64,000 nt of DNA, from NCBI GenBank assembly GCA_030710605.1, contig CP092872.1, positions 95,621,794-95,685,793 on the forward strand, in the 5' to 3' direction. The notes under the pieces were generated by a model. The model was not told the origin of the DNA, searched no databases, and worked only from the letters and a program-made list of their open reading frames with translations. Both the position numbers and the translations under genes were made by a program. Position 1 is the first letter of the stretch, and each line of letters begins with the position of its first letter. Shown one piece after another: positions 1-64,000 of this stretch. The stretch comes from Cordylochernes scorpioides. Lineage: Eukaryota > Arthropoda > Arachnida > Pseudoscorpiones > Chernetidae.

Positions 1-633
1 TAGAACTAATTATACGCATAATTGACATGTCTCCTTGCATAACCATATGTAATGTACTGAGGATGAATAAAATTATATAATAGATTAAAAACTAAGTCAA
101 AAGCAGGATTGAGAGATCACAAAGTAACTTCTAAAGATAGATTGTTAGCCGACTGGTAGGCACCAGACTCGAGTAACACCGACAGTCTGTCGCCAGTCTC
201 AGGTGTCCATCGACACGTGCATGACCCAATTCTCTTTGTCAGAGCGGTCGTATAAAAAGGCCGCGTAGCAACAGTCAGTACTAGTCCAGTTCCCCATCAG
301 CGCGTCGCCGGTTGTCTCCAAGTTCACCCTCATTCACCATGTAAAACAGTAAGGAATCTTCTATCTCCATCTTAGCTTTTGGCTCGCTTTTTATCTATTC
401 AAGGAACCTTCTACAACGTGTCGCTTCGTTTTGTGTGTGTCCTTACCACCCATCGCTCAACAACCACGACTGCACGACTGCTTCTAGCCAACATGCCACA
501 CTGCATTCATCTAACAGGGTAAAACTACTACATTATTACATTATTAGCGAGAGTCGACGAGGTTCTACAACAGGCCAACCAGGATCTCAACACAATATTA
601 CAGAGAGTCGACAGGATCTCAACGTATTATCAC
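1..633. other. Unassigned 5' region, possible LTR/TE leader
   Basis: No convincing gene is visible. The stretch holds a TATA/initiator promoter (separate entry) followed by about 350 bases with a few short open frames without recognisable domains. Near 550 and 603 two GAGAGTCGAC motifs occur, and the second sits in a segment that resembles 28575-28630. Both segments end at a CACATATATATG tract, which suggests a dispersed element rather than unique host sequence. Confidence 0.4.
251..281 (+). promoter_or_regulatory. TATA box plus initiator
   Basis: TATAAAAA begins at 251 and an arthropod-type initiator TCAGT lies at 275-279, putting the predicted +1 A at 277, about 26 bases after the TATA start. 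This is standard RNA polymerase II core promoter spacing. No gene can be tied to it. LTR promoters often have this layout, and a similar TATA/TCAGT pair lies near 10233-10268. Confidence 0.5.
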
Positions 634-925
634 ATATATATGTTTAAAAATAAGGTTTATTTTGGATTTTAATAAGATTATTTATTAATCCAATATTTCG
701 ATGGACCAATTGTCCATCTTTTACGAGGTTTTATGTTATGAAGCACACAGCAGGTCACGTGCTTCAGGTGAGCCACGAACGTCTTACAAGCTTATTGGGC
801 GCGATAAACCATCTAATATATACATTTTAAACAAAGTAAATATAATCAAAAGAAAAACAGTATAAATATTGGATTAATATATAATCATATTGAAATCCAA
901 AATAAGCCTTATTTTTAAATATATA
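634..925. mobile_element. Foldback element with PLE-like ends
   Basis: Segments 634-710 and about 850-925 are imperfect inverted repeats: TTTAAAAATAAG...TTTTGGATTT...TTAATCCAATATTT on one side and its complement on the other. Read on the reverse strand, the inner part gives a GATGGAC/GTCCATC stem followed by GAAATATTGGA. This resembles the element ends at 42795 and 50675-50717, where GAAATATCGGA follows a stem. The right edge is interrupted by the LTR retroelement that starts at 926. Confidence 0.5.
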
Positions 926-1221
926 TGACATAATAAAAATATAATTTTTATTATTCATTAATATAATTATATTTTAAATAATCATAGAATTAACACAGAG
1001 TTAATTTTTTAAAATCCTTAACAAAAGGAGTACAACGCAATATTGTTTTTTGTATATACTTAGAATATCATATAGAATTGTATGTATGCAAAACTGTTTG
1101 TTCTTAAAAATATAATCATTAAAATAAATTTAATTTTGGATATAAAGTTATCGTTTCAATTCAATCCACGACTGCATGAATGAATTGGTAACGTACCTAA
1201 AATACATCTTTTTTTACGACA
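926..1221 (+). repeat. 5' LTR
   Basis: 296 bp, starting TGACATAA and ending TTACGACA, and identical by eye to 5247-5542. It is very AT-rich. No tRNA-type primer site starting TGG directly follows, so priming may differ from the usual 3'-CCA mode. Confidence 0.9.
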
Positions 1222-1341
1222 CCTTTATTAATAGTCGACAGGATGTATTTTAACCCTGTACGAGAAGAATTCCAATAGATTTCAAAGCCATATATTGCAA
1301 CTAAGATATTTGGGAAAGATATAGATAAAAGAATATCAATT

Positions 1342-2493
1342 ATGGAAGTCGAAACTTTAATTAAGAAATTAAAAAGGATAAAAAAAAGTATAAAAGGCAT
1401 TGAAGAAAATATCGAATCCATTGTGTCTATGGTAGATGTAAATGCAACGAAATGCAAACTAGAGTATGCAAATAATGATTTGATGAAAATGAGTGATATT
1501 TTCTTGCAGAAACTTGAAGATGATGAATTGAATGACGAAGTGGAAAATTGCATAGATAAGTGTATAAGATTAAAGTGTGAATTGGATTTAAGGCATAATG
1601 GGCAAGAAACATCTGAGAAAAAAGTAAATTTACATGTTAAAATGCCTAAACTTGAATTGCCAACTTTCGATGGTAGATTAGAATCATGGCTTTCATTTAA
1701 GGATCTATTTTTTTCTGCGGTTGGTTCTAACTCACAAATACCTAATATTGAAAAGTTACAATATTTAAAAGGCCAACTGAGAGGCGAAGCCCTAAGACTG
1801 GTAAACGCATTTCCAATCACAGCCGATAATTATGTTGAGGTTTGGCAAACCTTATTAACAAGATATGATAATCCAAAGGATCTGATTTTCACCCAAATAG
1901 ATAATGCATTAAGATTACCAAAGTTAGCCGATGACAACCATAAGTCAATGTTTAAACTTCTAGATAGTTGCAACGAGATAGTAAGAACAGTGAAGGTATT
2001 AGGTTACCAAATCGATAGTTTATCTGATGTGTTTCTCGTCAAGATCATACAAGATAAGCTTGATAAAACCACAAGAAAACAGTGGGAATTGCAGAACAAC
2101 CCAAGGGTTGTGCCTTCAAGTAAGGATTTAATGGAATTTCTAGAAATTCACGCAAAAAGCTTGCAGAATTTGCCAAATAAAGATGCAAATGTGGAGGAGT
2201 CATCTATTAAAAGGGAAACAGCCCCAAGAATGGAAGTACAACAAAAGCAATGGGGACATCCAGGAAGAAGCCCTATGGACTATAGTTCTAAAAGACGCCC
2301 CTGCCGAATTTGCCTAAACAGGGGACATGCCGGACGCTTCCATCCTGAGAATAGGTGCTGGTTTCGGGAGAAGGCCGTACAAGCCTCCCCAGCTGCAAGC
2401 TTCATGTCCGTGCCGTCTCGATCCATGGATACCTTGACGCAGACAGCAGCCCCTTCGAGCGAATGCCGACCAGCTCCCCTTCAACACTCCTGA
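1342..2493 (+). CDS. Gag polyprotein with DUF1759-like domain and CCHC-type knuckle
   Basis: 383 residues starting at ATG 1342. The N-terminal 100 residues are charged and look coiled-coil. From about residue 102 comes the PKLELPTFDG...W..F motif typical of DUF1759, the gag-like domain best known from BEL/Pao retrotransposons. A cysteine/histidine knuckle (C321, C324, H329, H334, C339) in the sequence CRIC...GH...FHPENRC would bind nucleic acid. Gag would form the particle that packages the element RNA. The frame ends at a TGA (2491-2493), and the protease/integrase frame continues in the same phase directly after it, so the two could be joined by stop-codon readthrough. Coupling this gag type to a Ty3-like integrase is unusual and may reflect a mosaic origin. 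Confidence 0.85.
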   Translation: MEVETLIKKLKRIKKSIKGIEENIESIVSMVDVNATKCKLEYANNDLMKMSDIFLQKLEDDELNDEVENCIDKCIRLKCELDLRHNGQETSEKKVNLHVKMPKLELPTFDGRLESWLSFKDLFFSAVGSNSQIPNIEKLQYLKGQLRGEALRLVNAFPITADNYVEVWQTLLTRYDNPKDLIFTQIDNALRLPKLADDNHKSMFKLLDSCNEIVRTVKVLGYQIDSLSDVFLVKIIQDKLDKTTRKQWELQNNPRVVPSSKDLMEFLEIHAKSLQNLPNKDANVEESSIKRETAPRMEVQQKQWGHPGRSPMDYSSKRRPCRICLNRGHAGRFHPENRCWFREKAVQASPAASFMSVPSRSMDTLTQTAAPSSECRPAPLQHS

Positions 2494-4062
2494 CGCCAAG
2501 GTCTGTATATAAATCTAAATATGAACAATATCAATATTATAGCTCTCATAGATACTGGCTGTACCTTCTCGATAATTCCTCAACATATGATAGATAAGAT
2601 TCAACCAAACTATGTTGTTTTTAATAATTTACCTCTTATTAAACAGACATCCGGTATGCTAAATATAAATTCAAAAATTAATGTTGATACAACTATAGGA
2701 TCTATTACTAGAGATATTGATTTTTATTCCTCTGATATTAATTTGCCATATGTATTGCTTTCTTTACACCATATAAGATTATTTAAATTAGACATTGATT
2801 TTCAAAGTTTTACAATTACTCAATTTGGTAGAATTCTTAATGTTAATTACCATAACCCTAATAATAATAATTGTACACATCATAATGTGATTCCTTTATT
2901 TAAATCTATTATTCCTCCTGATGAAAATGATTTTAGAAATTTTAATAGTGTAGAATTTGATGAAAAACTTTCACCATATGAAAAATCTGATTTAATTAAA
3001 TTAATTAAGGAAAATAAAGAAGCTGATTTTCTCAGCAGATACCCCATAGCTCATTTTGTTTATGGACCACTACAACAGATGCCAATAGCTACACACCCAA
3101 ATCATATTTTTTCTTTAGACACAATGGGAGGCTTACATAATTATGGGACAACCAAACACAGTATCCATATGATAGTAGATCATCACAGTAGATTCCTTTG
3201 GACCTTTCCTACAAAATCTGTATCCACTGATTCATATATAACTTGTTTAAAAAATTTATTCCAAATTAACAAACCTGAAATATTAATAACTGACAGAAAT
3301 GCAGCTTTTCTTAGCAATAAATTTAAACAATTTTTAGGAAAAAATAATGTTAAGCATCTACTCACCAGTGCCCATCACCCAGAAACAAATGCAAAAGTAG
3401 AAAGATTAAATTCCACTATCATAAATAGGTTAAGATGTGAATATAATCATAATTTAAAGATCCCTTGGACAAAATATATTCCTAATATTACTGAAAGTTA
3501 TAATGATACAGTACATACTATAACAGGCTTTACACCTAGGTTCTTATACTATGGAATACAACCACAGTATATAGAACATGAAACAGAAACACATACACCA
3601 ATAGAAAAAGCAAGAAAATTAACCATTGAAAGAACCATAAAATCTCATGAACACAGCAAACAGCTTTATGATATTAAACACCCAGAACCCATTTTTAAAG
3701 AAGGAGATCAGGTATTAGTGAAAACCTTTATTTATCCAAACACTGGTAAATTAACACAAAGATATATAGGCCCATTTAAAATTTTAAAACAACTTTCTCC
3801 AGTCACATATGAAATAAATAAACCCAATTTACCTCAAAGAAAACAAACAGAAATTATACACTCAAATAAACTTAAATTATTTTACCCAGAATCAGATTTT
3901 TTACTTCAAAATAGCACTAATTTAGAAAATGACTTAATAGTAAACCAAATTTCTAACACAAAGTTAATAGATATTGATGATAAACCATGTTTTTTACAGA
4001 AAGGCCATATTTTGGATATGGAGAACAAATATCAACCCCAATTCTTTTGCCTACACACATAA
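2494..4062 (+). CDS. Protease-integrase polyprotein, RT/RNase H deleted
   Basis: The frame is open from just after the gag TGA. The first ATG is at 2521, giving 513 residues. Residues 8-20 (ALIDTGCTFSIIP) are a retroviral-type aspartic protease active site, D11-T-G. Around residues 155-175 the protein jumps from a protease-RT linker to ADFLSRYP, which resembles the conserved end of Ty3/gypsy RNase H. The integrase catalytic core then follows, with acidic residues D200 (SLDTMG), D258 (ITDRN) and E294 (KVERL), a D-D-35-E spacing. The HHCC zinc finger normally before the core is missing. The C-terminal part, about residues 375-460 (EGDQVLVK, IGPFKIL), matches the usual integrase tail. Both deletion joints preserve the frame. 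It may still encode protease and integrase core but cannot make cDNA alone. Confidence 0.85.
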   Translation, partial: RQGLYINLNMNNINIIALIDTGCTFSIIPQHMIDKIQPNYVVFNNLPLIKQTSGMLNINSKINVDTTIGSITRDIDFYSSDINLPYVLLSLHHIRLFKLDIDFQSFTITQFGRILNVNYHNPNNNNCTHHNVIPLFKSIIPPDENDFRNFNSVEFDEKLSPYEKSDLIKLIKENKEADFLSRYPIAHFVYGPLQQMPIATHPNHIFSLDTMGGLHNYGTTKHSIHMIVDHHSRFLWTFPTKSVSTDSYITCLKNLFQINKPEILITDRNAAFLSNKFKQFLGKNNVKHLLTSAHHPETNAKVERLNSTIINRLRCEYNHNLKIPWTKYIPNITESYNDTVHTITGFTPRFLYYGIQPQYIEHETETHTPIEKARKLTIERTIKSHEHSKQLYDIKHPEPIFKEGDQVLVKTFIYPNTGKLTQRYIGPFKILKQLSPVTYEINKPNLPQRKQTEIIHSNKLKLFYPESDFLLQNSTNLENDLIVNQISNTKLIDIDDKPCFLQKGHILDMENKYQPQFFCLHT

Positions 4063-5234
4063 CTTAATGTCACTTCAAATATCTCTTTATAATCATTTAA
4101 TTACTCATCCATTTTATTGAAAAATACTTTTATATATTATTTACATGCATTTAAATGTTTATATTTTAGGAAAAACTCATTTTAAATTATATTTGTGTAA
4201 AAATAAACATTTATACTGCCATTTAATATTTTGAAATACAGCAGGCATAACGACATAATTATTCATATTTTAAATACCTTTTTTGGCTTCATATAAATTT
4301 TTATATTAATCTATCATTATTATTTCTTATATATAGTTTTATTTTAATTTCATATTTATATAAATTATTTATAAACAAACTTTCTTTTGTTTATTTTGAA
4401 AAAATATAGACATTGATTTTTATTGTTTAATTTGTAATTATTTTATAGACATTTTGATTTCGTTTAATTAATTATTTTTGTAATAGCCATTTTTATTTTC
4501 AAATTTTAACTTTTTTAAAATTTTTTTCACAGGGGAGAAATATTATATAATCTAAAAATGCAAATATTTTATTTTATTTTAAAAACATATTTTATTTTCA
4601 TTCATTGACTATTATATATATTTGACCATAGATGCAAAACATACCACTTTTAATTAATGTTGTTGTAAATATTTTACATTTTGATTTTATTTGTTGAGAA
4701 ATTCACTCATATGATTCTATATATTTTTCCCTCACAAATTTTATATGGAACATTTCATATTCGAACATTCTTTTTTTTTTAATGTAAATAATAAAACTTC
4801 ATGTGTAAATATTTTTCATTATGTGGAAGTAAATAACCCATTATTTTATGTTTTTATTCTGATCAAACCAAATAAATGTGAAACAAGATGTTGGATACCA
4901 CTCGTCATTATGAGAAATAAATTTGTGATTTTCAAAAATATATTTTTTGGCATGTGGCAAAATACCTTTTGAATCTTGAGAGCCTGAGAAGGCCTACTCA
5001 ATTCATGAGGTAAATCCCCTTATGAATTATAGGAAGGAGACACCTATAAATTCAAATAAGATTGGATAGTTTTCAGCTACTGTCAAACAAAGGTACAAAT
5101 AAGAATATGTAGAATGAATAAAGAGAATCATTGATATAGTTTCAATTGGTATCCTCCATCTTAATTGATAATCTATGTAAATAATAATGATACTTTTTTT
5201 TACTTTGAAAATTACTCCCTAATTTTTTATCCTT
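4063..5234 (+). other. Long AT-rich 3' untranslated region of LTR element
   Basis: About 1.2 kb between the integrase stop and the polypurine tract with no recognisable protein; a 75-codon frame at 4745-4972 shows no domain. At 4531-4541 a purine run (AGGGGAGAAA) resembles a polypurine tract. Near 5052-5120 a CCTATAAAT box, an initiator-like sequence and AATAAA occur in LTR order. This could be a remnant of an older LTR inside the element. Confidence 0.5.
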
Positions 5235-5246
5235 GGAGGGAAGAAA
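5235..5246 (+). other. Polypurine tract
   Basis: GGAGGGAAGAAA lies directly before the TG of the 3' LTR, the expected position for the plus-strand primer of an LTR retrotransposon. Confidence 0.8.
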
Positions 5247-5542
5247 TGACATAATAAAAATATAATTTTTATTATTCATTAATATAATTATATTTTAAAT
5301 AATCATAGAATTAACACAGAGTTAATTTTTTAAAATCCTTAACAAAAGGAGTACAACGCAATATTGTTTTTTGTATATACTTAGAATATCATATAGAATT
5401 GTATGTATGCAAAACTGTTTGTTCTTAAAAATATAATCATTAAAATAAATTTAATTTTGGATATAAAGTTATCGTTTCAATTCAATCCACGACTGCATGA
5501 ATGAATTGGTAACGTACCTAAAATACATCTTTTTTTACGACA
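5247..5542 (+). repeat. 3' LTR
   Basis: 296 bp, identical by eye to 926-1221, starting TGACATAA and ending TTACGACA. It is followed by TATAT, which gives a candidate 4-bp TATA duplication with the left flank. Confidence 0.9.
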
Positions 5543-6095
5543 TATATATTATGGATTGTTCTATATCCATAATATATATATGTGTGTTAAGAAAAAAGAC
5601 ATCTCCTTATCGTGTAACTGAGGCTACTGATGGCTTGCGTCATCTATCGGAATAAATATCAACTATTCTCGTTGATTTTTAATTATTTCAGAATTGGCCA
5701 AATACCCATTCTTGATTAATCAAGAAAAGCTAAACACGGACGCGTTTCGGGTTGTTGGCCCTCATCAGCGTGGTGCAAGCTGTACCTCAACGACTAGAAA
5801 TTTGGTCATTCAGGCATCCTTAAAAATCATGAAACGGGTAGTTAAGGCCAGAATTGCGTGAGAACGCGACAGAATGTGAAAAATCTTGATTAATCAAGAA
5901 TGGGTATTTGGCCAATTCTGGAATAATTTAAAATCAACGAGAATAGTTGATATTTATTCCGATAGATGGCGCAAGCCATCAGCAACTTTCAGTTGCACGA
6001 TAAGGAGATGCCTTTTTCTTAATTTATGCATCTTATCCCAGTACAATATCACATTTGTACTATCTTTTCATATATATGTGTGTGTGTGAAAAAAA
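5543..6095. mobile_element. Foldback element, GATGGCTTGCGCCATC family, with hammerhead
   Basis: Inverted arms run from about 5585-5730 and 5880-6045. They share CATCTCCTTATCGTG..., the word TGATGGCTTGCGYCATCTATCGGAATAAATATCAAC, and GGCCAAATACCCATTCTTGATTAATCAAG. A reverse-strand hammerhead (5733-5774) sits between them. Fragments of this family recur at 12838, 16790, 30840, 35700, 36930, 37210 and 49565. Confidence 0.75.
5733..5774 (-). ncRNA. Hammerhead ribozyme, type I
   Basis: On the reverse strand: stem I arm ACCACG (5774-5769), core CTGATGA (5768-5762), stem II with GGG/CCC, GAAA (5748-5745), short CGCG, cleavage triplet GTC (41-39) and stem I return CGTG. All core bases are intact, and stem I pairs 4 bp plus a mismatch. 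The self-complementary ACGCGT around stem III favours a dimeric fold. Confidence 0.65.
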
Positions 6096-6099
6096 TATA

Positions 6100-6420
6100 A
6101 TAAAACGGTCAAGTGTAGATATTAAAAATAAAGAAAGCATAACCTGACCACGAGCACATGAGCTTTTAGATGGCAGAGCGCCATCTAGTGGAACAGAAAT
6201 CAATTAAGCCTGTACCCTGATATTTGGCCAACCCATTTTCTTGATAAATCAAGAAAAGTCAACCAGGAACGCGTTTTGGGCTGTTGGCCTACATCAGCGT
6301 GGAGCAGGCTGTACCTCTAGGCCAAAAATATTTTGGTCCCAGAGGATTCTTGGGAAACCAAGAAATGGGTATTTACGTCCAAAATACGTAAATACGATTA
6401 ACACACATATATATTATAAA
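6100..6420 (-). mobile_element. Decayed hammerhead-bearing element fragment
   Basis: It matches the 9040-9370, 26190-26590 and 38220-38530 family in reverse orientation: GGCAGAGCGCCATCTAGTGGAACAGAAATCAA, the TTGATAAATCAAGAAA palindrome and the GCGTTTTGGGC...CATCAGCGTGGAGCAGGCTGTAC stretch. The ribozyme core is damaged here (CTGATGT and AAAA). Confidence 0.6.
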
Positions 6421-6424
6421 TTAT

Positions 6425-7500
6425 AAAAGACTGCGGCGTGTGATTATAAAACAATACTTAAAGTTACACCGCATAAGTTTCTTTTCTGTGAAAAATCAAT
6501 ATTTTATTTCAAAGAGAAATATTTACTATTTCTAACTTTTTGAATGAAGTATTTTCACCCTTTCATACACATATATATGGCACACTATATCTTGTAAGTA
6601 CAAAAGTAGAACAGCTTTTCACATATGTAGACATGTAGTGTACTTACAGTAAAAGATTAAAACCAACATAAATATTTCACTTAATTCGGATAACAATAAT
6701 GGCAGATTGCAAAAAGGATGTTTTATTTCATATTTAAACATGGTTGTATAAAAATTAAGGTTAGAAAAATAAATAGCACACAATTGTTTGACATTCCTAC
6801 AATGCGAAGATATTTATCATTGCTCTAACAATGTAACAATGGAGACTTAATAAAGTAATTTTGGTTGGAGGGGAATTATGTAAGAAGAACAATTTGAATG
6901 TACAGAACATTCATTGGGCGTCTTTTTAAAGTACTTCGTTTTTGTTCATATATTTACATATTGTACCTTAAATGTATATTTAGATTATTTAAAATTTTGG
7001 GAGTTATTTCTTCGTATGCAGTTCTCTGGTGATTTGATATTAAAGTACAAAGATTTGTGTTTCACAAAAGGGTATGTATATATGTTATAATAAAATATTA
7101 TTTCATTTGAAAATATATTTCATGGATTCAAATATTCTGTTTAAATCTACCACCAGATGTCGGGACTTTCCCTATATAAAACCCATTGTTGTTTTATCCC
7201 AATGGCCGGCTCAAACCATATGTAGTTATGTAAATAATCTTTTGTTTTTCCTTGTTCTCTACTCCCCTTAAGACAGGCAGTACTTTAACCAAATTATGTT
7301 TTATATATATTCCTTAGTTAAAATAAAGAAATCTCTGATCAAAACCATATTTATTATTATTCTTTCAGTATTTATGCCACGACTGCTCAACAAATATCTC
7401 TATTCTCAAAATAATCAGCATCAAGTATTAATTCTATATAGCTCTAATAATCAAAATACAACAGAAATCTAATTATTTTATATAATATATATATTATACA
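6425..7500. repeat. Dispersed repeat, paralogue at 55860-56505
   Basis: Several blocks match the later copy in order: GTTTCTTTTC...TTTTATTTCAA...GAGAAA, then ACCACCAGATGTCGGGACTTTCCCTATATAAAACC...GGCCGGCTCAAACC, then CTCAAAATAATCAGCATCAAGTA. A third partial copy lies at 43580-43700. The short open frame at 7074-7271 has a relative at 56009-56221, but their resemblance follows repeat identity and no domain is visible, so I do not call it a gene. A SINE tail fragment lies at about 6595-6655. Confidence 0.6.
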
Positions 7501-7838
7501 AAAATAACTATAGTTTGTATTACAATTCAATACAGTATTTTGTATGTTTTTCAATTCTCAGTTTCTAGTTCCATGGTATTACCATTTTAAAAATATATAT
7601 ATTTATTACAAAACACATGCTATATCCTAAGTGGATATTTGCGTGTAAATGTGTAAATAATTTTATGTACATAGTTTTTAATACATATACAAATTATTTA
7701 TAGTTTTAAAGAGAGAGTGATTAAATGTATTTAATATCTAAATTATTTAAAATTTTGGGAGTTTTTTCTTCGTATGCAGTTCTGGTGATTTGATATTAAA
7801 GCACAAAAATCTGTGTTTCACCCAAGGGTATGTGTTTA
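6983..7838 (+). repeat. Local direct duplication
   Basis: 6983-7080 and 7738-7838 are close direct copies (TTATTTAAAATTTTGGGAGT...TTCGTATGCAGTTCT...GGTGATTTGATATTAAAG). A second pair, about 7480-7590 and 7845-7940, follows the same order (CAATACAG...TTTTGTATG...CAGTTTCTA). This indicates a segmental duplication inside repeat DNA. Confidence 0.7.
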
Positions 7839-7939
7839 TATATATTATATAAAAACAACTATAATTTGGATTATAAATCAATACAGTGTTTTGTATGGTT
7901 TTACCATTCCCAGTTTCTAATACCATGATATTATCATAT

Positions 7940-8580
7940 GGTATACCATATTATCCAAATGTGCCGTTAACTGTGCGACGTTAGACTGTTAAAAGTGACA
8001 ATTCTAGAATATTTCAGCGATGTAATACTCTGTTGTAATTTGCATATTGTTGTTGTATTGTCTATGCTAATTTACATATCTGCTTATATATCGCAGCTTT
8101 GTTGGATTGGTGTTGGATAGCGGTTGTTGGAAAGGTCAGACCGCTGATAGACGTGAGCTGCTAGTATTTATATATAATGTTATCTAGTTTAATTTCTTTA
8201 ATCTCTTGTCCTTCCTTATTGTTTATAAATTGCTTTAAGTAATAATGGATCTTTGTCATTATCAACCTTCTTTCTCTTCTATAAATACACACTCATGGAC
8301 AAACTTAAGGAAGTTGTACCTTTTAGAGCATGTATATATTATTATTGCATATTTTTAATTATTGTTTTTAAAGGGGAACGTTCCAATTTACATATATGTG
8401 AAATCTACCGTTATATAAGAAAATAAAAAAGTGGTTTATGATTAAAATATGAAACTTCCTTTTATCCATGATTGTAAGTCAAACATGATTCAAACGCGCC
8501 ATCTGTACTCGAAAAGACAAATTATTTAGCGCGTAGGTTTCTTTTTAAAATGAAAAAAATTCTATCTGTCCTTACTAGAA
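7940..8580. other. Unassigned intergenic stretch
   Basis: No gene seen. 8285-8345 holds a fragment of the CTCATGGACAAAACTTAAGGAAG MITE family. The part around 8030-8180 has CATATCTGCTTATATATCGC and is otherwise unrecognised. Confidence 0.4.
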
Positions 8581-8965
8581 TGATTAAAAAAAGAAGGGCC
8601 TGGCTCATCAGTGGTGAACCCTCTCAGCGGTTTCTCCAGTTTAACTAACCATACCGCTCAAATATTATATATTGGAATGTTTTGATTTTCACTAAAGTGG
8701 AATGGTTGGTAAAGGTATTTAAGAAAACTATGGACATAAGCTTAGAGAACAATATTATATACAGTTTTATATTATTGAAGTAGTGAGGAAATTGTGTATT
8801 GCTAAGAGGAAGCATACATACATAGAGTAGTTTATAAAATCTGGGAACTAGATGTAGCATAGGTAGAGAAAGGAACAACACAACAGTAGAGTGGTCTGGT
8901 AGGTTAAACTGCCGAAACTACTGGAAAGTTAACTACTGATGAGCCAGGCCCTTTCAATAGTTTCC
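8580..8965. mobile_element. Foldback element, GGCTCATCAGT family
   Basis: The left arm GGGCCTGGCTCATCAGTGGTGAACCCT... and the right arm ...AGTTAACTACTGATGAGCCAGGCCC are inverted. Read on the strand that gives CTGATGAGCC, each arm holds GAAAC before CTGATGAG, a circularly permuted hammerhead-like order. Relatives lie at 25085, 30005, 32380, 36740, 39045, 40640, 45790 and 57930. Confidence 0.7.
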
Positions 8966-9039
8966 AGCTTTGATTGAATCAGTTATAGATATTTTATATC
9001 TTTCTCTCTCTCTCAATATATATGTGAAAAAACAATAGA

Positions 9040-9370
9040 AATGTGTAAAGCGTATTTACGCAAGTTTGGCCTTAAATACCCATTTCTTGGTTTTTCAGGA
9101 AACCACTGCGACCAAAAATATTTTTGGTCGCAGTGGTACAGTCTACTCCACGCTGACGAGCGCCAACAGCGCGAAACGCGTTCGTGGATGGCTTTTCTTG
9201 ATTTATCAAGAAATTGGGCTGGCCAAATATCAGGGAACAGGGTAAATCAATGAATAGTTGATTTCTGTTCCACCAGATGGCGCTCTGCCTTCTGAAAAAG
9301 CACATGTGCTACTGGTCAGGAGATGCCTTCTTTATTTTTAATATCAACACCTGACCCACTTATCTTTTAT
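9040..9370 (+). mobile_element. Foldback/hammerhead element, GCAGAGCGCCATCT family
   Basis: It contains a perfect 36-bp palindrome at 9102-9137, a hammerhead at 9147-9188, the TTGATTTATCAAG palindrome and TGGCCAAATATCAGGGAACAG...TTGATTTCTGTTCCACCAGATGGCGCTCTGCCTTCTG. The same order recurs at 38220-38530. It is bordered by ATATATATGTG. Confidence 0.75.
9147..9188 (+). ncRNA. Hammerhead ribozyme, type I
   Basis: Stem I arm TCCACG (9147-9152), core CTGACGA (9153-9159), stem II GCGC/GCGC with loop CAACA (9160-9172), GAAA (9173-9176), CGC, cleavage triplet GTT (9180-9182) and stem I return CGTGGA (9183-9188). All core residues are intact and stem I is a perfect 6 bp. Stem III is only ACGCGT, a palindrome, so efficient cleavage probably needs dimerisation. 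Confidence 0.75.
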
Positions 9371-9399
9371 TTTTTTCTATTATTTTTTCATATATATAT

Positions 9400-9602
9400 A
9401 CGAGGGCCATCACCCCGAAACCATGGTCTCTAGGTGGACGCTTATCAGTTTGCCAAAGCTGGTGTTGTGGCTTTGTCACCGACCCGAGGCCGCTAGTTGC
9501 GGCGACGGTCAATAGATGACGTCAGATTCTGACGTTTATTTTGACGGGAGAAGCGCCCATTGCTTCTATGGATTAATTTCCTCCCGGCAAATTTTCCATC
9601 TA
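9400..9602 (+). mobile_element. Half copy of the GACGTTTATTTTGACGGGAG foldback family
   Basis: It matches the right half of 16240-16605: CCGAAACCATGGTCTCTAGG (ribozyme 3' part), CAGTTTGCCAAAGCTGGTGTTGTGG, the GGTCAATAGATG word and TTTCCTCCCGGCAAATTTTCC. The ribozyme 5' half is lost at an ATATATA junction. Confidence 0.7.
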
Positions 9603-10430
9603 TATATATATGTCATAATATATACCCTTCCAGGAATAATAAAACAAACCTAGAGCCATCCCAGAGAGAGATGGGATGTAAAGTCCGGTCAATTGAGAAA
9701 GCAGCGACATTCCAAAGGGGCGGCAAATGGGGCCCGCCCGTCAACACCTGAGGACTATTTTTGGGCAGTTTTGCGGGGGGCGTGCGACAAACGGCCGTTC
9801 AGCGGTAGCGCTCCCTCTCTCTCGGATGGCTTCCAAATTCCCCTACCAATTTGTGGCGTGATTATTTCCCTTTCCCCACATTATCACTATATTGTCACAT
9901 ATATATATATTTCAACTAATTTTTTTATTAAATTCCCGACGTTTCAAGTGACTCTTTTTCACCTTTCCTAAGGAGCGTAACAGAGAATTACTGAAACGTC
10001 GTGAAGAAAATAAAAGAAAAAATTGGTTGAAGCAAGCTGTGTTTTTCAAGCAAACTTCCAACCAACAAATGATGTCCAGAAATATTCATCGAAGTTAATT
10101 AAATAAAGCAACAAGTTTCTGAGGATGTGTTTATTTTAATTTTTATTGTAATCTTAAGTGTAGTGTATTTGCATATTAATTATGGATATGCAAATGTCCT
10201 GTTTTGCATAATGCTTTTCAGATAATTTTGTATATAAATAGCGACATTTTTAGCTACCAGTAGTCAGTCAATTTATGTAATAAAAGAGATTACTAGAGTC
10301 CGTTTCTGCCTCAGCCTCGACACCTCACTCTTGGCTACCTCCCAACCTATAAGGATAGAACATTAAGCTTTCGGACATTACAGCCCTTCTACAGGAGTTC
10401 ACAAATGTAAAATAATGAAACGTTGTTATC
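9603..10430. other. Unassigned, with LTR-like promoter
   Basis: No protein gene seen. 9660-9850 is moderately GC-rich and unrecognised. 9930-10010 is a small foldback ending GACGTTTCA/TGAAACGTC. 10233-10284 carries TATAAATA, initiator TCAGT (10264-10268) and AATAAA (10279-10284), a spacing seen in short LTRs; no matching second LTR was found. Confidence 0.4.
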
Positions 10431-10507
10431 TTAAAGATAGAGGCTGCCTGGCCGGCATTCATAGTTATTCAAATTAAAGACACTTCAGCCAGTAAATCTT
10501 TTTATTG

Positions 10508-10549
10508 CCTCGACGTTTCGACAAAAAATCTTTTATACTCGTCAGGAGC
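10508..10549 (-). ncRNA. Hammerhead ribozyme, weak stems
   Basis: On the reverse strand: core CTGACGA (10545-10539), an A/T stem II, GAAA (10519-10516) and C-GTC before GAGG. Core bases are intact. Stem I pairs only about 3 bp and the base of stem II is mutated relative to the 20219 copy. Confidence 0.5.
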
Positions 10550-10589
10550 GAACAAAAATTAAAACATTTTTTAAAGCGAAAAAAAAAAA

Positions 10590-10985
10590 AGTATAAATGT
10601 GATATTGTACTGGGATAAGGTTAATAAATTATGAAAAAAGGCATCTCTACAGGGATAAGGTTCATAAATTATGAAAAAAGGCATCTCTACTGGGATAAGG
10701 TTCATAAATTATGAAAAAAAAGGAATCTCTACTGGGATAAGGTTCATAAATTATGAAAAAAAGGAATCTCTACTGGGATAAGGTTCATAAATTATGAAAA
10801 AAAGGCATCTCTACTGGAATAAGGTTCATAAATTATGAAAAAAAGGCATCTCTACTGGGATAAGGTTCATAAATTATGAAAAAAGGCATCTCTACTGGGA
10901 TAAGGTTCATAAATTATGAAAAAAGGCATCTCTACTGGGATAAGGTTCATAAATTATGAAAAAAGGCATCATTACTGGGATAAGG
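10590..10985 (+). repeat. 40-bp tandem repeat
   Basis: About 9-10 copies of a unit with TACTGGGATAAGGTTCATAA then ATTATGAAAAAAGGCATCTC. Copies differ mainly in A-tract length (40-42 bp). The unit is the terminal sequence of the neighbouring foldback family, so the array arose by local amplification of a mobile-element end. Confidence 0.85.
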
Positions 10986-11109
10986 TGGCGATAGATGGCG
11001 CAAGCCATCAGCAAATTTTAGTTTCACGATAAGGAGATGCCTTTTTCATAATTTGGTAAAGCGTTAAAAATTATTTTAAGGCTGAAAAGTTGTGATTTAC
11101 TGGCCGAAT

Positions 11110-12125
11110 TATCTTTAATTTGAAGAAATGCCGTTAGACACTGATTGTTGATACTAGTTAAGATTGAAATGAAAAGAAACTCCACATTTCCAGAAAACTG
11201 TTGTCTTATTTAATTTACATACAGCAGATTGACATCTATTACATCTATCAAAGTTATCAAAACACTCAGTAAGGTAAAAAACAATTCCTCGATAAAGAGA
11301 CATTTTCTACCATCGTAAATAAAAAGAACAACGCTATTTACTTCCCCAAGTAGATAATAATAAAAATAAAGAAGAAGACAACACTTTACTAAAGATCTTT
11401 TCCACAAGATGAATGGATTGACGCCATCTTAATTTTGGCATTGACCGGAAGTGGACATTGGCGTCGACCAATCATGAACTCTAATGGCCCCAAAATGGAA
11501 GTCACGTGATTAACGAGCTGTAACATGGCTATATCAGACGGTTATTACAGCCCCCGTGGTGTAGATCATACCATTTGTACCAACTCAAATATTATAACAG
11601 AAGCACTTAGATTATATCTTGTACTGGACTCTTGATAGTTTCCTTCTCAATTGCAGCTCCACTTTTCTACGTCGTTACTTATTATTATTTTTTTTTTACA
11701 GTAATTTACTCACTTTGTGGAAATTGTTATTTTATATCATCCTTATATCATTTTACCTTCATTATTTTATTTTCACTTTTTTTAAAAATGATTTTTTAGC
11801 TAAGCACACATTTATTATAGTTGTTGGTATCTTTTTTTTTTCGACTCCCAAAAAATCTCTCTACTGTAAAGGTATTTTATCAAAGATGGATTATATAGTA
11901 CGAAATATAAGAATTTATGTTTAAGATGATTTTAAAAATAGAAATTATAAGAAATAGTTGCTGAAACTATGCGCTATTGTCTCTACAAGCAGACTCGGGT
12001 CAGTGTCAATGCTAGAACACCAGTTTTCACAATTCCAGAACGCTTACCTGTAGACAATGGTTTTGGGCTATAAACTTAATCCATTGGAGACCTCTACAGC
12101 CCGTCTTGAAATGATAAGAGTCATA
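11110..12125. other. No gene seen
   Basis: AT-rich sequence with a short block of moderate GC around 11420-11600 (CACGTGATTAACG). Open frames here are T- or A-run driven and show no domain. Confidence 0.4.
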
Positions 12126-12127
12126 GC

Positions 12128-12590
12128 CCAATACTACACTCATAGACAAAACTTAAGGAAGTTGTACCTTTTAACATGTATATCGGGATTGAGACAATAA
12201 CTCTGAAAGATATTACAGTGACCTTTATTGAAGATACACGAGATAACCAATATACACTCATGGACAAAACTTAAGGAAGTTGTACCTTTTACCATGTATA
12301 TCGGGATTCAGACAAATAACTCTGAAAGATATTACAGTGACCTTTATTGAAGATACACGAGATAACCAATATACACTCATGGATAAAACTTAAGGAAGTT
12401 ATACTTTTTACCATGTATATCGGGACAATAACTCTGAAATATATTACAGTGACCTTTATTGAAGACACACGAGATAACCAAGTGTGAACAAAATTGCTTC
12501 TTTCTCCTTAAAAAAAAAAAAATAAATAAACAGGCCACCTGCACATAAAAGGCTTTCCACTTTCTTAAGTTTTGTCAATGAGTGTATGGT
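12128..12590 (+). mobile_element. Tc1-type MITE with triplicated left segment
   Basis: The terminal motif ACTCATGGACAAAACTTAAG begins three successive units (about 12138, 12253 and 12373; near 118 bp each) running through ATGTATATCGGGA...ACAATAACTCTGAAAGATATTACAGTGACC...GAGATAACCAA. A single right end follows (CTTTCCACTTTCTTAAGTTTTGTCAATGAGTG). Single-unit relatives lie at 27670, 43930, 45530 and 47000. Confidence 0.8.
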
Positions 12591-13870
12591 TTCATGGTGG
12601 GCGTTCTCAATTTTTCAAAGCTAGTATGGTGGTTGAGTTTGCTAAAACGCAAAGACGGTCAATAAACGGCGCATAGTTTTTACATTTATTTTGACGGGAG
12701 AGGTGGCCTTTCTCTTTTCAGATCACTATCTCTTCACGTCAAAAATACAATCTACAGAGAAAAAGTACCAAATCGGGTGTGTGTGTGTGTGTGGTAAATT
12801 AATTTTAAAAATAATAATTGAGCAATTGAACTTTATTGATGACTTGCGCCATCTATCGGAATAAATATAAACTAAATGTTGATATATATATTTATAATAC
12901 GTTATGTAACTCGACGGAGATATGCAACTATGTTTCGTACAGTATAGTAGTTAGAGACCACCATATACGGAGAATGGAAGAAGAAGGGGTTTTCCAGAAA
13001 AAGTTTTAATTAAACAGAAAACACACACATTATTAAAATCTCTCCAATTTTGGGAATTTGCATCTAATAAAGTCGCTGCACTCCGAAATAAAAATTGGAA
13101 GAGAACGCTGCGCCCTCTTATTAAATTTCCGTGAGAATTATTTTTAAAAATATATATCTCAGAGAGTTACTAAACTAAATATTAGGATTTGACCAAAATT
13201 TTTCTTTTCTTTCCTTAAGGTGAAAATTCGATGTTTGGCGAAATAATTATTTGGATAAAAATTAGAAATCTACAGAAATATACGCTTGAGGCTGGCTTTT
13301 AGGAAAAGTTTAAATTCAAAGAGTGAAAGAGTGCAGTTCTTGACTGTTGCAGAGTTATCAAATAATTTAAACAGCAAATTTTATATTTATTGAATACATA
13401 GTTTATAATTAAGAGGAAATGCTTCTATGTCTTTTAAATAGAAGGTTAGATTTTGTTTCTCCAAAATTTCTATATATAAGAACATAAATCATATCAGTAA
13501 CAATTTCAAATTTATTTAGTTTCGTAGTTCGACACCACGCAACTAATATTTACTTGGAGCTAGGTCTGGAGAGTAAGAAGGATGTTTGATGTTGGACATA
13601 TATTGACCGTACATTGAAGTGGACGGAAGGTGTAGATCGAAAAGTGTTCGAAATTCGTTCTGATCTATTTCAGTAGGAGCATTATATCTTTTTGAAGCTA
13701 GGTTTAATGTAAGCTTATTCTTTTTCTGTTGTGAATATTATAAATGATTAACGAATGAAGATATTAAGACGCCAATGTTTCTTTTCACACATAAATAAAA
13801 CTTCTTCATTTTAATGTCTTAATTCGTTATATATAGATGGTTCGTTATTGCTTTGTATTAATTATAAATG
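12591..13870. other. Repeat fragments, no gene seen
   Basis: 12590-12740 is a decayed copy of the GACGTTTATTTTGACGGGAG family (GACGGTCAATAAACGGCG, TTTATTTTGACGGGAGAGG). 12838-12885 matches the GATGGCTTGCGCCATC family. A TG microsatellite lies at 12778-12793. The remainder is AT-rich and unrecognised. Confidence 0.45.
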
Positions 13871-14996
13871 ACTAGTGGACCCGGCCACGCCTTGCTGTGG
13901 CTAAATTGTAATAGGTTAAATTAACATTATACTAAACTATTCAGTACAGTAAAGTCAATATTCACTTATAAAGATAAAATGTATATGTATTGTATATTGT
14001 ATATGTTATTATATGTATTGTTTTTTTGTTTTCGAGATATTCTAATAGAACGTTCTCACATTTTCTGTAAAATATTTATATATGCACAAACACAGAATAT
14101 TATCACTACGTCTTAATTTCGCTATATTTATTGCTATAAATATTATTCTAAAATAATTCGCCAGAAATCGTCCTGATAGTATACTACACAGCGAACCCGG
14201 CCACGCGTTGCAGTGGCTAAATTGTAATATGTTGAATTAACATTATACTAAACTATTCAGTACAGTAAAGTTAATATTCACTAATAAAGATAAAAATGTT
14301 TTAGCCGATCTAAAGCCCAACGGGATTGAGAATGGAACGTTACGTTAATATTTGAAAGTGATTTTTATATATATAGACAATATAGCCCTTCATTGTAATC
14401 ATTGATTATAATCACTGCATTAATAAATGTCAGTCTTCCCAGTATTCTTTTACCTATGTATGGATATTTTGGTTTGAATTAGTGAACTACTGCGAATTTG
14501 TAGACGAATGACCCGGGCAACGCCCGGGTTTACACGATTAAATGTATATTACATATGGAAGATGGACGTAGTTCCCGGAGGGCACCCGCGAGGTCACTCT
14601 GCCCCCGCGCAACTGTCCAACCGGGAGCGCCCCGCGCCGTCAAAATCGTAACGCGTTCTAGAGGGCGCTGCTCGGCCGTCAGCCGGGAGATCTCATTTAC
14701 TCGGCGGGGGGAGGCAGGGAGGTCACGTGCTGCGCCGGCAGCCAATCGTCGCGCGCCGCCATCCCCCGTCTGCCGCGAGAGGGGCGCAGATTGCGAGTGA
14801 ATTTACGTTTTATTGTAAATAAAAATGCAACGAAAGGTTATTTCTAAAGAGTAATTAGCCATAAACCATCCCGGTAGTATACTAAACATCTTCCCAAAGT
14901 TTCATCACGATTGGTTGAGCGATGTAGAAGATTATCACTGACAAACGGACGGACGGACGGACGGACCAACAAACATCCATTTTTATATATATAGAT
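13871..14996 (+). repeat. Cluster of CCCGGGCAACGCCCGGG interspersed repeats
   Basis: Three adjoining copies start near 13871 (GACTAGTGGACCCGGCCACGCC), 14187 (CGAACCCGGCCACGCG) and 14498 (GACGAATGACCCGGGCAACG). The second and third end in TTTTATATATATAGA. The first two share a roughly 90-bp direct match (GTGGCTAAATTGTAATA...). The last carries a (GGAC)n run at 14949-14965 before its end. Other copies lie at 19832, 35965 and 37388. I cannot assign a family name. Confidence 0.65.
14565..14800. other. GC- and CpG-rich block inside a repeat
   Basis: This 235-bp stretch is strikingly richer in G, C and CpG than the flanking AT-rich DNA. It lies inside the third copy of the interspersed repeat. Open frames on both strands reflect base composition, and no domain is visible. 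Confidence 0.6.
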
Positions 14997-15772
14997 TGTG
15001 TCCCAATTTTGGTCAAATTTATTTTAAAGATATCAAATAATTAAATAGTCAGGGCAAAATATTTATAGGTCACAACCATTGTATAAATTAGGTAAATAAA
15101 TAAATATAGAATTGTAGTCAACGGGGTAAAAAGCCAATCTTTATCATATTACGGCAAAGAAGCTCGTGTGACTGAACGAGAAACAATGGTGGCTCAATTA
15201 GGGATTCGGCCACACGGAAAACTCAATGGAGGATCGTCTGGCCAATTGGTCCTTGGTCAAAGGCAGAAAACCGGCCAGAAGATAAATGGGAAAACCCGCG
15301 CTTTTTGTGTTCTTCTGCTTCCTTTTTTTTTAACCCTTTCCCGCTCAACAAAATAATTACAACTGGCACGGTGGTCAATTAAACATAGTTGTAATAATAT
15401 TCCTTTACTGTTTTAGCCATATAATTGTTGGCAATGCTATATGTATATATGTATGCTTATGCATTTAAATATTCATTAAACTTATTTCGCCTAACATATT
15501 AATTATTTGGATATAACATCACATTTAATATATTTTTCTTACTAATTACAATATATTCTGTAATTTTATTGAATTTTTTTAAATTTGACATAAATTTATT
15601 TCATTTGAAATAATATCTGTGTATATATGATTTGCATAATTTGATAATTGTTTTCCAAAGAGTAAAAAAAAAAAACTAAACACATACAATACTAGCGCGA
15701 AATATGTAAATATATATTAAGGATAAGAAAACTTGAATGTTTAACAATTAATAGGCTAATCCCCTAATAGAA
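14997..15772. other. No gene seen
   Basis: Mostly AT-rich. A block at 15150-15310 is more mixed in composition with a 62-codon frame but shows no recognisable domain. Confidence 0.4.
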
Positions 15773-15956
15773 TGTTCAAATCAATAAGAGCTTGAGGGAT
15801 AAGTATCTTTCAAATAAATTTATTTCAAGCTTTCGGGCACAACCGCCCTTCGACAGGGGCGTAATATATTTTTCCTGTCGAAGGGCGGTTGTGTCCGAAA
15901 GCTTGAAATAAATTTATTTGAAAGATACTTATCCCTCAAGCTTATTGATTTGAACA
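15773..15956. mobile_element. Short foldback with hammerhead-like core
   Basis: The ends TGTTCAAATCAATAAG and CTTATTGATTTGAACA begin a nearly perfect inverted repeat that continues through GAGGGATAAGTATCTTTCAA to CCTGTCGAAGGGCGGTTGTG. The forward strand gives CTGTCGA (15875-15881), a stem, GAAA (15897-15900) and GCTT, with TTTC/GAAA as stem I. The core has one change from CTGANGA, so activity is doubtful. 10360-10400 holds a relative. Confidence 0.7.
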
Positions 15957-16239
15957 ACAAAAAACTTGAATGTGATACAACTATCCAGAATTCTCTCCAT
16001 CAGAAATATAATTTGCATAATGCCCCCTGTTTAAGGGTACTGAATGCTATTATATTTTACTATATTGTTGAGATTTAAACAAACACAGGTATAATGGTGG
16101 TTTAACATTTGCCAAGAGGGGATATTGATCTATAGAAATAAAGGTCACTTTCCCCGTCAAAAAGATGCAAAAACAAAGCCCGACCTCAATTTTTTTTTGA
16201 TCGAACTAATAACATATTATAGCAGATATATATGTGTGG
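15957..16239. other. Repeat fragment, otherwise unassigned
   Basis: 16105-16200 is a decayed fragment of the GACGTTTATTTTGACGGGAG family (GATATTGATCTATAGAAATAAAGG...CCCCGTCAAAA). Nothing else is recognised. Confidence 0.4.
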
Positions 16240-16605
16240 AAAATTTGCCGGGAGGAAATTGATCCATAGAAGCATAAGGCGCCTCTCCTGTCAAAATAAA
16301 CGTCAAAAACTGACGCCATCTATTGACCGTCGCCGCAAACTAGCGGTCTCGGGTCGGTGACAAGGGTTGGGGATTGTGAAGATTCCATTAGATCCCGTGT
16401 GGATCTCTTGAAATAAAGTCCGCCCTAGACTGACGAGGGCCATTAGCCCGAAACAATGGTCTCTAGGTAGACGCTTCTCAGTTTGCCAAAGCTGGTGTTG
16501 TGGCTTTGTCACCGATCCGAGGCCGCTAGTTTGCGGCGACGGTCAATAGATGGCGTCAGGTTTTGACGTTTATTTTGACGGGAGAGGCGCCCTATGCTTC
16601 TATAT
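16240..16605. mobile_element. Foldback element with central hammerhead
   Basis: The left arm (about 16265-16365: GAAGCATAAGGCGCCTCTCC...CGTCGCCGCAAACTAGCGG) and the right arm (16500-16600) are inverted copies around a hinge. The hinge contains the best hammerhead in the window. Half copies with only the right arm occur at 9400 and 37980. The left edge follows ATATATATGTG. Confidence 0.8.
16424..16467 (+). ncRNA. Hammerhead ribozyme, type I
   Basis: Stem I CCTAGA (16424-16429), core CTGACGA (16430-16436), stem II GGGC/GCCC with loop CATTA (16437-16449), GAAA (16450-16453), minimal stem III C-AATG-G, cleavage triplet GTC (16459-16461) and stem I return TCTAGG (16462-16467). Every conserved core base is present and stem I is a perfect 6 bp. 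The very short stem III matches the minimal hammerheads reported in Penelope-like elements. Confidence 0.8.
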
Positions 16606-16644
16606 ACAAGTGTATATGTTGTGTGATTTTGTTCAGAAGGCAGC

Positions 16645-16925
16645 TAGGGTCAGATTTCTTTGGTGGTTGAGGTACAGCCTGCACCACGCTAATGAGGGCC
16701 AATATTCTGAAACGCGTACGTGATTAGCTTTTCTTTATTTATTGATAAAGGGTATTTGGACAATATTCTGGAGTAATTTCAAAAAATCAACGACTAGTTG
16801 GTATTAATTCCGATAGATGGCGCAAGCCATCATCTACTATAAATTACATTATCAGAGAGACAACCCTAAGAAATACCTTTTCTTAATTTAATTACCTGAA
16901 CCCAGTACAATATTTTACATTCATA
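16645..16925 (+). mobile_element. Decayed hammerhead element fragment
   Basis: It has GGTACAGCCTGCACCACG, CTAATGA (core mutated from CTGATGA), GAAA (16709-16712), GCGTACGTGA, then the ATCAACGACTAGTTG and GATAGATGGCGCAAGCCATC words and a TTAATT...CCCAGTACAATATT end like that of 5543-6095. Confidence 0.65.
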
Positions 16926-17524
16926 CTGTTATATACTAATATATACATTTTTATAGAGAGATGTGTGTTTATGTATAATTCTTGTATCTCTATATTCACA
17001 GTTTTAGATTAATATTACATAGAGCGCTGCAAGAAAATATGCAAATAAAACCATTTATTTTATAAAAATGACTATATGTATATTAAGATAATATGTAAGT
17101 ATAAAATTATTATTGTATACACAGTTGATCGGCTGTAGATGTCTACAAGGGAACAATCCGTTGGCGCAGAAGACACGTTGATCCTCCTTCTTATATGTAA
17201 ATAAGTTTTCAGATTTGATTATGCAAATAGGTCGAACATTCTTTTAAAATCAATGTAGAATCTTTAGAAATATTCCCACACATCTTTACAAATGTATAGA
17301 TAATTCAATAACATATATTCTATGTGAAAAAAATATATTTGTGCAATATAAAGGTACCTGAAATTTTACATAATATTATTTATTTCAGATGAATCTTAGT
17401 TGTAAGAATTGGGGTGTCTTCTTCAATTAATGACAAACCGCTGTTGTTATCTTCTATCAAAGAGTCATATGAGATATTCGAATGTTTTCAAATTTCTGAG
17501 TAGTTTCTTTTTAGTATCTCGTAG
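16926..17524. other. No gene seen
   Basis: AT-rich sequence with no recognisable coding or repeat family. Confidence 0.4.
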
Positions 17525-19705
17525 TAGAAGCCATGATAATCATGGTGGGTAGAAGTTGGCAAACTGCTTTTACTGTAAGTGCACCACATGTCTACACATG
17601 TAGAAAGAAGTTCAAAATTTGCACTTACAAATTTACAGAGTCCATTTTGGTTACTTGCACTCACTGGGGGAAGTTGAACCTCTGTAAAAATCGGGATCCA
17701 TTGAAAGCAGTTCAAAATTTGCACTTACAAATTTACAGAGTCCATTTTGGTTACTTGCACTCACTGGGGGAAGTTGAACCTCTGTAAAAATCGGGATCCA
17801 TTGAAAGCAGTTCAAAATTTGCACTTACAAATTTACAGAGTCCATTTTGGTTACTTTCACTCACTGGTGGAAGTTGAACTTCTGTAAAAATCGGGATCCA
17901 TTGAAAGCAGTTCAAAATTTGCACTTACAAATTTACAGAGTCCATTTTGGTTACTTGCACTCACTGGGGGAAGTTGAACCTCTGTAAAAATCGGGATCCA
18001 TTGAAAGCAGTTCAAAATTTGCACTTACAAATTTACAGAGTCCATTTTGGTTACTTGCACTCACTGGGGGAAGTTGAACCTCTGTAAAAATCGGGATCCA
18101 TTGAAAGCAGTTCAAAATTTGCACTTACAAATTTACAGAGTCCATTTTGGTTACTTTCACTCACTGGGGGAAGTTGAACCTCTGTAAAAATCGGGATCCA
18201 TTGAAAGCAGTTCAAAATTTGCACTTACAAATTTACAGAGTCCATTTTGGTTACTTGCACTCACTGGGGGAAGTTGAACCTCTGTAAAAATCGGGATCCA
18301 TTGAAAGCAGTTCAAAATTTGCACTTACAAATTTACAGAGTCCATTTTGGTTACTTTCACTCACTGGGGGAAGTTGAACCTCTGTAAAAATCGGGATCCA
18401 TTGAAAGCAGTTCAAAATTTGCACTTACAAATTTACAGAGTCCATTTTGGTTACTTGCACTCACTGGGGGAAGTTGAACCTCTGTAAAAATCGGGATCCA
18501 TTGAAAGCAGTTCAAAATTTGCACTTACAAATTTACAGAGTCCATTTTGGTTACTTTCACTCACTGGTGGAAGTTGAACTTCTGTAAAAATCGGGATCCA
18601 TTGAAAGCAGTTCAAAATTTGCACTTACAAATTTACAGAGTCCATTTTGGTTACTTGCACTCACTGGGGGAAGTTGAACCTCTGTAAAAATCGGGATCCA
18701 TTGAAAGCAGTTCAAAATTTGCACTTACAAATTTACAGAGTCCATTTTGGTTACTTTCACTCACTGGTGGAAGTTGAACTTCTGTAAAAATCGGGATCCA
18801 TTGAAAGCAGTTCAAAATTTGCACTTACAAATTTACAGGGTCCATTTTGGTTACTTGCACTCACTGGGGGAAGTTGAACTTCTGTAAAAATCGGGATCCA
18901 TTGAAAGCAGTTCAAAATTTGCACATACAAATTTACAGAGTCCATTTTGGTTACTTGCACTCACTGGGGGAAGTTGAACTTCTGTAAAAATCGGGATCCA
19001 TTGAAAGCAGTTCAAAATTTGCACATACAAATTTACAGAGTCCATTTTGGTTACTTGCACTCACTGGGGGAAGTTGAACTTCTGTAAAAATCGGGATCCA
19101 TTGAAAGCAGTTCAAAATTTGCACATACAAATTTACAGAGTCCATTTTGGTTACTTTCACTCACTGGGGGAAGTTGAACCTCTGTAAAAATCGGGATCCA
19201 TTGAAAGCAGTTCAAAATTTGCACTTACAAATTTACAGAGTCCATTTTGGTTACTTGCACTCACTGGGGGAAGTTGAAATTCTGCAAAAATCGGGGTCCA
19301 TTGAAAGCAGTTCGAAATTTGAACTTACAAATTTACAGAGTCCATTTTGGTTACTTGCACTCACTGGGGGAAGTTGAACTTCTGCAAAAATCGGGATCCA
19401 TTGAAAGCAGTTCAAAATTTGCACATACAAATTTACAGAGTCCATTTTGGTTACTTGCACTCACTGGGGGAAGTTGAAATTCTGCAAAAATCGGGGTCCA
19501 TTGAAAGCAGTTCGAAATTTGAACTTACAAATTTACAGAGTCCATTTTGGTTACTTGCACTCACTGGGGGAAGTTGAACTTCAGCAAAAATCGGGATCCA
19601 TTGAAGCAATTTTTATTCAGAAAAAAAAGGTTCCAATGCGGGAATCGATCCCGGGTCGTTGCTATCAGAAATCAACAGTTTATACCACTCATCTACCAAG
19701 TAATA
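17525..19705 (-). mobile_element. tRNA-derived SINE with massively expanded core
   Basis: Reverse orientation. The tRNA-like head lies at 19632-19705, with B box GGATCGATTCC (19651-19641) and A box-like TAGATGAGTGG (19695-19685). The 3' tail (17525-17610) matches the tails of the single-copy SINEs at 24695 and 31905, including the CTTACAGTAAAAGCAG and ACCATGATTAT words. In those copies the core between head and tail is one segment of about 98 bp. Here it is present about 20 times. The head would recruit RNA polymerase III in an active copy. Confidence 0.85.
17611..19607 (-). repeat. 100-bp satellite derived from SINE core
   Basis: About 20 head-to-tail 100-bp units, very uniform. On the + strand each runs TTCAAAATTTGCACTTACAA ... 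TTGAAAGCAG. The reverse complement aligns with 32003-32100 of the SINE at 31905. Variants are local: CACATAC replaces CACTTAC from about 18920, and a two-unit (200-bp) alternation with GGGGTCC/TTCGAAATTTGAAC runs at 19260-19560. Open frames in it are by-products, since 100 is not a multiple of three. Confidence 0.95.
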
Positions 19706-19831
19706 GATAATGTAACATCTCGATCAAAGGAAACACTTTTATTTTACAAAACGTTTCGGTGACAATAGCTCATCTTCATTTTGATTGAAACTAAGCGTTA
19801 GTAAAAATTGAAAGAAACTCTTATAATATAC
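19706..19831 (-). repeat. Hammerhead-like element end
   Basis: On the reverse strand TGAAGATGAGCTATTGTCACC is followed by GAAACGTTTTG, the order UGANGA-stem-GAAA seen in the other ribozymes, with CAAAA/TTTTG as possible stem I. The first C of the core is A here, so it is probably decayed. Confidence 0.4.
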
Positions 19832-20173
19832 TAGACGAATGGCCCGGGCAACGCCCGGATTTTACCCGAGTGCGAATATATTTTAAAAACGTTTTATTCT
19901 TCATCTAGATCTTCATCTTGTCTACACCTTGTATACATCTTGCTTCCTAGGGTTGCCTAGAGTGGCCGCTATAGACAGGGTGGTCTGTTTAGACAGGTGG
20001 ATGTTACACACAGCTGATAACAGGGTTGTCTAGAATGGCCGCTATAGACAGGTGTATGTAATGATAACAGGGTTGTCTAGAGGGGGGCAGGGAGGACACG
20101 TGTTCGCCGGCAGCCATTGGGCGCGCATTCTGTCCGTGAGCTTCAGACAGAATAAGGCAATTATATATATAGA
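19832..20173 (+). repeat. CCCGGGCAACGCCCGG interspersed repeat
   Basis: It starts CTAGACGAATGGCCCGGGCA and ends AATTATATATATAGAT, the same ends as the 14498-14996 copy. An internal duplication carries GGTTGTCTAGA.TGGCCGCTATAGACAGG twice (about 19953 and 20024). Confidence 0.65.
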
Positions 20174-20525
20174 TTTATATACAAAATAGACACTTCGGCC
20201 AGTTGGAGTTTTTTTATTTTCTCAACGTTTCGACAAAATTATTTTGTCTTCGTCAGGAGAAGTAAATAAAGCATTTGGCAAGGCGTTAAAAATTGTTCTG
20301 AGGTTTGCAAGGGCGTTCTCACGTGATTTTTCGAATTTAGTACAACATCTAAATCTTTAACGCCTTGCCAAATGCTTTATTTTTATTTACTTCTTCAGAC
20401 TAAGACAAAAGATTTTTGTCGAAACGTTGAGAAAATAAAAAACTCTAACTGGCCGAAGTGTCTATTTTTTATATAAATATGAATGCCACCGGCCAGGCAG
20501 CCTCTATCTTTACGATCTTATAATA
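20174..20525. mobile_element. AACGTTTCGACAAAA foldback element
   Basis: The long inverted arms start TAGACACTTCGGCCAGTTGGAG and end CTAACTGGCCGAAGTGTCTA. The inner AAATAAAGCATTTGGCAAGGCG is also mirrored. The left arm reads as a hammerhead on the reverse strand; the right arm has the mutated core CAGACTA. Relatives lie at 10435, 31170 and 47355. The flank GAGGCTGCC..GGCC is shared. Confidence 0.8.
20219..20261 (-). ncRNA. Hammerhead ribozyme, probable dimer form
   Basis: On the reverse strand: stem I TTCTC (20261-20257), core CTGACGA (20256-20250), stem II GACAAAA/TTTTGTC with a 3-base loop (20248-20232), GAAA (20231-20228), CGTT and stem I return GAGAA (20223-20219). The core is intact and stem II is a perfect 7 bp. 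Stem III is just the palindrome ACGT, which cannot form a hairpin alone, so cleavage would need two strands pairing. Confidence 0.7.
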
Positions 20526-20979
20526 TATTTACATATGTCTGCTAGATATTATGTAAGAGAGTCATATAATAAATGTAATTTGAAAGGAAATTAAACATTT
20601 CACCGTAAACCTTCACTAAGATATTTCAAAATTTATTAAACTTATATAAACAAACTAAAGAGCTTTAACATTTTGAAGCAAGAAGTTGAATATTCTTTGA
20701 GTGTGAAAGCTTACAAAAAATAGGAACTTACCCTCTATTATTAATTTGTTTTTTTTTTATCGTCTGTTTTCACAAGTTGAATCTGGTTAGAAAATGTATA
20801 AAAATTAGATGAATCTTTTGTTGCCTTAAATACGAGATAATTAACTCGTTTCTATATATATCTAAAAATGTTTAAAGTTTAATAAAATAATTTTATAAAT
20901 CTGAGAGTTGTCTTCAAAAACGATCCAACACATTTCAAGACATGTCGAGAAGAATTAAAACGAAAACTGTTGCCATATA
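20526..20979. other. No gene seen
   Basis: AT-rich sequence between a foldback and the mariner, without recognisable content. Confidence 0.4.
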
Positions 20980-22265
20980 CCAGGTCTATTAGTATGAAAC
21001 GCGAAAATGGGCGCCAGAGGCCGCTGTGCAACTTTATTTGAGCCGACGTTGGCGCTGTTGTAGGCGTTTTGTTCTTTAACTCACGTGGCATCAGCATGCG
21101 TGCAGTTTTAGAAAAATTCAAAGTGTGAAAAATTTCTGGAGCCCGTGGAAAATGGCAATTTCCGAGCCAAAAAGTGCCCATTTGCGGGAAGTTTTGTTGT
21201 TCGCCTTCAACTGGAAGAAAAGTGCCACTGAAGCCCACCGAATGCTCGAAGAAGTTTACAGCGACCACGCTCTGAGCAAATTGCAGTGTTACAGGTGGTT
21301 TAAAAAATTCCAAAGTGGCGATTTTGAACTTGATAATGAACCACATGGAAAACCGCCCCAAAAGTTCTAGGACGCTGAACTGCAAGCTTTGTTGGATGAG
21401 GACTGTACCCAAATGCAGGAGAAACTCGCAAAACAGCTCCAGGTGTCTCAAAGTGCTGTTTCTCTAAGTTTAAATAGCCTCGGAATGACCCAAAATCTTT
21501 CCCGATGGGTCCCCCACGAGTTGAGCGAAAGGCAGCAATAACGGCGTCTGGTAACCTGCGAAGGGCTGCTCGCCAGGCATGAAAAGAAGTCATTTTTGCA
21601 CCGAATCGTAACTTCTGATGAGAAATGGATCCACTTCAGTAATCCTACGGGCCAAAAGTCGTGGGGCCTGCCCGGCCAATTTCCAAAACAGACGCCTAGG
21701 CCCAATCGCTTCGGAAAAAAGGCAATGCTTTGCATATGGTGGGACCAGACCGGCGTAGTATATTTCGAGCTCCTGAAACCTGGTAAAATGGTCAATACTA
21801 GTCGCTACGAACAACAAATGCACAGTTTGAGAGAGGCGTTGAATGAAAAAAGACCGGAATGGCGTGAAAAGCACAACAACCTGATACTGCAGCATGACAA
21901 CGCTCCAGCCCACAACGCTACGGTGGTCAAAAACACCATAAAAGACTTGGGCTGGGGACTCTAACCCCACCCGCCGTACTCACCAGACTTAGCGCCGTCG
22001 GACTACCACCTTTTCACATCTTTAGGACACGCCCTAAAAAAACAGGAATTTTCGAACTCAGACATACTCCGAAAATTACTTGTTGACTGGTTCGACTCAA
22101 AAGGAATAGAAATTTTCAGACAAGGAATTCGAAAATTGCCTGAAAAGTGGTCCGAGTGTATAGCTAACCAGGGCAGTTACTTTGAATAAAAAATCTTTTG
22201 TTGTATGGAATTGGTGAACTTTTGAATTCACTGAAAATTTTCGCGTTTCATACTAATAGACCTGG
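20980..22265 (+). mobile_element. mariner DNA transposon
   Basis: 1286 bp, flanked by TA on both sides (20978-20979 and 22266-22267). The terminal inverted repeats begin CCAGGTCTATTAGTATGAAA and match perfectly for about 29 bp. A transposase frame of standard length fills the interior. The element has intact ends but a nonsense-mutated transposase, so it could only move if transposase were supplied in trans. Confidence 0.95.
21152..22189 (+). pseudogene. mariner transposase, three nonsense codons
   Basis: From ATG 21152 to TAA 22187-22189 the reading frame is 346 codons, equal to the usual 345-residue mariner transposase. It is never shifted but is broken by TAG at 21368, TAA at 21539 and TAA at 21962. 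The N-terminal part has the helix-turn-helix features of the family (KSATEAHRMLEE, CYRWFKKFQSGDF). The catalytic triad is D-D-34-D: D in VTSDEKW, D in LQHDNAPAH, and D in SPDLAPSDYH, 34 codons later. The C-terminus (KLPEKWSECIANQGSYFE) is complete. Lack of frameshifts suggests fairly recent decay. Confidence 0.95.
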
Positions 22266-22379
22266 TAATGAAACCCCATTCTGTCGTTAAAATTGATCAT
22301 TACTGAATATGGAGATCAAACATCTATCTCTGAAATACTGTTATTACATATTTACAAGTTTTTAATTTTTAATTAAAAA

Positions 22380-22625
22380 GGCATATATTGGATCAAAATA
22401 TCATTTATTTCACCAATATTTCAGTTGGTTGAACGCCAACCTTTATCAAGGTATTATAACATTTTAAAGTGTTTCAACAACAAACTCAATGTTATAACAA
22501 AATGTTATAACACCTTGATAAAGGTTAGCGTTCAGCCCAAATGAAATATTGGTAAAATAAATGATATTTTGATCCAATATATGTCTTTTTAATTAAAGAT
22601 TTATTTATGGATTGCTCTATTTTCA
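22380..22625. mobile_element. Foldback element, GGCATATATTGGATCAAA family
   Basis: The inverted arms AAAAAGGCATATATTGGATC...CACCAATATTTCA and their complement surround a centre with TTGATAAAGGTT and TGTTATAAC mirrored. On the reverse strand CTTGATAAAGGTTGGCG...CCAACTGAAATATTGG resembles a decayed hammerhead (stem II GGTTGG/CCAACT then GAAA). The next bases TTTATGGATTGCTCTATTTTC also border the PLE remnant at 50760 and a fragment at 51680. Confidence 0.65.
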
Positions 22626-22920
22626 AATACTTACAAGTACAATAATACAAATTTATAAAAAAAACTAACATATCAAAATGATTCCTCTCTAACTGAGATA
22701 TTCCAGTACAATTTTACTTTTTAAATAAATTTCCTACATTGAAATTATCTAGCTTTTGAGAAGTACAAAAAGTATAACCAAAAATATGTGATTAAATCGA
22801 AAAATGGAATTTTCTTGATTCCAAAAAACACGATCTTATAATTAACAAAGAATTTCGTTGTTCAATTCAACCTATGCGCTAAGGAAACATAGCCTATTGA
22901 TTGGCTAATGTACTCAACAG

Positions 22921-22962
22921 TGATTGGCTGATTAATGTCACGTGACATTGAACAGCCAATCA
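22921..22962. promoter_or_regulatory. 42-bp palindrome with two CCAAT boxes and central E-box
   Basis: TGATTGGCTG at 22921-22930 mirrors CAGCCAATCA at 22953-22962 around GTCACGTGAC (22937-22946). Only a few inner positions mismatch. A TATATAA box follows at 22983-22989 and AATAAA at 23009-23014. That order with so little space is typical of an LTR (promoter and polyadenylation signal together), so this is probably a solo LTR promoter. Confidence 0.55.
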
Positions 22963-23014
22963 GAGCGAGAGAGAGAGAAACCTATATAACCTAACTATAC
23001 TATCATCAAATAAA

Positions 23015-23640
23015 CCATTGTCTGTGTACACAAGGATTACCATAATACCCAGAGGTCGAATATTGTTTCCAATTAGCAGCAGCAGCAAGTAGTAATGAAG
23101 AATTTCTCGGAGAGAGATTTGATTGGAAACCATAATTAGAACACGAGGGAGATATTGGAACAACATTGTAGTAATAATAATCCAAATGATACCGTCCCTA
23201 AACGGATCTTGATCCGCGCTATATATGATCACTGTGTATTACGGATGGGTTTAAATAATTAGTTGGTTGATACTCTTATTTATAGATACATATTTGCATA
23301 GAGATTTAGCCTTTATGCAAATTGGCTGCAAGTGCACCTAATTAATATGAAAAAGTAAAAATACGTAAATTTTAACTGCTCTTTCAGTTTTTAGCTTTAA
23401 AATAAAAATTACCTCTAAGCCTCCATGTTGGAAAATGCTCCCAATTCCTGAAATAAACATTATTTGCATATTAGATTTACTTTTTAGATATGTAAATATA
23501 TCAATATTTTTTGTCGGATGTTCTAAATGAGCAATTTAGAAAGAATCTGCGCATCAAATGAAAACAAAAGTACCTATAGGGGTACCTCTCCCTTTATTAT
23601 CCACCAGAACGATTGCATTATATTTATCACCCTAGTAAAA
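23015..23640. other. No gene seen
   Basis: Mixed-composition sequence to about 23230, then AT-rich. No domain or repeat family is recognised. Confidence 0.35.
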
Positions 23641-23790
23641 AACTTTACTAATGATGATAAAGAATGGGGTACAACACCATTTTTGGAAAATTCAGACAAC
23701 AGCCAACAACCTGTATACCATGGTTTTGGACTATGGCCCTCATCAGTACAGGGACGGCTTCGATCTCATAACATCCTACGAGAGAAGTTA
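23641..23790 (-). repeat. Hammerhead-bearing repeat, CCATGGTATACAGG type
   Basis: It shares ACAACACCA.TTTTG.AAA.TTCAGACAA..GCC.ACAACCTGTAT.CCAT with 24480-24550, 40080-40160 and 48245-48300. The ribozyme-like site at 23710-23752 lies on the reverse strand. Confidence 0.6.
23710..23752 (-). ncRNA. Hammerhead ribozyme with one core change
   Basis: On the reverse strand: stem I CCTGTA (23752-23747), core CTGATGA (23746-23740), stem II GGG/TCC, AAAA where GAAA is expected, then CCATG, cleavage triplet GTA and stem I return TACAGG (23715-23710). Stem I is a perfect 6 bp. The G-to-A change in GAAA would be expected to cripple it; the 40219 copy keeps GAAA. Confidence 0.5.
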
Positions 23791-23924
23791 TGGAATCAGT
23801 CCAATTTACCAAACAGGTGTTTAAACTGGTGAAGTGACAAGGGCTGATATTCAGTCTAGAATACAACAGAAAATTCTGGAAGGATGAAATTCATGTGTAT
23901 ATAAAAAGGCATCATAATTATTTT

Positions 23925-24380
23925 ACACAAATAAATTTACTGGCAATGCGTTTCTTTTAAATATCATCAAATATTATCTCTACAGACCTTACTGTAATGA
24001 TATGAGTTATTGAATGAGAAGGCTTGGCTTTACTATAATAATAACTCATATCATTGCAGTAAGGTCTGTAGAGATAATATTTGATTATACAGTGGTACCT
24101 CGACATACGAGCGCCCCAACATACGAGGTTTTCGAGATACGAGCCGACGAGCAAGTGATTTTTTGCTTTGAGTTACGAGCGAAATTCGAGATACGAGTTC
24201 GGTTCGGTAAGTGTTGAAGATATTAATCTGTGATTTTAAATGGGAATTTTGTATGGGGAAATTTGCTTCGAGATACGAGTAATTCAAGATACGAGCAAGG
24301 TTGCGGAACGAATTAAACTCGTATGTCGAGGTACCACTGTATTTAAAAGAAACGCATTGCCAGTAAATTTAATTGTGTAA
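23925..24380. mobile_element. Foldback element interrupted by a Tigger-like MITE
   Basis: The outer inverted arms ACACAAATAAATTTACTGGC...TCAAATATTATCTCTACAGACCTTACTG and their complement are split by the insertion at 24090-24339. The same arms recur at 30060-30165 and 56690-57060. Confidence 0.8.
24090..24339. mobile_element. Tigger/pogo-like MITE
   Basis: 250 bp with ends CAGTGGTACCTCGACATACG and its complement, flanked by TA duplications (24088-24089 and 24340-24341). CAGTGGTACCTCG-type ends resemble Tigger/pogo elements. The interior has many GATACGAG words and no protein. It sits inside a foldback arm, so it is the younger insertion. Confidence 0.85.
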
Positions 24381-24479
24381 AATTTTAACGATAGATGGCA
24401 ATTAAAATTTAATTTACATCATAATTATGCATAAGATCAATACATGATGTTTATCGCCCTAGTAAAAAAGTTTTACTGT

Positions 24480-24690
24480 TGTTGATAAATAATGAGCCAC
24501 AACACCAGTTTTGACAAATTCAGACAAAAAGCCCACAACCTGTATTCCATTAAAACCGATTCAAAAGATCACAAGAGATAATGGGGTGATGTGGGTTTCT
24601 TCATTATATTACATATATTTATTTAACCAAAGATATCGCCTTTATAATCTGTTTTTTCACTTTTGATTCCGATTTGTATAGGGAGTGATA
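24480..24690. other. Repeat fragment, otherwise unassigned
   Basis: 24480-24550 is a truncated copy of the repeat seen at 23641 (ACAACACCAGTTTTGACAAATTCAGACAA...CAACCTGTAT.CCAT). The rest is unrecognised. Confidence 0.4.
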
Positions 24691-24691
24691 T

Positions 24692-24962
24692 GTAAATGGG
24701 GATCGGTGGACCTTCGATTTTCGACTTCTACGACCCAGCATCGAATCTCGCATTGGGCAATTTTTCTAATTTAAAAAGTTACCCCAATATCCCCCCGATT
24801 CTTGCAAAAGTCCAACCCCATCAAACAGGGCTTTATTATGCTTCTAAGTGCAAAAGTCGAACTGCTTGCTACTTGTGTAGGTATTTAGTGCACTTACAGT
24901 AAAAGCAGACGCCAACTACTACCCACCATGATTATCATGGCCTGTACCATGTGTATTCGGAA
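24692..24962 (+). mobile_element. tRNA-derived SINE
   Basis: Head with CTACGACCCAGCATCGAATCTC (degenerate B box), a core CCGATTCTTGCAAAAGTCCAAC...GTGCAAAAGTCGAACTGCTT, and a tail TAGTGCACTTACAGTAAAAGCAG...CACCATGATTATCATGGCCTG. It is a slightly shortened single-copy relative of the SINE at 17525-19705. Confidence 0.75.
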
Positions 24963-25084
24963 TAATTATATTTTAAAAAATATCAACAAATTCAGAATCT
25001 GAAAATTGAGAAAAACATTTATATTTTAAAACTATTTTACAGACTTTTTACATTACAATGATAAAAAATTAAATAAGAGGGTAT

Positions 25085-25165
25085 GGTTCATCATTAGCGG
25101 ACTCTCCCAGCGGTTTCGCCAGTGTTTTGAGAAGATTCGTAGCTGATGAACCATATCCTCCCATT
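25085..25165. mobile_element. Short GGTTCATCA foldback
   Basis: GGTATGGTTCATCATTAGCG...CCCAGCGGTTTCGCCAG and GTAGCTGATGAACCATATCC form an inverted pair, a compact member of the 8580-8965 family. Confidence 0.6.
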
Positions 25166-25169
25166 TCAA

Positions 25170-25980
25170 TAATATCAGTATAAGACCTGTGTGTATGTAA
25201 ATAGGTTTTTAAATATATAGAAAGGTAACATTGAAAATTTGTTTTTTTCCCTCAATTTTCAACCATAAAATGCGCCAATATGACGATGCTATGTGATGAT
25301 CAGAAAGAGGAACTTTTCTTTAAACCATTTGCATATCTCCGAGGACGCTAAGTCGTGAAGGAATCTTTAACATTCTCAGCGCGCGGTCCTGAAAGAAACT
25401 CCACACCAGGAATTGCAATCCCAGCAACGAACCATTTAATTACATAACCCGCCATTCCTTTGGGAGACAAAGGGGTCGCACAGGGGACGGAAATATCTCG
25501 CATTGTTCCCGTGACCAAAAGATGGATTCATTTTTTCACCAGACGAACGAACAAGCAGTCGAGAAATGGTCGGTTTGTACCTGAAATAGTTCTTTCACCT
25601 CTTACTTGATTAGTTCTAAGTATCATTAGAAGTAGGGGCTCGCTATGTATGTTACACACATTCATCTGGTGTTGGGACACATTCTTCAGCGCCAACGTTC
25701 TGTACTGGGGGGATTAAAAAAACGGAATTGTTTTAATGCTTTTTTAACGTGTGAGTTAGGGGGGGAGAAGTCCGACCACACCTCCCTGCGGTCCCCCCTG
25801 GACCCTTGGAATATTCGACCAAATTCTGGTTCGTTTCCAAGGTGACTAACGTGGCAACGGCACCCATTTTCCAATGAAGAGCAAAAGATAGTGGATATTG
25901 CTGCTTCTGTGATGGAGATGCATGGAGGCATCTGAGACTCTTCTTTGGACACGACAACAACAACAACGTGAGTTGCCCTG
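25170..25980. other. No gene seen
   Basis: The sequence at 25250-25900 is of mixed base composition with several overlapping open frames on both strands, none with a recognisable domain. It may be an old element. Confidence 0.35.
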
Positions 25981-26110
25981 TAGGGCGAAGTACGGTGTCG
26001 TGAGCCGCTACGGTAACCGTGAACTGGGAACTCTGAAATGTGGCTGACTAACGGGGCAATGGCACCAGCCTTTCCATGGAGCAACATTGGACAAGACACC
26101 ACCACCACCA
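25840..26110 (+). repeat. Dispersed repeat shared with 39565-39695
   Basis: GAGCCGCTACGGTAACCGTG...GGAACTCTGAAATGTGGCTG ACTAACGGGGCAATGGCA...GACACCACCACCA occurs in both places at high identity. A partial extra copy (GTGACTAACGTGGCAACGGCACCC) lies at 25841-25864. The family is unknown. Confidence 0.65.
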
Positions 26111-26189
26111 ACGTGAGAGGCGCCTCTTTTGCTATAATAATATATACCCACCTTTTTTTTCATATTTATTTCTTATTCTTTACAAGTTC

Positions 26190-26590
26190 TGCGTATTTAC
26201 GCAAATTTGTGTGACTTTAAATACCATTTCTTGATATCTCAGGAAGCCTCTAGGACTAAATATTTGGTCGTTGAGGAATAGAAGGTATAATAAGTCGGTG
26301 GATGAGAGGGTAACACGCTCAATTCCCGACAGTCATGAACCGGGATTGAAAATCCCGCGTTAAAATTTTGTTTAATATGTGAATAACCTTCACATATATT
26401 ATTCACTGTTTCAATTATCATAAACTAGGTTGCTCTTGTTGAGCGGTACCTATTAATGTGATTTTGAACCAGGTTGAGGAATAGCCTACACCACGCTGAC
26501 GAGGGCTAACAGCCCGAAACGCGTTCGTGGTTGGCTTTTATTGATTTATCAATAAATGAGTTGGATTATTGGAATTCGATCGAATTCATA
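26190..26590 (+). mobile_element. Hammerhead-bearing element
   Basis: TTACGCAAATTTGTGTGACTTTAAATACCATTTCTTG and GGACTAAATATTTGGTC at the left match 9060-9130. A foreign segment (26280-26460) is followed by GCCTACACCACG with the ribozyme, then TTGATTTATCAATAAA. The ribozyme part is the best conserved. Confidence 0.6.
26490..26531 (+). ncRNA. Hammerhead ribozyme, type I
   Basis: Stem I ACCACG (26490-26495), core CTGACGA (26496-26502), stem II GGGC/GCCC with loop TAACA (26503-26515), GAAA (26516-26519), CGC, cleavage triplet GTT (26523-26525) and stem I return CGTGGT (26526-26531). The core is perfect and stem I is a perfect 6 bp. Relative to 9147 both stem I ends change together (T/A to A/T), and stem II changes from GCGC/GCGC to GGGC/GCCC. 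Confidence 0.75.
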
Positions 26591-26599
26591 ACCCCTCTC

Positions 26600-26800
26600 G
26601 TCGGATGTTATGAAATAGAAACCGCCACTGTATTGATGAGGGTAAAACATGGTTTATAGAATCACTTTTGTTTGAATTTGCCAAAATTGGAATCTTGGCT
26701 CATTCTTTAACACCACCGTAAAGTTTTCTTTTATTGGGATTATAAACAAAATGCATTGTTTCAATGTATATTTAAAGGGAGAGGTGCCTCTTATTGGCAT
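26600..26800. repeat. Repeat fragment with decayed ribozyme motif
   Basis: CACTGTATTGATGAGGGTAAAACATGGTTTATAG resembles the 23710/40219 ribozyme with core losses. The end GGGAGAGGTGCCTCTT before ATATATATATATATATG looks like another family's terminus. Confidence 0.4.
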
Positions 26801-26879
26801 ATATATATATATATGTCATAATTTGTATAGTTAATGACAAGAGATATAATTTATTTTCGTCAAAATAAGTATGTAAATA

Positions 26880-27014
26880 TGTTACGCTTGTGTTAAAATG
26901 TAAATATGTAAATTCATCCATGTATAAAAGCTGGACAAAAAATAAAGGTGGCAGACATCGCGGGTGCGCTGTTCGCTAGGCATAACGGCTGCGCCTCTTC
27001 ATTTAGCTACGACA
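26880..27014 (+). repeat. Possible short solo LTR
   Basis: It begins TGTTACGC and ends ACGACA, with TATAAAAG at 26923-26930 and AATAAA at 26941-26946 between them. It is flanked by AT-rich sequence and a (TA)n tract. No clear target duplication was found, so this is tentative. Confidence 0.4.
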
Positions 27015-27669
27015 TATATATATATATAGATTAAGACTATATAGAGATCTATTCAAAGCATTTTATTTTGATTTTAATTAATAGCTTCTCGCGTTTTTAA
27101 ACATATATTTTTAGTTACATTTATATGTTCTCTATAGAAATTATAATATTCTTTACTCAGTTGCATACAATGGAGCAGAAATATTAATAAAATTTGCATA
27201 TAAAATCCTAATATATTTACATACTTCGTTTTACATATTATAATTTTGTGTTGAACATATAAATCTGTGAATATTAATATACATTCTATATAGAAAAGTA
27301 AAAATATAAATTTACTTGGTTATACACACAATGGAGCCTAGATATTAACAAAATTTACATATAAACATTGCATATATCCTTTTGTCTCATATGTAAATAT
27401 ATTTTTTATACTCTCTACATAAAATTTGTAAATATATGTATTATATAGGAGAATGAAATATTCTTTACCTAGTTGAACCCAATAGCCTGTAAAATTCAAA
27501 ACAAATTTCTCTTTATTTAACTAACAGATCCCCCGAGTTGCTGCTGTAAATCAGAAAAGACTTAGTTGATGATTAATTTATATTTACATATAAAATCTCA
27601 ACTATTTGCATACTACATATAGTAATTGATAAAATTTGTAATTTTGTATTTAATGTAAATATAAAAAAA
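27015..27669. other. AT-rich, no gene seen
   Basis: Very AT-rich DNA with loosely repeated words such as ATATAGAAA.T.TAA.AT and CATAATGGAGC..ATATTAA (near 27165 and 27328), suggesting an old duplication. Confidence 0.4.
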
Positions 27670-27882
27670 GGGTTATAGACAAAACTTAAGGAAGTTTTAC
27701 CTTTTATAATGTACATCGGGATCCAGACAATAACCCTGAAAGATATTTGATAAACAGTTACTTTTATTTAAGACACGAGATACCCAAGTGTGAACAAAAT
27801 TGCCTCTATCTCCTTAAAAATATAGACGACCGGCGACATCAAAGGCTTTCTCCTTCCTTAAGTTTTGTTCATGAGTGCACTT
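27670..27882. mobile_element. Tc1-type MITE, GGACAAAACTTAAGGAAG family
   Basis: Inverted ends (ATAGACAAAACTTAAGGAAG ... CTTCCTTAAGTTTTGTTCAT) surround ATGTACATCGGGATCCAGACAATAACC and GTGTGAACAAAATTGCCTC. No coding capacity. Its ends are less intact than those of the 47000 copy. Confidence 0.7.
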
Positions 27883-28619
27883 AAAAAAAAAAGGAAATAT
27901 TTTTATCATTAGAGATTTACGTATTTCGAGAGAATTCTAACTCAGTTCATCAGTGTAACAAAGACTCTATATGTATATGTAATATTATAAAGAATATTAT
28001 CTAATAAATAATTATGTACCATGTTGGATATAATGTATTCTGTATGGATTCAAATAAAGATGGCAGTCAAAGGACGTGGAGATGGAAGAAGTAGAAGAGA
28101 AAAGAACGACAGATCCAAGTCGTGTATCTAGGTCACTTAGAACAAAGAGGCCCTCATATTCCAGAGTTGAATGTCCTGAGAGATTGGGATGTTAGGCAAA
28201 GCTCCTTCCCCGACCAAATTCACCATCATGGCCGACAGAGACAGGGACCAATCAAAGGTCAAGCAGGGTCCCACGTGACCCAAGCCGGGGGGTGGGGCAA
28301 CCAGAGTTCGGTCGGTAACGTGTGTGTCAAGACGTGTGTGTGCATCTTCTAAAAGTAGTGCCTCGAGGTCCAAGATGTGAGTCATCTCAATCCAATTTAA
28401 TCGCGAAAATCCTTCCATCTCCTCTCCCGAGCCGCCAATGATTAATATTCCGAGGTGTTTTGTGATTCATTAATCGATATAGTGTGCCGATTTTTCATCC
28501 ACCGCCATCGATAACGACTGCCCAAACATACAAAACCCCATCCACTCCCGAGGATTCTCAGGACAAAGCACTTTAATATAGAGAGTCGACAAGATTCTCA
28601 GGATCCTTTTCCCTTATAT
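27883..28619. other. Unassigned region
   Basis: Includes a moderately GC-rich block (28100-28340) with open frames on both strands but no domain. The last part (28575-28619) repeats the AGAGAGTCGAC motif seen at 601-612. Confidence 0.35.
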
Positions 28620-29045
28620 CACATATATATGTAGTGTAGTATATGTATATATGTAGTGTAGTATATGTATATATGTAACAGAGTGTAGTATATGTATATA
28701 TGTAGTGTAGTATATGTATATATGTAGTGTAGTATATGTATATATGTAGTGTAGTATATGTATATATGTAACAGAGTGTAGTATATGTATATATGTAGTG
28801 TAGTATATGTATATATGTAGTGTAGTATATGTATATATGTAGTGTAGTATATGTATATATGTAACAGAGTGTAGTATATGTATATATGTAGTGTAGTATA
28901 TGTATATATGTAGTGTAGTATATGTATATATGTAGTGTAGTATATGTATATATGTAGTGTAGTATATGTATATATGTAACAGAGTGTAGTATATGTATAT
29001 ATGTAACAGAGTGTAGTATATGTATATATGTAACAGAGTGTAGGC
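28620..29045. repeat. GTAGTGTAGTATATGTATAT minisatellite
   Basis: About 19 copies of a 22-bp unit TAGTGTAGTATATGTATATA(TG), with periodic variants carrying GTAACAGAG in place of GTAG. The variants recur every three to five units, giving a higher-order pattern. The long reverse-strand open frame here is only the repeat read through. Confidence 0.9.
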
Positions 29046-30004
29046 GACGATAAGATAAAATCACTAAAGTTTTAGTAGTCTTCTCCCACTAGATAGATCG
29101 TGTAGTTGTTTACAACCTTGCAGTTTGATTGGATGCCGGATTTTTATACCTAGACCAGAAGCTTAAGTTAATTGGAAGACTCTCATTGGTTGAGTTTTAC
29201 TTTCAATTTTATAGCTACTTCTACCCTACCCAATTATACTGCTGATTAAAAATTTTATTACGTTCCTAATTGGTGCAGTACTTGACCCAAGAGGAATTCC
29301 CTACAGGGGGCGCGAACCCTAAATGGATTTAGATTAACTTGGCGGGAGAACGTAAATTCACTTGATTTGTAAATCAATGAGGATTTTTATTGATTTTTGT
29401 TCGGGTCATTGAGTTTGAATAAATGGAAATGGTGATGAACCTTTTCCACTGTTTATTGAAGAGATTCGAAAAGAAAATTATTTGAATATGTAAATAAATT
29501 CTTTTAAATGTTAACAAACTTGAAAATGGATTTTGAAACGTTTTGATGAAATGTTGCGTTTGAATCTGTGGCTTTGAATAAATGCCGATATGTAAATAGA
29601 TATGTATATTTATTCATTTGTATAAATAAAATTCGGTATGGTTTTCTTAATATATATAATTTGATTTTATTTCTTAAGTTTGAGATTCGATTTAAGGGTA
29701 ATTTTAAATATATAACATTTAGCATTTTCACGTAAGTTTGTATTTGTTGATGCTTAAAATGACAGGCTTTCGCGCATGGCTCTTTATAACGACATGTTTT
29801 AGAGCATTTTCCGAAAGATTATCCCTTTAATTAAAAAAAAATCAACAAGCAATCCAGGACCAGGTTTCTTTAACTATTTTTTATTTCCCTAGCTTCTGGT
29901 CAACAGGAGAAGTAGAAGTATAACGCCCTATAGTGTTCATAGTTAGATGGAAGTCATACTTCTACTTCTTCTGTTGAAGGACATATTGGCCCGATAAAGC
30001 TAGA
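29046..30004. other. No gene seen; small foldback near its end
   Basis: AT-rich DNA without recognisable genes. 29893-29988 is an imperfect inverted pair (CAACAGGAGAAGTAGAAGTAT and ATACTTCTACTTCTTCTGTTG). Confidence 0.4.
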
Positions 30005-30165
30005 GTATTAGAGATTAATTTGGCGAAACCGCTGAGAGGGTTCACTACTGATGAGCCAAGCCCTCTCATTCAATAACTCATATCATTGCAGTAAGGTCTG
30101 TAGAGATAATATTTGATGATATTTAAAAGAAACACATTGTCAGTAAATTTATTTGTGTAAAAATA
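30005..30165 (+). mobile_element. GGCTCATCAGT-family half copy
   Basis: TTTGGCGAAACCGCTGAGAG...CACTACTGATGAGCCAAGCC followed by ATCATTGCAGTAAGGTCTGT...GATAATATTTGATGATATTT AAAAGAAAC. It joins the hammerhead-like core and the arm seen at 23925, showing they belong to one family. Confidence 0.7.
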
Positions 30166-31165
30166 AAAAAATAATTAAATAAACCTGGCCCTGTATTGCT
30201 TTTTGATTTTGTTAAATTGAAAAGTCAGAGATTGCTTATCACTTTAAGCATCACTGAACAGGAAACTTATCGCGTAGAAATACTAAATGGCTTAAACTTC
30301 TCTTCTTCTTCTTTCTTATCTCCACTCAATCACACTAAGGTATCAAGCTTGTAAAGCTTGAGATTTTTGATGGTAAAGACAACCATCATGACTGGGTGAA
30401 GTAGAATGCGTCTGCCTTTGTCATTAAGACTGGGAGCACTACTCAGTGGCAGGCCGACTTAGCTCCAAAAGAAATGGCCGCCTCTGACATGAGGAACAGA
30501 TGCCATGTACAGCCGCTCCTAACATGGAGTACAAACGCTGCTCATCCTGTATCCCTGGATCAGGAGCCCTTACAGGGTACTATCAGCCGGGCCAGCTGAA
30601 CCCAGGTTTTTTAGCGAGCTTGTTACTGCTCCCCCTCCTCTTTTTTCATCCGGGCTTGGGACCGGCAAAGGCGGAGTTGGCGTTTAAACTGAATCCCACA
30701 AGAGTTATACAATTAATACATCAACAATATTCTGTCACGTAATAATTCTTTATTTATTTATTTATTTATTAATCAATCAGCGCGATATTGAAATATTTTC
30801 GTCTATTACAGAGGAAACAAACAAATCAGCAAACAAATTAAAGCAACTTTCAGTTGCACGATAAGGAGATGCCTTTTTCTTAATTTATGCACCTTATCCC
30901 AGTAAAATATTACATTTGTACTATTTTTTCATATTTACATGTATTAATCGACAGAGTACATTAACTTTATATAGAGAAATGACAGATGTAAGAGATTTAA
31001 ATGATTTAGATCAGAGAACAATCGATGTCTCACTTCTGTAAAGTTAGGACAGTCATAGAGATAAGGTGAAGATTACAATCCGAATTACAGACCAATTTAT
31101 TTATAATGTACAAAATGTTAAATACAAGAGAGGCGCAATGAGGGAAGTTCACACAGAGTAACAAG
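30166..31165. other. Repeat fragments, no gene seen
   Basis: 30490-30740 has a mixed-composition block with an 80-codon frame and no domain. (TTTA)n lies at 30752-30768. 30838-30905 is the terminal piece of the GATGGCTTGCGCCATC family (CAACTTTCAGTTGCACGATA AGGAGATGCC...CTTATCCCAGTA). Confidence 0.45.
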
Positions 31166-31169
31166 CATA

Positions 31170-31350
31170 TATCCTAAAGATAGAGGCTGCCTAGCCGGCA
31201 TTCATGCAAGTTAGAGTTTTATATTTTTCTCAACGTTTCGACAAAAATCTTTTGTCTTCGTCGGGAGAAGTAAATAAAAATAAAGCATTTGGCAAGGCGT
31301 TAAAAATTGTTTTACAATAATAAATAACTCTAACTGGCCAAAGTATCTAT
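31170..31350 (-). mobile_element. AACGTTTCGACAAAA foldback fragment
   Basis: A shortened relative of 20174-20525: GAGGCTGCCTAGCCGGCATTCATG, CTCAACGTTTCGACAAAAAT, AAATAAAGCATTTGGCAAGGCG and CTAACTGGCCAAAGTATCTA. Confidence 0.7.
31227..31269 (-). ncRNA. Hammerhead ribozyme with one core change
   Basis: On the reverse strand: stem I TTCTC/GAGAA perfect, core CCGACGA (T to C at the second base), stem II GACAAAA/TTTTTGTC, GAAA and CGTT. It differs from 20219 mainly by the one core base, which would be expected to impair cleavage. Confidence 0.5.
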
Positions 31351-31904
31351 TTTTCATAGAAATATATCCGTTAGCTTTAATTCCTTTTCGAAATCTAAAC
31401 TGATTATCTGTCCATAAATTACCAAATATTTTGGTACAATACCAATTTTACCATTGCAGTAAGGACAGTAGAAACTTATTTTATATAGAACACGTCGAAA
31501 AAAGTTTACATTTCTTACAACACCAATACAGTAATAGAATGCCCACTCTTCTTTGGCGCTAGACAACAGACAATGTTGTAGATCTATCTCAATTTGTAAA
31601 TAGCAGAGAGAATTATCATAAGTTTAACTATTTTTGTAAATATATTTATGATTATCTTTCAAACCTGAAAGGTTCAGGTTCCTAATATATATTATTGTTT
31701 CTCTTTTTTATTTTTATTTTTTCTTGTATAATATGTTTATAACTGTTTCTGTTTGAAAAAATAATGTAAATCGACGCAATTATCCCTAGCCGGGATATCG
31801 CGTTTTGTGTGTTGAAATAAATACAGTAATAGAACTCGAAAAACCAGAATGGTAATATATTATACTGGTGTAACCGCTACTTACTTACAACATTCACCTT
31901 AGTG
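31351..31904. other. No gene seen
   Basis: 31440-31470 has CCATTGCAGTAAGGACAGTAGAAA, an arm fragment of the 23925 family. The rest is AT-rich. Confidence 0.4.
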
Positions 31905-32200
31905 TGAAGGGGGTCGGTGGAAGGATGGTCTAAACCGTTGGTTTTCGACCGCTACGACCCGGGTTCGATTCCCTCATTGGGTACATTTTTCTGTTAAAAA
32001 AATGCTCCAATGGCTCCCGATTCTTGCAAAAGTCCAACTCCACCAGCGAGTGCAAGTAACCAAACGGGGCTCTGGCACATTTGCAAGTGGAAAGTCGAAC
32101 TGCTTTTCACATGTGTAGACATGTAGTGTACTTACAGTAAAAGCAGTCGCCTACTTCTACCTACCATGATTACCTTGGCCTGTATCACGTGTACTAGGGA
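31905..32200 (+). mobile_element. tRNA-derived SINE, best single copy
   Basis: The tRNA-like head starts near GGGGTCGGTGG with perfect B box GGTTCGATTCC (31962-31972). The single core lies at 32003-32100. The tail has ACATGTGTAGACATGTAGTG, CTTACAGTAAAAGCAG and CTACCATGATTACC. The core is bounded on both sides by TGCT. This copy is the reference for the expansion at 17611-19607. Confidence 0.85.
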
Positions 32201-32379
32201 TAAGAAGAAAAAAAAAACCTTAGTGTGATCTTAAATGATTGTTGTATACCGACCTCACTTCACACATTTATTAATCTTATTGATGCGGGGAAATTGTATT
32301 TAAAGGGAGATGTGCCACTTTTGGTATATATAAATATATGAAAATTCGAAATTATTATAGACGCGTATGATTCTTTTTT

Positions 32380-32690
32380 TGAAATTAAACAATTTCTACT
32401 GCCTTTACTGCAATGAAAAAATTAATGGGTGGGCCTGGTTCATCAGTGGTGAATCCTCCCAGCGGTTTCGCCAGTTTAATCTACCTACGCGCTAATGCAT
32501 CATAATATAAATATATACACACATATTCCTTAAATGCCAAGAATCGCTACAATTTACTGTAGCCTTCTACAATACTAGAGCATTGTGTGATCTGTATATT
32601 AAGCGGGAAGAATTCACTACTGATGAGTCATGCCTTCCCATTTCAATTTGTAATCATTGCCGTATAAATTCTCTCTGATAAAATAGTTTT
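32380..32690. mobile_element. GGCTCATCAGT foldback element
   Basis: Left: TACTGCAATGAAAAAATTAA TGGGTGGGCCTGGTTCATCAGTGG...CAGCGGTTTCGCCAG. Right: CACTACTGATGAGTCATGCC...CATTTCAATTTG. The stem partner of GGTTC/GACTC differs from other copies. Confidence 0.65.
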
Positions 32691-33507
32691 TTTAAATAAA
32701 AAATAAAAGAAGAATTAAAATTTTGCATCACCGATAGATGGCGCTATAATATGATGATTATTATTTTATCATGATAATTATGTCAAATTATTTGACAAAC
32801 ATAGCAACTTTATTCTTCTCAGTTATGAGGGAAGAATGTTGTTTATCTGGTAAGTCGAACTGATCTCCCACGCCTTCTCATTGGACGAATGTGGCCATGT
32901 TTGTACATAAAAGAGGGTTGAAACGGAATGCGAGGAGTCGTGGAGTGGTGTTCGAGTGGAGACGCTTAAAGCGTTCTCTGTGTGCTTGTCTGGTGATCTC
33001 CTCGCATACCTGTGAAACCCCGGTCCGCTCCTTATCAACGCTGCAAATAAAAGATAAGTACTGTTTTTATTTTATTTAACAAATCGTGTTTTTTTTTTAT
33101 TTACCCCCTTCTTGCTGGTGGTGTTGTACTCTTGAGTGTACCTTTTTCAATGTTTAAGTTACTCTTACTGTAGACTCTAGTATATTGTTTGTTTTTGTGT
33201 GATAACCCGTAACAGTAAACTTTGTCAATTATTGTTGGAGAACTGTACCATGGTGAAACTGGTAAATCGGCATGAGAACGGAGACAAGGAAAACTACCGG
33301 ATAATAAAGTAGAGAGGAGAGCTCTTCCCTTGTGGATAGATAAAACATATGTAAATAGATGGCCATCCTCTCTTACAAAAACAAATATGTATGAAATCGG
33401 GGAAAAATAAGCCATATAATATTATTACTTTTATTGCCTCTTTCTCTCTCTTCTTTTTTTAACATTTCTTTCTTATAAATAGATATAAAGAACATATAAA
33501 TATATAT
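32691..33507. other. Unassigned, with an LTR-like promoter
   Basis: 32820-33070 is moderately GC-rich with TACATAAAAG (32904) and AATAAA (33046). This resembles a solo LTR, but no partner was seen. The rest is unrecognised. Confidence 0.35.
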
Positions 33508-33683
33508 TGTAACAAAGTCTTTTTTATTTTATTAACAGAGTGTCATTTTTTATGTTTATATTTTGCTACTCTGTAAACTTCCCTCATTGCTTATCTTTTG
33601 TTTTATCATTCGTAGTTTGTTCTTGCCTTAAATAAATTGATGTGTCAACCTGAAATTTGTCTCTCCTAATTTTCCACGTGGCA
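33508..33683. repeat. TRIM left LTR
   Basis: 176 bp, TGTAACAAAG...CCACGTGGCA. Confidence 0.8.
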
Positions 33684-34008
33684 TTTTCATGGAGATGCTG
33701 GGTAAGTTAGGGAAGACAAACTGAATACCGCCGAGAAGACTTTGAAGCCATGGGTGCTGTGATCTACATTTTACGAGACTGGCTCCAGGATTCCCTGTCA
33801 AAGCCAAGACTTCCTTCCAAGATGACGATGTCCCTATAGACGATACGACGACAAAGCCGCTCTTCACGCCGCTAGAAAAAGGACGCAAAGGTACTAGGGA
33901 CAAAGTTCCGAGACTTTGATGGGATCCTTGGCAGAAGCACGTCAGATCCATGTCAGTAACTACAGTAATTGCTGGCTGTGGGTCACAGCTCCCACAGAGA
34001 AGGAGCTA

Positions 34009-34183
34009 TGTAGTAAATAATTTATTATTTTATTAACAGATTATCATTTTTATGTTTATATTTTGATACTCTGAAAACTTCCCTCATTTCCTATCTTTTG
34101 TTTATCATTCATAGTTTTGTTCTTGCCTTAAATAAATTGCTGTGTCAACCTGAAGTTTGTCTCTCCTAATTTTACACGTGGCA
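34009..34183. repeat. TRIM right LTR
   Basis: 175 bp, TGTAGTAAAT...ACACGTGGCA, preceded by a purine-rich tract. Confidence 0.8.
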
Positions 34184-34734
34184 ATATGAAGAACATTTAC
34201 CCTTAGCGCTCATGTGTATGTATGAAATGGTGGGAAATACACGATTACACTATTATTATTTTATTAGCTTAATCTATATACATTCGTATATATAAACAAA
34301 ATTTAAGAAACAAACAATAAAATCCTATATATTTTAAATGCCAGTAATACTGAAATAAATTTTCATATGTATTACATATTGGGCTCGTAAATATGCAAAC
34401 AAAAAAAGAAAGAAAATACGAGGCTTAGTTATATATTTAATGAGCATGTTTACACAATCCTGTTTTAATAGGAACCACTGAAACGATATAAAAACCTAAT
34501 TAATAAGCGATATAATTTCACCACAACTTTTATCACTTTTTTATAATTTCTCAACTAAACATATAAATAATATATTTAAGTGATCCCAGGTCTGTCTTGA
34601 GAGAAAGTAATTAGGACCAAGTTATTCCTTAATTTGTTGGTAGACAGAGATTCTTCGTGTAATACAAGGCCTCATTAAATAGACGCCATCTTTAATTTGC
34701 TTAATTACCCCGAGCTCTCTCATTTAGAAGGAGT
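34184..34734. other. No gene seen
   Basis: AT-rich DNA with no recognisable features. Confidence 0.4.
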
Positions 34735-35510
34735 CACTCAATTAATTACATAGACCGAACTTTCGCACATATTACCTTTATTAATGTTGGTGGTTTGCAT
34801 ATCCGGTTTCTCTCTCTCGTTTATTCTTAATTCTTCTTAATATATTAATCCAACTAATTTATTTCATAGAGTTTTGTGTGGAATATAGAGTTTATAAGTT
34901 ATTTCATATAGTTCCTTAATTAATTACATAACTTTCGCACATATTACCTTTATTAATGTTGGTGGTTTGCATATCCGATTTCTCTCTCTCTCGTTTATTC
35001 TTAATTCTTCTTAATATATTAATCTAACTAATTTATTTCATAGAGTTTTGTGTGGAATATAGAGTTTCTAAGTTATTTCATATAGTTCCTTAATTAATTA
35101 CATAACTTTCGCACATATTACCTTTATTAATGTTGGTGGTTTGCATATCCGGTTTCTCTCTCTCGTTTATTCTTAATTCTTCTTAATATATTAATATAAC
35201 TAATTTATTTTATAGAGTTTGCTGTGGAATATAGAGTTTCTAAGTTATTTCATATAGTTCCTTAATTAATTACATAACTTTCGCACATATTACCTTTATT
35301 AATGTTGGTGGTTTGCATATCCGATTTCTCTCTCTCGTTTATTCTTAATTCTTCTTAATATATTAATCTAACTAATTTATTTTATAGAGTTTGCTGTGGA
35401 ATATAGAGTTTCTAAGTTATTTCATATAGTGTTCCTCAATTAATTACATAGACCGAACTTTCGCACATATTACCTTTATTCATATTGTTAAGTTGCATAT
35501 CCGGTTTCTT
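34735..35510 (+). repeat. 175-bp tandem repeat
   Basis: About four and a half units containing AACTTTCGCACATATTACCT TTATTAATGTTGGTGGTTTGCATATCC and a short CT tract, repeating every 172-177 bp. The first and last units have ACATAGACCGAACTTTC where inner units have ACATAACTTTC, so inner units were homogenised separately. Confidence 0.9.
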
Positions 35511-36735
35511 CATATATCGTAACTAGCCTTATTATTAATTAATATTCCTTATTGTTTAAGGGTTTTACTTTATAGTTTAAAAATACTTTTAAATACATTG
35601 TGATATTATTAAAAAGAAGAATAAAACTTTAAAAAAAAAACAAAAACTTTAAAATGTTGACATGAAGAAACCTACTCCATAGTTTGGAATAATCAAAAAT
35701 CAACGACTAGTTGATATTTATTTGGACAGATGGCGCAAGCCATCAGAAACCTTTAGTTGCTCGCTTAAGATAATTGTCTTTCTCTTAATAAAAAAAAATA
35801 TATTTTGTAAGAATGTGAATGGGAGATAATATTGAGTTCGCAATATCTATTATCTTATATTATTTATTACCAGTTAAGACACGCTATATCCGATCTGGAT
35901 AATTGCGCGTGAAACTATTTACAATAATTCATATTGTAGTAGAGTAGGTAACAGAATTATTTTATACTAGCGGATGTGTACCCGGCTTCGCCCGGGTTTT
36001 ATCCGAGTGAAAGTTTGCCTAACGAATATTATATATTATGAAGTATAATAAACAATGTTAAAGATTAGTTTTAATTATTAATCAAGATTGTGTGTGAATA
36101 TGTGAGAAAGATGTAATATCGTTGTTGTTTTCTTGGCCGACTGTTTTACATATGGTGTTATCTTAAAATTGCTTGTTTTGAATATTTTTTTAGATTGAGT
36201 TGAATGAATTGCTGAATTTTTTTTTTTGTATTTATATATAAATAAAATTAACTCTGTTGAATTTTTTTGTATTTTATCGATAACAGCAAAGTTATGTATT
36301 TTAGAGTTAGGAAAAATATTTTGATGTTAAGCAAAACCTGCTCCATCTCGTTTTACATAAATGTTGAAAATTTGGTCGAAATTGATGCATTGTAACGAAA
36401 GTTTTTAGCGAACACCACTTATGAAATTTCCATTTTTTAAATATAGATAAAGTTGCATATACTAAGGAGGACAATATTGCATCATGAGTTAACTGCGGTA
36501 GCCCATCGATTCAGTCGTCCCCTCCAAATTAGATTTGTTCCACGAGTGTCAGATTGTTTTTAAACCGACTTGACGGTCGATGACGTCAGGAGCTATCACG
36601 TGACCTGTCAACATCCCTCACGTCACCAAGAATTCTATTGGCTGGCTTTATTTCAAGTCTCGGATCGACCCCGTGTCAATGATCGCATTGAGGTGAACAT
36701 ATGTAAATACGAAACTATTTTAAACGCGTAAGATT
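35511..36735. other. Repeat fragments, no gene seen
   Basis: 35695-35765 is a GATGGCGCAAGCCATC family fragment. 35965-36010 starts another CCCGG..TTCGCCCGGG interspersed repeat (ACTAGCGGATGTGTACCCGG). 36480-36680 is of mixed composition with CGATGACGTCAGGAGC and CACGTGACC; no domain is seen. Confidence 0.45.
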
Positions 36736-36739
36736 CTTT

Positions 36740-36870
36740 TTGAAATTAAGCAATTTCTACTGCCCTTACTACATTGGAAAAATTAATGGGAGGGCCTGGC
36801 TCATCAGTGGTAAACCCTCCCAGCGGTTTCGCCAGTTTAATCTACCATACCGCTGTTATATGCTAGTGCA
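36740..36870 (-). mobile_element. GGCTCATCAGT-family half copy
   Basis: TACTGCCCTTACTACATTGG...GGGCCTGGCTCATCAGTGGTAAACCCTCCCAGCGGTTTCGCCAG. The CTGGC/GCCAG pairing is intact. Confidence 0.7.
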
Positions 36871-36889
36871 TCATATGCAAATACATAGA

Positions 36890-37330
36890 TGAAAAAAAAA
36901 AACATCTCCTGATCGTATAACTGAAATCTGCTGATGGTTTGCGCCATCAATCGAAATCAATATTATTCAATATTCGATTTTTCAATTTTTTTCATAATAT
37001 TACCCATATACAATTTATTGATAAAAAAATAAGTAAAACATTGAAAACATACGCATTTTAGACTGTTAGTCCTCCTCAGCGTGGTGCAGGCTATACTTCA
37101 ACGACCACATAAAGCTCGTCCTAGAGTTTTCCTATAAATTAAAGCGTTAATAATTAATGGTATGTTTGGCCAATATCCCGGAAATAATAATAAAAGGTAA
37201 TTATTAGTTTCTATTTATTCCGATACATGGCGTAAGTTATCATCAACTTTCAGTTGCACGATCCATCGGTTTTTCCTTAATTTGACCATCTGAACCCGTA
37301 TATTTTGGTTCTTTTTTGTGATATGTAAAT
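36890..37330. mobile_element. Decayed GATGGCTTGCGCCATC foldback
   Basis: Left arm ACATCTCCTGATCGTATAAC...GATGGTTTGCGCCATC; right arm CATGGCGTAAGTTATCATCAACTTTCAGTTGCACGAT. A reverse-strand ribozyme remnant (CTGAGGA ... TAAAA near 37050-37095) is between them. Same layout as 5543-6095 but older. Confidence 0.6.
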
Positions 37331-37840
37331 ATGTTTGGGAAATTCTGCGATCCCTAGGGATCGCGGTACATAAGGCTATCTCCCCATATATAAATATACT
37401 AGCCGAATGACCCGGGCAACGCCCGTGTTTTACCCGATTGAATGTTTTTATTCAAATACTATTGGCGCCTTAAATAACTGCATATATTAGTTAATAACTA
37501 TAGCCTATGTGCTTTATCTGTCTATGTACTGTTGGCTTCCGTAGGCGTCTCATACTGGGAAAAAGAAAGAGAGGATTCCATTTAGTTATTAACTAATATA
37601 TGCATTTATTTAAGGAGCGACCCGCTCCAACACAATAGTTACAAAAACGAAAAAGCGAGTGGGGGAGGCATGAGGGGGGGGGGAGGGGGGGGGGCAAAGG
37701 TGGCGTGATCGTAGCCAACCAATAGGAGGGCGCCATTCCAAAAAAAAAAAAGCAAACTGTGACAGAGATGATTGATTAGGAGATGAAGAATGACGCTCGT
37801 AACTGTATATAGAATATGATGGAAAGGTGACCTCCATTTG
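37331..37840. other. Interspersed repeat fragment and G-run
   Basis: 37388-37445 starts a CCCGGGCAACGCCCG repeat. 37675-37694 is a long G-rich run with potential to stall polymerases. An 8-11 bp A run follows at 37739. No gene is seen; TTAACTAATATATGCA is mirrored near 37480 and 37590. Confidence 0.45.
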
Positions 37841-37849
37841 TATAGTTCA

Positions 37850-38190
37850 ATTTCCTTCCAGGAAAATTTCCATCTATATTTTGGCCATAGATTTGGCCTT
37901 GCCCCTCTGCCAGAAAAACACCTATTTAGCAGATTGTAAAGATTTAATTTGATAATCTTGTGGATCTCATAAATTAAAGCCCGCCCTGAGGACTGAAGAG
38001 TGCCCTAAACCCGAAACCATGGTCCCCAGGTAGGCACTTCTCAGTTTGCCAAAGCTAATGTTGTGGTTTTGTCACCTACCTGATGTCCTCTAGCTTGCGG
38101 AGACGCTCAATAGATGACATCTAGTTTTGACTTCTAATATGACACGAGAGGCAACCTTTATTTTGTCGATTAATTTCCTTACGGCAAAAC
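37850..38190 (+). mobile_element. GACGTTTATTTTGACGGGAG-family element, decayed
   Basis: It has the ribozyme at 37985-38030, CAGTTTGCCAAAGCTAATGTTGTGG, GGAGACGCTCAATAGATGAC and TTTCCTTACGGCAAAAC, in the same order as 16420-16605. Confidence 0.65.
37985..38030 (+). ncRNA. Hammerhead ribozyme, weakened stems
   Basis: Core CTGAAGA (37993-37999) and GAAA (38013-38016) are intact, with CC-AT-GG and triplet GTC (38022-38024). Stem I CCTG.GG/CCCAGG pairs with a bulge. Stem II has lost the GGGC/GCCC pairing. Partly decayed relative to 16424. Confidence 0.5.
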
Positions 38191-38219
38191 TTCTCTATAT
38201 TCTTTGTCGTGTCTAAATA

Positions 38220-38530
38220 TAGCAATAAATATTTAAAATGGTATATCCTGGAGAACCACCAGTGGTTCAGCCTACTCCACGCTGACGAACGCCAAAAAAG
38301 CGCGAAACGCGTTCGTGGATGGCTTTTCTTGATTTATCAAGAAATTGGGTTGGCCAAATATCAGGGAACAGGCTAAATCAATGTTTAGTTGATTTCTGTT
38401 CCACCAGATGGCGCTCTGCCTTCTGTAAAGCACATGTGCTCCTGGTCAGGATATGCCATTTTTAATATTGATTTCAACACCTGATCTTTTTATCTTTTAT
38501 TTTTTCTTTCGTTTTTTTTTTTTCATAGCA
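38220..38530 (+). mobile_element. Hammerhead element, GCAGAGCGCCATCT family
   Basis: It matches 9140-9370 closely: ribozyme, TGGCTTTTCTTGATTTATCAAG, TTGGCCAAATATCAGGGAAC, GTTCCACCAGATGGCGCTCT and ACCTGATC...TTTATTTTTTC. The left side carries ACCACCAGTGGT, the worn counterpart of the 9102 palindrome. Confidence 0.75.
38276..38319 (+). ncRNA. Hammerhead ribozyme, type I
   Basis: Stem I TCCACG (38276-38281), core CTGACGA (38282-38288), stem II CGC/GCG with an A-rich loop, GAAA (38304-38307), CGC, triplet GTT (38311-38313) and stem I return CGTGGA (38314-38319). Core and stem I are perfect; stem II is one pair shorter than at 9147. Confidence 0.7.
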
Positions 38531-38619
38531 ATAAATATTTAGGCACAACAAAGAAGTCATCAAAGTATATAGAAATTAACGAAACAATCTTAAAAGTTTC
38601 ACTTTGATATTTCTGTACT

Positions 38620-39005
38620 CAACATTGGGATTCTGGTAGAAACTTTTCTTTGATGTTCTTTGATTATGATGGAGTATAAATGCATGTGGCTTATTTCATA
38701 TCTATACGAATCATTGCGAAATAAACTGTGCAAAGATTTCTAGCAAATCGATATTTGACTATTGTTACTACCGAAACCCAGCTCTAAAGAAACAATCTTG
38801 AATGTTTCACTTTGATGAGCTGGGTTTCGGTAGTGGACCACAATAGTAAGAATAATCAAATATCGATTTGCTAGAAATCTTTGCACAGTTTATTTCGCAA
38901 TGATTCGTATAGATATGAAATACGCCACATGCATTTCAACTCCATCAGGATCAAGAACATCAAAGAAAGGTTTCTAACCAGAATCTCAACATCCCAATAG
39001 TTAAT
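38620..39005. mobile_element. Long foldback element
   Basis: Near-perfect inverted arms of about 170 bp (GGGATTCTGGTAGAAAC...CTACCGAAACCCAGCTC and GAGCTGGGTTTCGGTAG...GGTTTCTAACCAGAATCTC) meet at 38785-38820. The hinge holds GAAAC..GTTTC and TTGATGAGC. No coding capacity. Confidence 0.8.
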
Positions 39006-39044
39006 AAATGAAAACACTAAGACGCGAGTGTTTCTTTCACAAAT

Positions 39045-39150
39045 AAATCAAAATTCTACTATCCCTACTGCGATTTAAAAATATTGGGAAGGCTTGGTTC
39101 ATTAGTGGTGAACCCTCCCAGCGGTTTCACCAATTTAATCTACCAGACAG
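39045..39150 (-). mobile_element. GGCTCATCAGT-family half copy
   Basis: GGCTTGGTTCATTAGTGGTG AACCCTCCCAGCGGTTTCACCAATTT. The stem partners are TTGGT/ACCAA here, changed together relative to CTGGC/GCCAG. The core itself is mutated (CTAATGA). Confidence 0.65.
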
Positions 39151-40080
39151 CTTTAGAGCTCTAATACTGTATTAGATCATTCTGCTTATATATGCTACAC
39201 TGAAGGGTGGAATAATCCCAATAGTTGACCGTGTCAATAAAACACGCCAAAGCTCCATAGCACCAGAGTCTTCCAAAAGAACGTTGTCACAGATAAATCC
39301 TTGAAGCAATAGAAAACCTTGAAGATCCACGCGGCTGTACATCGAAGTGCACCGCTCCCTTCACAGTATATTCCCCTTCTATGATAAACCCTATCTATAG
39401 CCTACAATAGACGTATACAAAATATCCTTTTAAAACTTTAATTGTTTTCCTCATTCTTCCCACATCTCTTCATGCAAATTCACTAAAGCAAAACGATTTA
39501 TTTAGTGCCTGCCTAGAGGTCCTCCTCTACGTGGCGGGCGGAGAAGCAGCACAAGTAAGAGACTGTTCTGTAGTACGGTGTTGTGAGCCCCGAGCCGCTA
39601 CGGTAACCGTGAAAAGGGAACTCTGAAATGTGGCTGACTAACGGGGCAATGGCATCCCCCCATTCCATGGAGGGATAAGACACCACCACCATTTATTTAG
39701 TGACTTCAGGTGATGAAGAGCTTTTTCGAAAGTTTCTGTAATTTCTTTTTCAATAAAGGGTTGCGGTACTACCTTTTGATGTATAAAAAAGTAAATATGT
39801 AATTTAGTGATTGATAACGCAGGAGTTTAAAATTAACCGGGGCGGCATTGAGCTAAGCCAAAAATAAAATAAAAAATACGTGGCCTAGATCGGACGTGAA
39901 CCTGCGCTAATGTGCTGAGCGTCAGCTCCTCCATTAACACCAAGTCCTATGAACAATAAGGACTTGTACGCACAATTAAACGCGTTCTTCAATACACGAA
40001 TAAAAAAACCGCAACTCCTTTTGAAAATGCATCAAAATAATGCACTTTACTTCATCATCCCTGTGCTGAAGTCAAAGGTA
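39151..40080. other. No gene seen; one dispersed repeat
   Basis: 39565-39695 is the second copy of the GCCGCTACGGTAACCGTG repeat (see 25840-26110). No gene is recognised elsewhere. Confidence 0.45.
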
Positions 40081-40330
40081 AGATGAAAGAATGTCCTCTA
40101 ATACCAGTTCCTGCAAATTCAGACCAAAGCCAATATGTATACCAATTAAAACACCTTTTTGGCAAATTTTTCCGATTTCATAGCGTTTAGTAGGATGTTA
40201 TGGAGTTGTGAACACCTCTGTACTGATAAGGGCCTTTGCCCGAAACTATGGTATACAATTTGTTGAATTTTACTTGAAATTCCCAAAACTGGTGTTGTGG
40301 ATCTTCTTCCAGTCGTCTCTGTGTTCAACA
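40080..40330 (+). repeat. Hammerhead-bearing repeat, second copy
   Basis: Related to 23641-23790: CCAGTTCCTGCAAATTCAGACCAAAGCC..TATGTATACCA, then the ribozyme-like site at 40219-40257. Confidence 0.6.
40219..40257 (+). ncRNA. Hammerhead ribozyme with one core change
   Basis: Stem I TGTA/TACA, core CTGATAA (40223-40229; G to A), stem II GGGC/GCCC with loop CTTT, GAAA (40242-40245), C-TATG-G and triplet GTA (40251-40253). GAAA and stem II are perfect where the 23710 copy is damaged. Confidence 0.5.
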
Positions 40331-40495
40331 CAGAGAGGTAATGAACAAAATTCTTTCTTTTGATGCATTGTTAAACGGTGCCCTCATTGAAATTCCCAAA
40401 ACTGGGGTTGTGGCAATACAGAGTGTTCAATACAGAGAGGTAATGAACAAAACTCATTCTTTTGATGCATTGTTAAACGGTGCCCTCATTGCACG
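40325..40495 (+). repeat. Tandem duplication of about 107 bp
   Basis: GAGAGGTAATGAACAAAA then TCTTTTGATGCATTGTTAAA CGGTGCCCTCATTG occurs twice (near 40333 and 40435), with AAATTCCCAAAACTGG also repeated at 40278 and 40391. The 92-codon frame over it has no domain. Confidence 0.8.
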
Positions 40496-40514
40496 TGAAT
40501 ATCCTCTTCTGAAA

Positions 40515-40570
40515 CCTAAGGTAAAAGCAGTCGCTAACCATGCTTATCAAGGCCTGTACAACGTGAATTT
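40515..40570 (+). repeat. SINE tail fragment
   Basis: GTAAAAGCAGTCGCTAACCATGCTTATCAAGGCCTGTACAACGTG matches the 3' tail of the SINEs at 24692 and 31905. Confidence 0.65.
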
Positions 40571-40639
40571 GAGAGAGATAAGTGAACAAGATATATATTT
40601 AGAAATATCATTTATTTGACGATTTCGTTTATTTTATAA

Positions 40640-40900
40640 ACTAAATTAACTTCCAACTGCCTTTACTACTAAGATAAAAATATTTGGAGGGTCTGGCATA
40701 AATACCTTCATCACGAAATACTCTACAGTGCCGGGTATATATGCAAATCAGCCCAATACAATATTAGAGCGGTCTGGTGGATTAAACTGGTGAAACTGCT
40801 GTGAGGATTCTTCACTTATGGGCCAAGTCCTTCCAATATTTTTCACATTGTAGTAAGATCATTGAGAAATTGTTTTACTTGAAAAAGAAAAGAAACAATC
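40640..40900. mobile_element. GGCTCATCAGT foldback, decayed
   Basis: Left end CCTTTACTACTAAGATAAAA ATATTTGGAGGGTCTGGC; right end AAACTGGTGAAACTGCTG...CACTTATGGGCCAAGTCC and a TTGTAGTAAGATCA end. Confidence 0.55.
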
Positions 40901-42700
40901 GCGCATAAAATAGTTCATTTTTCTAAAGGTAGATGGCACATTTTTACCGTAGACATTTTACAATAAACACTCGTTTTTTTAAATGAATATATATCGTATA
41001 TATAAATCGTATAATGACTTAAAGCCAAAATATTGATAAAAACTAATAATTCATCTAAGTTGGTGTCCATTTATAAACGAGGGTTGCACTGTAATACACA
41101 TATCGTGTGGGGCAAACAAACACATTTGCATATATACGAATCTCCTTTCTCTACTAGCTTCTCAAACTATTTGTAACTATTTATTACTATTTATAAGTGA
41201 GTATAGAAAATAAAAATGATAATTATGTATAGAAATATATATCACATCATCATTATTTTACCGTTAGTAAAGAGAGAGCGGGGAGAATCTATTTAAATTA
41301 TAAATGGGGAGGGTGAAATAGAAAATTGGAAAAAAACAATATCAGTTGATATAAGGCAAGGTGTCACGTGATGACAAATTGCATACCCCCAAGGGCTATG
41401 TAACTCAAGATAGATGGGGACTAGGTGCCCTACAGGGAACACACACATTAATATACTCCCCCTCTGTATTTAGTGGAAGATAACGCCATGTTACATAGGA
41501 TGTCTTGAATATGACGGAATTGGCAATATTGGCTGACCCATTCAACTGACCAAAGAGAAGGAAGAGAATTGGAAGATTCTGATTTGAGAAAAGCCAATAT
41601 GATCGATCTTTTTTGCATACTACTCATAAATGCCCCGGGATGCAGAGGACGTTAAGGTAAATGCCCATTTTACAAGAAGAATGTCGAAGTGGTCGTAAAG
41701 ATTCATTTTAAAGAAAGAATATCAAAGAATTTGTAAGGGAAAAGAACACATGACAACATAAATGTACTGAGTTTAAAAAAATCAATTAAGAAACCATTAT
41801 ATTCTCGTGGCTTTCACTCTAATCTGTTTCGTTTTGTGGGTAAAGTTTTAAACTAGCAATAGCGCGTTCACTGGCTGGAAAATCTTCACTGGTTACATTA
41901 GCGCCTCTGCGCAAAGCTTTTACATTTTGTGACTCATTGGAAATTTCCTTTTGTTCGGGGCTTCCAGTCTAACCCACCCACTGTGCCGTTCGGTCTAGTC
42001 TACCCAATATGCGGTTTCCACCTATTATAGTTTTCTAGCTTTGTCTAAACTACCCATTGTGTGAATTCCTGTCAAAACTTTCCATTTTGCAGCTTTGTCT
42101 AACCTATCCATTGTGTGACTTCCTGTCAAAACTACCCATTTTGCAGCTTTGTCTAACCTATCCATTGTGTATTTTTTTTATAACCTAGTCATTTTGTGTA
42201 CATTCTAATCGATCCAATTCTTGGTGTAATGGGTTTGTGAGTTTTCTAGTCTTACCTACCCATTTTGTGAATTCCTACCAACCAATTCTACTTTTATTTC
42301 CATTTAAATTATTTTTTGAAGATTTCTAGCTAAACACATTATTGTGGGCTTTCAAGTAAACTTATTCTTAATTTTGAGGATATTTTCAGAAATATAACCT
42401 ATTTTATTACAAATCGAGTTTATATTGGCACCCCAACTAGTCAAAATTCAAAATAATTATCGCGACAACAGAGCTCATAAATACCTCTATGCAAATGTTG
42501 ATAATTTAACTAAACATTACACAATTGATAGAAAATATGTGTGTTATGCATTTTATATATCGATGTACTGGGGTGAAAATCAAAATGCATTTTAAAGAAG
42601 CTTTTACTCATACCCCTATGCAGAGCGTAAAGGTGATAATAAACCTGTTTGCAAAGTTTCAGCGAATTCAGACAAAATGACAACCTGTAACATTGTTGCA
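40901..42700. other. No gene seen; minor local repeats
   Basis: 41280-41760 has mixed composition without domains. 41990-42260 contains loosely tandem copies of GCAGCTTTGTCTAACCTATC CATTGTGTGA and CTTCCTGTCAAAACTACCCATTTT, roughly 57 bp apart. Nothing coding is recognised. Confidence 0.4.
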
Positions 42701-42714
42701 TATAAATATTGAAA

Positions 42715-42915
42715 TGGATGATTTTCGCCCGGGGAGATTGTGAGACGCCCGTGTCTCAAGTGTAACGCGCGGCTTGCCGCGAAAAGGGATGAGATCCTAG
42801 AAAAAGATGGTCGTTTAGCCCATCGAAATATCGGAAATAAAAATATTATTTATTGAATCCAAGATGTGCCCTTTATGAACAAATATAACAATATGTATTG
42901 CTCTATTTTCAGAAT
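42715..42915 (+). repeat. PLE-like terminal fragment
   Basis: GATGGTCGTTTAGCCCATCGAAATATCGGAAATAAAAATATTATTTATTGAATCC followed by GTATTGCTCTATTTTCAGA. The same order (stem, GAAATATCGGAAATAAAA, then TTGCTCTATTTTCA) is found at the end of the PLE remnant at 50700-50785. Confidence 0.55.
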
Positions 42916-43929
42916 ATATATATATATATATATGTGATAACTTTTATAATATAAATACATAATTCCAGGAGCGGGCGTGAACATAATATATTTCTTATAG
43001 TTGAGAGCTGAAATGAGTTTCTGATTGACTTGGAATAAATTTATTTCTATTTTAAGTTTCCAATATGAGTGCAGACGACTTTAAAAAAAAAAAGGGAAGA
43101 AAGGCGTTCGATGCGTGCGGTCCCAGAGTAATTTCCGGTCATGGGAGCTTATTATTGGTCGGTTATGCACGCACTTCCGTTTCTGTGTCCAATCGGGAAG
43201 GCCGTAGAAAGCCCAGAGGCTCACTTACTTCTGATATAAATGATCAGGCATCGGCAATTAATTTGCTCAGGACCTATCCACACATGGCTTCTGTATTTAC
43301 ATATAGCGCCACACAGGTATGCAACACTTTTCCCAGTTTTCGAAATATAAATGCAAATTCGAAAAAGGGGTCAATTTATATAAATTATATATTGAGAAAT
43401 TCTAACTGTCCTTTTTGAAAAATCGTCTGCCCTAATATATATATTATGACCAGGCTCACATGAGATTTTCTATCAACACCTGACCTATTTTTTATTGTGT
43501 TTTTTTCACATATATATTATATAAAAATATATTTAAATGAAAATAAATATGGTTCTAGTGAACAACTCTGTGAAGTCGACTGCAAGATAGCGCGGCTTTA
43601 AACGATATAAACCCATTGTTGTTGTTTTTTTTCTTTTGGCCGGCTCAAAACTTTTAGTAAATATGTAAATACGTAATCTTTTATTTTCTTTATTTTTCAC
43701 ACCTTAAATCAGGTATCAATTTTCTCACAAATTATATCTCTTATATATTTTTAAATATTATATAAAACAACAAATGAAGGTAGTTTCGATTTAATATAAA
43801 CATGATCCATGTTCTGATATGTAGAGAGTGAAATAATACACAGTACTAGCCCATGGTGCAGTTCAAACCTCGAATCTTTCACTGTAATAAATATCAATCT
43901 GGTGATATTTATTTATAAGATCGATTATA
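42916..43929. other. Unassigned region
   Basis: (TA)n at 42917-42934. A 117-codon frame (43065-43418) starts with an ATG and a basic peptide but shows no domain. 43580-43700 is a copy of the GGCCGGCTCAAA repeat of 7074 and 56009. Confidence 0.4.
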
Positions 43930-44127
43930 TCATGGACAAAACTTAAGGAGGTGGAAAGTCTTTGAGGTCGGCGGCCGTCTGTCTATTTTAAGGAGACAGA
44001 GTCAAATTTGTTCACACTTGGTTATCTCGTGTGTCTTCAATAAAGGTCACTGTAATATCTTTCAGAGTTATTGTCCCGATATACATGTTAAAAGTTACAA
44101 CTTCCTTAAATTTTGTCCACGAGTGTA
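43930..44127. mobile_element. Tc1-type MITE copy
   Basis: CATGGACAAAACTTAAGGAG...GTTCACACTTGGTTATCTCGTG...CTGTAATATCTTTCAGAGTTATTG...AACTTCCTTAAATTTTGTCC. Downstream of the poly(A)-binding protein gene. Confidence 0.8.
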
Positions 44128-44154
44128 GGTGTCTGAAGAGGCAGTTAGGAGGAC

Positions 44155-44398
44155 GTGACTGAAGAGACAGTAAAGAGTGAGACGTATGTGAGGAAGACAG
44201 TGAAGAGTGAGACGTATGTGAGGAAGACAGTGAAGAGTGAGACGTATGTGAGGAAGACAGTAAAGAGTGAGACGTATGTGAGGAAGACAGTGAAGAGTGA
44301 GACGTATGTGAGGAAGACAGTAAAGAGTGAGACGTATGTGAGGAAGACAGTGAAGAGTGAGACGTATGTGAGGAAGACAGTGAAGAGTGCTGTCCAGT
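44155..44398. repeat. 30-bp minisatellite
   Basis: About eight units of GTGAAGAGTGAGACGTATGT GAGGAAGACA, 30 bp each, with G/A variation at the third base. Because 30 is a multiple of three, all frames without a stop stay open, which explains the long open frames on both strands. It lies 35 bases past the stop codon of the reverse-strand gene, so it is probably in its 3' UTR. Confidence 0.9.
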
Positions 44399-44432
44399 GA
44401 AGTTTACACGGTTTACTCCACAGCACGGGAAC

Positions 44433-44711
44433 TCAGTAAGGCTTGTACGCGGCGAAGTGATGTCTCCGAGCGAACCGTCCACGCCGTGTGTACGACATGC
44501 CGGGGAAGTTGACGCGCTTCGTCGTCACCCGGATGTGGCGGTCGTTGAGCGCCGTGTTGTTCTTGGAACGTATGGCGCGCGTGGCCTCTTCGGGGGTTTC
44601 GAACTCCACGTAGGCGAACGCCTTCGAGAAACCGTTGGGATGGCGCGGGATGGTCACCCGCTTCACCTTACCGCAGTCCTGGAAGTGGGACTTGAGCTGC
44701 GTCTCCGTCAC
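44433..44711 (-). CDS. Exon 2 of PABPN1-like gene
   Basis: 93 codons including TGA at 44435-44433. It begins at the acceptor CCCCAG|GTGACGGAG and encodes the rest of the RRM, including RNP1, and the C-terminal Arg/Tyr-rich tail ending KPY. Its GC content is far above the surrounding repeats, as expected of a constrained exon. Confidence 0.85.
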   Translation of the reverse strand: MTETQLKSHFQDCGKVKRVTIPRHPNGFSKAFAYVEFETPEEATRAIRSKNNTALNDRHIRVTTKRVNFPGMSYTRRGRFARRHHFAAYKPY

Positions 44712-47700
44712 CTGGGGCCCAACCTCTTCATTTGCATACTAAGCGACTAGGGCGATATGTAAATAAGTTATCCTTCATTATATTAGGACTAATTGTTAAA
44801 GGTTTTATATAAACTTTCAATAAAGAAATAACAATACTTTTCTTGCGTGTATGTTCTTGTGACAAGCAAGAGTTCGGGCAAAGTTGCTTTTCTACGCACC
44901 TGGGGCCCAATCCCTTGATTTGCATACCAAGCGACTAGGGTGATATGTATAAATAAGATATCCTTCATTATATCAGGGAAGATTGTTAATGGTTTTTTAA
45001 ATAAGCTTTCAATAAAGAAATATAAGAATACTTTTCTTGTGCGTATGTGTTTTGTAACAAACACAAGCAAGCGTTCTGGCAAAGTTGTTTTTCACTCTAC
45101 GCACTTATTAAAGATATGCAAATAAAAATAAATTATTTACAAAAGTGAACAAACGTTTCTATAAATAATTCAGCTTCTCATAAGTTTGATAAGCTCGTAG
45201 AAGATCGTCTTTGCTTGAAAGTTTGCGTGTTTGTCACAATAGAAACTTGCTTAATCTTCTAATAAGCCACTAGTTACTAAAAGATTGGCATATATTATAG
45301 TGTGATGCGGTCAAAAATTGAAATAAACGGATATTGTAAATGTATGGAAAAGCTCTCTAGGTAGCAGCTCCCTTACTTCACATAATTTTATATGACCTAG
45401 CTATACTGTTTACTGGAGAGTACTTCTCAAGGATAGGCCATTTTCTTTTTTGACAACTGCTTGTTTAAAAAATCCACGAAGTGCGAAAACAAAGCTGGTT
45501 GTACACTACACTCATAGCACCCAGCACTTACACTCATGGACAAAAGGAAGTCGAAAGTCTTTGATGTCGCCGGTTGTCTCTTTTTTTAAAGTAGAGATAG
45601 CCAATTTTTTCATACTTGGTTATCTCGCGTGTCTTCAATAAAGTTCACTGTAATATCTTTCAGAGTTATTGTCTTAATCCCGATATACATGGTAAAAGGT
45701 ACAACTTCCTTAAGTTTTGTCCATGAGTATATAAACTTAAAAGGGATTCAAATTAAATTATCATTTCAAAAAATTCGAAACTAATATAAACGCGTTTGAT
45801 TCTTTTTAAAAATAAACAATTTCAACTGCCCTTACTGCAATGGAAATATTTATGGGAGGGTCTGGCTCATCAGTGGTGAACCCTCCCAGCGGTTTCGCCA
45901 GTTTAATATACCATACCGCTGTTATAGAGATGGCGCACTAATGCATCATAATATAAATTATCATTTGTAAATCTTTTTATTCATTTTCACTGCTCCTGTC
46001 CTGGTTTTCTAGTGTCACCATATTTCTCTATCTTGAATTTTCCTCTTTATTTCTTCATAGCTTCCCATCAGTCCAATTCTCTCTACGCTTCTCTTTCCAT
46101 CCATTTCACCCTCTAGATGCATCAGTGTATAGGATATAAATATGAATCTAACATTTCACCCACCAGTTTGATGATCAGCTCCAATCTTCAATCAGAACAA
46201 ACGTATAAACAGAGATTAAACCAATACAATAGCTGGCGGATGGTCCAATTCCATCACAATGAGGATTCCAGGCTTTTCTCCGAATGACTCTCATTGTATT
46301 TAAATCCTCTTTCCAAGGATTCCGTGTTGGATATATATGGTAAGATCATATCGCATTGAGGTTTCCAGTACAATGATTTACCTTGGAATAACCTCATTCC
46401 TTCACTTCAAGGTTTTATATATGATATTATTCGACATATAAATATATATATGATTTACTCAATTGAAAATAAGAATTTATATGTAAATATCTATTCCACG
46501 AATTCCTTATTCTAATCGTGGCGTGAATAGTTTGAAAGGTTCCCTTCAATATATATTACGAACTTTCAGTTTTGGTAAGCGCCTACGATTTTGAGCGTTC
46601 TATATGAATTAAAGACAATGCAAAATTTAGAGATAAGAATAACGACTCTATGGACATTCTGTTAAATATCTAAGGAGACAAACAGAATGATCTATTAATA
46701 TATTGGATATTGTTGCTATTTTTTAATCATTTTGTATTACAACAGTATTTATAGAAAACGCCATTTTTCTTGTTGGAGTTTTATATTTGGGTTAAAAATG
46801 ATTTACTTTTTGATGATTTCGACGTTTCAGCGAAAGGTGTCGCCCTTTTCAAATAAACCTTTTTGATAAGACTCATTTATAGTCAAATCAGATCATTACC
46901 AATTTGGCTACGAATAAGCATTATCAAAAAAGGTTTCCTTATAAAGGTTTGCAGTGGTTTGCTGAAACTACGCAGTATGCAAAAAGAGTTTAGGTAAATC
47001 CACTCATGGACAAAACTTAAGGAAGTGGAAAATCTATAAAGTCGCCGGTCATATATTTTTTTTTTTTTGAAAGAGACAGAGGCAATTTTGTTGACACTTG
47101 GTTATCTCGTGTGTCTTCAATAAAGGTCACTGTAATATCTTTCAGAGTTATTGTCTCAATCCCGATATACATGGTAAAAGGTACAACTTCATTAAGTTTT
47201 GTCCATGAGTGGATATCTCTGGAGAGAAAAATCTCTGGACCAGCTCCCATATTTACTAACTCTAACATAGCGTGAAGTGTTTATGAAACATGACTAAGTT
47301 ATATATATTAGGGTAAAGTTAGATTAGGTTATGTAACTTTAGGTTAGTTATCTTGAAGATGGAGGTTGCCTATAGCCGGTATTCTTCAAAGTAGAAGACA
47401 CTTCGGTCAAAATTAATTCATTATTTTTTTCAACGTTTCGCCACAATTTTTTGTCCCCTTTAGGAGAAATTTAAAATAAAACATTTTTGGCAAGGTGTAT
47501 TTTAATAATATATTTATAACGCCTTGCCAAAATGTTCTTATTTCAAACTTTTTTCCTGATTAAGATATAAAAAAGATTTTTTTGCGTCAAAACGTCTAAA
47601 AAATGAAAAATATTATGACCAAAGTGTATTTTATGTAAAAAAAAGAACTACTGTTGTGGTCTTGTAGATTAGCTTAGGTTAGTTTAGATTAGAGTTGATA

Positions 47701-47988
47701 AATATGGGAACCGGTCCTGAGACCTCCCACATTGAGACCGAAGTAATCTCTCACCTGGTAATCGACATTTGCCACGTGCACGGAGCTCTTCTCCAGATAA
47801 GTTCCCGTGTCCAGGAAACTTGAATCATCCAGATAACTTCGTTTTAGCTTCTCGCAAGCTTCAAGATCCTTCAAGGTTTCTTCATCATCTTCGCTCAGCT
47901 TCTCCTCTTCCTCCTCACTGTTGAGGACCATCAGGAGACCGTCGCCCTCATTGTCCTCCTCATTCTCCTGCGCCTTGTAGCGAGCCAT
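44433..47988 (-). CDS. Nuclear poly(A)-binding protein, PABPN1/ePABP2-like, two exons
   Basis: Joining exon 1 (47988-47755) to exon 2 (44711-44433) at a phase-0 CAG|GTGAGA donor and a CCCCAG|GTG acceptor gives a 170-residue protein. Residues 1-50 are acidic (EEEEEK, EDDEE), as in PABPN1-type proteins. One RNA recognition motif follows, with RNP2 VHVANV (70-75) and RNP1 KAFAYVEF (108-115). The hallmark KRVNFPGMSYTRRGR (143-157) and a short Arg/Tyr-rich tail follow. Such proteins bind poly(A) in the nucleus and stimulate poly(A) polymerase; embryonic forms act in egg and embryo. The intron splits the motif right after RNP2. The frame is intact, so the gene may be active. It is shorter than vertebrate PABPN1 and lacks its long coiled-coil, so exact orthology is open. 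Confidence 0.85.
44711..45101 (-). repeat. Tandem duplication of the intron 3' end
   Basis: 44711-44898 and 44899-45101 are diverged direct copies (CCTGGGGCCCAA..., ATTTGCATAC.AAGCGACTAGGG.GATATGTA, TATCCTTCATTATAT, CTTTCAATAAAGAAAT). Each includes the reverse-strand 3' splice site sequence TTGGGCCCCAG|GTG, so the intron carries a decoy acceptor about 190 bases upstream of the one used. Confidence 0.85.
45530..45730. mobile_element. Tc1-type MITE in intron
   Basis: Ends ACACTCATGGACAAAAGGAAG and CTTCCTTAAGTTTTGTCCAT GAGTAT; same interior as 43930 and 47000. Confidence 0.8.
45785..45960 (-). mobile_element. GGCTCATCAGT-family half copy in intron
   Basis: CTTACTGCAATGGAAATATT TATGGGAGGGTCTGGCTCATCAGTGGTGAACCCTCCCAGCGGTTTCGCCAGTTTAATATACC; intact CTGGC/GCCAG pairing. 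Confidence 0.7.
47000..47212. mobile_element. Tc1-type MITE in intron, best-preserved ends
   Basis: Begins CCACTCATGGACAAAACTTAAG and ends CTTAAGTTTTGTCCATGAGTGG in perfect mirror over most of 25 bases. No transposase is present; the interior matches the other copies. Confidence 0.85.
47355..47650. mobile_element. AACGTTTCG foldback in intron, decayed
   Basis: GGAGGTTGCCTATAGCCGG, AGACACTTCGGTCAAAATT and CAACGTTTCGCCACAA on the left; mirrored AAAACGTCTAAAAAATG...GACCAAAGTGTATTT on the right. The ribozyme core on the reverse strand is lost (CTAAAGG). Confidence 0.65.
47755..47988 (-). CDS. Exon 1 of PABPN1-like gene
   Basis: 78 codons from ATG at 47988. It encodes the acidic N-terminus and the first strand of the RRM, VHVANVDYQ, ending at donor CAG|GTGAGA (47757-47755 | 47754). 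On the reverse strand GTATATAG lies about 90 bases upstream of the ATG (near 48081) and could be a TATA box. Confidence 0.85.
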
Positions 47989-49120
47989 CTTCTATCTTGG
48001 TTGTTGGAGAGATGTTTTCTTGATCAGCCCGGGGTAACAAATGCCTACGTGCCTCCACGCGATCCCCTCCTTCCTATATACGATTTTTGGGGGAAAAAAC
48101 TTGATCTTTTATTGATTCAACAAAAATAGTTTTTGATATCTTAAAATTGCGTTTAGATGCAATTATCCGTTTTAAAATTCATAAAACAATTTATTTCATT
48201 TGATCAAATATTAGCAGAATATGCAAATCAGATGGGTGAATAAGCCACACTACCAGTTTTGACAAATTCATACAATAATCTGTGTACCAGGGTTTAGGAT
48301 TATGGTTCTTTATCAGTACAGAGGGGGCTTGGATTTTGAATGAAAATTTGTATGTGAACAATGTATATTATAAAATATTTGGAATAATTAGACATTTCAA
48401 TCAATGAGTGAATAGTATAAAGCAATAAAGGTTAATTGATTCTAGAAGTTGTTCTTGTCATCGTTTCAGGTATCAATTATTTTCTAAGGAATTATAGGAA
48501 GATGTCGAGGGGACATTGGTTATAATTGCAGAATTGACTTCAGTTTCGACTTGAGAAGTAAATAGGAGAAATGATCTTGACACCTTTTCCTCCAATCTTG
48601 TTATGACCAGACCATGATACCATTGTTGCATACTCACTACACATTGATATAGAAGGGAAATCTCCTCATTGAGTTGTGGGAGAATTTAAAATGAAATTTT
48701 TATTTAAAAAAAAAATAATAGATATAAATAAAAAAAAATCGCTAAGGGGAAATTTTCTTTTTACGCCCCCGAAAGCTTATATTGCAGTGATACAAAGACA
48801 AACTCTTCCCTCAGCGATTTTTTATTTATATTTTTATACCGAAAGGATTATAATATTAACAAATCAATAGATATGTAGCCCTACGAAGTGGCACTTCTTA
48901 ATTTAAAAATGCAGGAAAACCCCAAATTGACAATATAAAAATTGAGATTCTGGTACCTATGAATTATATCAGAAGGAATAAGGCTCTAACAACAAGTTGT
49001 AATATAAGCTTTTAAAAATAAAATTAGAATTTATAGTGTTCTCTTGCTCGGTCGATGGTACAAGGATCACTCCAAAGGTTTTTGCAATCACTTATTTTTT
49101 ATTAAATCTGCAACTTTCAA
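47989..49120. other. Upstream region of PABPN1-like gene, otherwise unassigned
   Basis: The first 100 bases probably hold the promoter and 5' UTR. 48240-48330 is a decayed copy of the 23641 ribozyme repeat (CACTACCAGTTTTGACAAATTCA...ATCAGTACAG). No other gene is seen. Confidence 0.45.
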
Positions 49121-49124
49121 ATTT

Positions 49125-49328
49125 TCAGAGTTTCTCAAGATATTCACTCTTAACACCTATGCAAGATTTTATCCGTAAAAACCAATTATCGAAGCACTTA
49201 CACCAGTCATCTTCAGGGATGGAATTTACGGCATTGATAAAGGTTTCATCAGCAGTGTCAAATTTTATCCCTTTCAACAATAACTTAACTTTTGGAGTGG
49301 ACCTTGTATTTAATCGAAAGCTTGCCAA
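49125..49328 (-). pseudogene. mariner-family transposase C-terminal remnant
   Basis: A 67-residue frame whose last 45 residues (INAVNSIPEDDWCKCFDNWFLRIKSCI...EYLEKL) follow the pattern of mariner-family transposase C-termini: an alternating helix with CFDNWF, R/K and C, then a G/S-x-Y-x-E end. No catalytic part was recognised upstream. It is a different family from 20980-22265. Confidence 0.55.
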
Positions 49329-49344
49329 TATGCAAATATGGTAA

Positions 49345-49837
49345 CTATCGCCTTTATACTATGTTGTAGAGATATTTTGATTCATATTTATATAATGTGA
49401 GATTTGAGCGATTAGAAATATTGATGTTGGAGTTATTAAAGATACCTTATCTCAAAGTACTTCTGAAATCAATAACATATTTATTATTTATTACTTCAAT
49501 TTAAGATAGACGAATTCTATCAATTCTTTATGCAAATTAACATATATCATATTGATAAAAATAAGTAAAAGACATCTCCCGATCGTACAACTGAATATTG
49601 CTGATGGTTTGCACCACCTATCAGAATAAATATTAAACTGATCGTTTTTTTTAAAGAAATTTGGAAAAAAAAGATCAGTTAGTAATTATGTCGATAGATG
49701 GCGTCAGAAAAATGAACTTTTAATTTCATATTTCACAGATGCTTTGTAAAATTTAGTTTAGAATATACTGCGTGTGTATATGTAAACTATAATTCAAGAT
49801 AAATTAAATACCTTAGAAATATATATATATATATATA
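49345..49837. other. Repeat fragment, otherwise unassigned
   Basis: 49565-49640 is a GATGGCTTGCGCCATC-family end (CATCTCCCGATCGTACAACTGA...GATGGTTTGCACCACCTATC). (TA)n lies at 49820-49840. Confidence 0.4.
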
Positions 49838-49879
49838 TATATTATTTAAAAATGCCTATTTTGGATCAAAAAGTTTTAT

Positions 49880-49922
49880 TTCCGATATTTCGTGTGGCAA
49901 CTCGCCAAACTTCTTCGGGGAA
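49880..49922 (-). ncRNA. Hammerhead-like motif in left PLE repeat
   Basis: Mirror of 50675-50717: stem I TTCC/GGAA, core CCGAAGA (T to C), 7-position stem II with one mismatch, GAAA and triplet ATC. Confidence 0.5.
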
Positions 49923-50149
49923 CAAGATTGTTTTGAATAGCTCGCGTATCATTTCACGAGTATGTACAACTGCTATAATTTTTTTTTTATTATTTCTAAA
50001 ATCTACAAAATGCATGTTTATAAATATAATTATTAATAATAAAGTGATATATACAATATTAATATATAGCGAATAAATAAATATATACATTTAAAATAAA
50101 AGAATTGAAAATCAGTAATTTGTTATATATATAAATGTATAGTAGTGGG

Positions 50150-50656
50150 CTATATGGTTTTAAATTGTAAGTATAATTGAGGAATGTCTATTTTTCGATT
50201 GATACTGTTTTTATCTTCTATTGAGGTCCAGCTTTCTAGAAAAAGTCTTGAATGTTTGTCCTTGATATTTTGATATACTATTTCAGTTGAGTCAAAATTT
50301 GGTATGTGGTCCTGTTTCAGTGCGTGATCTACTAAAAGGGAAAGAGGGCTATAGTTTTGAAGGGCTGTCCTGTGTTGATTGGTTCTTTCTTCTAGAGTTT
50401 TCCCTGTCTCTCCTATGTATGTAGCTGGGCAAGATCGGCACGGGATTCTGTAAATGAGGTTGGATTTTTGACTGTTGTTTGTGTTATGTTTGGTATCGGG
50501 ATGGCGGAGAAGTGTTTTTAAGTTGGATGGTGTCTGGTATATCGTCTTGATGTTGTACTTCTTGAGGGCTCTACTGATTCTTTCGATGCCGTAGCTGTAC
50601 GGAAGTGTGCAATATGATTTGTGAGATTGGCTATTGGAAGGTAAATGATACGCGAG
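50150..50656 (-). pseudogene. PLE C-terminal region with GIY-YIG endonuclease
   Basis: 168 sense codons open from 50656 to TAG at 50152-50150, with no start codon of its own because it is a 5'-truncated remnant. The linker LPYSYGIERISRALKKY matches the region between reverse transcriptase and endonuclease in Penelope elements. The GIY-YIG domain follows: LIY (67-69) with a CRSC pair, YIG (80-82) and the conserved R91 in LEER. E141 in FLESW is in place for the catalytic glutamate. This endonuclease nicks target DNA during retrotransposition. No stop or frameshift interrupts it, so the loss is from truncation. Confidence 0.8.
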
Positions 50657-50674
50657 CTATTCAAAACAATCTTG

Positions 50675-50717
50675 TTCCCCGAAGAAGTTTGGCGAGTTGC
50701 CACACGAAATATCGGAA
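50675..50717 (+). ncRNA. Hammerhead-like motif in right PLE repeat
   Basis: Stem I TTCC (50675-50678), core CCGAAGA (50679-50685; T to C from CTGAAGA), stem II GTTTGGC/GCCACAC with one mismatch, GAAA (50706-50709), triplet ATC (50711-50713) and stem I return GGAA (50714-50717). Confidence 0.5.
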
Positions 50718-50785
50718 ATAAAACTTTTTGATCCAAAATAGGCATTTTTAAATAATATAATATATGGATTGCTCTATTTTCAAAC

Positions 50786-52290
50786 ATATATATATTTTAC
50801 AAAAACTTTAGATAAATAATAAATTATAAAGGAAAAAATACAATAACGATATAAATAGAGAAAGTCACAACATTTAACTAATTTTATAATATAAATAAAT
50901 ATTGAAATTAAAGAATAATAATAATGACAAAATTTTATTAAAGAAATAAATTAAAAGAAAGAAACATCTTCTTGATAGGAAATCTATTTAGTTTTAAAAT
51001 AAATTCATTTAAAATGAGAAAAAAAAATGAATTTAATTAGAATAGAGATCAAACGATTCTTTTAAAAGTCAACAGACGATAGTATTGCGCATCAATCAAA
51101 CACGATCGTCTGGAATAAATAAATTGAATTATTCAAAGAGAAAATTTACATGGAGACAAATTTAAGATGTATTGTGAGGAGATTCATTAGTGGAGATATA
51201 CAAATATTTTATTTATTTACATATAATTATGTTTACCTCTTTGCGCATGCGCTGTATGTTTCCTATATTTCAATAACAGAGTTATTTGGGAAAAATCTTT
51301 ATCGGATTATATTGAACCTATTTAGGCTTTAAGACAATAGAATTTTTAATACTAAATTTTATTTCATACCAAATTTGATTCGTTCTTAAAGTCCCTAATA
51401 CATTTATAGAAAGATAACCATTCAGAAACAAGATCCCTCAATGGTTTTCTCATTGAGGTAAGAACAGTATGAAATTGTTTTTTATTTAAAAATAAGACTT
51501 TTATAGTTTCAATTCTTTGTTATAAATGGGGGGGAGTGCCAAATTCTTAAATTTAATTAATAAAACTTGCATATGTTTATAGTGATGTATTCCTGAAGGT
51601 GTTTTAAAACTTGTAAAACATCTATGTGCAAATAAAATTAATTTGCATGAATATATATTTTTTAAATATAGAAAAATATATTTTGAAAATAGAGCAATCC
51701 ATAAATAAATCTTTAATTATAAAGGCATATATTGGTAAAATAAATGATATATTTGATCCAATATATGCCTTTTAATTTAAAAAAATATATATATATATTG
51801 TATTCTATTGCATGTGATATGAATGACCAAAAACAAGCTTAATTTTTTCATTAAAAAAAAAAAGAGTCAAAAAAGAATAAAACAGAATATTATTTACACT
51901 AATGACCTCACATATAAGACTAGTTATATGTTTAGGATAATAAATTTAGGGTTAACCTAGTCCACAATATAATACCACAAAATTTATATATATATTGAAT
52001 CAAATCTAAATTCCATCTTTAAATAAACAAATAACACTTGGGGGGAAAATAATTTAAAATTTACGTCGGAAATATAGACGGGGGGTATTGAGAAAAAAAG
52101 TTTGAATTCGATTTAAACATTTGAAATATGAATATCCAACAAAAAAATAAATAAATGGGAATATCATATTTTACAGAAAAACGACGTTTTTTCCGTGATT
52201 TATTCCATTAATCTCGGACCCAGAAGGATTTATACCGTCCATAAATAGGGACAATAAAACGGGACGTCATCTCTACTGGAGCAATTTACG
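50786..52290. other. AT-rich, no gene seen
   Basis: 51680-51785 is a fragment of the GGCATATATTGGATCAAA foldback family (AATAGAGCAATCCATAAATA AATCTTTAATTATAAAGGCATATATTGG). The rest is unrecognised. Confidence 0.45.
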
Positions 52291-53230
52291 CATGATACTT
52301 TTATATTCTAGCAAGTCCCTCCACTCTTCTTTAATTTTATTGGATACATACCTTATATATTATAACATATATACATATCTCCTTTATAACAAGATTCACT
52401 AATACAATCCACAAATATCGAATATATTCCTCTCGAATAATTTACTAAGTTTTATCATCATACTCTACACTTTTATATTCCAGCAAGTCCCTACTCGCTC
52501 TTCTTGAATTATATACCTTATATATTATAACACATATATAACATATATATACATATCTCCTTTATAATGAGATTCTCTAATACAATTAACAAATATCGGA
52601 TATTATCCTCTCGAATAATTTACCAAGTTTATCATCATAATCTATAATTTTATATTCCCCAGCAAGTCTACTAATGCACTATCTCATAGCCACATTTTCA
52701 TTAATTTTATTGTATATATACCTTATTACAACATATATATATACATAACTCCTTTTTATTAATATTCTTTAATACAATCCACAAATATCGAATATATTTC
52801 ACTCAAATAATTTACCAAGTTTTATCTTCATTCTATCTGAGAATCTATAATTTTATATTTACACAGTAAGTCTACTAATCCACTATCTCTTAGAGACATT
52901 TTCTACTATTTTATACCTTATTAAAACATATATAAATTATATTAATAATATTAATGTAAAAATATATATATTTTTAATTGCAGTAGACAGTAGAGAAGTT
53001 TGATACAAGTATATGTGTGAAAGAAACATTCGCGTCTAAATGTTTTCATTTGCTACATATATAACATATATATATATATAAATTCTTTTTAACGAGATAT
53101 TTTATACAATTCCCAAATATTGAATATATTTCTGTGGGATAATTTGCTGAATTCTATCATAATTTATACTTTTATATTCCACAAAGCAAGATTCTACTAA
53201 TAAACTAAATAAGCGACTACTAATGTAATC
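52290..53230. repeat. Degenerate long tandem repeat
   Basis: Roughly 165-190 bp units with TTTTATATTC.AGCAAGTC, ATATATACATATCTCCTTTA, TAATACAAT.CACAAATATCGAATAT and CTCGAATAATTTAC.AAGTTTTATC recur about four to five times with much divergence. Confidence 0.7.
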
Positions 53231-55855
53231 AATTTGCATACTGATATGTAAATATGTATATATCCCTTTAAACTACTTTTTCTTTTTCACACGCAAATAT
53301 CCGATTTGTGGATATGGCGTGTATTCTGCAATTGTTAAATAAAATAAAGAGTCTACTAATCAATTATCTCAAAAACTTTTTATTTTATATTTATTGGATA
53401 TACTTGTTTATAAGGTTTATCCCTAAATTGTAAACAATGGAACACAACGAGCGACTAGACTCTCAATTTGCGAACATTTTAGGAAAGCTACCAGAATAAC
53501 GCAGACATGTTGATACAAATAATCACAGGCGATGATGAGACATGAGTTTACGCGCATGATCCGCAGTTAAAAGGAAGATCAAGTGAATGGGTTGAACGAG
53601 GACAACCAAGGCCCAAAAACTCAAGAAGAATAAAATCCTATGTAACTGCCATGGATTTCTTCATCCAATCTGTGAGAACTTGGAATTCTATCCATAATCC
53701 CTATGTATATGCAAAGTATGCAAGCAGGGAAATCACAAATATGCTGATATGTCAATATTTTCACATCAAGTTATTTTCAACTTTTCAATATTTTCAACTT
53801 TCGTTATTCATTTTAGACGAATTGTTACCCGTGTGTGAATATATGTGCTCACGTGAAAAAAAGGTTTTTAAATTGTTAGATAAATGATAGAGTATACTGA
53901 ATATATAGAGAATTTCAGTGATTTTCTACCTACCATTATTTCCATGGCTTCTCACGTGTTTTCCTTGAAAATTAAATAGAAGAAAGGAGACCAAAATGAA
54001 AAAAAGAAACAAATAAAATATTAATGAGAGAAATTTCTAACGATCCTGTGATTAATGACCGTGAGTTCATTAGTGAATAAATCACTGAGTGTTAACAGAA
54101 AATTTCAGGGGGACCAGGTTTCATTTATTTACAGACCGACTGAGTCATAGAGCAGTCACGCAATGCCAAGTAAGATCGAATTGATGTTATGTTGAGTGGG
54201 CTTCTAAGAAGGCGGCTGAGAATTTAGAAATCACATGGCAGAGACTCGAGCTATGGATTTTATTGGGACCATAATACCCTACTTCCATCGATATATGCAA
54301 ATCTCCCAACTTGTCATTCTTCGGAAATCGAAATGATTTTTGTACGAGATGCATGTTCGTTTTTTTTTTTTTTTTTGAAATTTTAATAAATTTTGTCATA
54401 TAGTTTGATATATGTATGGTTCATTTTTATTTTTTAATATATTGATTTCAGAGATTTTACATATGGGCGTGGGGATTTAAATTGATATTCTTTTATTTAA
54501 ATGTGGATATATGATGGCATTATATGAAATTTTACTAAAAAAATGAGACCTGTATTAGGACGGGCATTTGAAACAAACTGAATATGCAAATTATTCTATT
54601 ATTTATTTGCATATCCCTAGCTTGATGCTATGGAACTCTCCTAATTTTAGTTTGAAGTAAAGTTTCATCCTGAGAGGTGATATATCGTGAAAACAAACGG
54701 AATTTTTGTATATTGGTCTGCTATCTGACTTACTTACATATTCTCGTGTTAATTCGGGCTAGGAGAAATTTCGTGGAAACATAAGAAACTTAAAAACAAA
54801 CCATTCTTCTTTACTCAGTTATTAGAACAGTTGAAAAAAACTGAATTGTAACTATATTGTTATTGTAATATCGACAAACAACAACAGAAGGCTTTTATTA
54901 GGGCCCATTGCCCTGTATGGATTCGCCATACAACAACAAAATAATAGTTTTGTTTCTCCCTTTCCCCATGTGCACGTGAGCCTTTGTTTGAAAAGGGATT
55001 TATTTAAACATCTGTTCTAAAACTTTCCTCACTACCTCTTTTGTGTATGAATCTTTTTTACAATTGATCTGTAGAAATTATAGAGTTCTATTGCTATATT
55101 TTTCTTTTCTGAAATAGTTCTCAGCGTCTTCAGTGGGTTGCTAAATCAACAGAAGGTGTTTTTAAGAGTTTTTTCTCTTTCTTCACCTAAATAATTGCAT
55201 TCTATGATATGTCATTGTAATATCTTAGGTTTTGTAATTTATTCCTACAAAATTTCTGATATATATTTACAAAGAAGTACAAATCGAATTCCCATCCCTG
55301 GCCACTTTATTTTTCCGTTCATCATTACTCTTCACAATTCATCCTTTCATACTTTATCTCTAAGGTTAGAAATTATTTCTCCTTAAAATAAATTTATATT
55401 TTTCGTTCAAAAGAAACATTTGCGGGATAATTGTTAAATAGTATATAATGGTGTAATAGTAAATGTGTAAATGTTCGAAAATTTGCATAGAAAATAGTGT
55501 AATAGGTAATGTATAAATTAAGGTGAAAATGTTAATTTTCCAGGGATAAGTTTCTTTTTTTAAAACCATTCATTTCATAAGTCTTGCGGGAATGAAAGCC
55601 ATTCTCCTACAGGATAAAACACAAGAAAAAAACACAAAATTCGTCAATAGGACACAAGTTAAAATATATTCAAATACTTTGCCCCAATAATAAAGGCTTG
55701 TGTGTGTGTGTGTATATTCAAATACTTTAGTTTTTTTTTATTTCCGTGTTAGAGATTTTTGAATAAATATTTTCAAAAAGAAACCTATTCCTGGAAGCCT
55801 GATATTCAACTTTAATATTGATACAAGAGGGATTATATATATACATATATCAATA
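53231..55855. other. No gene seen
   Basis: AT-rich DNA with no recognisable gene. 53925-53955 (TTTCTACCTACCATTATTTCCATGGC) resembles the SINE tail end. Short open frames have no domains. Confidence 0.4.
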
Positions 55856-55859
55856 TAAT

Positions 55860-56505
55860 ATAATGCGGCCTCTGATTGTAAAACGACATTTGAGAAATTA
55901 TCCCGCATGAGTTTCTTTTCAACGTAAAATCAAATTTTATTTCAAGGAGAAACAACGATTATTTCTAACCTTTTGGATGAGGTATGAAAGGGTGAATTGT
56001 GAAGAGTAATGCTAAACGGAAAAATAAAAGTGTCCAGGGATGGGAATATACATAATATACATATATGCTATATAAAAATATTATTTAATTTAAAATTATA
56101 TTTCATATATTCAATAATTCTGTTTAAATCGACCACCAGATGTCGGGACTTTCCCTATATAAAACCGATTGTTGTTGTTTCTCGATGGCCGGCTCAAACC
56201 TTTTGTACATTATGTAAATAAGTTTTCCCTTTTTTAATCATACGCCTTAAGCAAGGCAGTACTTTTATCAAATTATGTTTTTTATATATTCCTTTAGTTC
56301 AATTAAAGCTATTTTTGTTAACTATTTGTATTATAATTATTTAAATATTACCACGACTCCAGAAAAATATCACATACTCATGGATTTCAAGATCAAGCAA
56401 ATGCTTAACAATTTTCTCAAAATAATCAGCATCAAGTAATATTCTATATAATTCTAATATTCAAAATTCAACAGAAAATCTCATTCTTTATAACATATAT
56501 ATTAA
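55860..56505. repeat. Dispersed repeat, paralogue of 6425-7500
   Basis: GCGGCCTCTGATTGTAAAACG...GAGTTTCTTTTC, CCACCAGATGTCGGGACTTTCCCTATATAAAACC, GATGGCCGGCTCAAACC and CTCAAAATAATCAGCATCAAGTA follow the same order as in the first copy. Confidence 0.65.
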
Positions 56506-56624
56506 AAAGTGTAAATATAATAAATAATATAATAGAAATAATGTAAATGTATTAAATGTGTGAATAAAGTAAGAAATGTAATAGCAAATAGTGTGATAGT
56601 AAAAGTATAAATATTGTAGAAAGT

Positions 56625-57065
56625 GTTTTGAAAATAGAGCAATCCATACTGGAATCATTAGATTATATAAAGGCATATATTGTATTTGTAACAAATAAAT
56701 TTACTGGAAATGTGTTTCTTTTCAATAATATTCTCAAATATTATCTCTACAGACCTTACTGCAATGATATAAGTTATTGTATATTGTATATCAATGTGTT
56801 TCTTTTCAATAATATTCTCAAATATTATCTCTACAGACCTTACTGCAATGATATAAGTTATTGTATATTGTATATCAATGTGTTTCTTTTCAATAATATC
56901 CTTAAATATTATCTCTACAGACCTTACTGCAATGATATAAGTTATTGTATATTGTATATCAATAACTTATATCATTGCAGTAAGGTCTGTAGAGTTAAAA
57001 TTTGATGATATTATTGAAAAGAAACACATTTTCAGTAAATTTATTTGTTACAAATTTATCGAGAG
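56625..57065. mobile_element. Foldback element with triplicated arm
   Basis: The left arm of the 23925-type foldback (AAATAAATTTACTGG...GTGTTTCTTTTCAATAATAT...CTCTACAGACCTTACTGCAATGATATAAG) is followed by two further direct copies of an 84-bp unit (starts 56711, 56795, 56879). One inverted right arm ends GAAACACATTTTCAGTAAATTTATTTG. 84 is a multiple of three, so an open frame runs through it without meaning. The left flank is TGAAAATAGAGCAATCC. Confidence 0.85.
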
Positions 57066-58228
57066 ATGTCAATTAAATTAATAAAATATTATCTATTGAA
57101 TGAAAAGAAAATATTAATATGAAAATCTTTCATTCAATCTAATATGCCTTTTTATTAACTAACAGTATAAATTAGTTTATATGTAAATATATATAGAGTA
57201 ATTAAATAAATAATGAGAATAGTATAATTAGTAAATAATATAAATATAAAATAATTTAACTTAATTACATTTCTCATCATAAAGAGTATATTCTATGGAG
57301 ATTAACAATTATAATCCCCCAACATATATACATACCTAACTCTATGTATTTACCATATATGCATATCCCCACTACTCTATTTTAATTCTCCCGCCCCTAG
57401 ATTAAACATACGGCGGCGGCCATTAAAACTAAGTGTCCTTTAGAAGTGACTTCCCGATAATAACCCGCTTTTGCTAATTGCTTGTAATCATCATTATCAT
57501 CATCATTCTCCTCGTCGTCGTCTGCTCGCCAATAATTTATTCATCACGTGATGCCCGCCATTGAAAACTATAATTCCTAACCTAATTGTTACCAATACTA
57601 GGCTATCATCATATTTCCAAAATGATGCTATCATCAGAGTTAATATTTAGTTTTGAGACGATGATATCTCTTCCTTCTCTGCATCGTTTGACATTAATAT
57701 AGATTTATCTCTTTTCGATTTTTTAAATATATATATTTTTAAATTGAGATATCTTCATTAGAGTTGGCTGGCGTAGATTGGAATTTATTTGATAGGAAAA
57801 AAAAATGCTATTTAGAAAATAGTTTCGTCTTAAAAAAAATTGAGGTTAAAAAATATAATTTTGAAAGATTCTGCGCTATTTCATTCCAATTCATTATTTT
57901 TTCATACTATGAGTACTTTGTAAATAAAGAAAATAAATATATTGAGAGATCCTGGTTTATCAAGGTTTTGAACTCTCCAGAGATTTCGGCAGTTAATTTA
58001 CCAAACTGCTAAAATTGTATTTGTGCTGAAGATTATGTATCATAGGCGTTTTAGGTGATTTTTTTTATGATGGTGTTTGGAAAGACTATGGTAATAAGCT
58101 GTGCTATGATCTTATCATGATGTTTCAATGGTGGTGTTGCTTATCTCCTTATCATACGGAGTTATTGGGTGCTGTTGATGGGAACATCTGAGGTACACAA
58201 AGGTAGGTCTTTGTCTGTTAACATTTAG
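57066..58228. other. No gene seen; one decayed foldback
   Basis: 57400-57600 is less AT-rich, with GGCGGCGGCCATT, a CATCATTATCATCATCATTC run and CACGTGATG, but no gene is evident. 57940-58015 is a decayed GGCTCATCAGT-family copy (CCTGGTTTATCAAGG...GATTTCGGCAG). Confidence 0.4.
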
Positions 58229-61200
58229 CTGGGCTTAGTAAGAGAGCAGCCTTCATGTCTAGGGTACCAGGAGTACAAGACATACTGTCCTCCCCGCCAC
58301 ACTGAGGCAGTTAACAGGACTTGGGGAGGTCTCTATATAATACAGTACTACTGGGCATAGTAAGACAGTTCATGTCTAGGGTACCAGGAGTACAAGACTT
58401 ACTGTCCTCCCCGCCACACTGAGGCAGTTAACAGGACTTGGGGAGGTCTCTATATAATACAGTACTACTGGGCTTAGTAGGACAGTTCATGTCTAGGGTA
58501 CCAGGAGTACAAGACATACTGTCCTCCCCGCCACACTGAGGCAGTTAACAGGACTTGGGGAGGTCTCTATATAATACAGTACTACTGGGCTTAGTAGGAC
58601 AGTTCATGTCTAGGGTACCAGGCGTACAAGACATACTGTCCTCCCCGCCACACTGAGGTAGTTAACAGGACTTGGGGAGGTCTCTATATAATACAGTACT
58701 ACTGGGCTTAGTAGGACAGTTCATGTCTAGGGTACCAGGAGTACAAGACATACTGTCCTCCCCGCCACACTGAGGCAGTTAACAGGACTTGGGGAGGTCT
58801 CTATATAATACAGTACTACTGGGCTTAGTAGGACAGTTCATGTCTAGGGTACCAGGAGTACAAGACTTACTGTCCTCCCCGCCACACTGAGGCAGTTAAC
58901 AGGACTTGGGGAGGTCTCTATATAATACAGTACTACTGGGCTTAGTAGGACAGTTCATGTCTAGGGTACCAGGAGTATATACAAGACATACTGTCCTCCC
59001 CGCCACACTGAGGCAGTTAACAGGACTTGGGGAGGTCTCTATATAATACAGTACTACTGGGCTTAGTAGGACAGTTCATGTCTAGGGTACCAGGAGTACA
59101 AGACATACTGTCCTCCCCGCCACACTGAGGCAGTTAACAGGACTTGGGGAGGTCTCTATATAATACAGTACTACTGGGCTTAGTAGGACAGTTCATGTCT
59201 AGGGTACCAGGAGTACAAGACTTACTGTCCTCCCCGCCACACTGAGGTAGTTAACAGGACTTGGGGAGGTCTCTATATAATACAGTAGTACTGGGCTTAG
59301 TAAGACAGTTCATGTCTAGGGTACCAGGAGTACAAGACTTACTGTCCTCCTCGCCACACTGAGGTAGTTAACAGGACTTGGGGAGGTCTCTATATAATAC
59401 AGTACTACTGGGCTTAGTAGGACAGTTCATGTCTAGGGTACCAGGAGTACAAGACTTACTGTCCTCCTCGCCACACTGAGGTAGTTAACAGGACTTGGGG
59501 AGGTCTCTATATAATACAGTACTACTGGGCTTAGTAGGACAGTTCATGTCTAAGGTACCAGGAGTATATACAAGACATACTGTCCTCCCCGCCACACTGA
59601 GGCAGTTAACAGGACTTGGGGAGGTCTCTATATAATACAGTACTACTGGGCTTAGTAGGACAGTTCATGTCTAGGGTACCAGGAGTACAAGACTTACTGT
59701 CCTCCCCGCCACACTGAGGCAGTTAACAGGACTTGGGGAGGTCTCTATATAATACAGTACTACTGGGCTTAGTAGGACAGTTCATGTCTAGGGTACCAGG
59801 AGTACAAGACATACTGTCCTCCCCGCCACACTGAGGCAGTTAACAGGACTTGGGGAGGTCTCTATATAATACAGTACTACTGGGCTTAGTAGGAGAGTTC
59901 ATGTCTAGGGTACCAGGAGTATATACAAGACATACTGTCCTCCCCGCCACACTGAGGTAGTTAACAGGACTTGGGGAGGTCCCTATATAATACAGTACTA
60001 CTGGGCTTAGTAGGACAGTTCATTTCTAAGGTACCAGGAGTATATACAAGACATACTGTCCTCCCCCGCCACACTGAGGTAGTTAACAGGACTTGGGGAG
60101 GTCCCTATATAATACAGTACTACTGGGCTTAGTAGAACAGTTCATGTCTAGGGTACCAGGAGTACAAGACTTACTGCCCTCCCCGCTACACTGAGGCAGT
60201 TAACAGGACTTGGGAAGGTCCCTATATAATACAGTACTACTGGGCTTAGTAGGACAGTTCATGTCTAGGGTACCAGGAGTATATACAAGACATACTGTCC
60301 TCCCCGCCACACTGAGGTAGTTAACAGGACTTGGGGAGGTCTCTATATAATACAGTACTACTGGGCTTAGTAGGACAGTTCATGTCTAGGGTACCAGGAG
60401 TACAAGACATACTGTCCTCCCCGCCACACTGAGGCAGTTAACAGGACTTGGGGAGGTCTCTATATAATACAGTACTACTGGGCTTAGTAGGACAGTTCAT
60501 GTCTAGGGTACCAGGAGTACAAGACATACTGTCCTCCCCGCCACACTGAGGCAGTTAACAGGACTTGGGGAGGTCTCTATATAATACAGTACTACTGGGC
60601 TTAGTAGGACAGTTCATGTCTAGGGTACCAGGAGTATATACAAGACATACTGTCCTCCCCGCCACACTGAGGTAGTTAACAGGACTTGGGGAGGTCCCTA
60701 TATAATACAGTACTACTGGGCTTAGTAGGACAGTTAATGTCTAGGGTACCAGGAGTATATACAAGACATACTGTCCTCCCCGCCACACTGAGGCAGTTAA
60801 CAGGACTTGGGGAGGTCTCTATATAATACAGTACTACTGGGCTTAGTAGGACAGTTCATGTCTAGGGTACCAGGAGTACAAGACATACTGTCCTCCCCGC
60901 CACACTGAGGCAGTTAACAGGACTTGGGGAGGTCTCTATATAATACAGTACTACTGGGCTTAGTAGGACAGTTCATGTCTAGGGTACCAGGAGTATATAC
61001 AAGACATACTGTCCTCCCCGCTACACTGAGGCAGTTAACAGGACTTGGGGAGGTCTCTATATAATACAGTACTACTGGGCTTAGTAGGACAGTTCATGTC
61101 TAGGGTACCAGGAGTATATACAAGACATACTGTCCTCCCCGCCACACTGAGGTAGTTAACAGGACTTGGGGAGGTCCCTATATAATACAGTACTACTGGG

Positions 61201-64000
61201 CTTAGTAGGAAAGTTCATGTCTAGGGTACCAGGAGTATATACAAGACATACTGTCCTCCCCGCCACACTGAGGCAGTTAACAGGACTTGGGGAGGTCTCT
61301 ATATAATACAGTACTACTGGGCTTAGTAGGACAGTTCATGTCTAGGGTACCAGGAGTACAAGACATACTGTCCTCCCCGCCACACTGAGGCAGTTAACAG
61401 GACTTGGGGAGGTCTCTATATAATACAGCACTACTGGGCTTAGTAGGACAGTTCATGTCTAGGGTACCAGGAGTACAAGACATACTGTCCTCCCCGCCAC
61501 ACTGAGGCAGTTAACAGGACTTGGGGAGGTCTCTATATAATACAGTACTACTGGGCTTAGTAGGACAGTTCATGTCTAGGGTACCAGGAGTATATACAAG
61601 ACATACTGTCCTCCCCGCCACACTGAGGCAGTTAACAGGACTTGGGGAGGTCTCTATATAATACAGTACTACTGGGCTTAGTAGGACAGTTCATGTCTAG
61701 GGTACCAGGAGTACAAGACATACTGTCCTCCCCGCCACACTGAGGCAGTTAACAGGACTTGGGGAGGTCTCTATATAATACAGCACTACTGGGCTTAGTA
61801 GGACAGTTCATGTCTAGGGTACCAGGAGTACAAGACATACTGTCCTCCCCGCCACACTGAGGTAGTTAACAGGACTTGGGGAGGTCTCTATATAATACAG
61901 CACTACTGGGCTTAGTAGGACAGTTCATGTCTAGGGTACCAGGAGTACAAGACATACTGTCCTCCCCGCCACACTGAGGTAGTTAACAGGACTTGGGGAG
62001 GTCTCTATATAATACAGCACTACTGGGCTTAGTAGGACAGTTCATGTCTAGGGTACCAGGAGTACAAGACATACTGTCCTCCCCGCCACACTGAGGCAGT
62101 TAACAGGACTTGGGGAGGTCTCTATATAATACAGCACTACTGGGCTTAGTAGGACAGCAGTCTTCATGTCTAGGGTACCAGGAGTATATACAAGACATAC
62201 TGTCCTCCCCGCCTACACTGAGGCAGTTAACAGGACTTGGGGAGGTCTCTATATAATACAGTACTACTGGGCTTAGTAGGACAGTTCATGTCTAGGGTAC
62301 AAGGGGTACAAGACATACTGTCCTCCCCGCCACACTGAGGTAGTTAACAGGACTTGGGGAGGTCCCTATATAATACAGTACTACTGGGCTTAGTAGGACA
62401 GTTCATGTCTAGGGTACCAGGAGTATATACAAGACATACTGTCCTCCCCGCCACACTGAGGCAGTTAACAGGACTTGGGGAGGTCTCTATATAATACAGT
62501 ACTACTGGGCTTAGTAGGACAGTTCATGTCTAGGGTACCAGGAGTATATACAAGACATACTGTCCTCCCCGCCACACTGAGGCAGTTAACAGGACTTGGG
62601 GAGGTCTCTATATAATACAGTACTACTGGGCTTAGTAGGACAGTTCATGTCTAGGGTACCAGGAGTACAAGACATACTGTCATCCCCGCCACACTGAGGC
62701 AGTTAACAGGACTTGGGGAGGTCTCTATATAATACAGTACTACTGGGCTTAGTAGGACAGTTCATGTCTAGGGTACCAGGAGTACAAGACATACTGTCCT
62801 CCCCGCCACACTGAGGCAGTTAACAGGACTTGGGGAGGTCTCTATATAATACAGTACTACTGGGCTTAGTAGGACAGTTCATGTCTAGAGTACCAGGAGT
62901 ACAAGACATACTGTCCTCCCCGCCACACTGAGGCAGTTAACAGGACTTGGGGAGGTCTCTATATAATACAGTACTACTGGGCTTAGTAGGACAGTTCATG
63001 TCTAGAGTACCAGGAGTACAAGACATACTGTCCTCCCCGCCACACTGAGGCAGTTAACAGGACTTGGGGAGGTCTCTATATAATACAGTACTACTGGGCT
63101 TAGTAGGACAGTTCATGTCTAGGGTACAAGGAGTACAAGACTTACTGTCCTCCCCGCTACACTGAGGCAGTTAACAGGACTTGGGGAGGTCTCTATATAA
63201 TACAGTACTACTGGGCTTAGTAGGACAGTTCATGTCTAGGGTACCAGGAGTACAAGACTTACTGCCCTCCCCGCTACACTGAGGCAGTTAACAGGACTTG
63301 GGGAGGTCTCTATATAATACAGTACTACTGGGCTTAGTAGGACAGTTCATGTCTAGGGTACCAGGAGTACAAGACTTACTGCCCTCCCCGCTACACTGAG
63401 GCAGTTAACAGGACTTGGGGAGGTCTCTATATAATACAGTACTACTGGGCTTAGTAGGACAGTTCATGTCTAGGGTACCAGGAGTACAAGACATACTGTC
63501 CTCCCCGCTACACTGAGGCAGTTAACAGGACTTGGGGAGGTCTCTATATAATACAGTACTACTGGGCTTAGTAGGACAGTTCATGTCTAGGGTACCAGGA
63601 GTACAAGACTTACTGCCCTCCCCGCTACACTGAGGCAGTTAACAGGACTTGGGGAGGTCTCTATATAATACAGTACTACTGGGCTTAGTAGGACAGTTCA
63701 TGTCTAGGGTACCAGGAGTACAAGACTTACTGTCCTCCCCGCTACACTGAGGCAGTTAACAGGACTTGGGGAGGTCTCTATATAATACAGTACTACTGGG
63801 CTTAGTAGGACAGCAGTCTTCATGTCTAGGGTACCAGGAGTACAAGACATACTGCCCTCCCCGCTACACTGAGGCAGTTAACAGGACTTGGGGAGGTCTC
63901 TATATAATACAGTACTACTGGGCTTAGTAGGATAGTTCATGTCTAGGGTACCAGCAGTACAAGACTTACTGTCCTCCCCGCCACACTGAGGCAGTTAACA
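58229..64000. repeat. 117/121-bp satellite array
   Basis: About 49 head-to-tail units running to the window end and probably beyond. Each unit has GTTCATGTCTAGGGTACCAG GAGTACAAGAC, CTGTCCTCCCCGCC.CACTGAG, GTTAACAGGACTTGGGGAGG and TCTCTATATAATACAGTACT. The unit is 117 bp, or 121 bp where GAGTACAAG becomes GAGTATATACAAG. Each unit can form a stem-loop: AGGACAGT..ATGTCT pairs with AGACAT.ACTGTCCT (for example 58479-58525). Three units (58235, 62155, 63811) have an extra CAGC.GT/CT before TTCATG. Confidence 0.95.

Follow-up and report, generated by a model that had tools for sequence, protein, structure and literature searches.

Hammerhead ribozymes have already been described in two kinds of animal retroelement, as type I motifs in retrozymes and as minimal motifs in Penelope-like elements (PMC7229834), and several families may reside in one genome, as the coral Acropora millepora alone carries 16 hammerhead families (PMC7229834). 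Dispersed minimal hammerheads are likewise known (PMC3846280, PMC11167929, PMC7761336). Penelope elements usually possess inverted pLTRs (PMC3846280), and the Penelope-like protein of Anolis cuts and extends both strands of its target (PMC11167929). The mover of animal retrozymes is unproven, with Penelope-like elements, which have been proposed for this role, as the leading candidate (PMC7229834). A search of the open-licence literature returned nothing that joins pseudoscorpions and ribozymes, although absence from print is not claimed. The first-pass annotation of a 64,000-nucleotide stretch of the pseudoscorpion Cordylochernes scorpioides (contig CP092872.1; hereafter the window) had named both kinds of host element correctly and had proposed a whole class of small ribozyme-bearing elements; such elements are indeed present in several families, but the class itself is one already described.

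The full CTGANGA...GAAA core was recovered at all eight sites named in that annotation. The pattern scanned, CTGANGAN{4,30}GAAA, gave 15 rows in the window against a mean of 3.83 and a largest value of 9 in 100 shuffles; of the seven rows beyond the eight sites, two are overlapping readings of them and five fall at four further places (2918+, 27924-, 55101/55106- and 57614-), a number close to chance expectation. Clear stems and a cleavage triplet had been claimed for most of the eight. A strict scan of 58.2 kb (stem I of at least 4 bp, stem II of at least 3 bp, U16.1, non-G at 17) was passed by four of them, at 5739-5768-, 9153-9182+, 16430-16461+ and 26496-26525+, against a mean of 0.015 and a maximum of 1 when that sequence was shuffled 200 times by dinucleotide. 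The other four carry faults, read by eye at 38282, 37993, 20228 and 10516. A covariance model, R1, trained on nine hammerhead copies of the window, finds 13 hammerheads there (E<0.05), four of them outside the training set. In family F1 these comprise type I hammerheads at 9140..9193 (+; 76.9 bits, predicted cut after 9182), 26483..26536 (+; 77.4 bits, predicted cut after 26525) and, in the F1b form, 5728..5781 (-; 74.5 bits, minus-strand cut predicted after 5739), together with a copy at 38269..38324 (+; 69.8 bits) that has the core but A.C where stem II begins at its base, and decayed copies at 16676..16729 (+; 66.4 bits), 6257..6310 (-; 62.7 bits) and, outside the training set, 37040..37092 (-; 25.4 bits, E 1e-4). 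F2 is represented at 16417..16472 (+; 63.7 bits, predicted cut after 16461), at 37978..38035 (+; 47.8 bits; one additional A preceding the core, and a mismatch within stem I) and at 9400..9428 (+; 16.8 bits, E 0.026), where element truncation removed the 5' side. F4 is represented at 23705..23759 (-; 50.2 bits; G12 changed) and, outside the training set, at 40211..40264 (+; 32 bits, E 1.4e-6; G8 changed) and 48274..48329 (-; 22.6 bits, E 6e-4; decayed); a further F4 remnant, 26629..26690 (+), is recognized by alignment only, with no R1 match up to E 10. Minimal hammerheads of F3 lie at 20205..20270 (-; stem III A-CG-U, an extra A before stem II) and 10495..10560 (-; core present, weak stem II, placed by alignment). 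At least six decayed copies had been noted, and seven of the 13 R1 matches are of this kind (6257-, 16676+, 23705-, 40211+, 37040-, 48274- and 9400+), to which alignment adds F3 remnants at 31212..31278 (-; noted at 31262-), 47425..47480 (-; noted at 47463-) and 20385..20448 (+; noted at 20400+), the last in the opposite arm of the foldback that holds 20205..20270. The resulting local density, 13 hammerhead relics of the F1/F2/F4 type and five of the F3 type, is high, but it belongs to a single window chosen as striking and is a poor guide to the genome as a whole.

Apart from a Penelope-like element, the copies sort into F1, F3 and F2, to which F4 is weakly related. At least four families are present, as had been claimed, but calling them unrelated was too strong, F2 and F4 sharing weak similarity downstream of the hammerhead. 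The hammerhead is the best-conserved part of F1, as proposed (mean pairwise identity of 0.77 against 0.35-0.60 in six flanking bins; seven copies). No long open reading frame was noted in the F1-F4 copies, and a Pfam scan of one frame (8978-9253) gave no match. The F1b element at 5587..6022 (-; arms 5587-5725/5884-6022) and the F2 element at 16214..16603 (+; arms 16266-16363/16506-16603) are foldbacks with the hammerhead in the loop, whereas both arms of the F3 foldback at 20173..20478 (-) contain one. That all copies are foldback or truncated was an overstatement: in a list of 22 copies, which includes three without a scored hammerhead (P1-P3), arms are clear in five (B_F2, D1_F1b, F3b, the Penelope-like copy and P1; equalled by no more than one in 100 random placements), marginal in A_F1 and P3 (2 and 3 of 100) and indistinguishable from random placements in the remaining 15. 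The marginal F1 copy A spans 9016..9399 (+), with 26-nt inverted ends at 9016-9041/9374-9399. Foldbacks without known hammerheads are also present in the window. The proximity to TATATA tracts was borne out, a TA tract lying within 30 bp of 15 of 44 ends against a random mean of 3.3, with none of 5000 random sets reaching 15; ends of neighbouring copies are not independent in these counts. Of 14 copies, 2 have flanking repeats of at least 14 bp, compared with 3 among 1500 random places; the target duplication is a clear 17 bp at F1 copy C (38219..38541, +; repeats 38219-38235/38525-38541), a second copy has one of 14 bp that lies in simple sequence, and 12 of 14 lack a clear one. Activity of the class in this genome, which had also been suggested, is not demonstrated: most copies are decayed, and the two arms within an insertion differ by 7% in F1b, 5% in F2 and 1% in the Penelope-like copy.

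The Penelope-like copy, truncated at its 5' side, occupies 49831..50765 (-) with inverted ends at 49831-49954/50643-50765, and a degenerate minimal hammerhead in its arms was read by eye only. A partial open reading frame within it (50150..50656, -) resembles the Penelope-like GIY-YIG endonuclease (19.9 bits, below the cut-off of 22.6; E 9e-4) and matches, at 99%, a protein from C. scorpioides that bears the name GIY-YIG. Inverted ends are common to this copy, F1b, F2 and F3. Taken together, we favor, at a probability of roughly 0.55, a reading in which the window holds dispersed, mostly decayed short retroelements of several families, without open reading frames and with type I hammerheads, beside Penelope-like elements. 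Counted against it were the clear arms in just five of 22 copies, the lack of any BLAST similarity between the Penelope-like ends and F1, F2 or F3, the hammerhead-less foldbacks and the sub-threshold Rfam scores.

The strongest competitor, which we regard as possible but unlikely, holds that these are ordinary animal non-LTR retrozymes, in which a tandem transcript is cut to units, circularised and reverse-transcribed, the window containing scattered pieces and the foldbacks being incidental. Type I hammerheads, units of a few hundred nucleotides and low GC fit this account (PMC7229834), as do five neighbouring hammerhead pairs (A-E), each on one strand, the cut sites of A-D being separated by approximately 246, 257, 289 and 529 nt, and two occurrences of the F2 3' end at a spacing of about 320 nt (37838-37879 and 38152-38200), which look like successive units and are possibly a tandem remnant. 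However, the pairs were picked after the fact and their 5/5 strand agreement has a two-sided chance of 0.06, neighbouring hammerheads come mostly from different families, and the window contains no hammerhead unit repeated in tandem array. The 17-bp target duplication further indicates that the F1 copy at 38236 was inserted separately beside F2, and the retrozyme layout as described is without inverted ends.

Foldback DNA transposons (MITEs) that captured hammerheads would explain why arms can be long and inverted and why TA sites are targeted, and remains of a mariner-type transposase do occur in the window; we nonetheless consider this improbable. Arm length is not constant within F1, being 26 nt in A and 139 nt in D1 with no clear arms elsewhere, and both the 5' truncation and the 17-bp flanking repeat speak against it. 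Constant terminal inverted repeats combined with a constant short target duplication, the mark of such elements, were not found.

A conserved core with three stems and an open stem I is seen in F1, F2 and F4, and by alignment only in F3. Across the F1/F2/F4 copies, compensatory change affects five of six stem I pairs, position 7 takes all four bases and position 17 is G in none of 13 copies. The number of pairs with two-sided change is not above shuffles (36 of 500), nor is that of further pair types (391 of 500), and within F1 alone covariation is weak. Read from the copies themselves, the covariation says that the hammerheads were under structural constraint. The Rfam check proposed in the first-pass annotation gave matches below threshold or none: no hammerhead reached the gathering score in the window, the best scores under it being HH9 at 25.8 bits (38269..38324) and RF00163 at 19.4 bits (26483..26536), and at 16430 and 20228 the Rfam hammerhead models had no match even with E values of up to 10. 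Rfam was rejected as sole judge because it misses the structurally faultless 16430, which the window model and covariation back. That the sites are chance motifs or some other conserved hairpin is very improbable and was rejected, for despite the Rfam result, mostly unremarkable single-sequence fold z-scores (-0.61 to -3.44, the latter at 20205..20270) and the weak F1 covariation, the structure scan lies far above shuffles, R1 matches recur, the hammerhead is F1's best-conserved part, and stem I changes on both sides while position 7 varies freely and 17 avoids G. The window hammerheads are real, with a predicted cut site in each of the four that pass the strict scan. Sub-threshold Rfam miRNA matches were set aside on the judgement that long hairpins generally score there. 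A pairing of core GACG with CGUU, seen in F1 and F3 folds, would need C7, whereas position 7 takes any base in F1/F2/F4. A self-complementary stem III holds as a general rule only in part, nine of 13 copies being palindromic and four, including 16430, not; ACGU stands at stem III in all five F3 copies. The exact F1 core had no match in bacterial or archaeal genome contigs or in viral contigs.

For the favored dispersed retroelements without open reading frames, the inverted-end layout and TA targets shared with the Penelope-like copy suggest, without proof, mobilization by Penelope-like machinery. The hammerhead would cleave read-through RNA; in F3 and the Penelope-like copy, whose self-complementary stem III has a single pair, cleavage would probably take place in dimers only. 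The RNA may then be reverse-transcribed and inserted in trans by the Penelope-like endonuclease/reverse transcriptase at TA-rich sites, foldbacks possibly arising by self-priming or by cDNA synthesis that starts, to either side of the break, from the element 3' end. The underlying observations are 5' truncation, with a truncation point inside the hammerhead at 9400, and some copies whose 5' side carries the 3' end again in inverted form. We tentatively propose, while considering it somewhat less than an even chance, that a Penelope-like protein inserts such elements at TA tracts and leaves head-to-head foldbacks, the families spreading without tandem arrays. Against the favored reading, insertion in vitro did not need hammerhead cleavage, and the cut site coincided with the end of no read (PMC11167929).

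Compared with known systems, the elements resemble metazoan non-LTR retrozymes in their type I hammerheads, length of a few hundred nucleotides, low GC, several families per genome with Penelope-like elements alongside, and target duplications above 4 bp, here 17 bp and 14 bp (PMC7229834). Retrozymes as described there are tandem repeats expressed as circular RNAs, whereas the present copies are dispersed, in part foldback and associated with TA tracts, with no tandem array. The approximately 335-bp SMalpha SINE-like and W elements of Schistosoma also carry a type I hammerhead (PMC8490949), but their host is a flatworm, and the source passages make no mention of a foldback layout. Amphibian satellite hammerheads share with F1 a very short stem III and a palindromic loop, but they form tandem 330-350 bp repeats in salamanders (PMC7229834), while 4 of 13 window copies lack the palindrome. 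With Penelope-like elements the window copies share 5' truncation, inverted ends in the few copies where arms are clear and, in F3 and by eye in the Penelope-like copy, a minimal stem III (PMC3846280, PMC11167929, PMC7761336). They differ in that the F1-F4 copies have no recognized reverse transcriptase or endonuclease frame, that the ends of F1, F2 and F3 show no sequence similarity to the Penelope-like ends, and that the hammerheads of F1, F2 and F4 are fuller than the minimal kind. What is possibly new is a set of hammerhead elements without open reading frames that are dispersed rather than tandem and agree with the neighbouring Penelope-like copy in their inverted-end layout and their TA targets. 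If true, the shared ends and targets would allow the question of the retrozyme mover to be tested through counts of ends and of target sites, and the head-to-head foldback would be a genomic signature tying retrozyme-type RNAs to Penelope-like machinery.

The CTGANGA...GAAA core that the first-pass annotation, working from sequence alone, had placed at eight hammerhead sites was recovered at all eight by a motif scan, which returned 15 rows where 3.83 were expected, a count reached in 0 of 100 shuffles. Adding stems, U16.1 and H17 leaves four sites, 5739-5768 (-), 9153-9182 (+), 16430-16461 (+) and 26496-26525 (+), against a mean of 0.015 for this strict structural scan over 200 shuffles; because three belong to F1 and one to F2, two of the families of short, mostly decayed hammerhead-bearing elements, these are two independent events rather than four. 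Single-sequence fold z-scores at seven sites (-0.61 to -3.44) are alone insufficient to establish hammerheads. The Rfam check suggested by the same annotation gave no matches at gathering score; weak matches below it occur at some sites, to HH9 (gathering 52) at 38266-38333 (25.8 bits), 9137-9202 (24.4 bits) and 5719-5784 (19.1 bits), and to RF00163 (gathering 34) at 26490-26531 (19.4 bits); no Rfam hammerhead match up to E 10 was found within 16400-16500 or 20180-20480.

A covariance model (R1) trained on an alignment (A4) of nine F1, F2 and F4 copies regained all nine and found four others, at 40211-40264 (+, E 1.4e-6), 37040-37092 (-, E 1e-4), 48274-48329 (-, E 6e-4) and 9400-9428 (+, E 0.026), the E-values being approximate because calibration was short; after these 13, the following three matches lie at E 3.2-4.3. 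In A4, 87.5% of cells pair, against 18-38% in slid versions, and 18 cells carry two-sided changes, against at most 5, both values being equalled in 0 of 500 shuffles; five of the six stem I pairs show two-sided change. Weaker measures were the count of two-sided-change pairs, matched by 36 of 500 shuffles, and further pair types, matched by 391. The seven F1 copies alone give a weaker signal, with 87.4% paired (21/500 shuffles) and 4 two-sided cells (70/500). The 13-copy set, whose alignment is model-fitted, has 83.7% pairing and 29 two-sided cells (each 0/500; slid versions reach 12 cells), and nine two-sided-change pairs (62/500). In hammerhead core numbering, A6, A13, A14, A15.1 and U16.1 are each present in 13/13 copies and C3 and U4 in 12/12, followed by A9 (12/13), G5 (11/12), G8 (11/13) and G12 (9/13); N7 takes all four bases, and position 17 holds A, U or C in every one of the 13. 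This conservation pattern is that of a hammerhead.

F1 comprises seven copies in two subfamilies, and here the expectation that the hammerhead would be the best-conserved part holds (0.77 versus 0.35-0.60 elsewhere). F2 copies lie at 16214-16603, 37932-38200 and 9400-9605, with a remnant at 11985-12103 (-); F4 copies were found by R1 search at 23705-23759 (-), 40211-40264 (+) and 48274-48329 (-), and by alignment only at 26629-26690 (+). F2 and F4 have weak sequence similarity in common. F3 has five copies in its own alignment (A5) and one additional remnant. A Penelope-like element (PLE) occupies 49831-50765 (-) and is resembled by shorter stretches at 22364-22627, 42824-42925 and 51676-51799; none of these has a scored hammerhead, and the PLE hammerhead was identified by eye and has one core base changed.

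With element ends set partly by hand, inverted arms are clear in five of 22 copies tested (the first F2 copy, the F1b subfamily element at 5587-6022, F3b, PLE and P1), where no more than one random placement in 100 does as well; those of P3 and of the F1 copy at 9016-9399 are marginal, and 15 of 22 show no arms by this test, among them F_F1b, which gives a 52-nt inverted BLAST match (E 4e-5). The left arm of the F2 foldback is the inverted 3' end as known from 9473-9621, both arms of the 5587-6022 element are 3'-end sequence, and 9016-9041 is an inverted repeat of 9374-9399. The hammerhead sits in the rod loop in F1b (rod -247.7 kcal/mol, z -26.0) and F2 (-250.8 kcal/mol, z -21.6), and within the arms in F3 and the PLE copy. 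Foldback hairpins at 15789-15942, 38660-38954 and 56684-57055 lie outside the R1-found copies, and a 40-bp tandem array at 10608-10986, similar to the F1b element's 3' arm, adjoins an F3 copy.

Ends fall near TA tracts in 15 of 44 cases against a random mean of 3.3 (15 reached in 0 of 5000 randomisations), tracts being common to neighbours, so that the ends are partly interdependent. Direct repeats of 14 bp or more flank 2/14 copies versus 3/1500 random places; at one of these two copies the repeat is simple AT/GT sequence. A 12-bp direct repeat (26270-26281/26473-26484), resembling a target duplication, brackets an insertion of about 190 bp immediately upstream of the 26483 F1 hammerhead. Neighbouring hammerheads in five pairs (A-E) share a strand within each pair (5/5; two-sided chance 0.06; E's F4 partner by alignment only), and hand-counted cut-site spacings in A-D are about 246, 257, 289 and 529 nt.

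The window also holds an LTR retrotransposon at 925-5545 (DUF1759 and integrase ORFs; 300-nt ends 99% alike), whose integrase ORF at 2494-4062 has 32 database matches, 22 named Cordylochernes scorpioides, with identity reaching 96% across a portion of the query; Mariner-type transposase remains at 21080-21964 (+; HTH_48 and Transposase_1); a 100-bp tandem array at 17603-19605 (20 copies); a 117-bp satellite at 58229-64000 (about 49 copies, extending to the window end); an RNA-recognition-motif ORF at 44433-44738 (-), possibly a retrocopy; and a U4 snRNA-like stretch at 41759-41918 (-; 32.3 bits, gathering 46), perhaps a pseudogene. A Twister-P1-like match at 30629-30683 (-; 38.3 bits, gathering 67.2, E 7.6e-5) is followed by about 330 nt closing in a GAA-rich tail; this unit is perhaps an RTE-derived short element, since PMC7761336 mentions RTE elements with twisters at their 5' ends.

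We propose, at a probability of roughly 0.55, that these are dispersed, non-autonomous type I hammerhead retroelements that a Penelope-like protein would move in trans, and whose foldbacks would arise from cDNA started at the RNA 3' end on each side of the target break, or else through self-priming. Penelope elements usually have inverted pLTRs, for which self-priming on an antisense template is the explanation preferred in PMC3846280, and an Anolis Penelope-like protein cut and extended both strands in vitro (PMC11167929). In the latter work insertion did not require hammerhead cleavage and reads ending at the cut site were absent, which speaks against the ribozyme being necessary for insertion itself. 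Because BLAST of the PLE ends against F1, F2 and F3 showed no similarity, the Penelope link is drawn solely from layout and target preference. A GIY-YIG ORF at 50150-50656 has two database matches, both Cordylochernes scorpioides (99% and 69%); with the integrase matches, these mobile-element proteins point to that pseudoscorpion, or a near relative of it, as the source of the window.

PMC7229834 describes animal retrozymes as type I hammerhead units repeated in tandem and expressed as circular RNAs. The window elements resemble them in size, in the type of hammerhead, in low GC (0.25-0.41 per 2-kb window over the first 58 kb) and, in one or two copies, in a long target duplication. Unlike them, they lack the tandem layout in this window, where no tandem array of hammerhead units was found and 37838-38200 is one possible tandem remnant, and for that reason we rejected filing them as retrozymes. 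In a single window picked for striking content, and set against open-licence literature, novelty may lie in the combined layout. Minimal hammerheads, often dispersed and linked to Penelope-like elements, are already known (PMC7761336), and F3 matches these.
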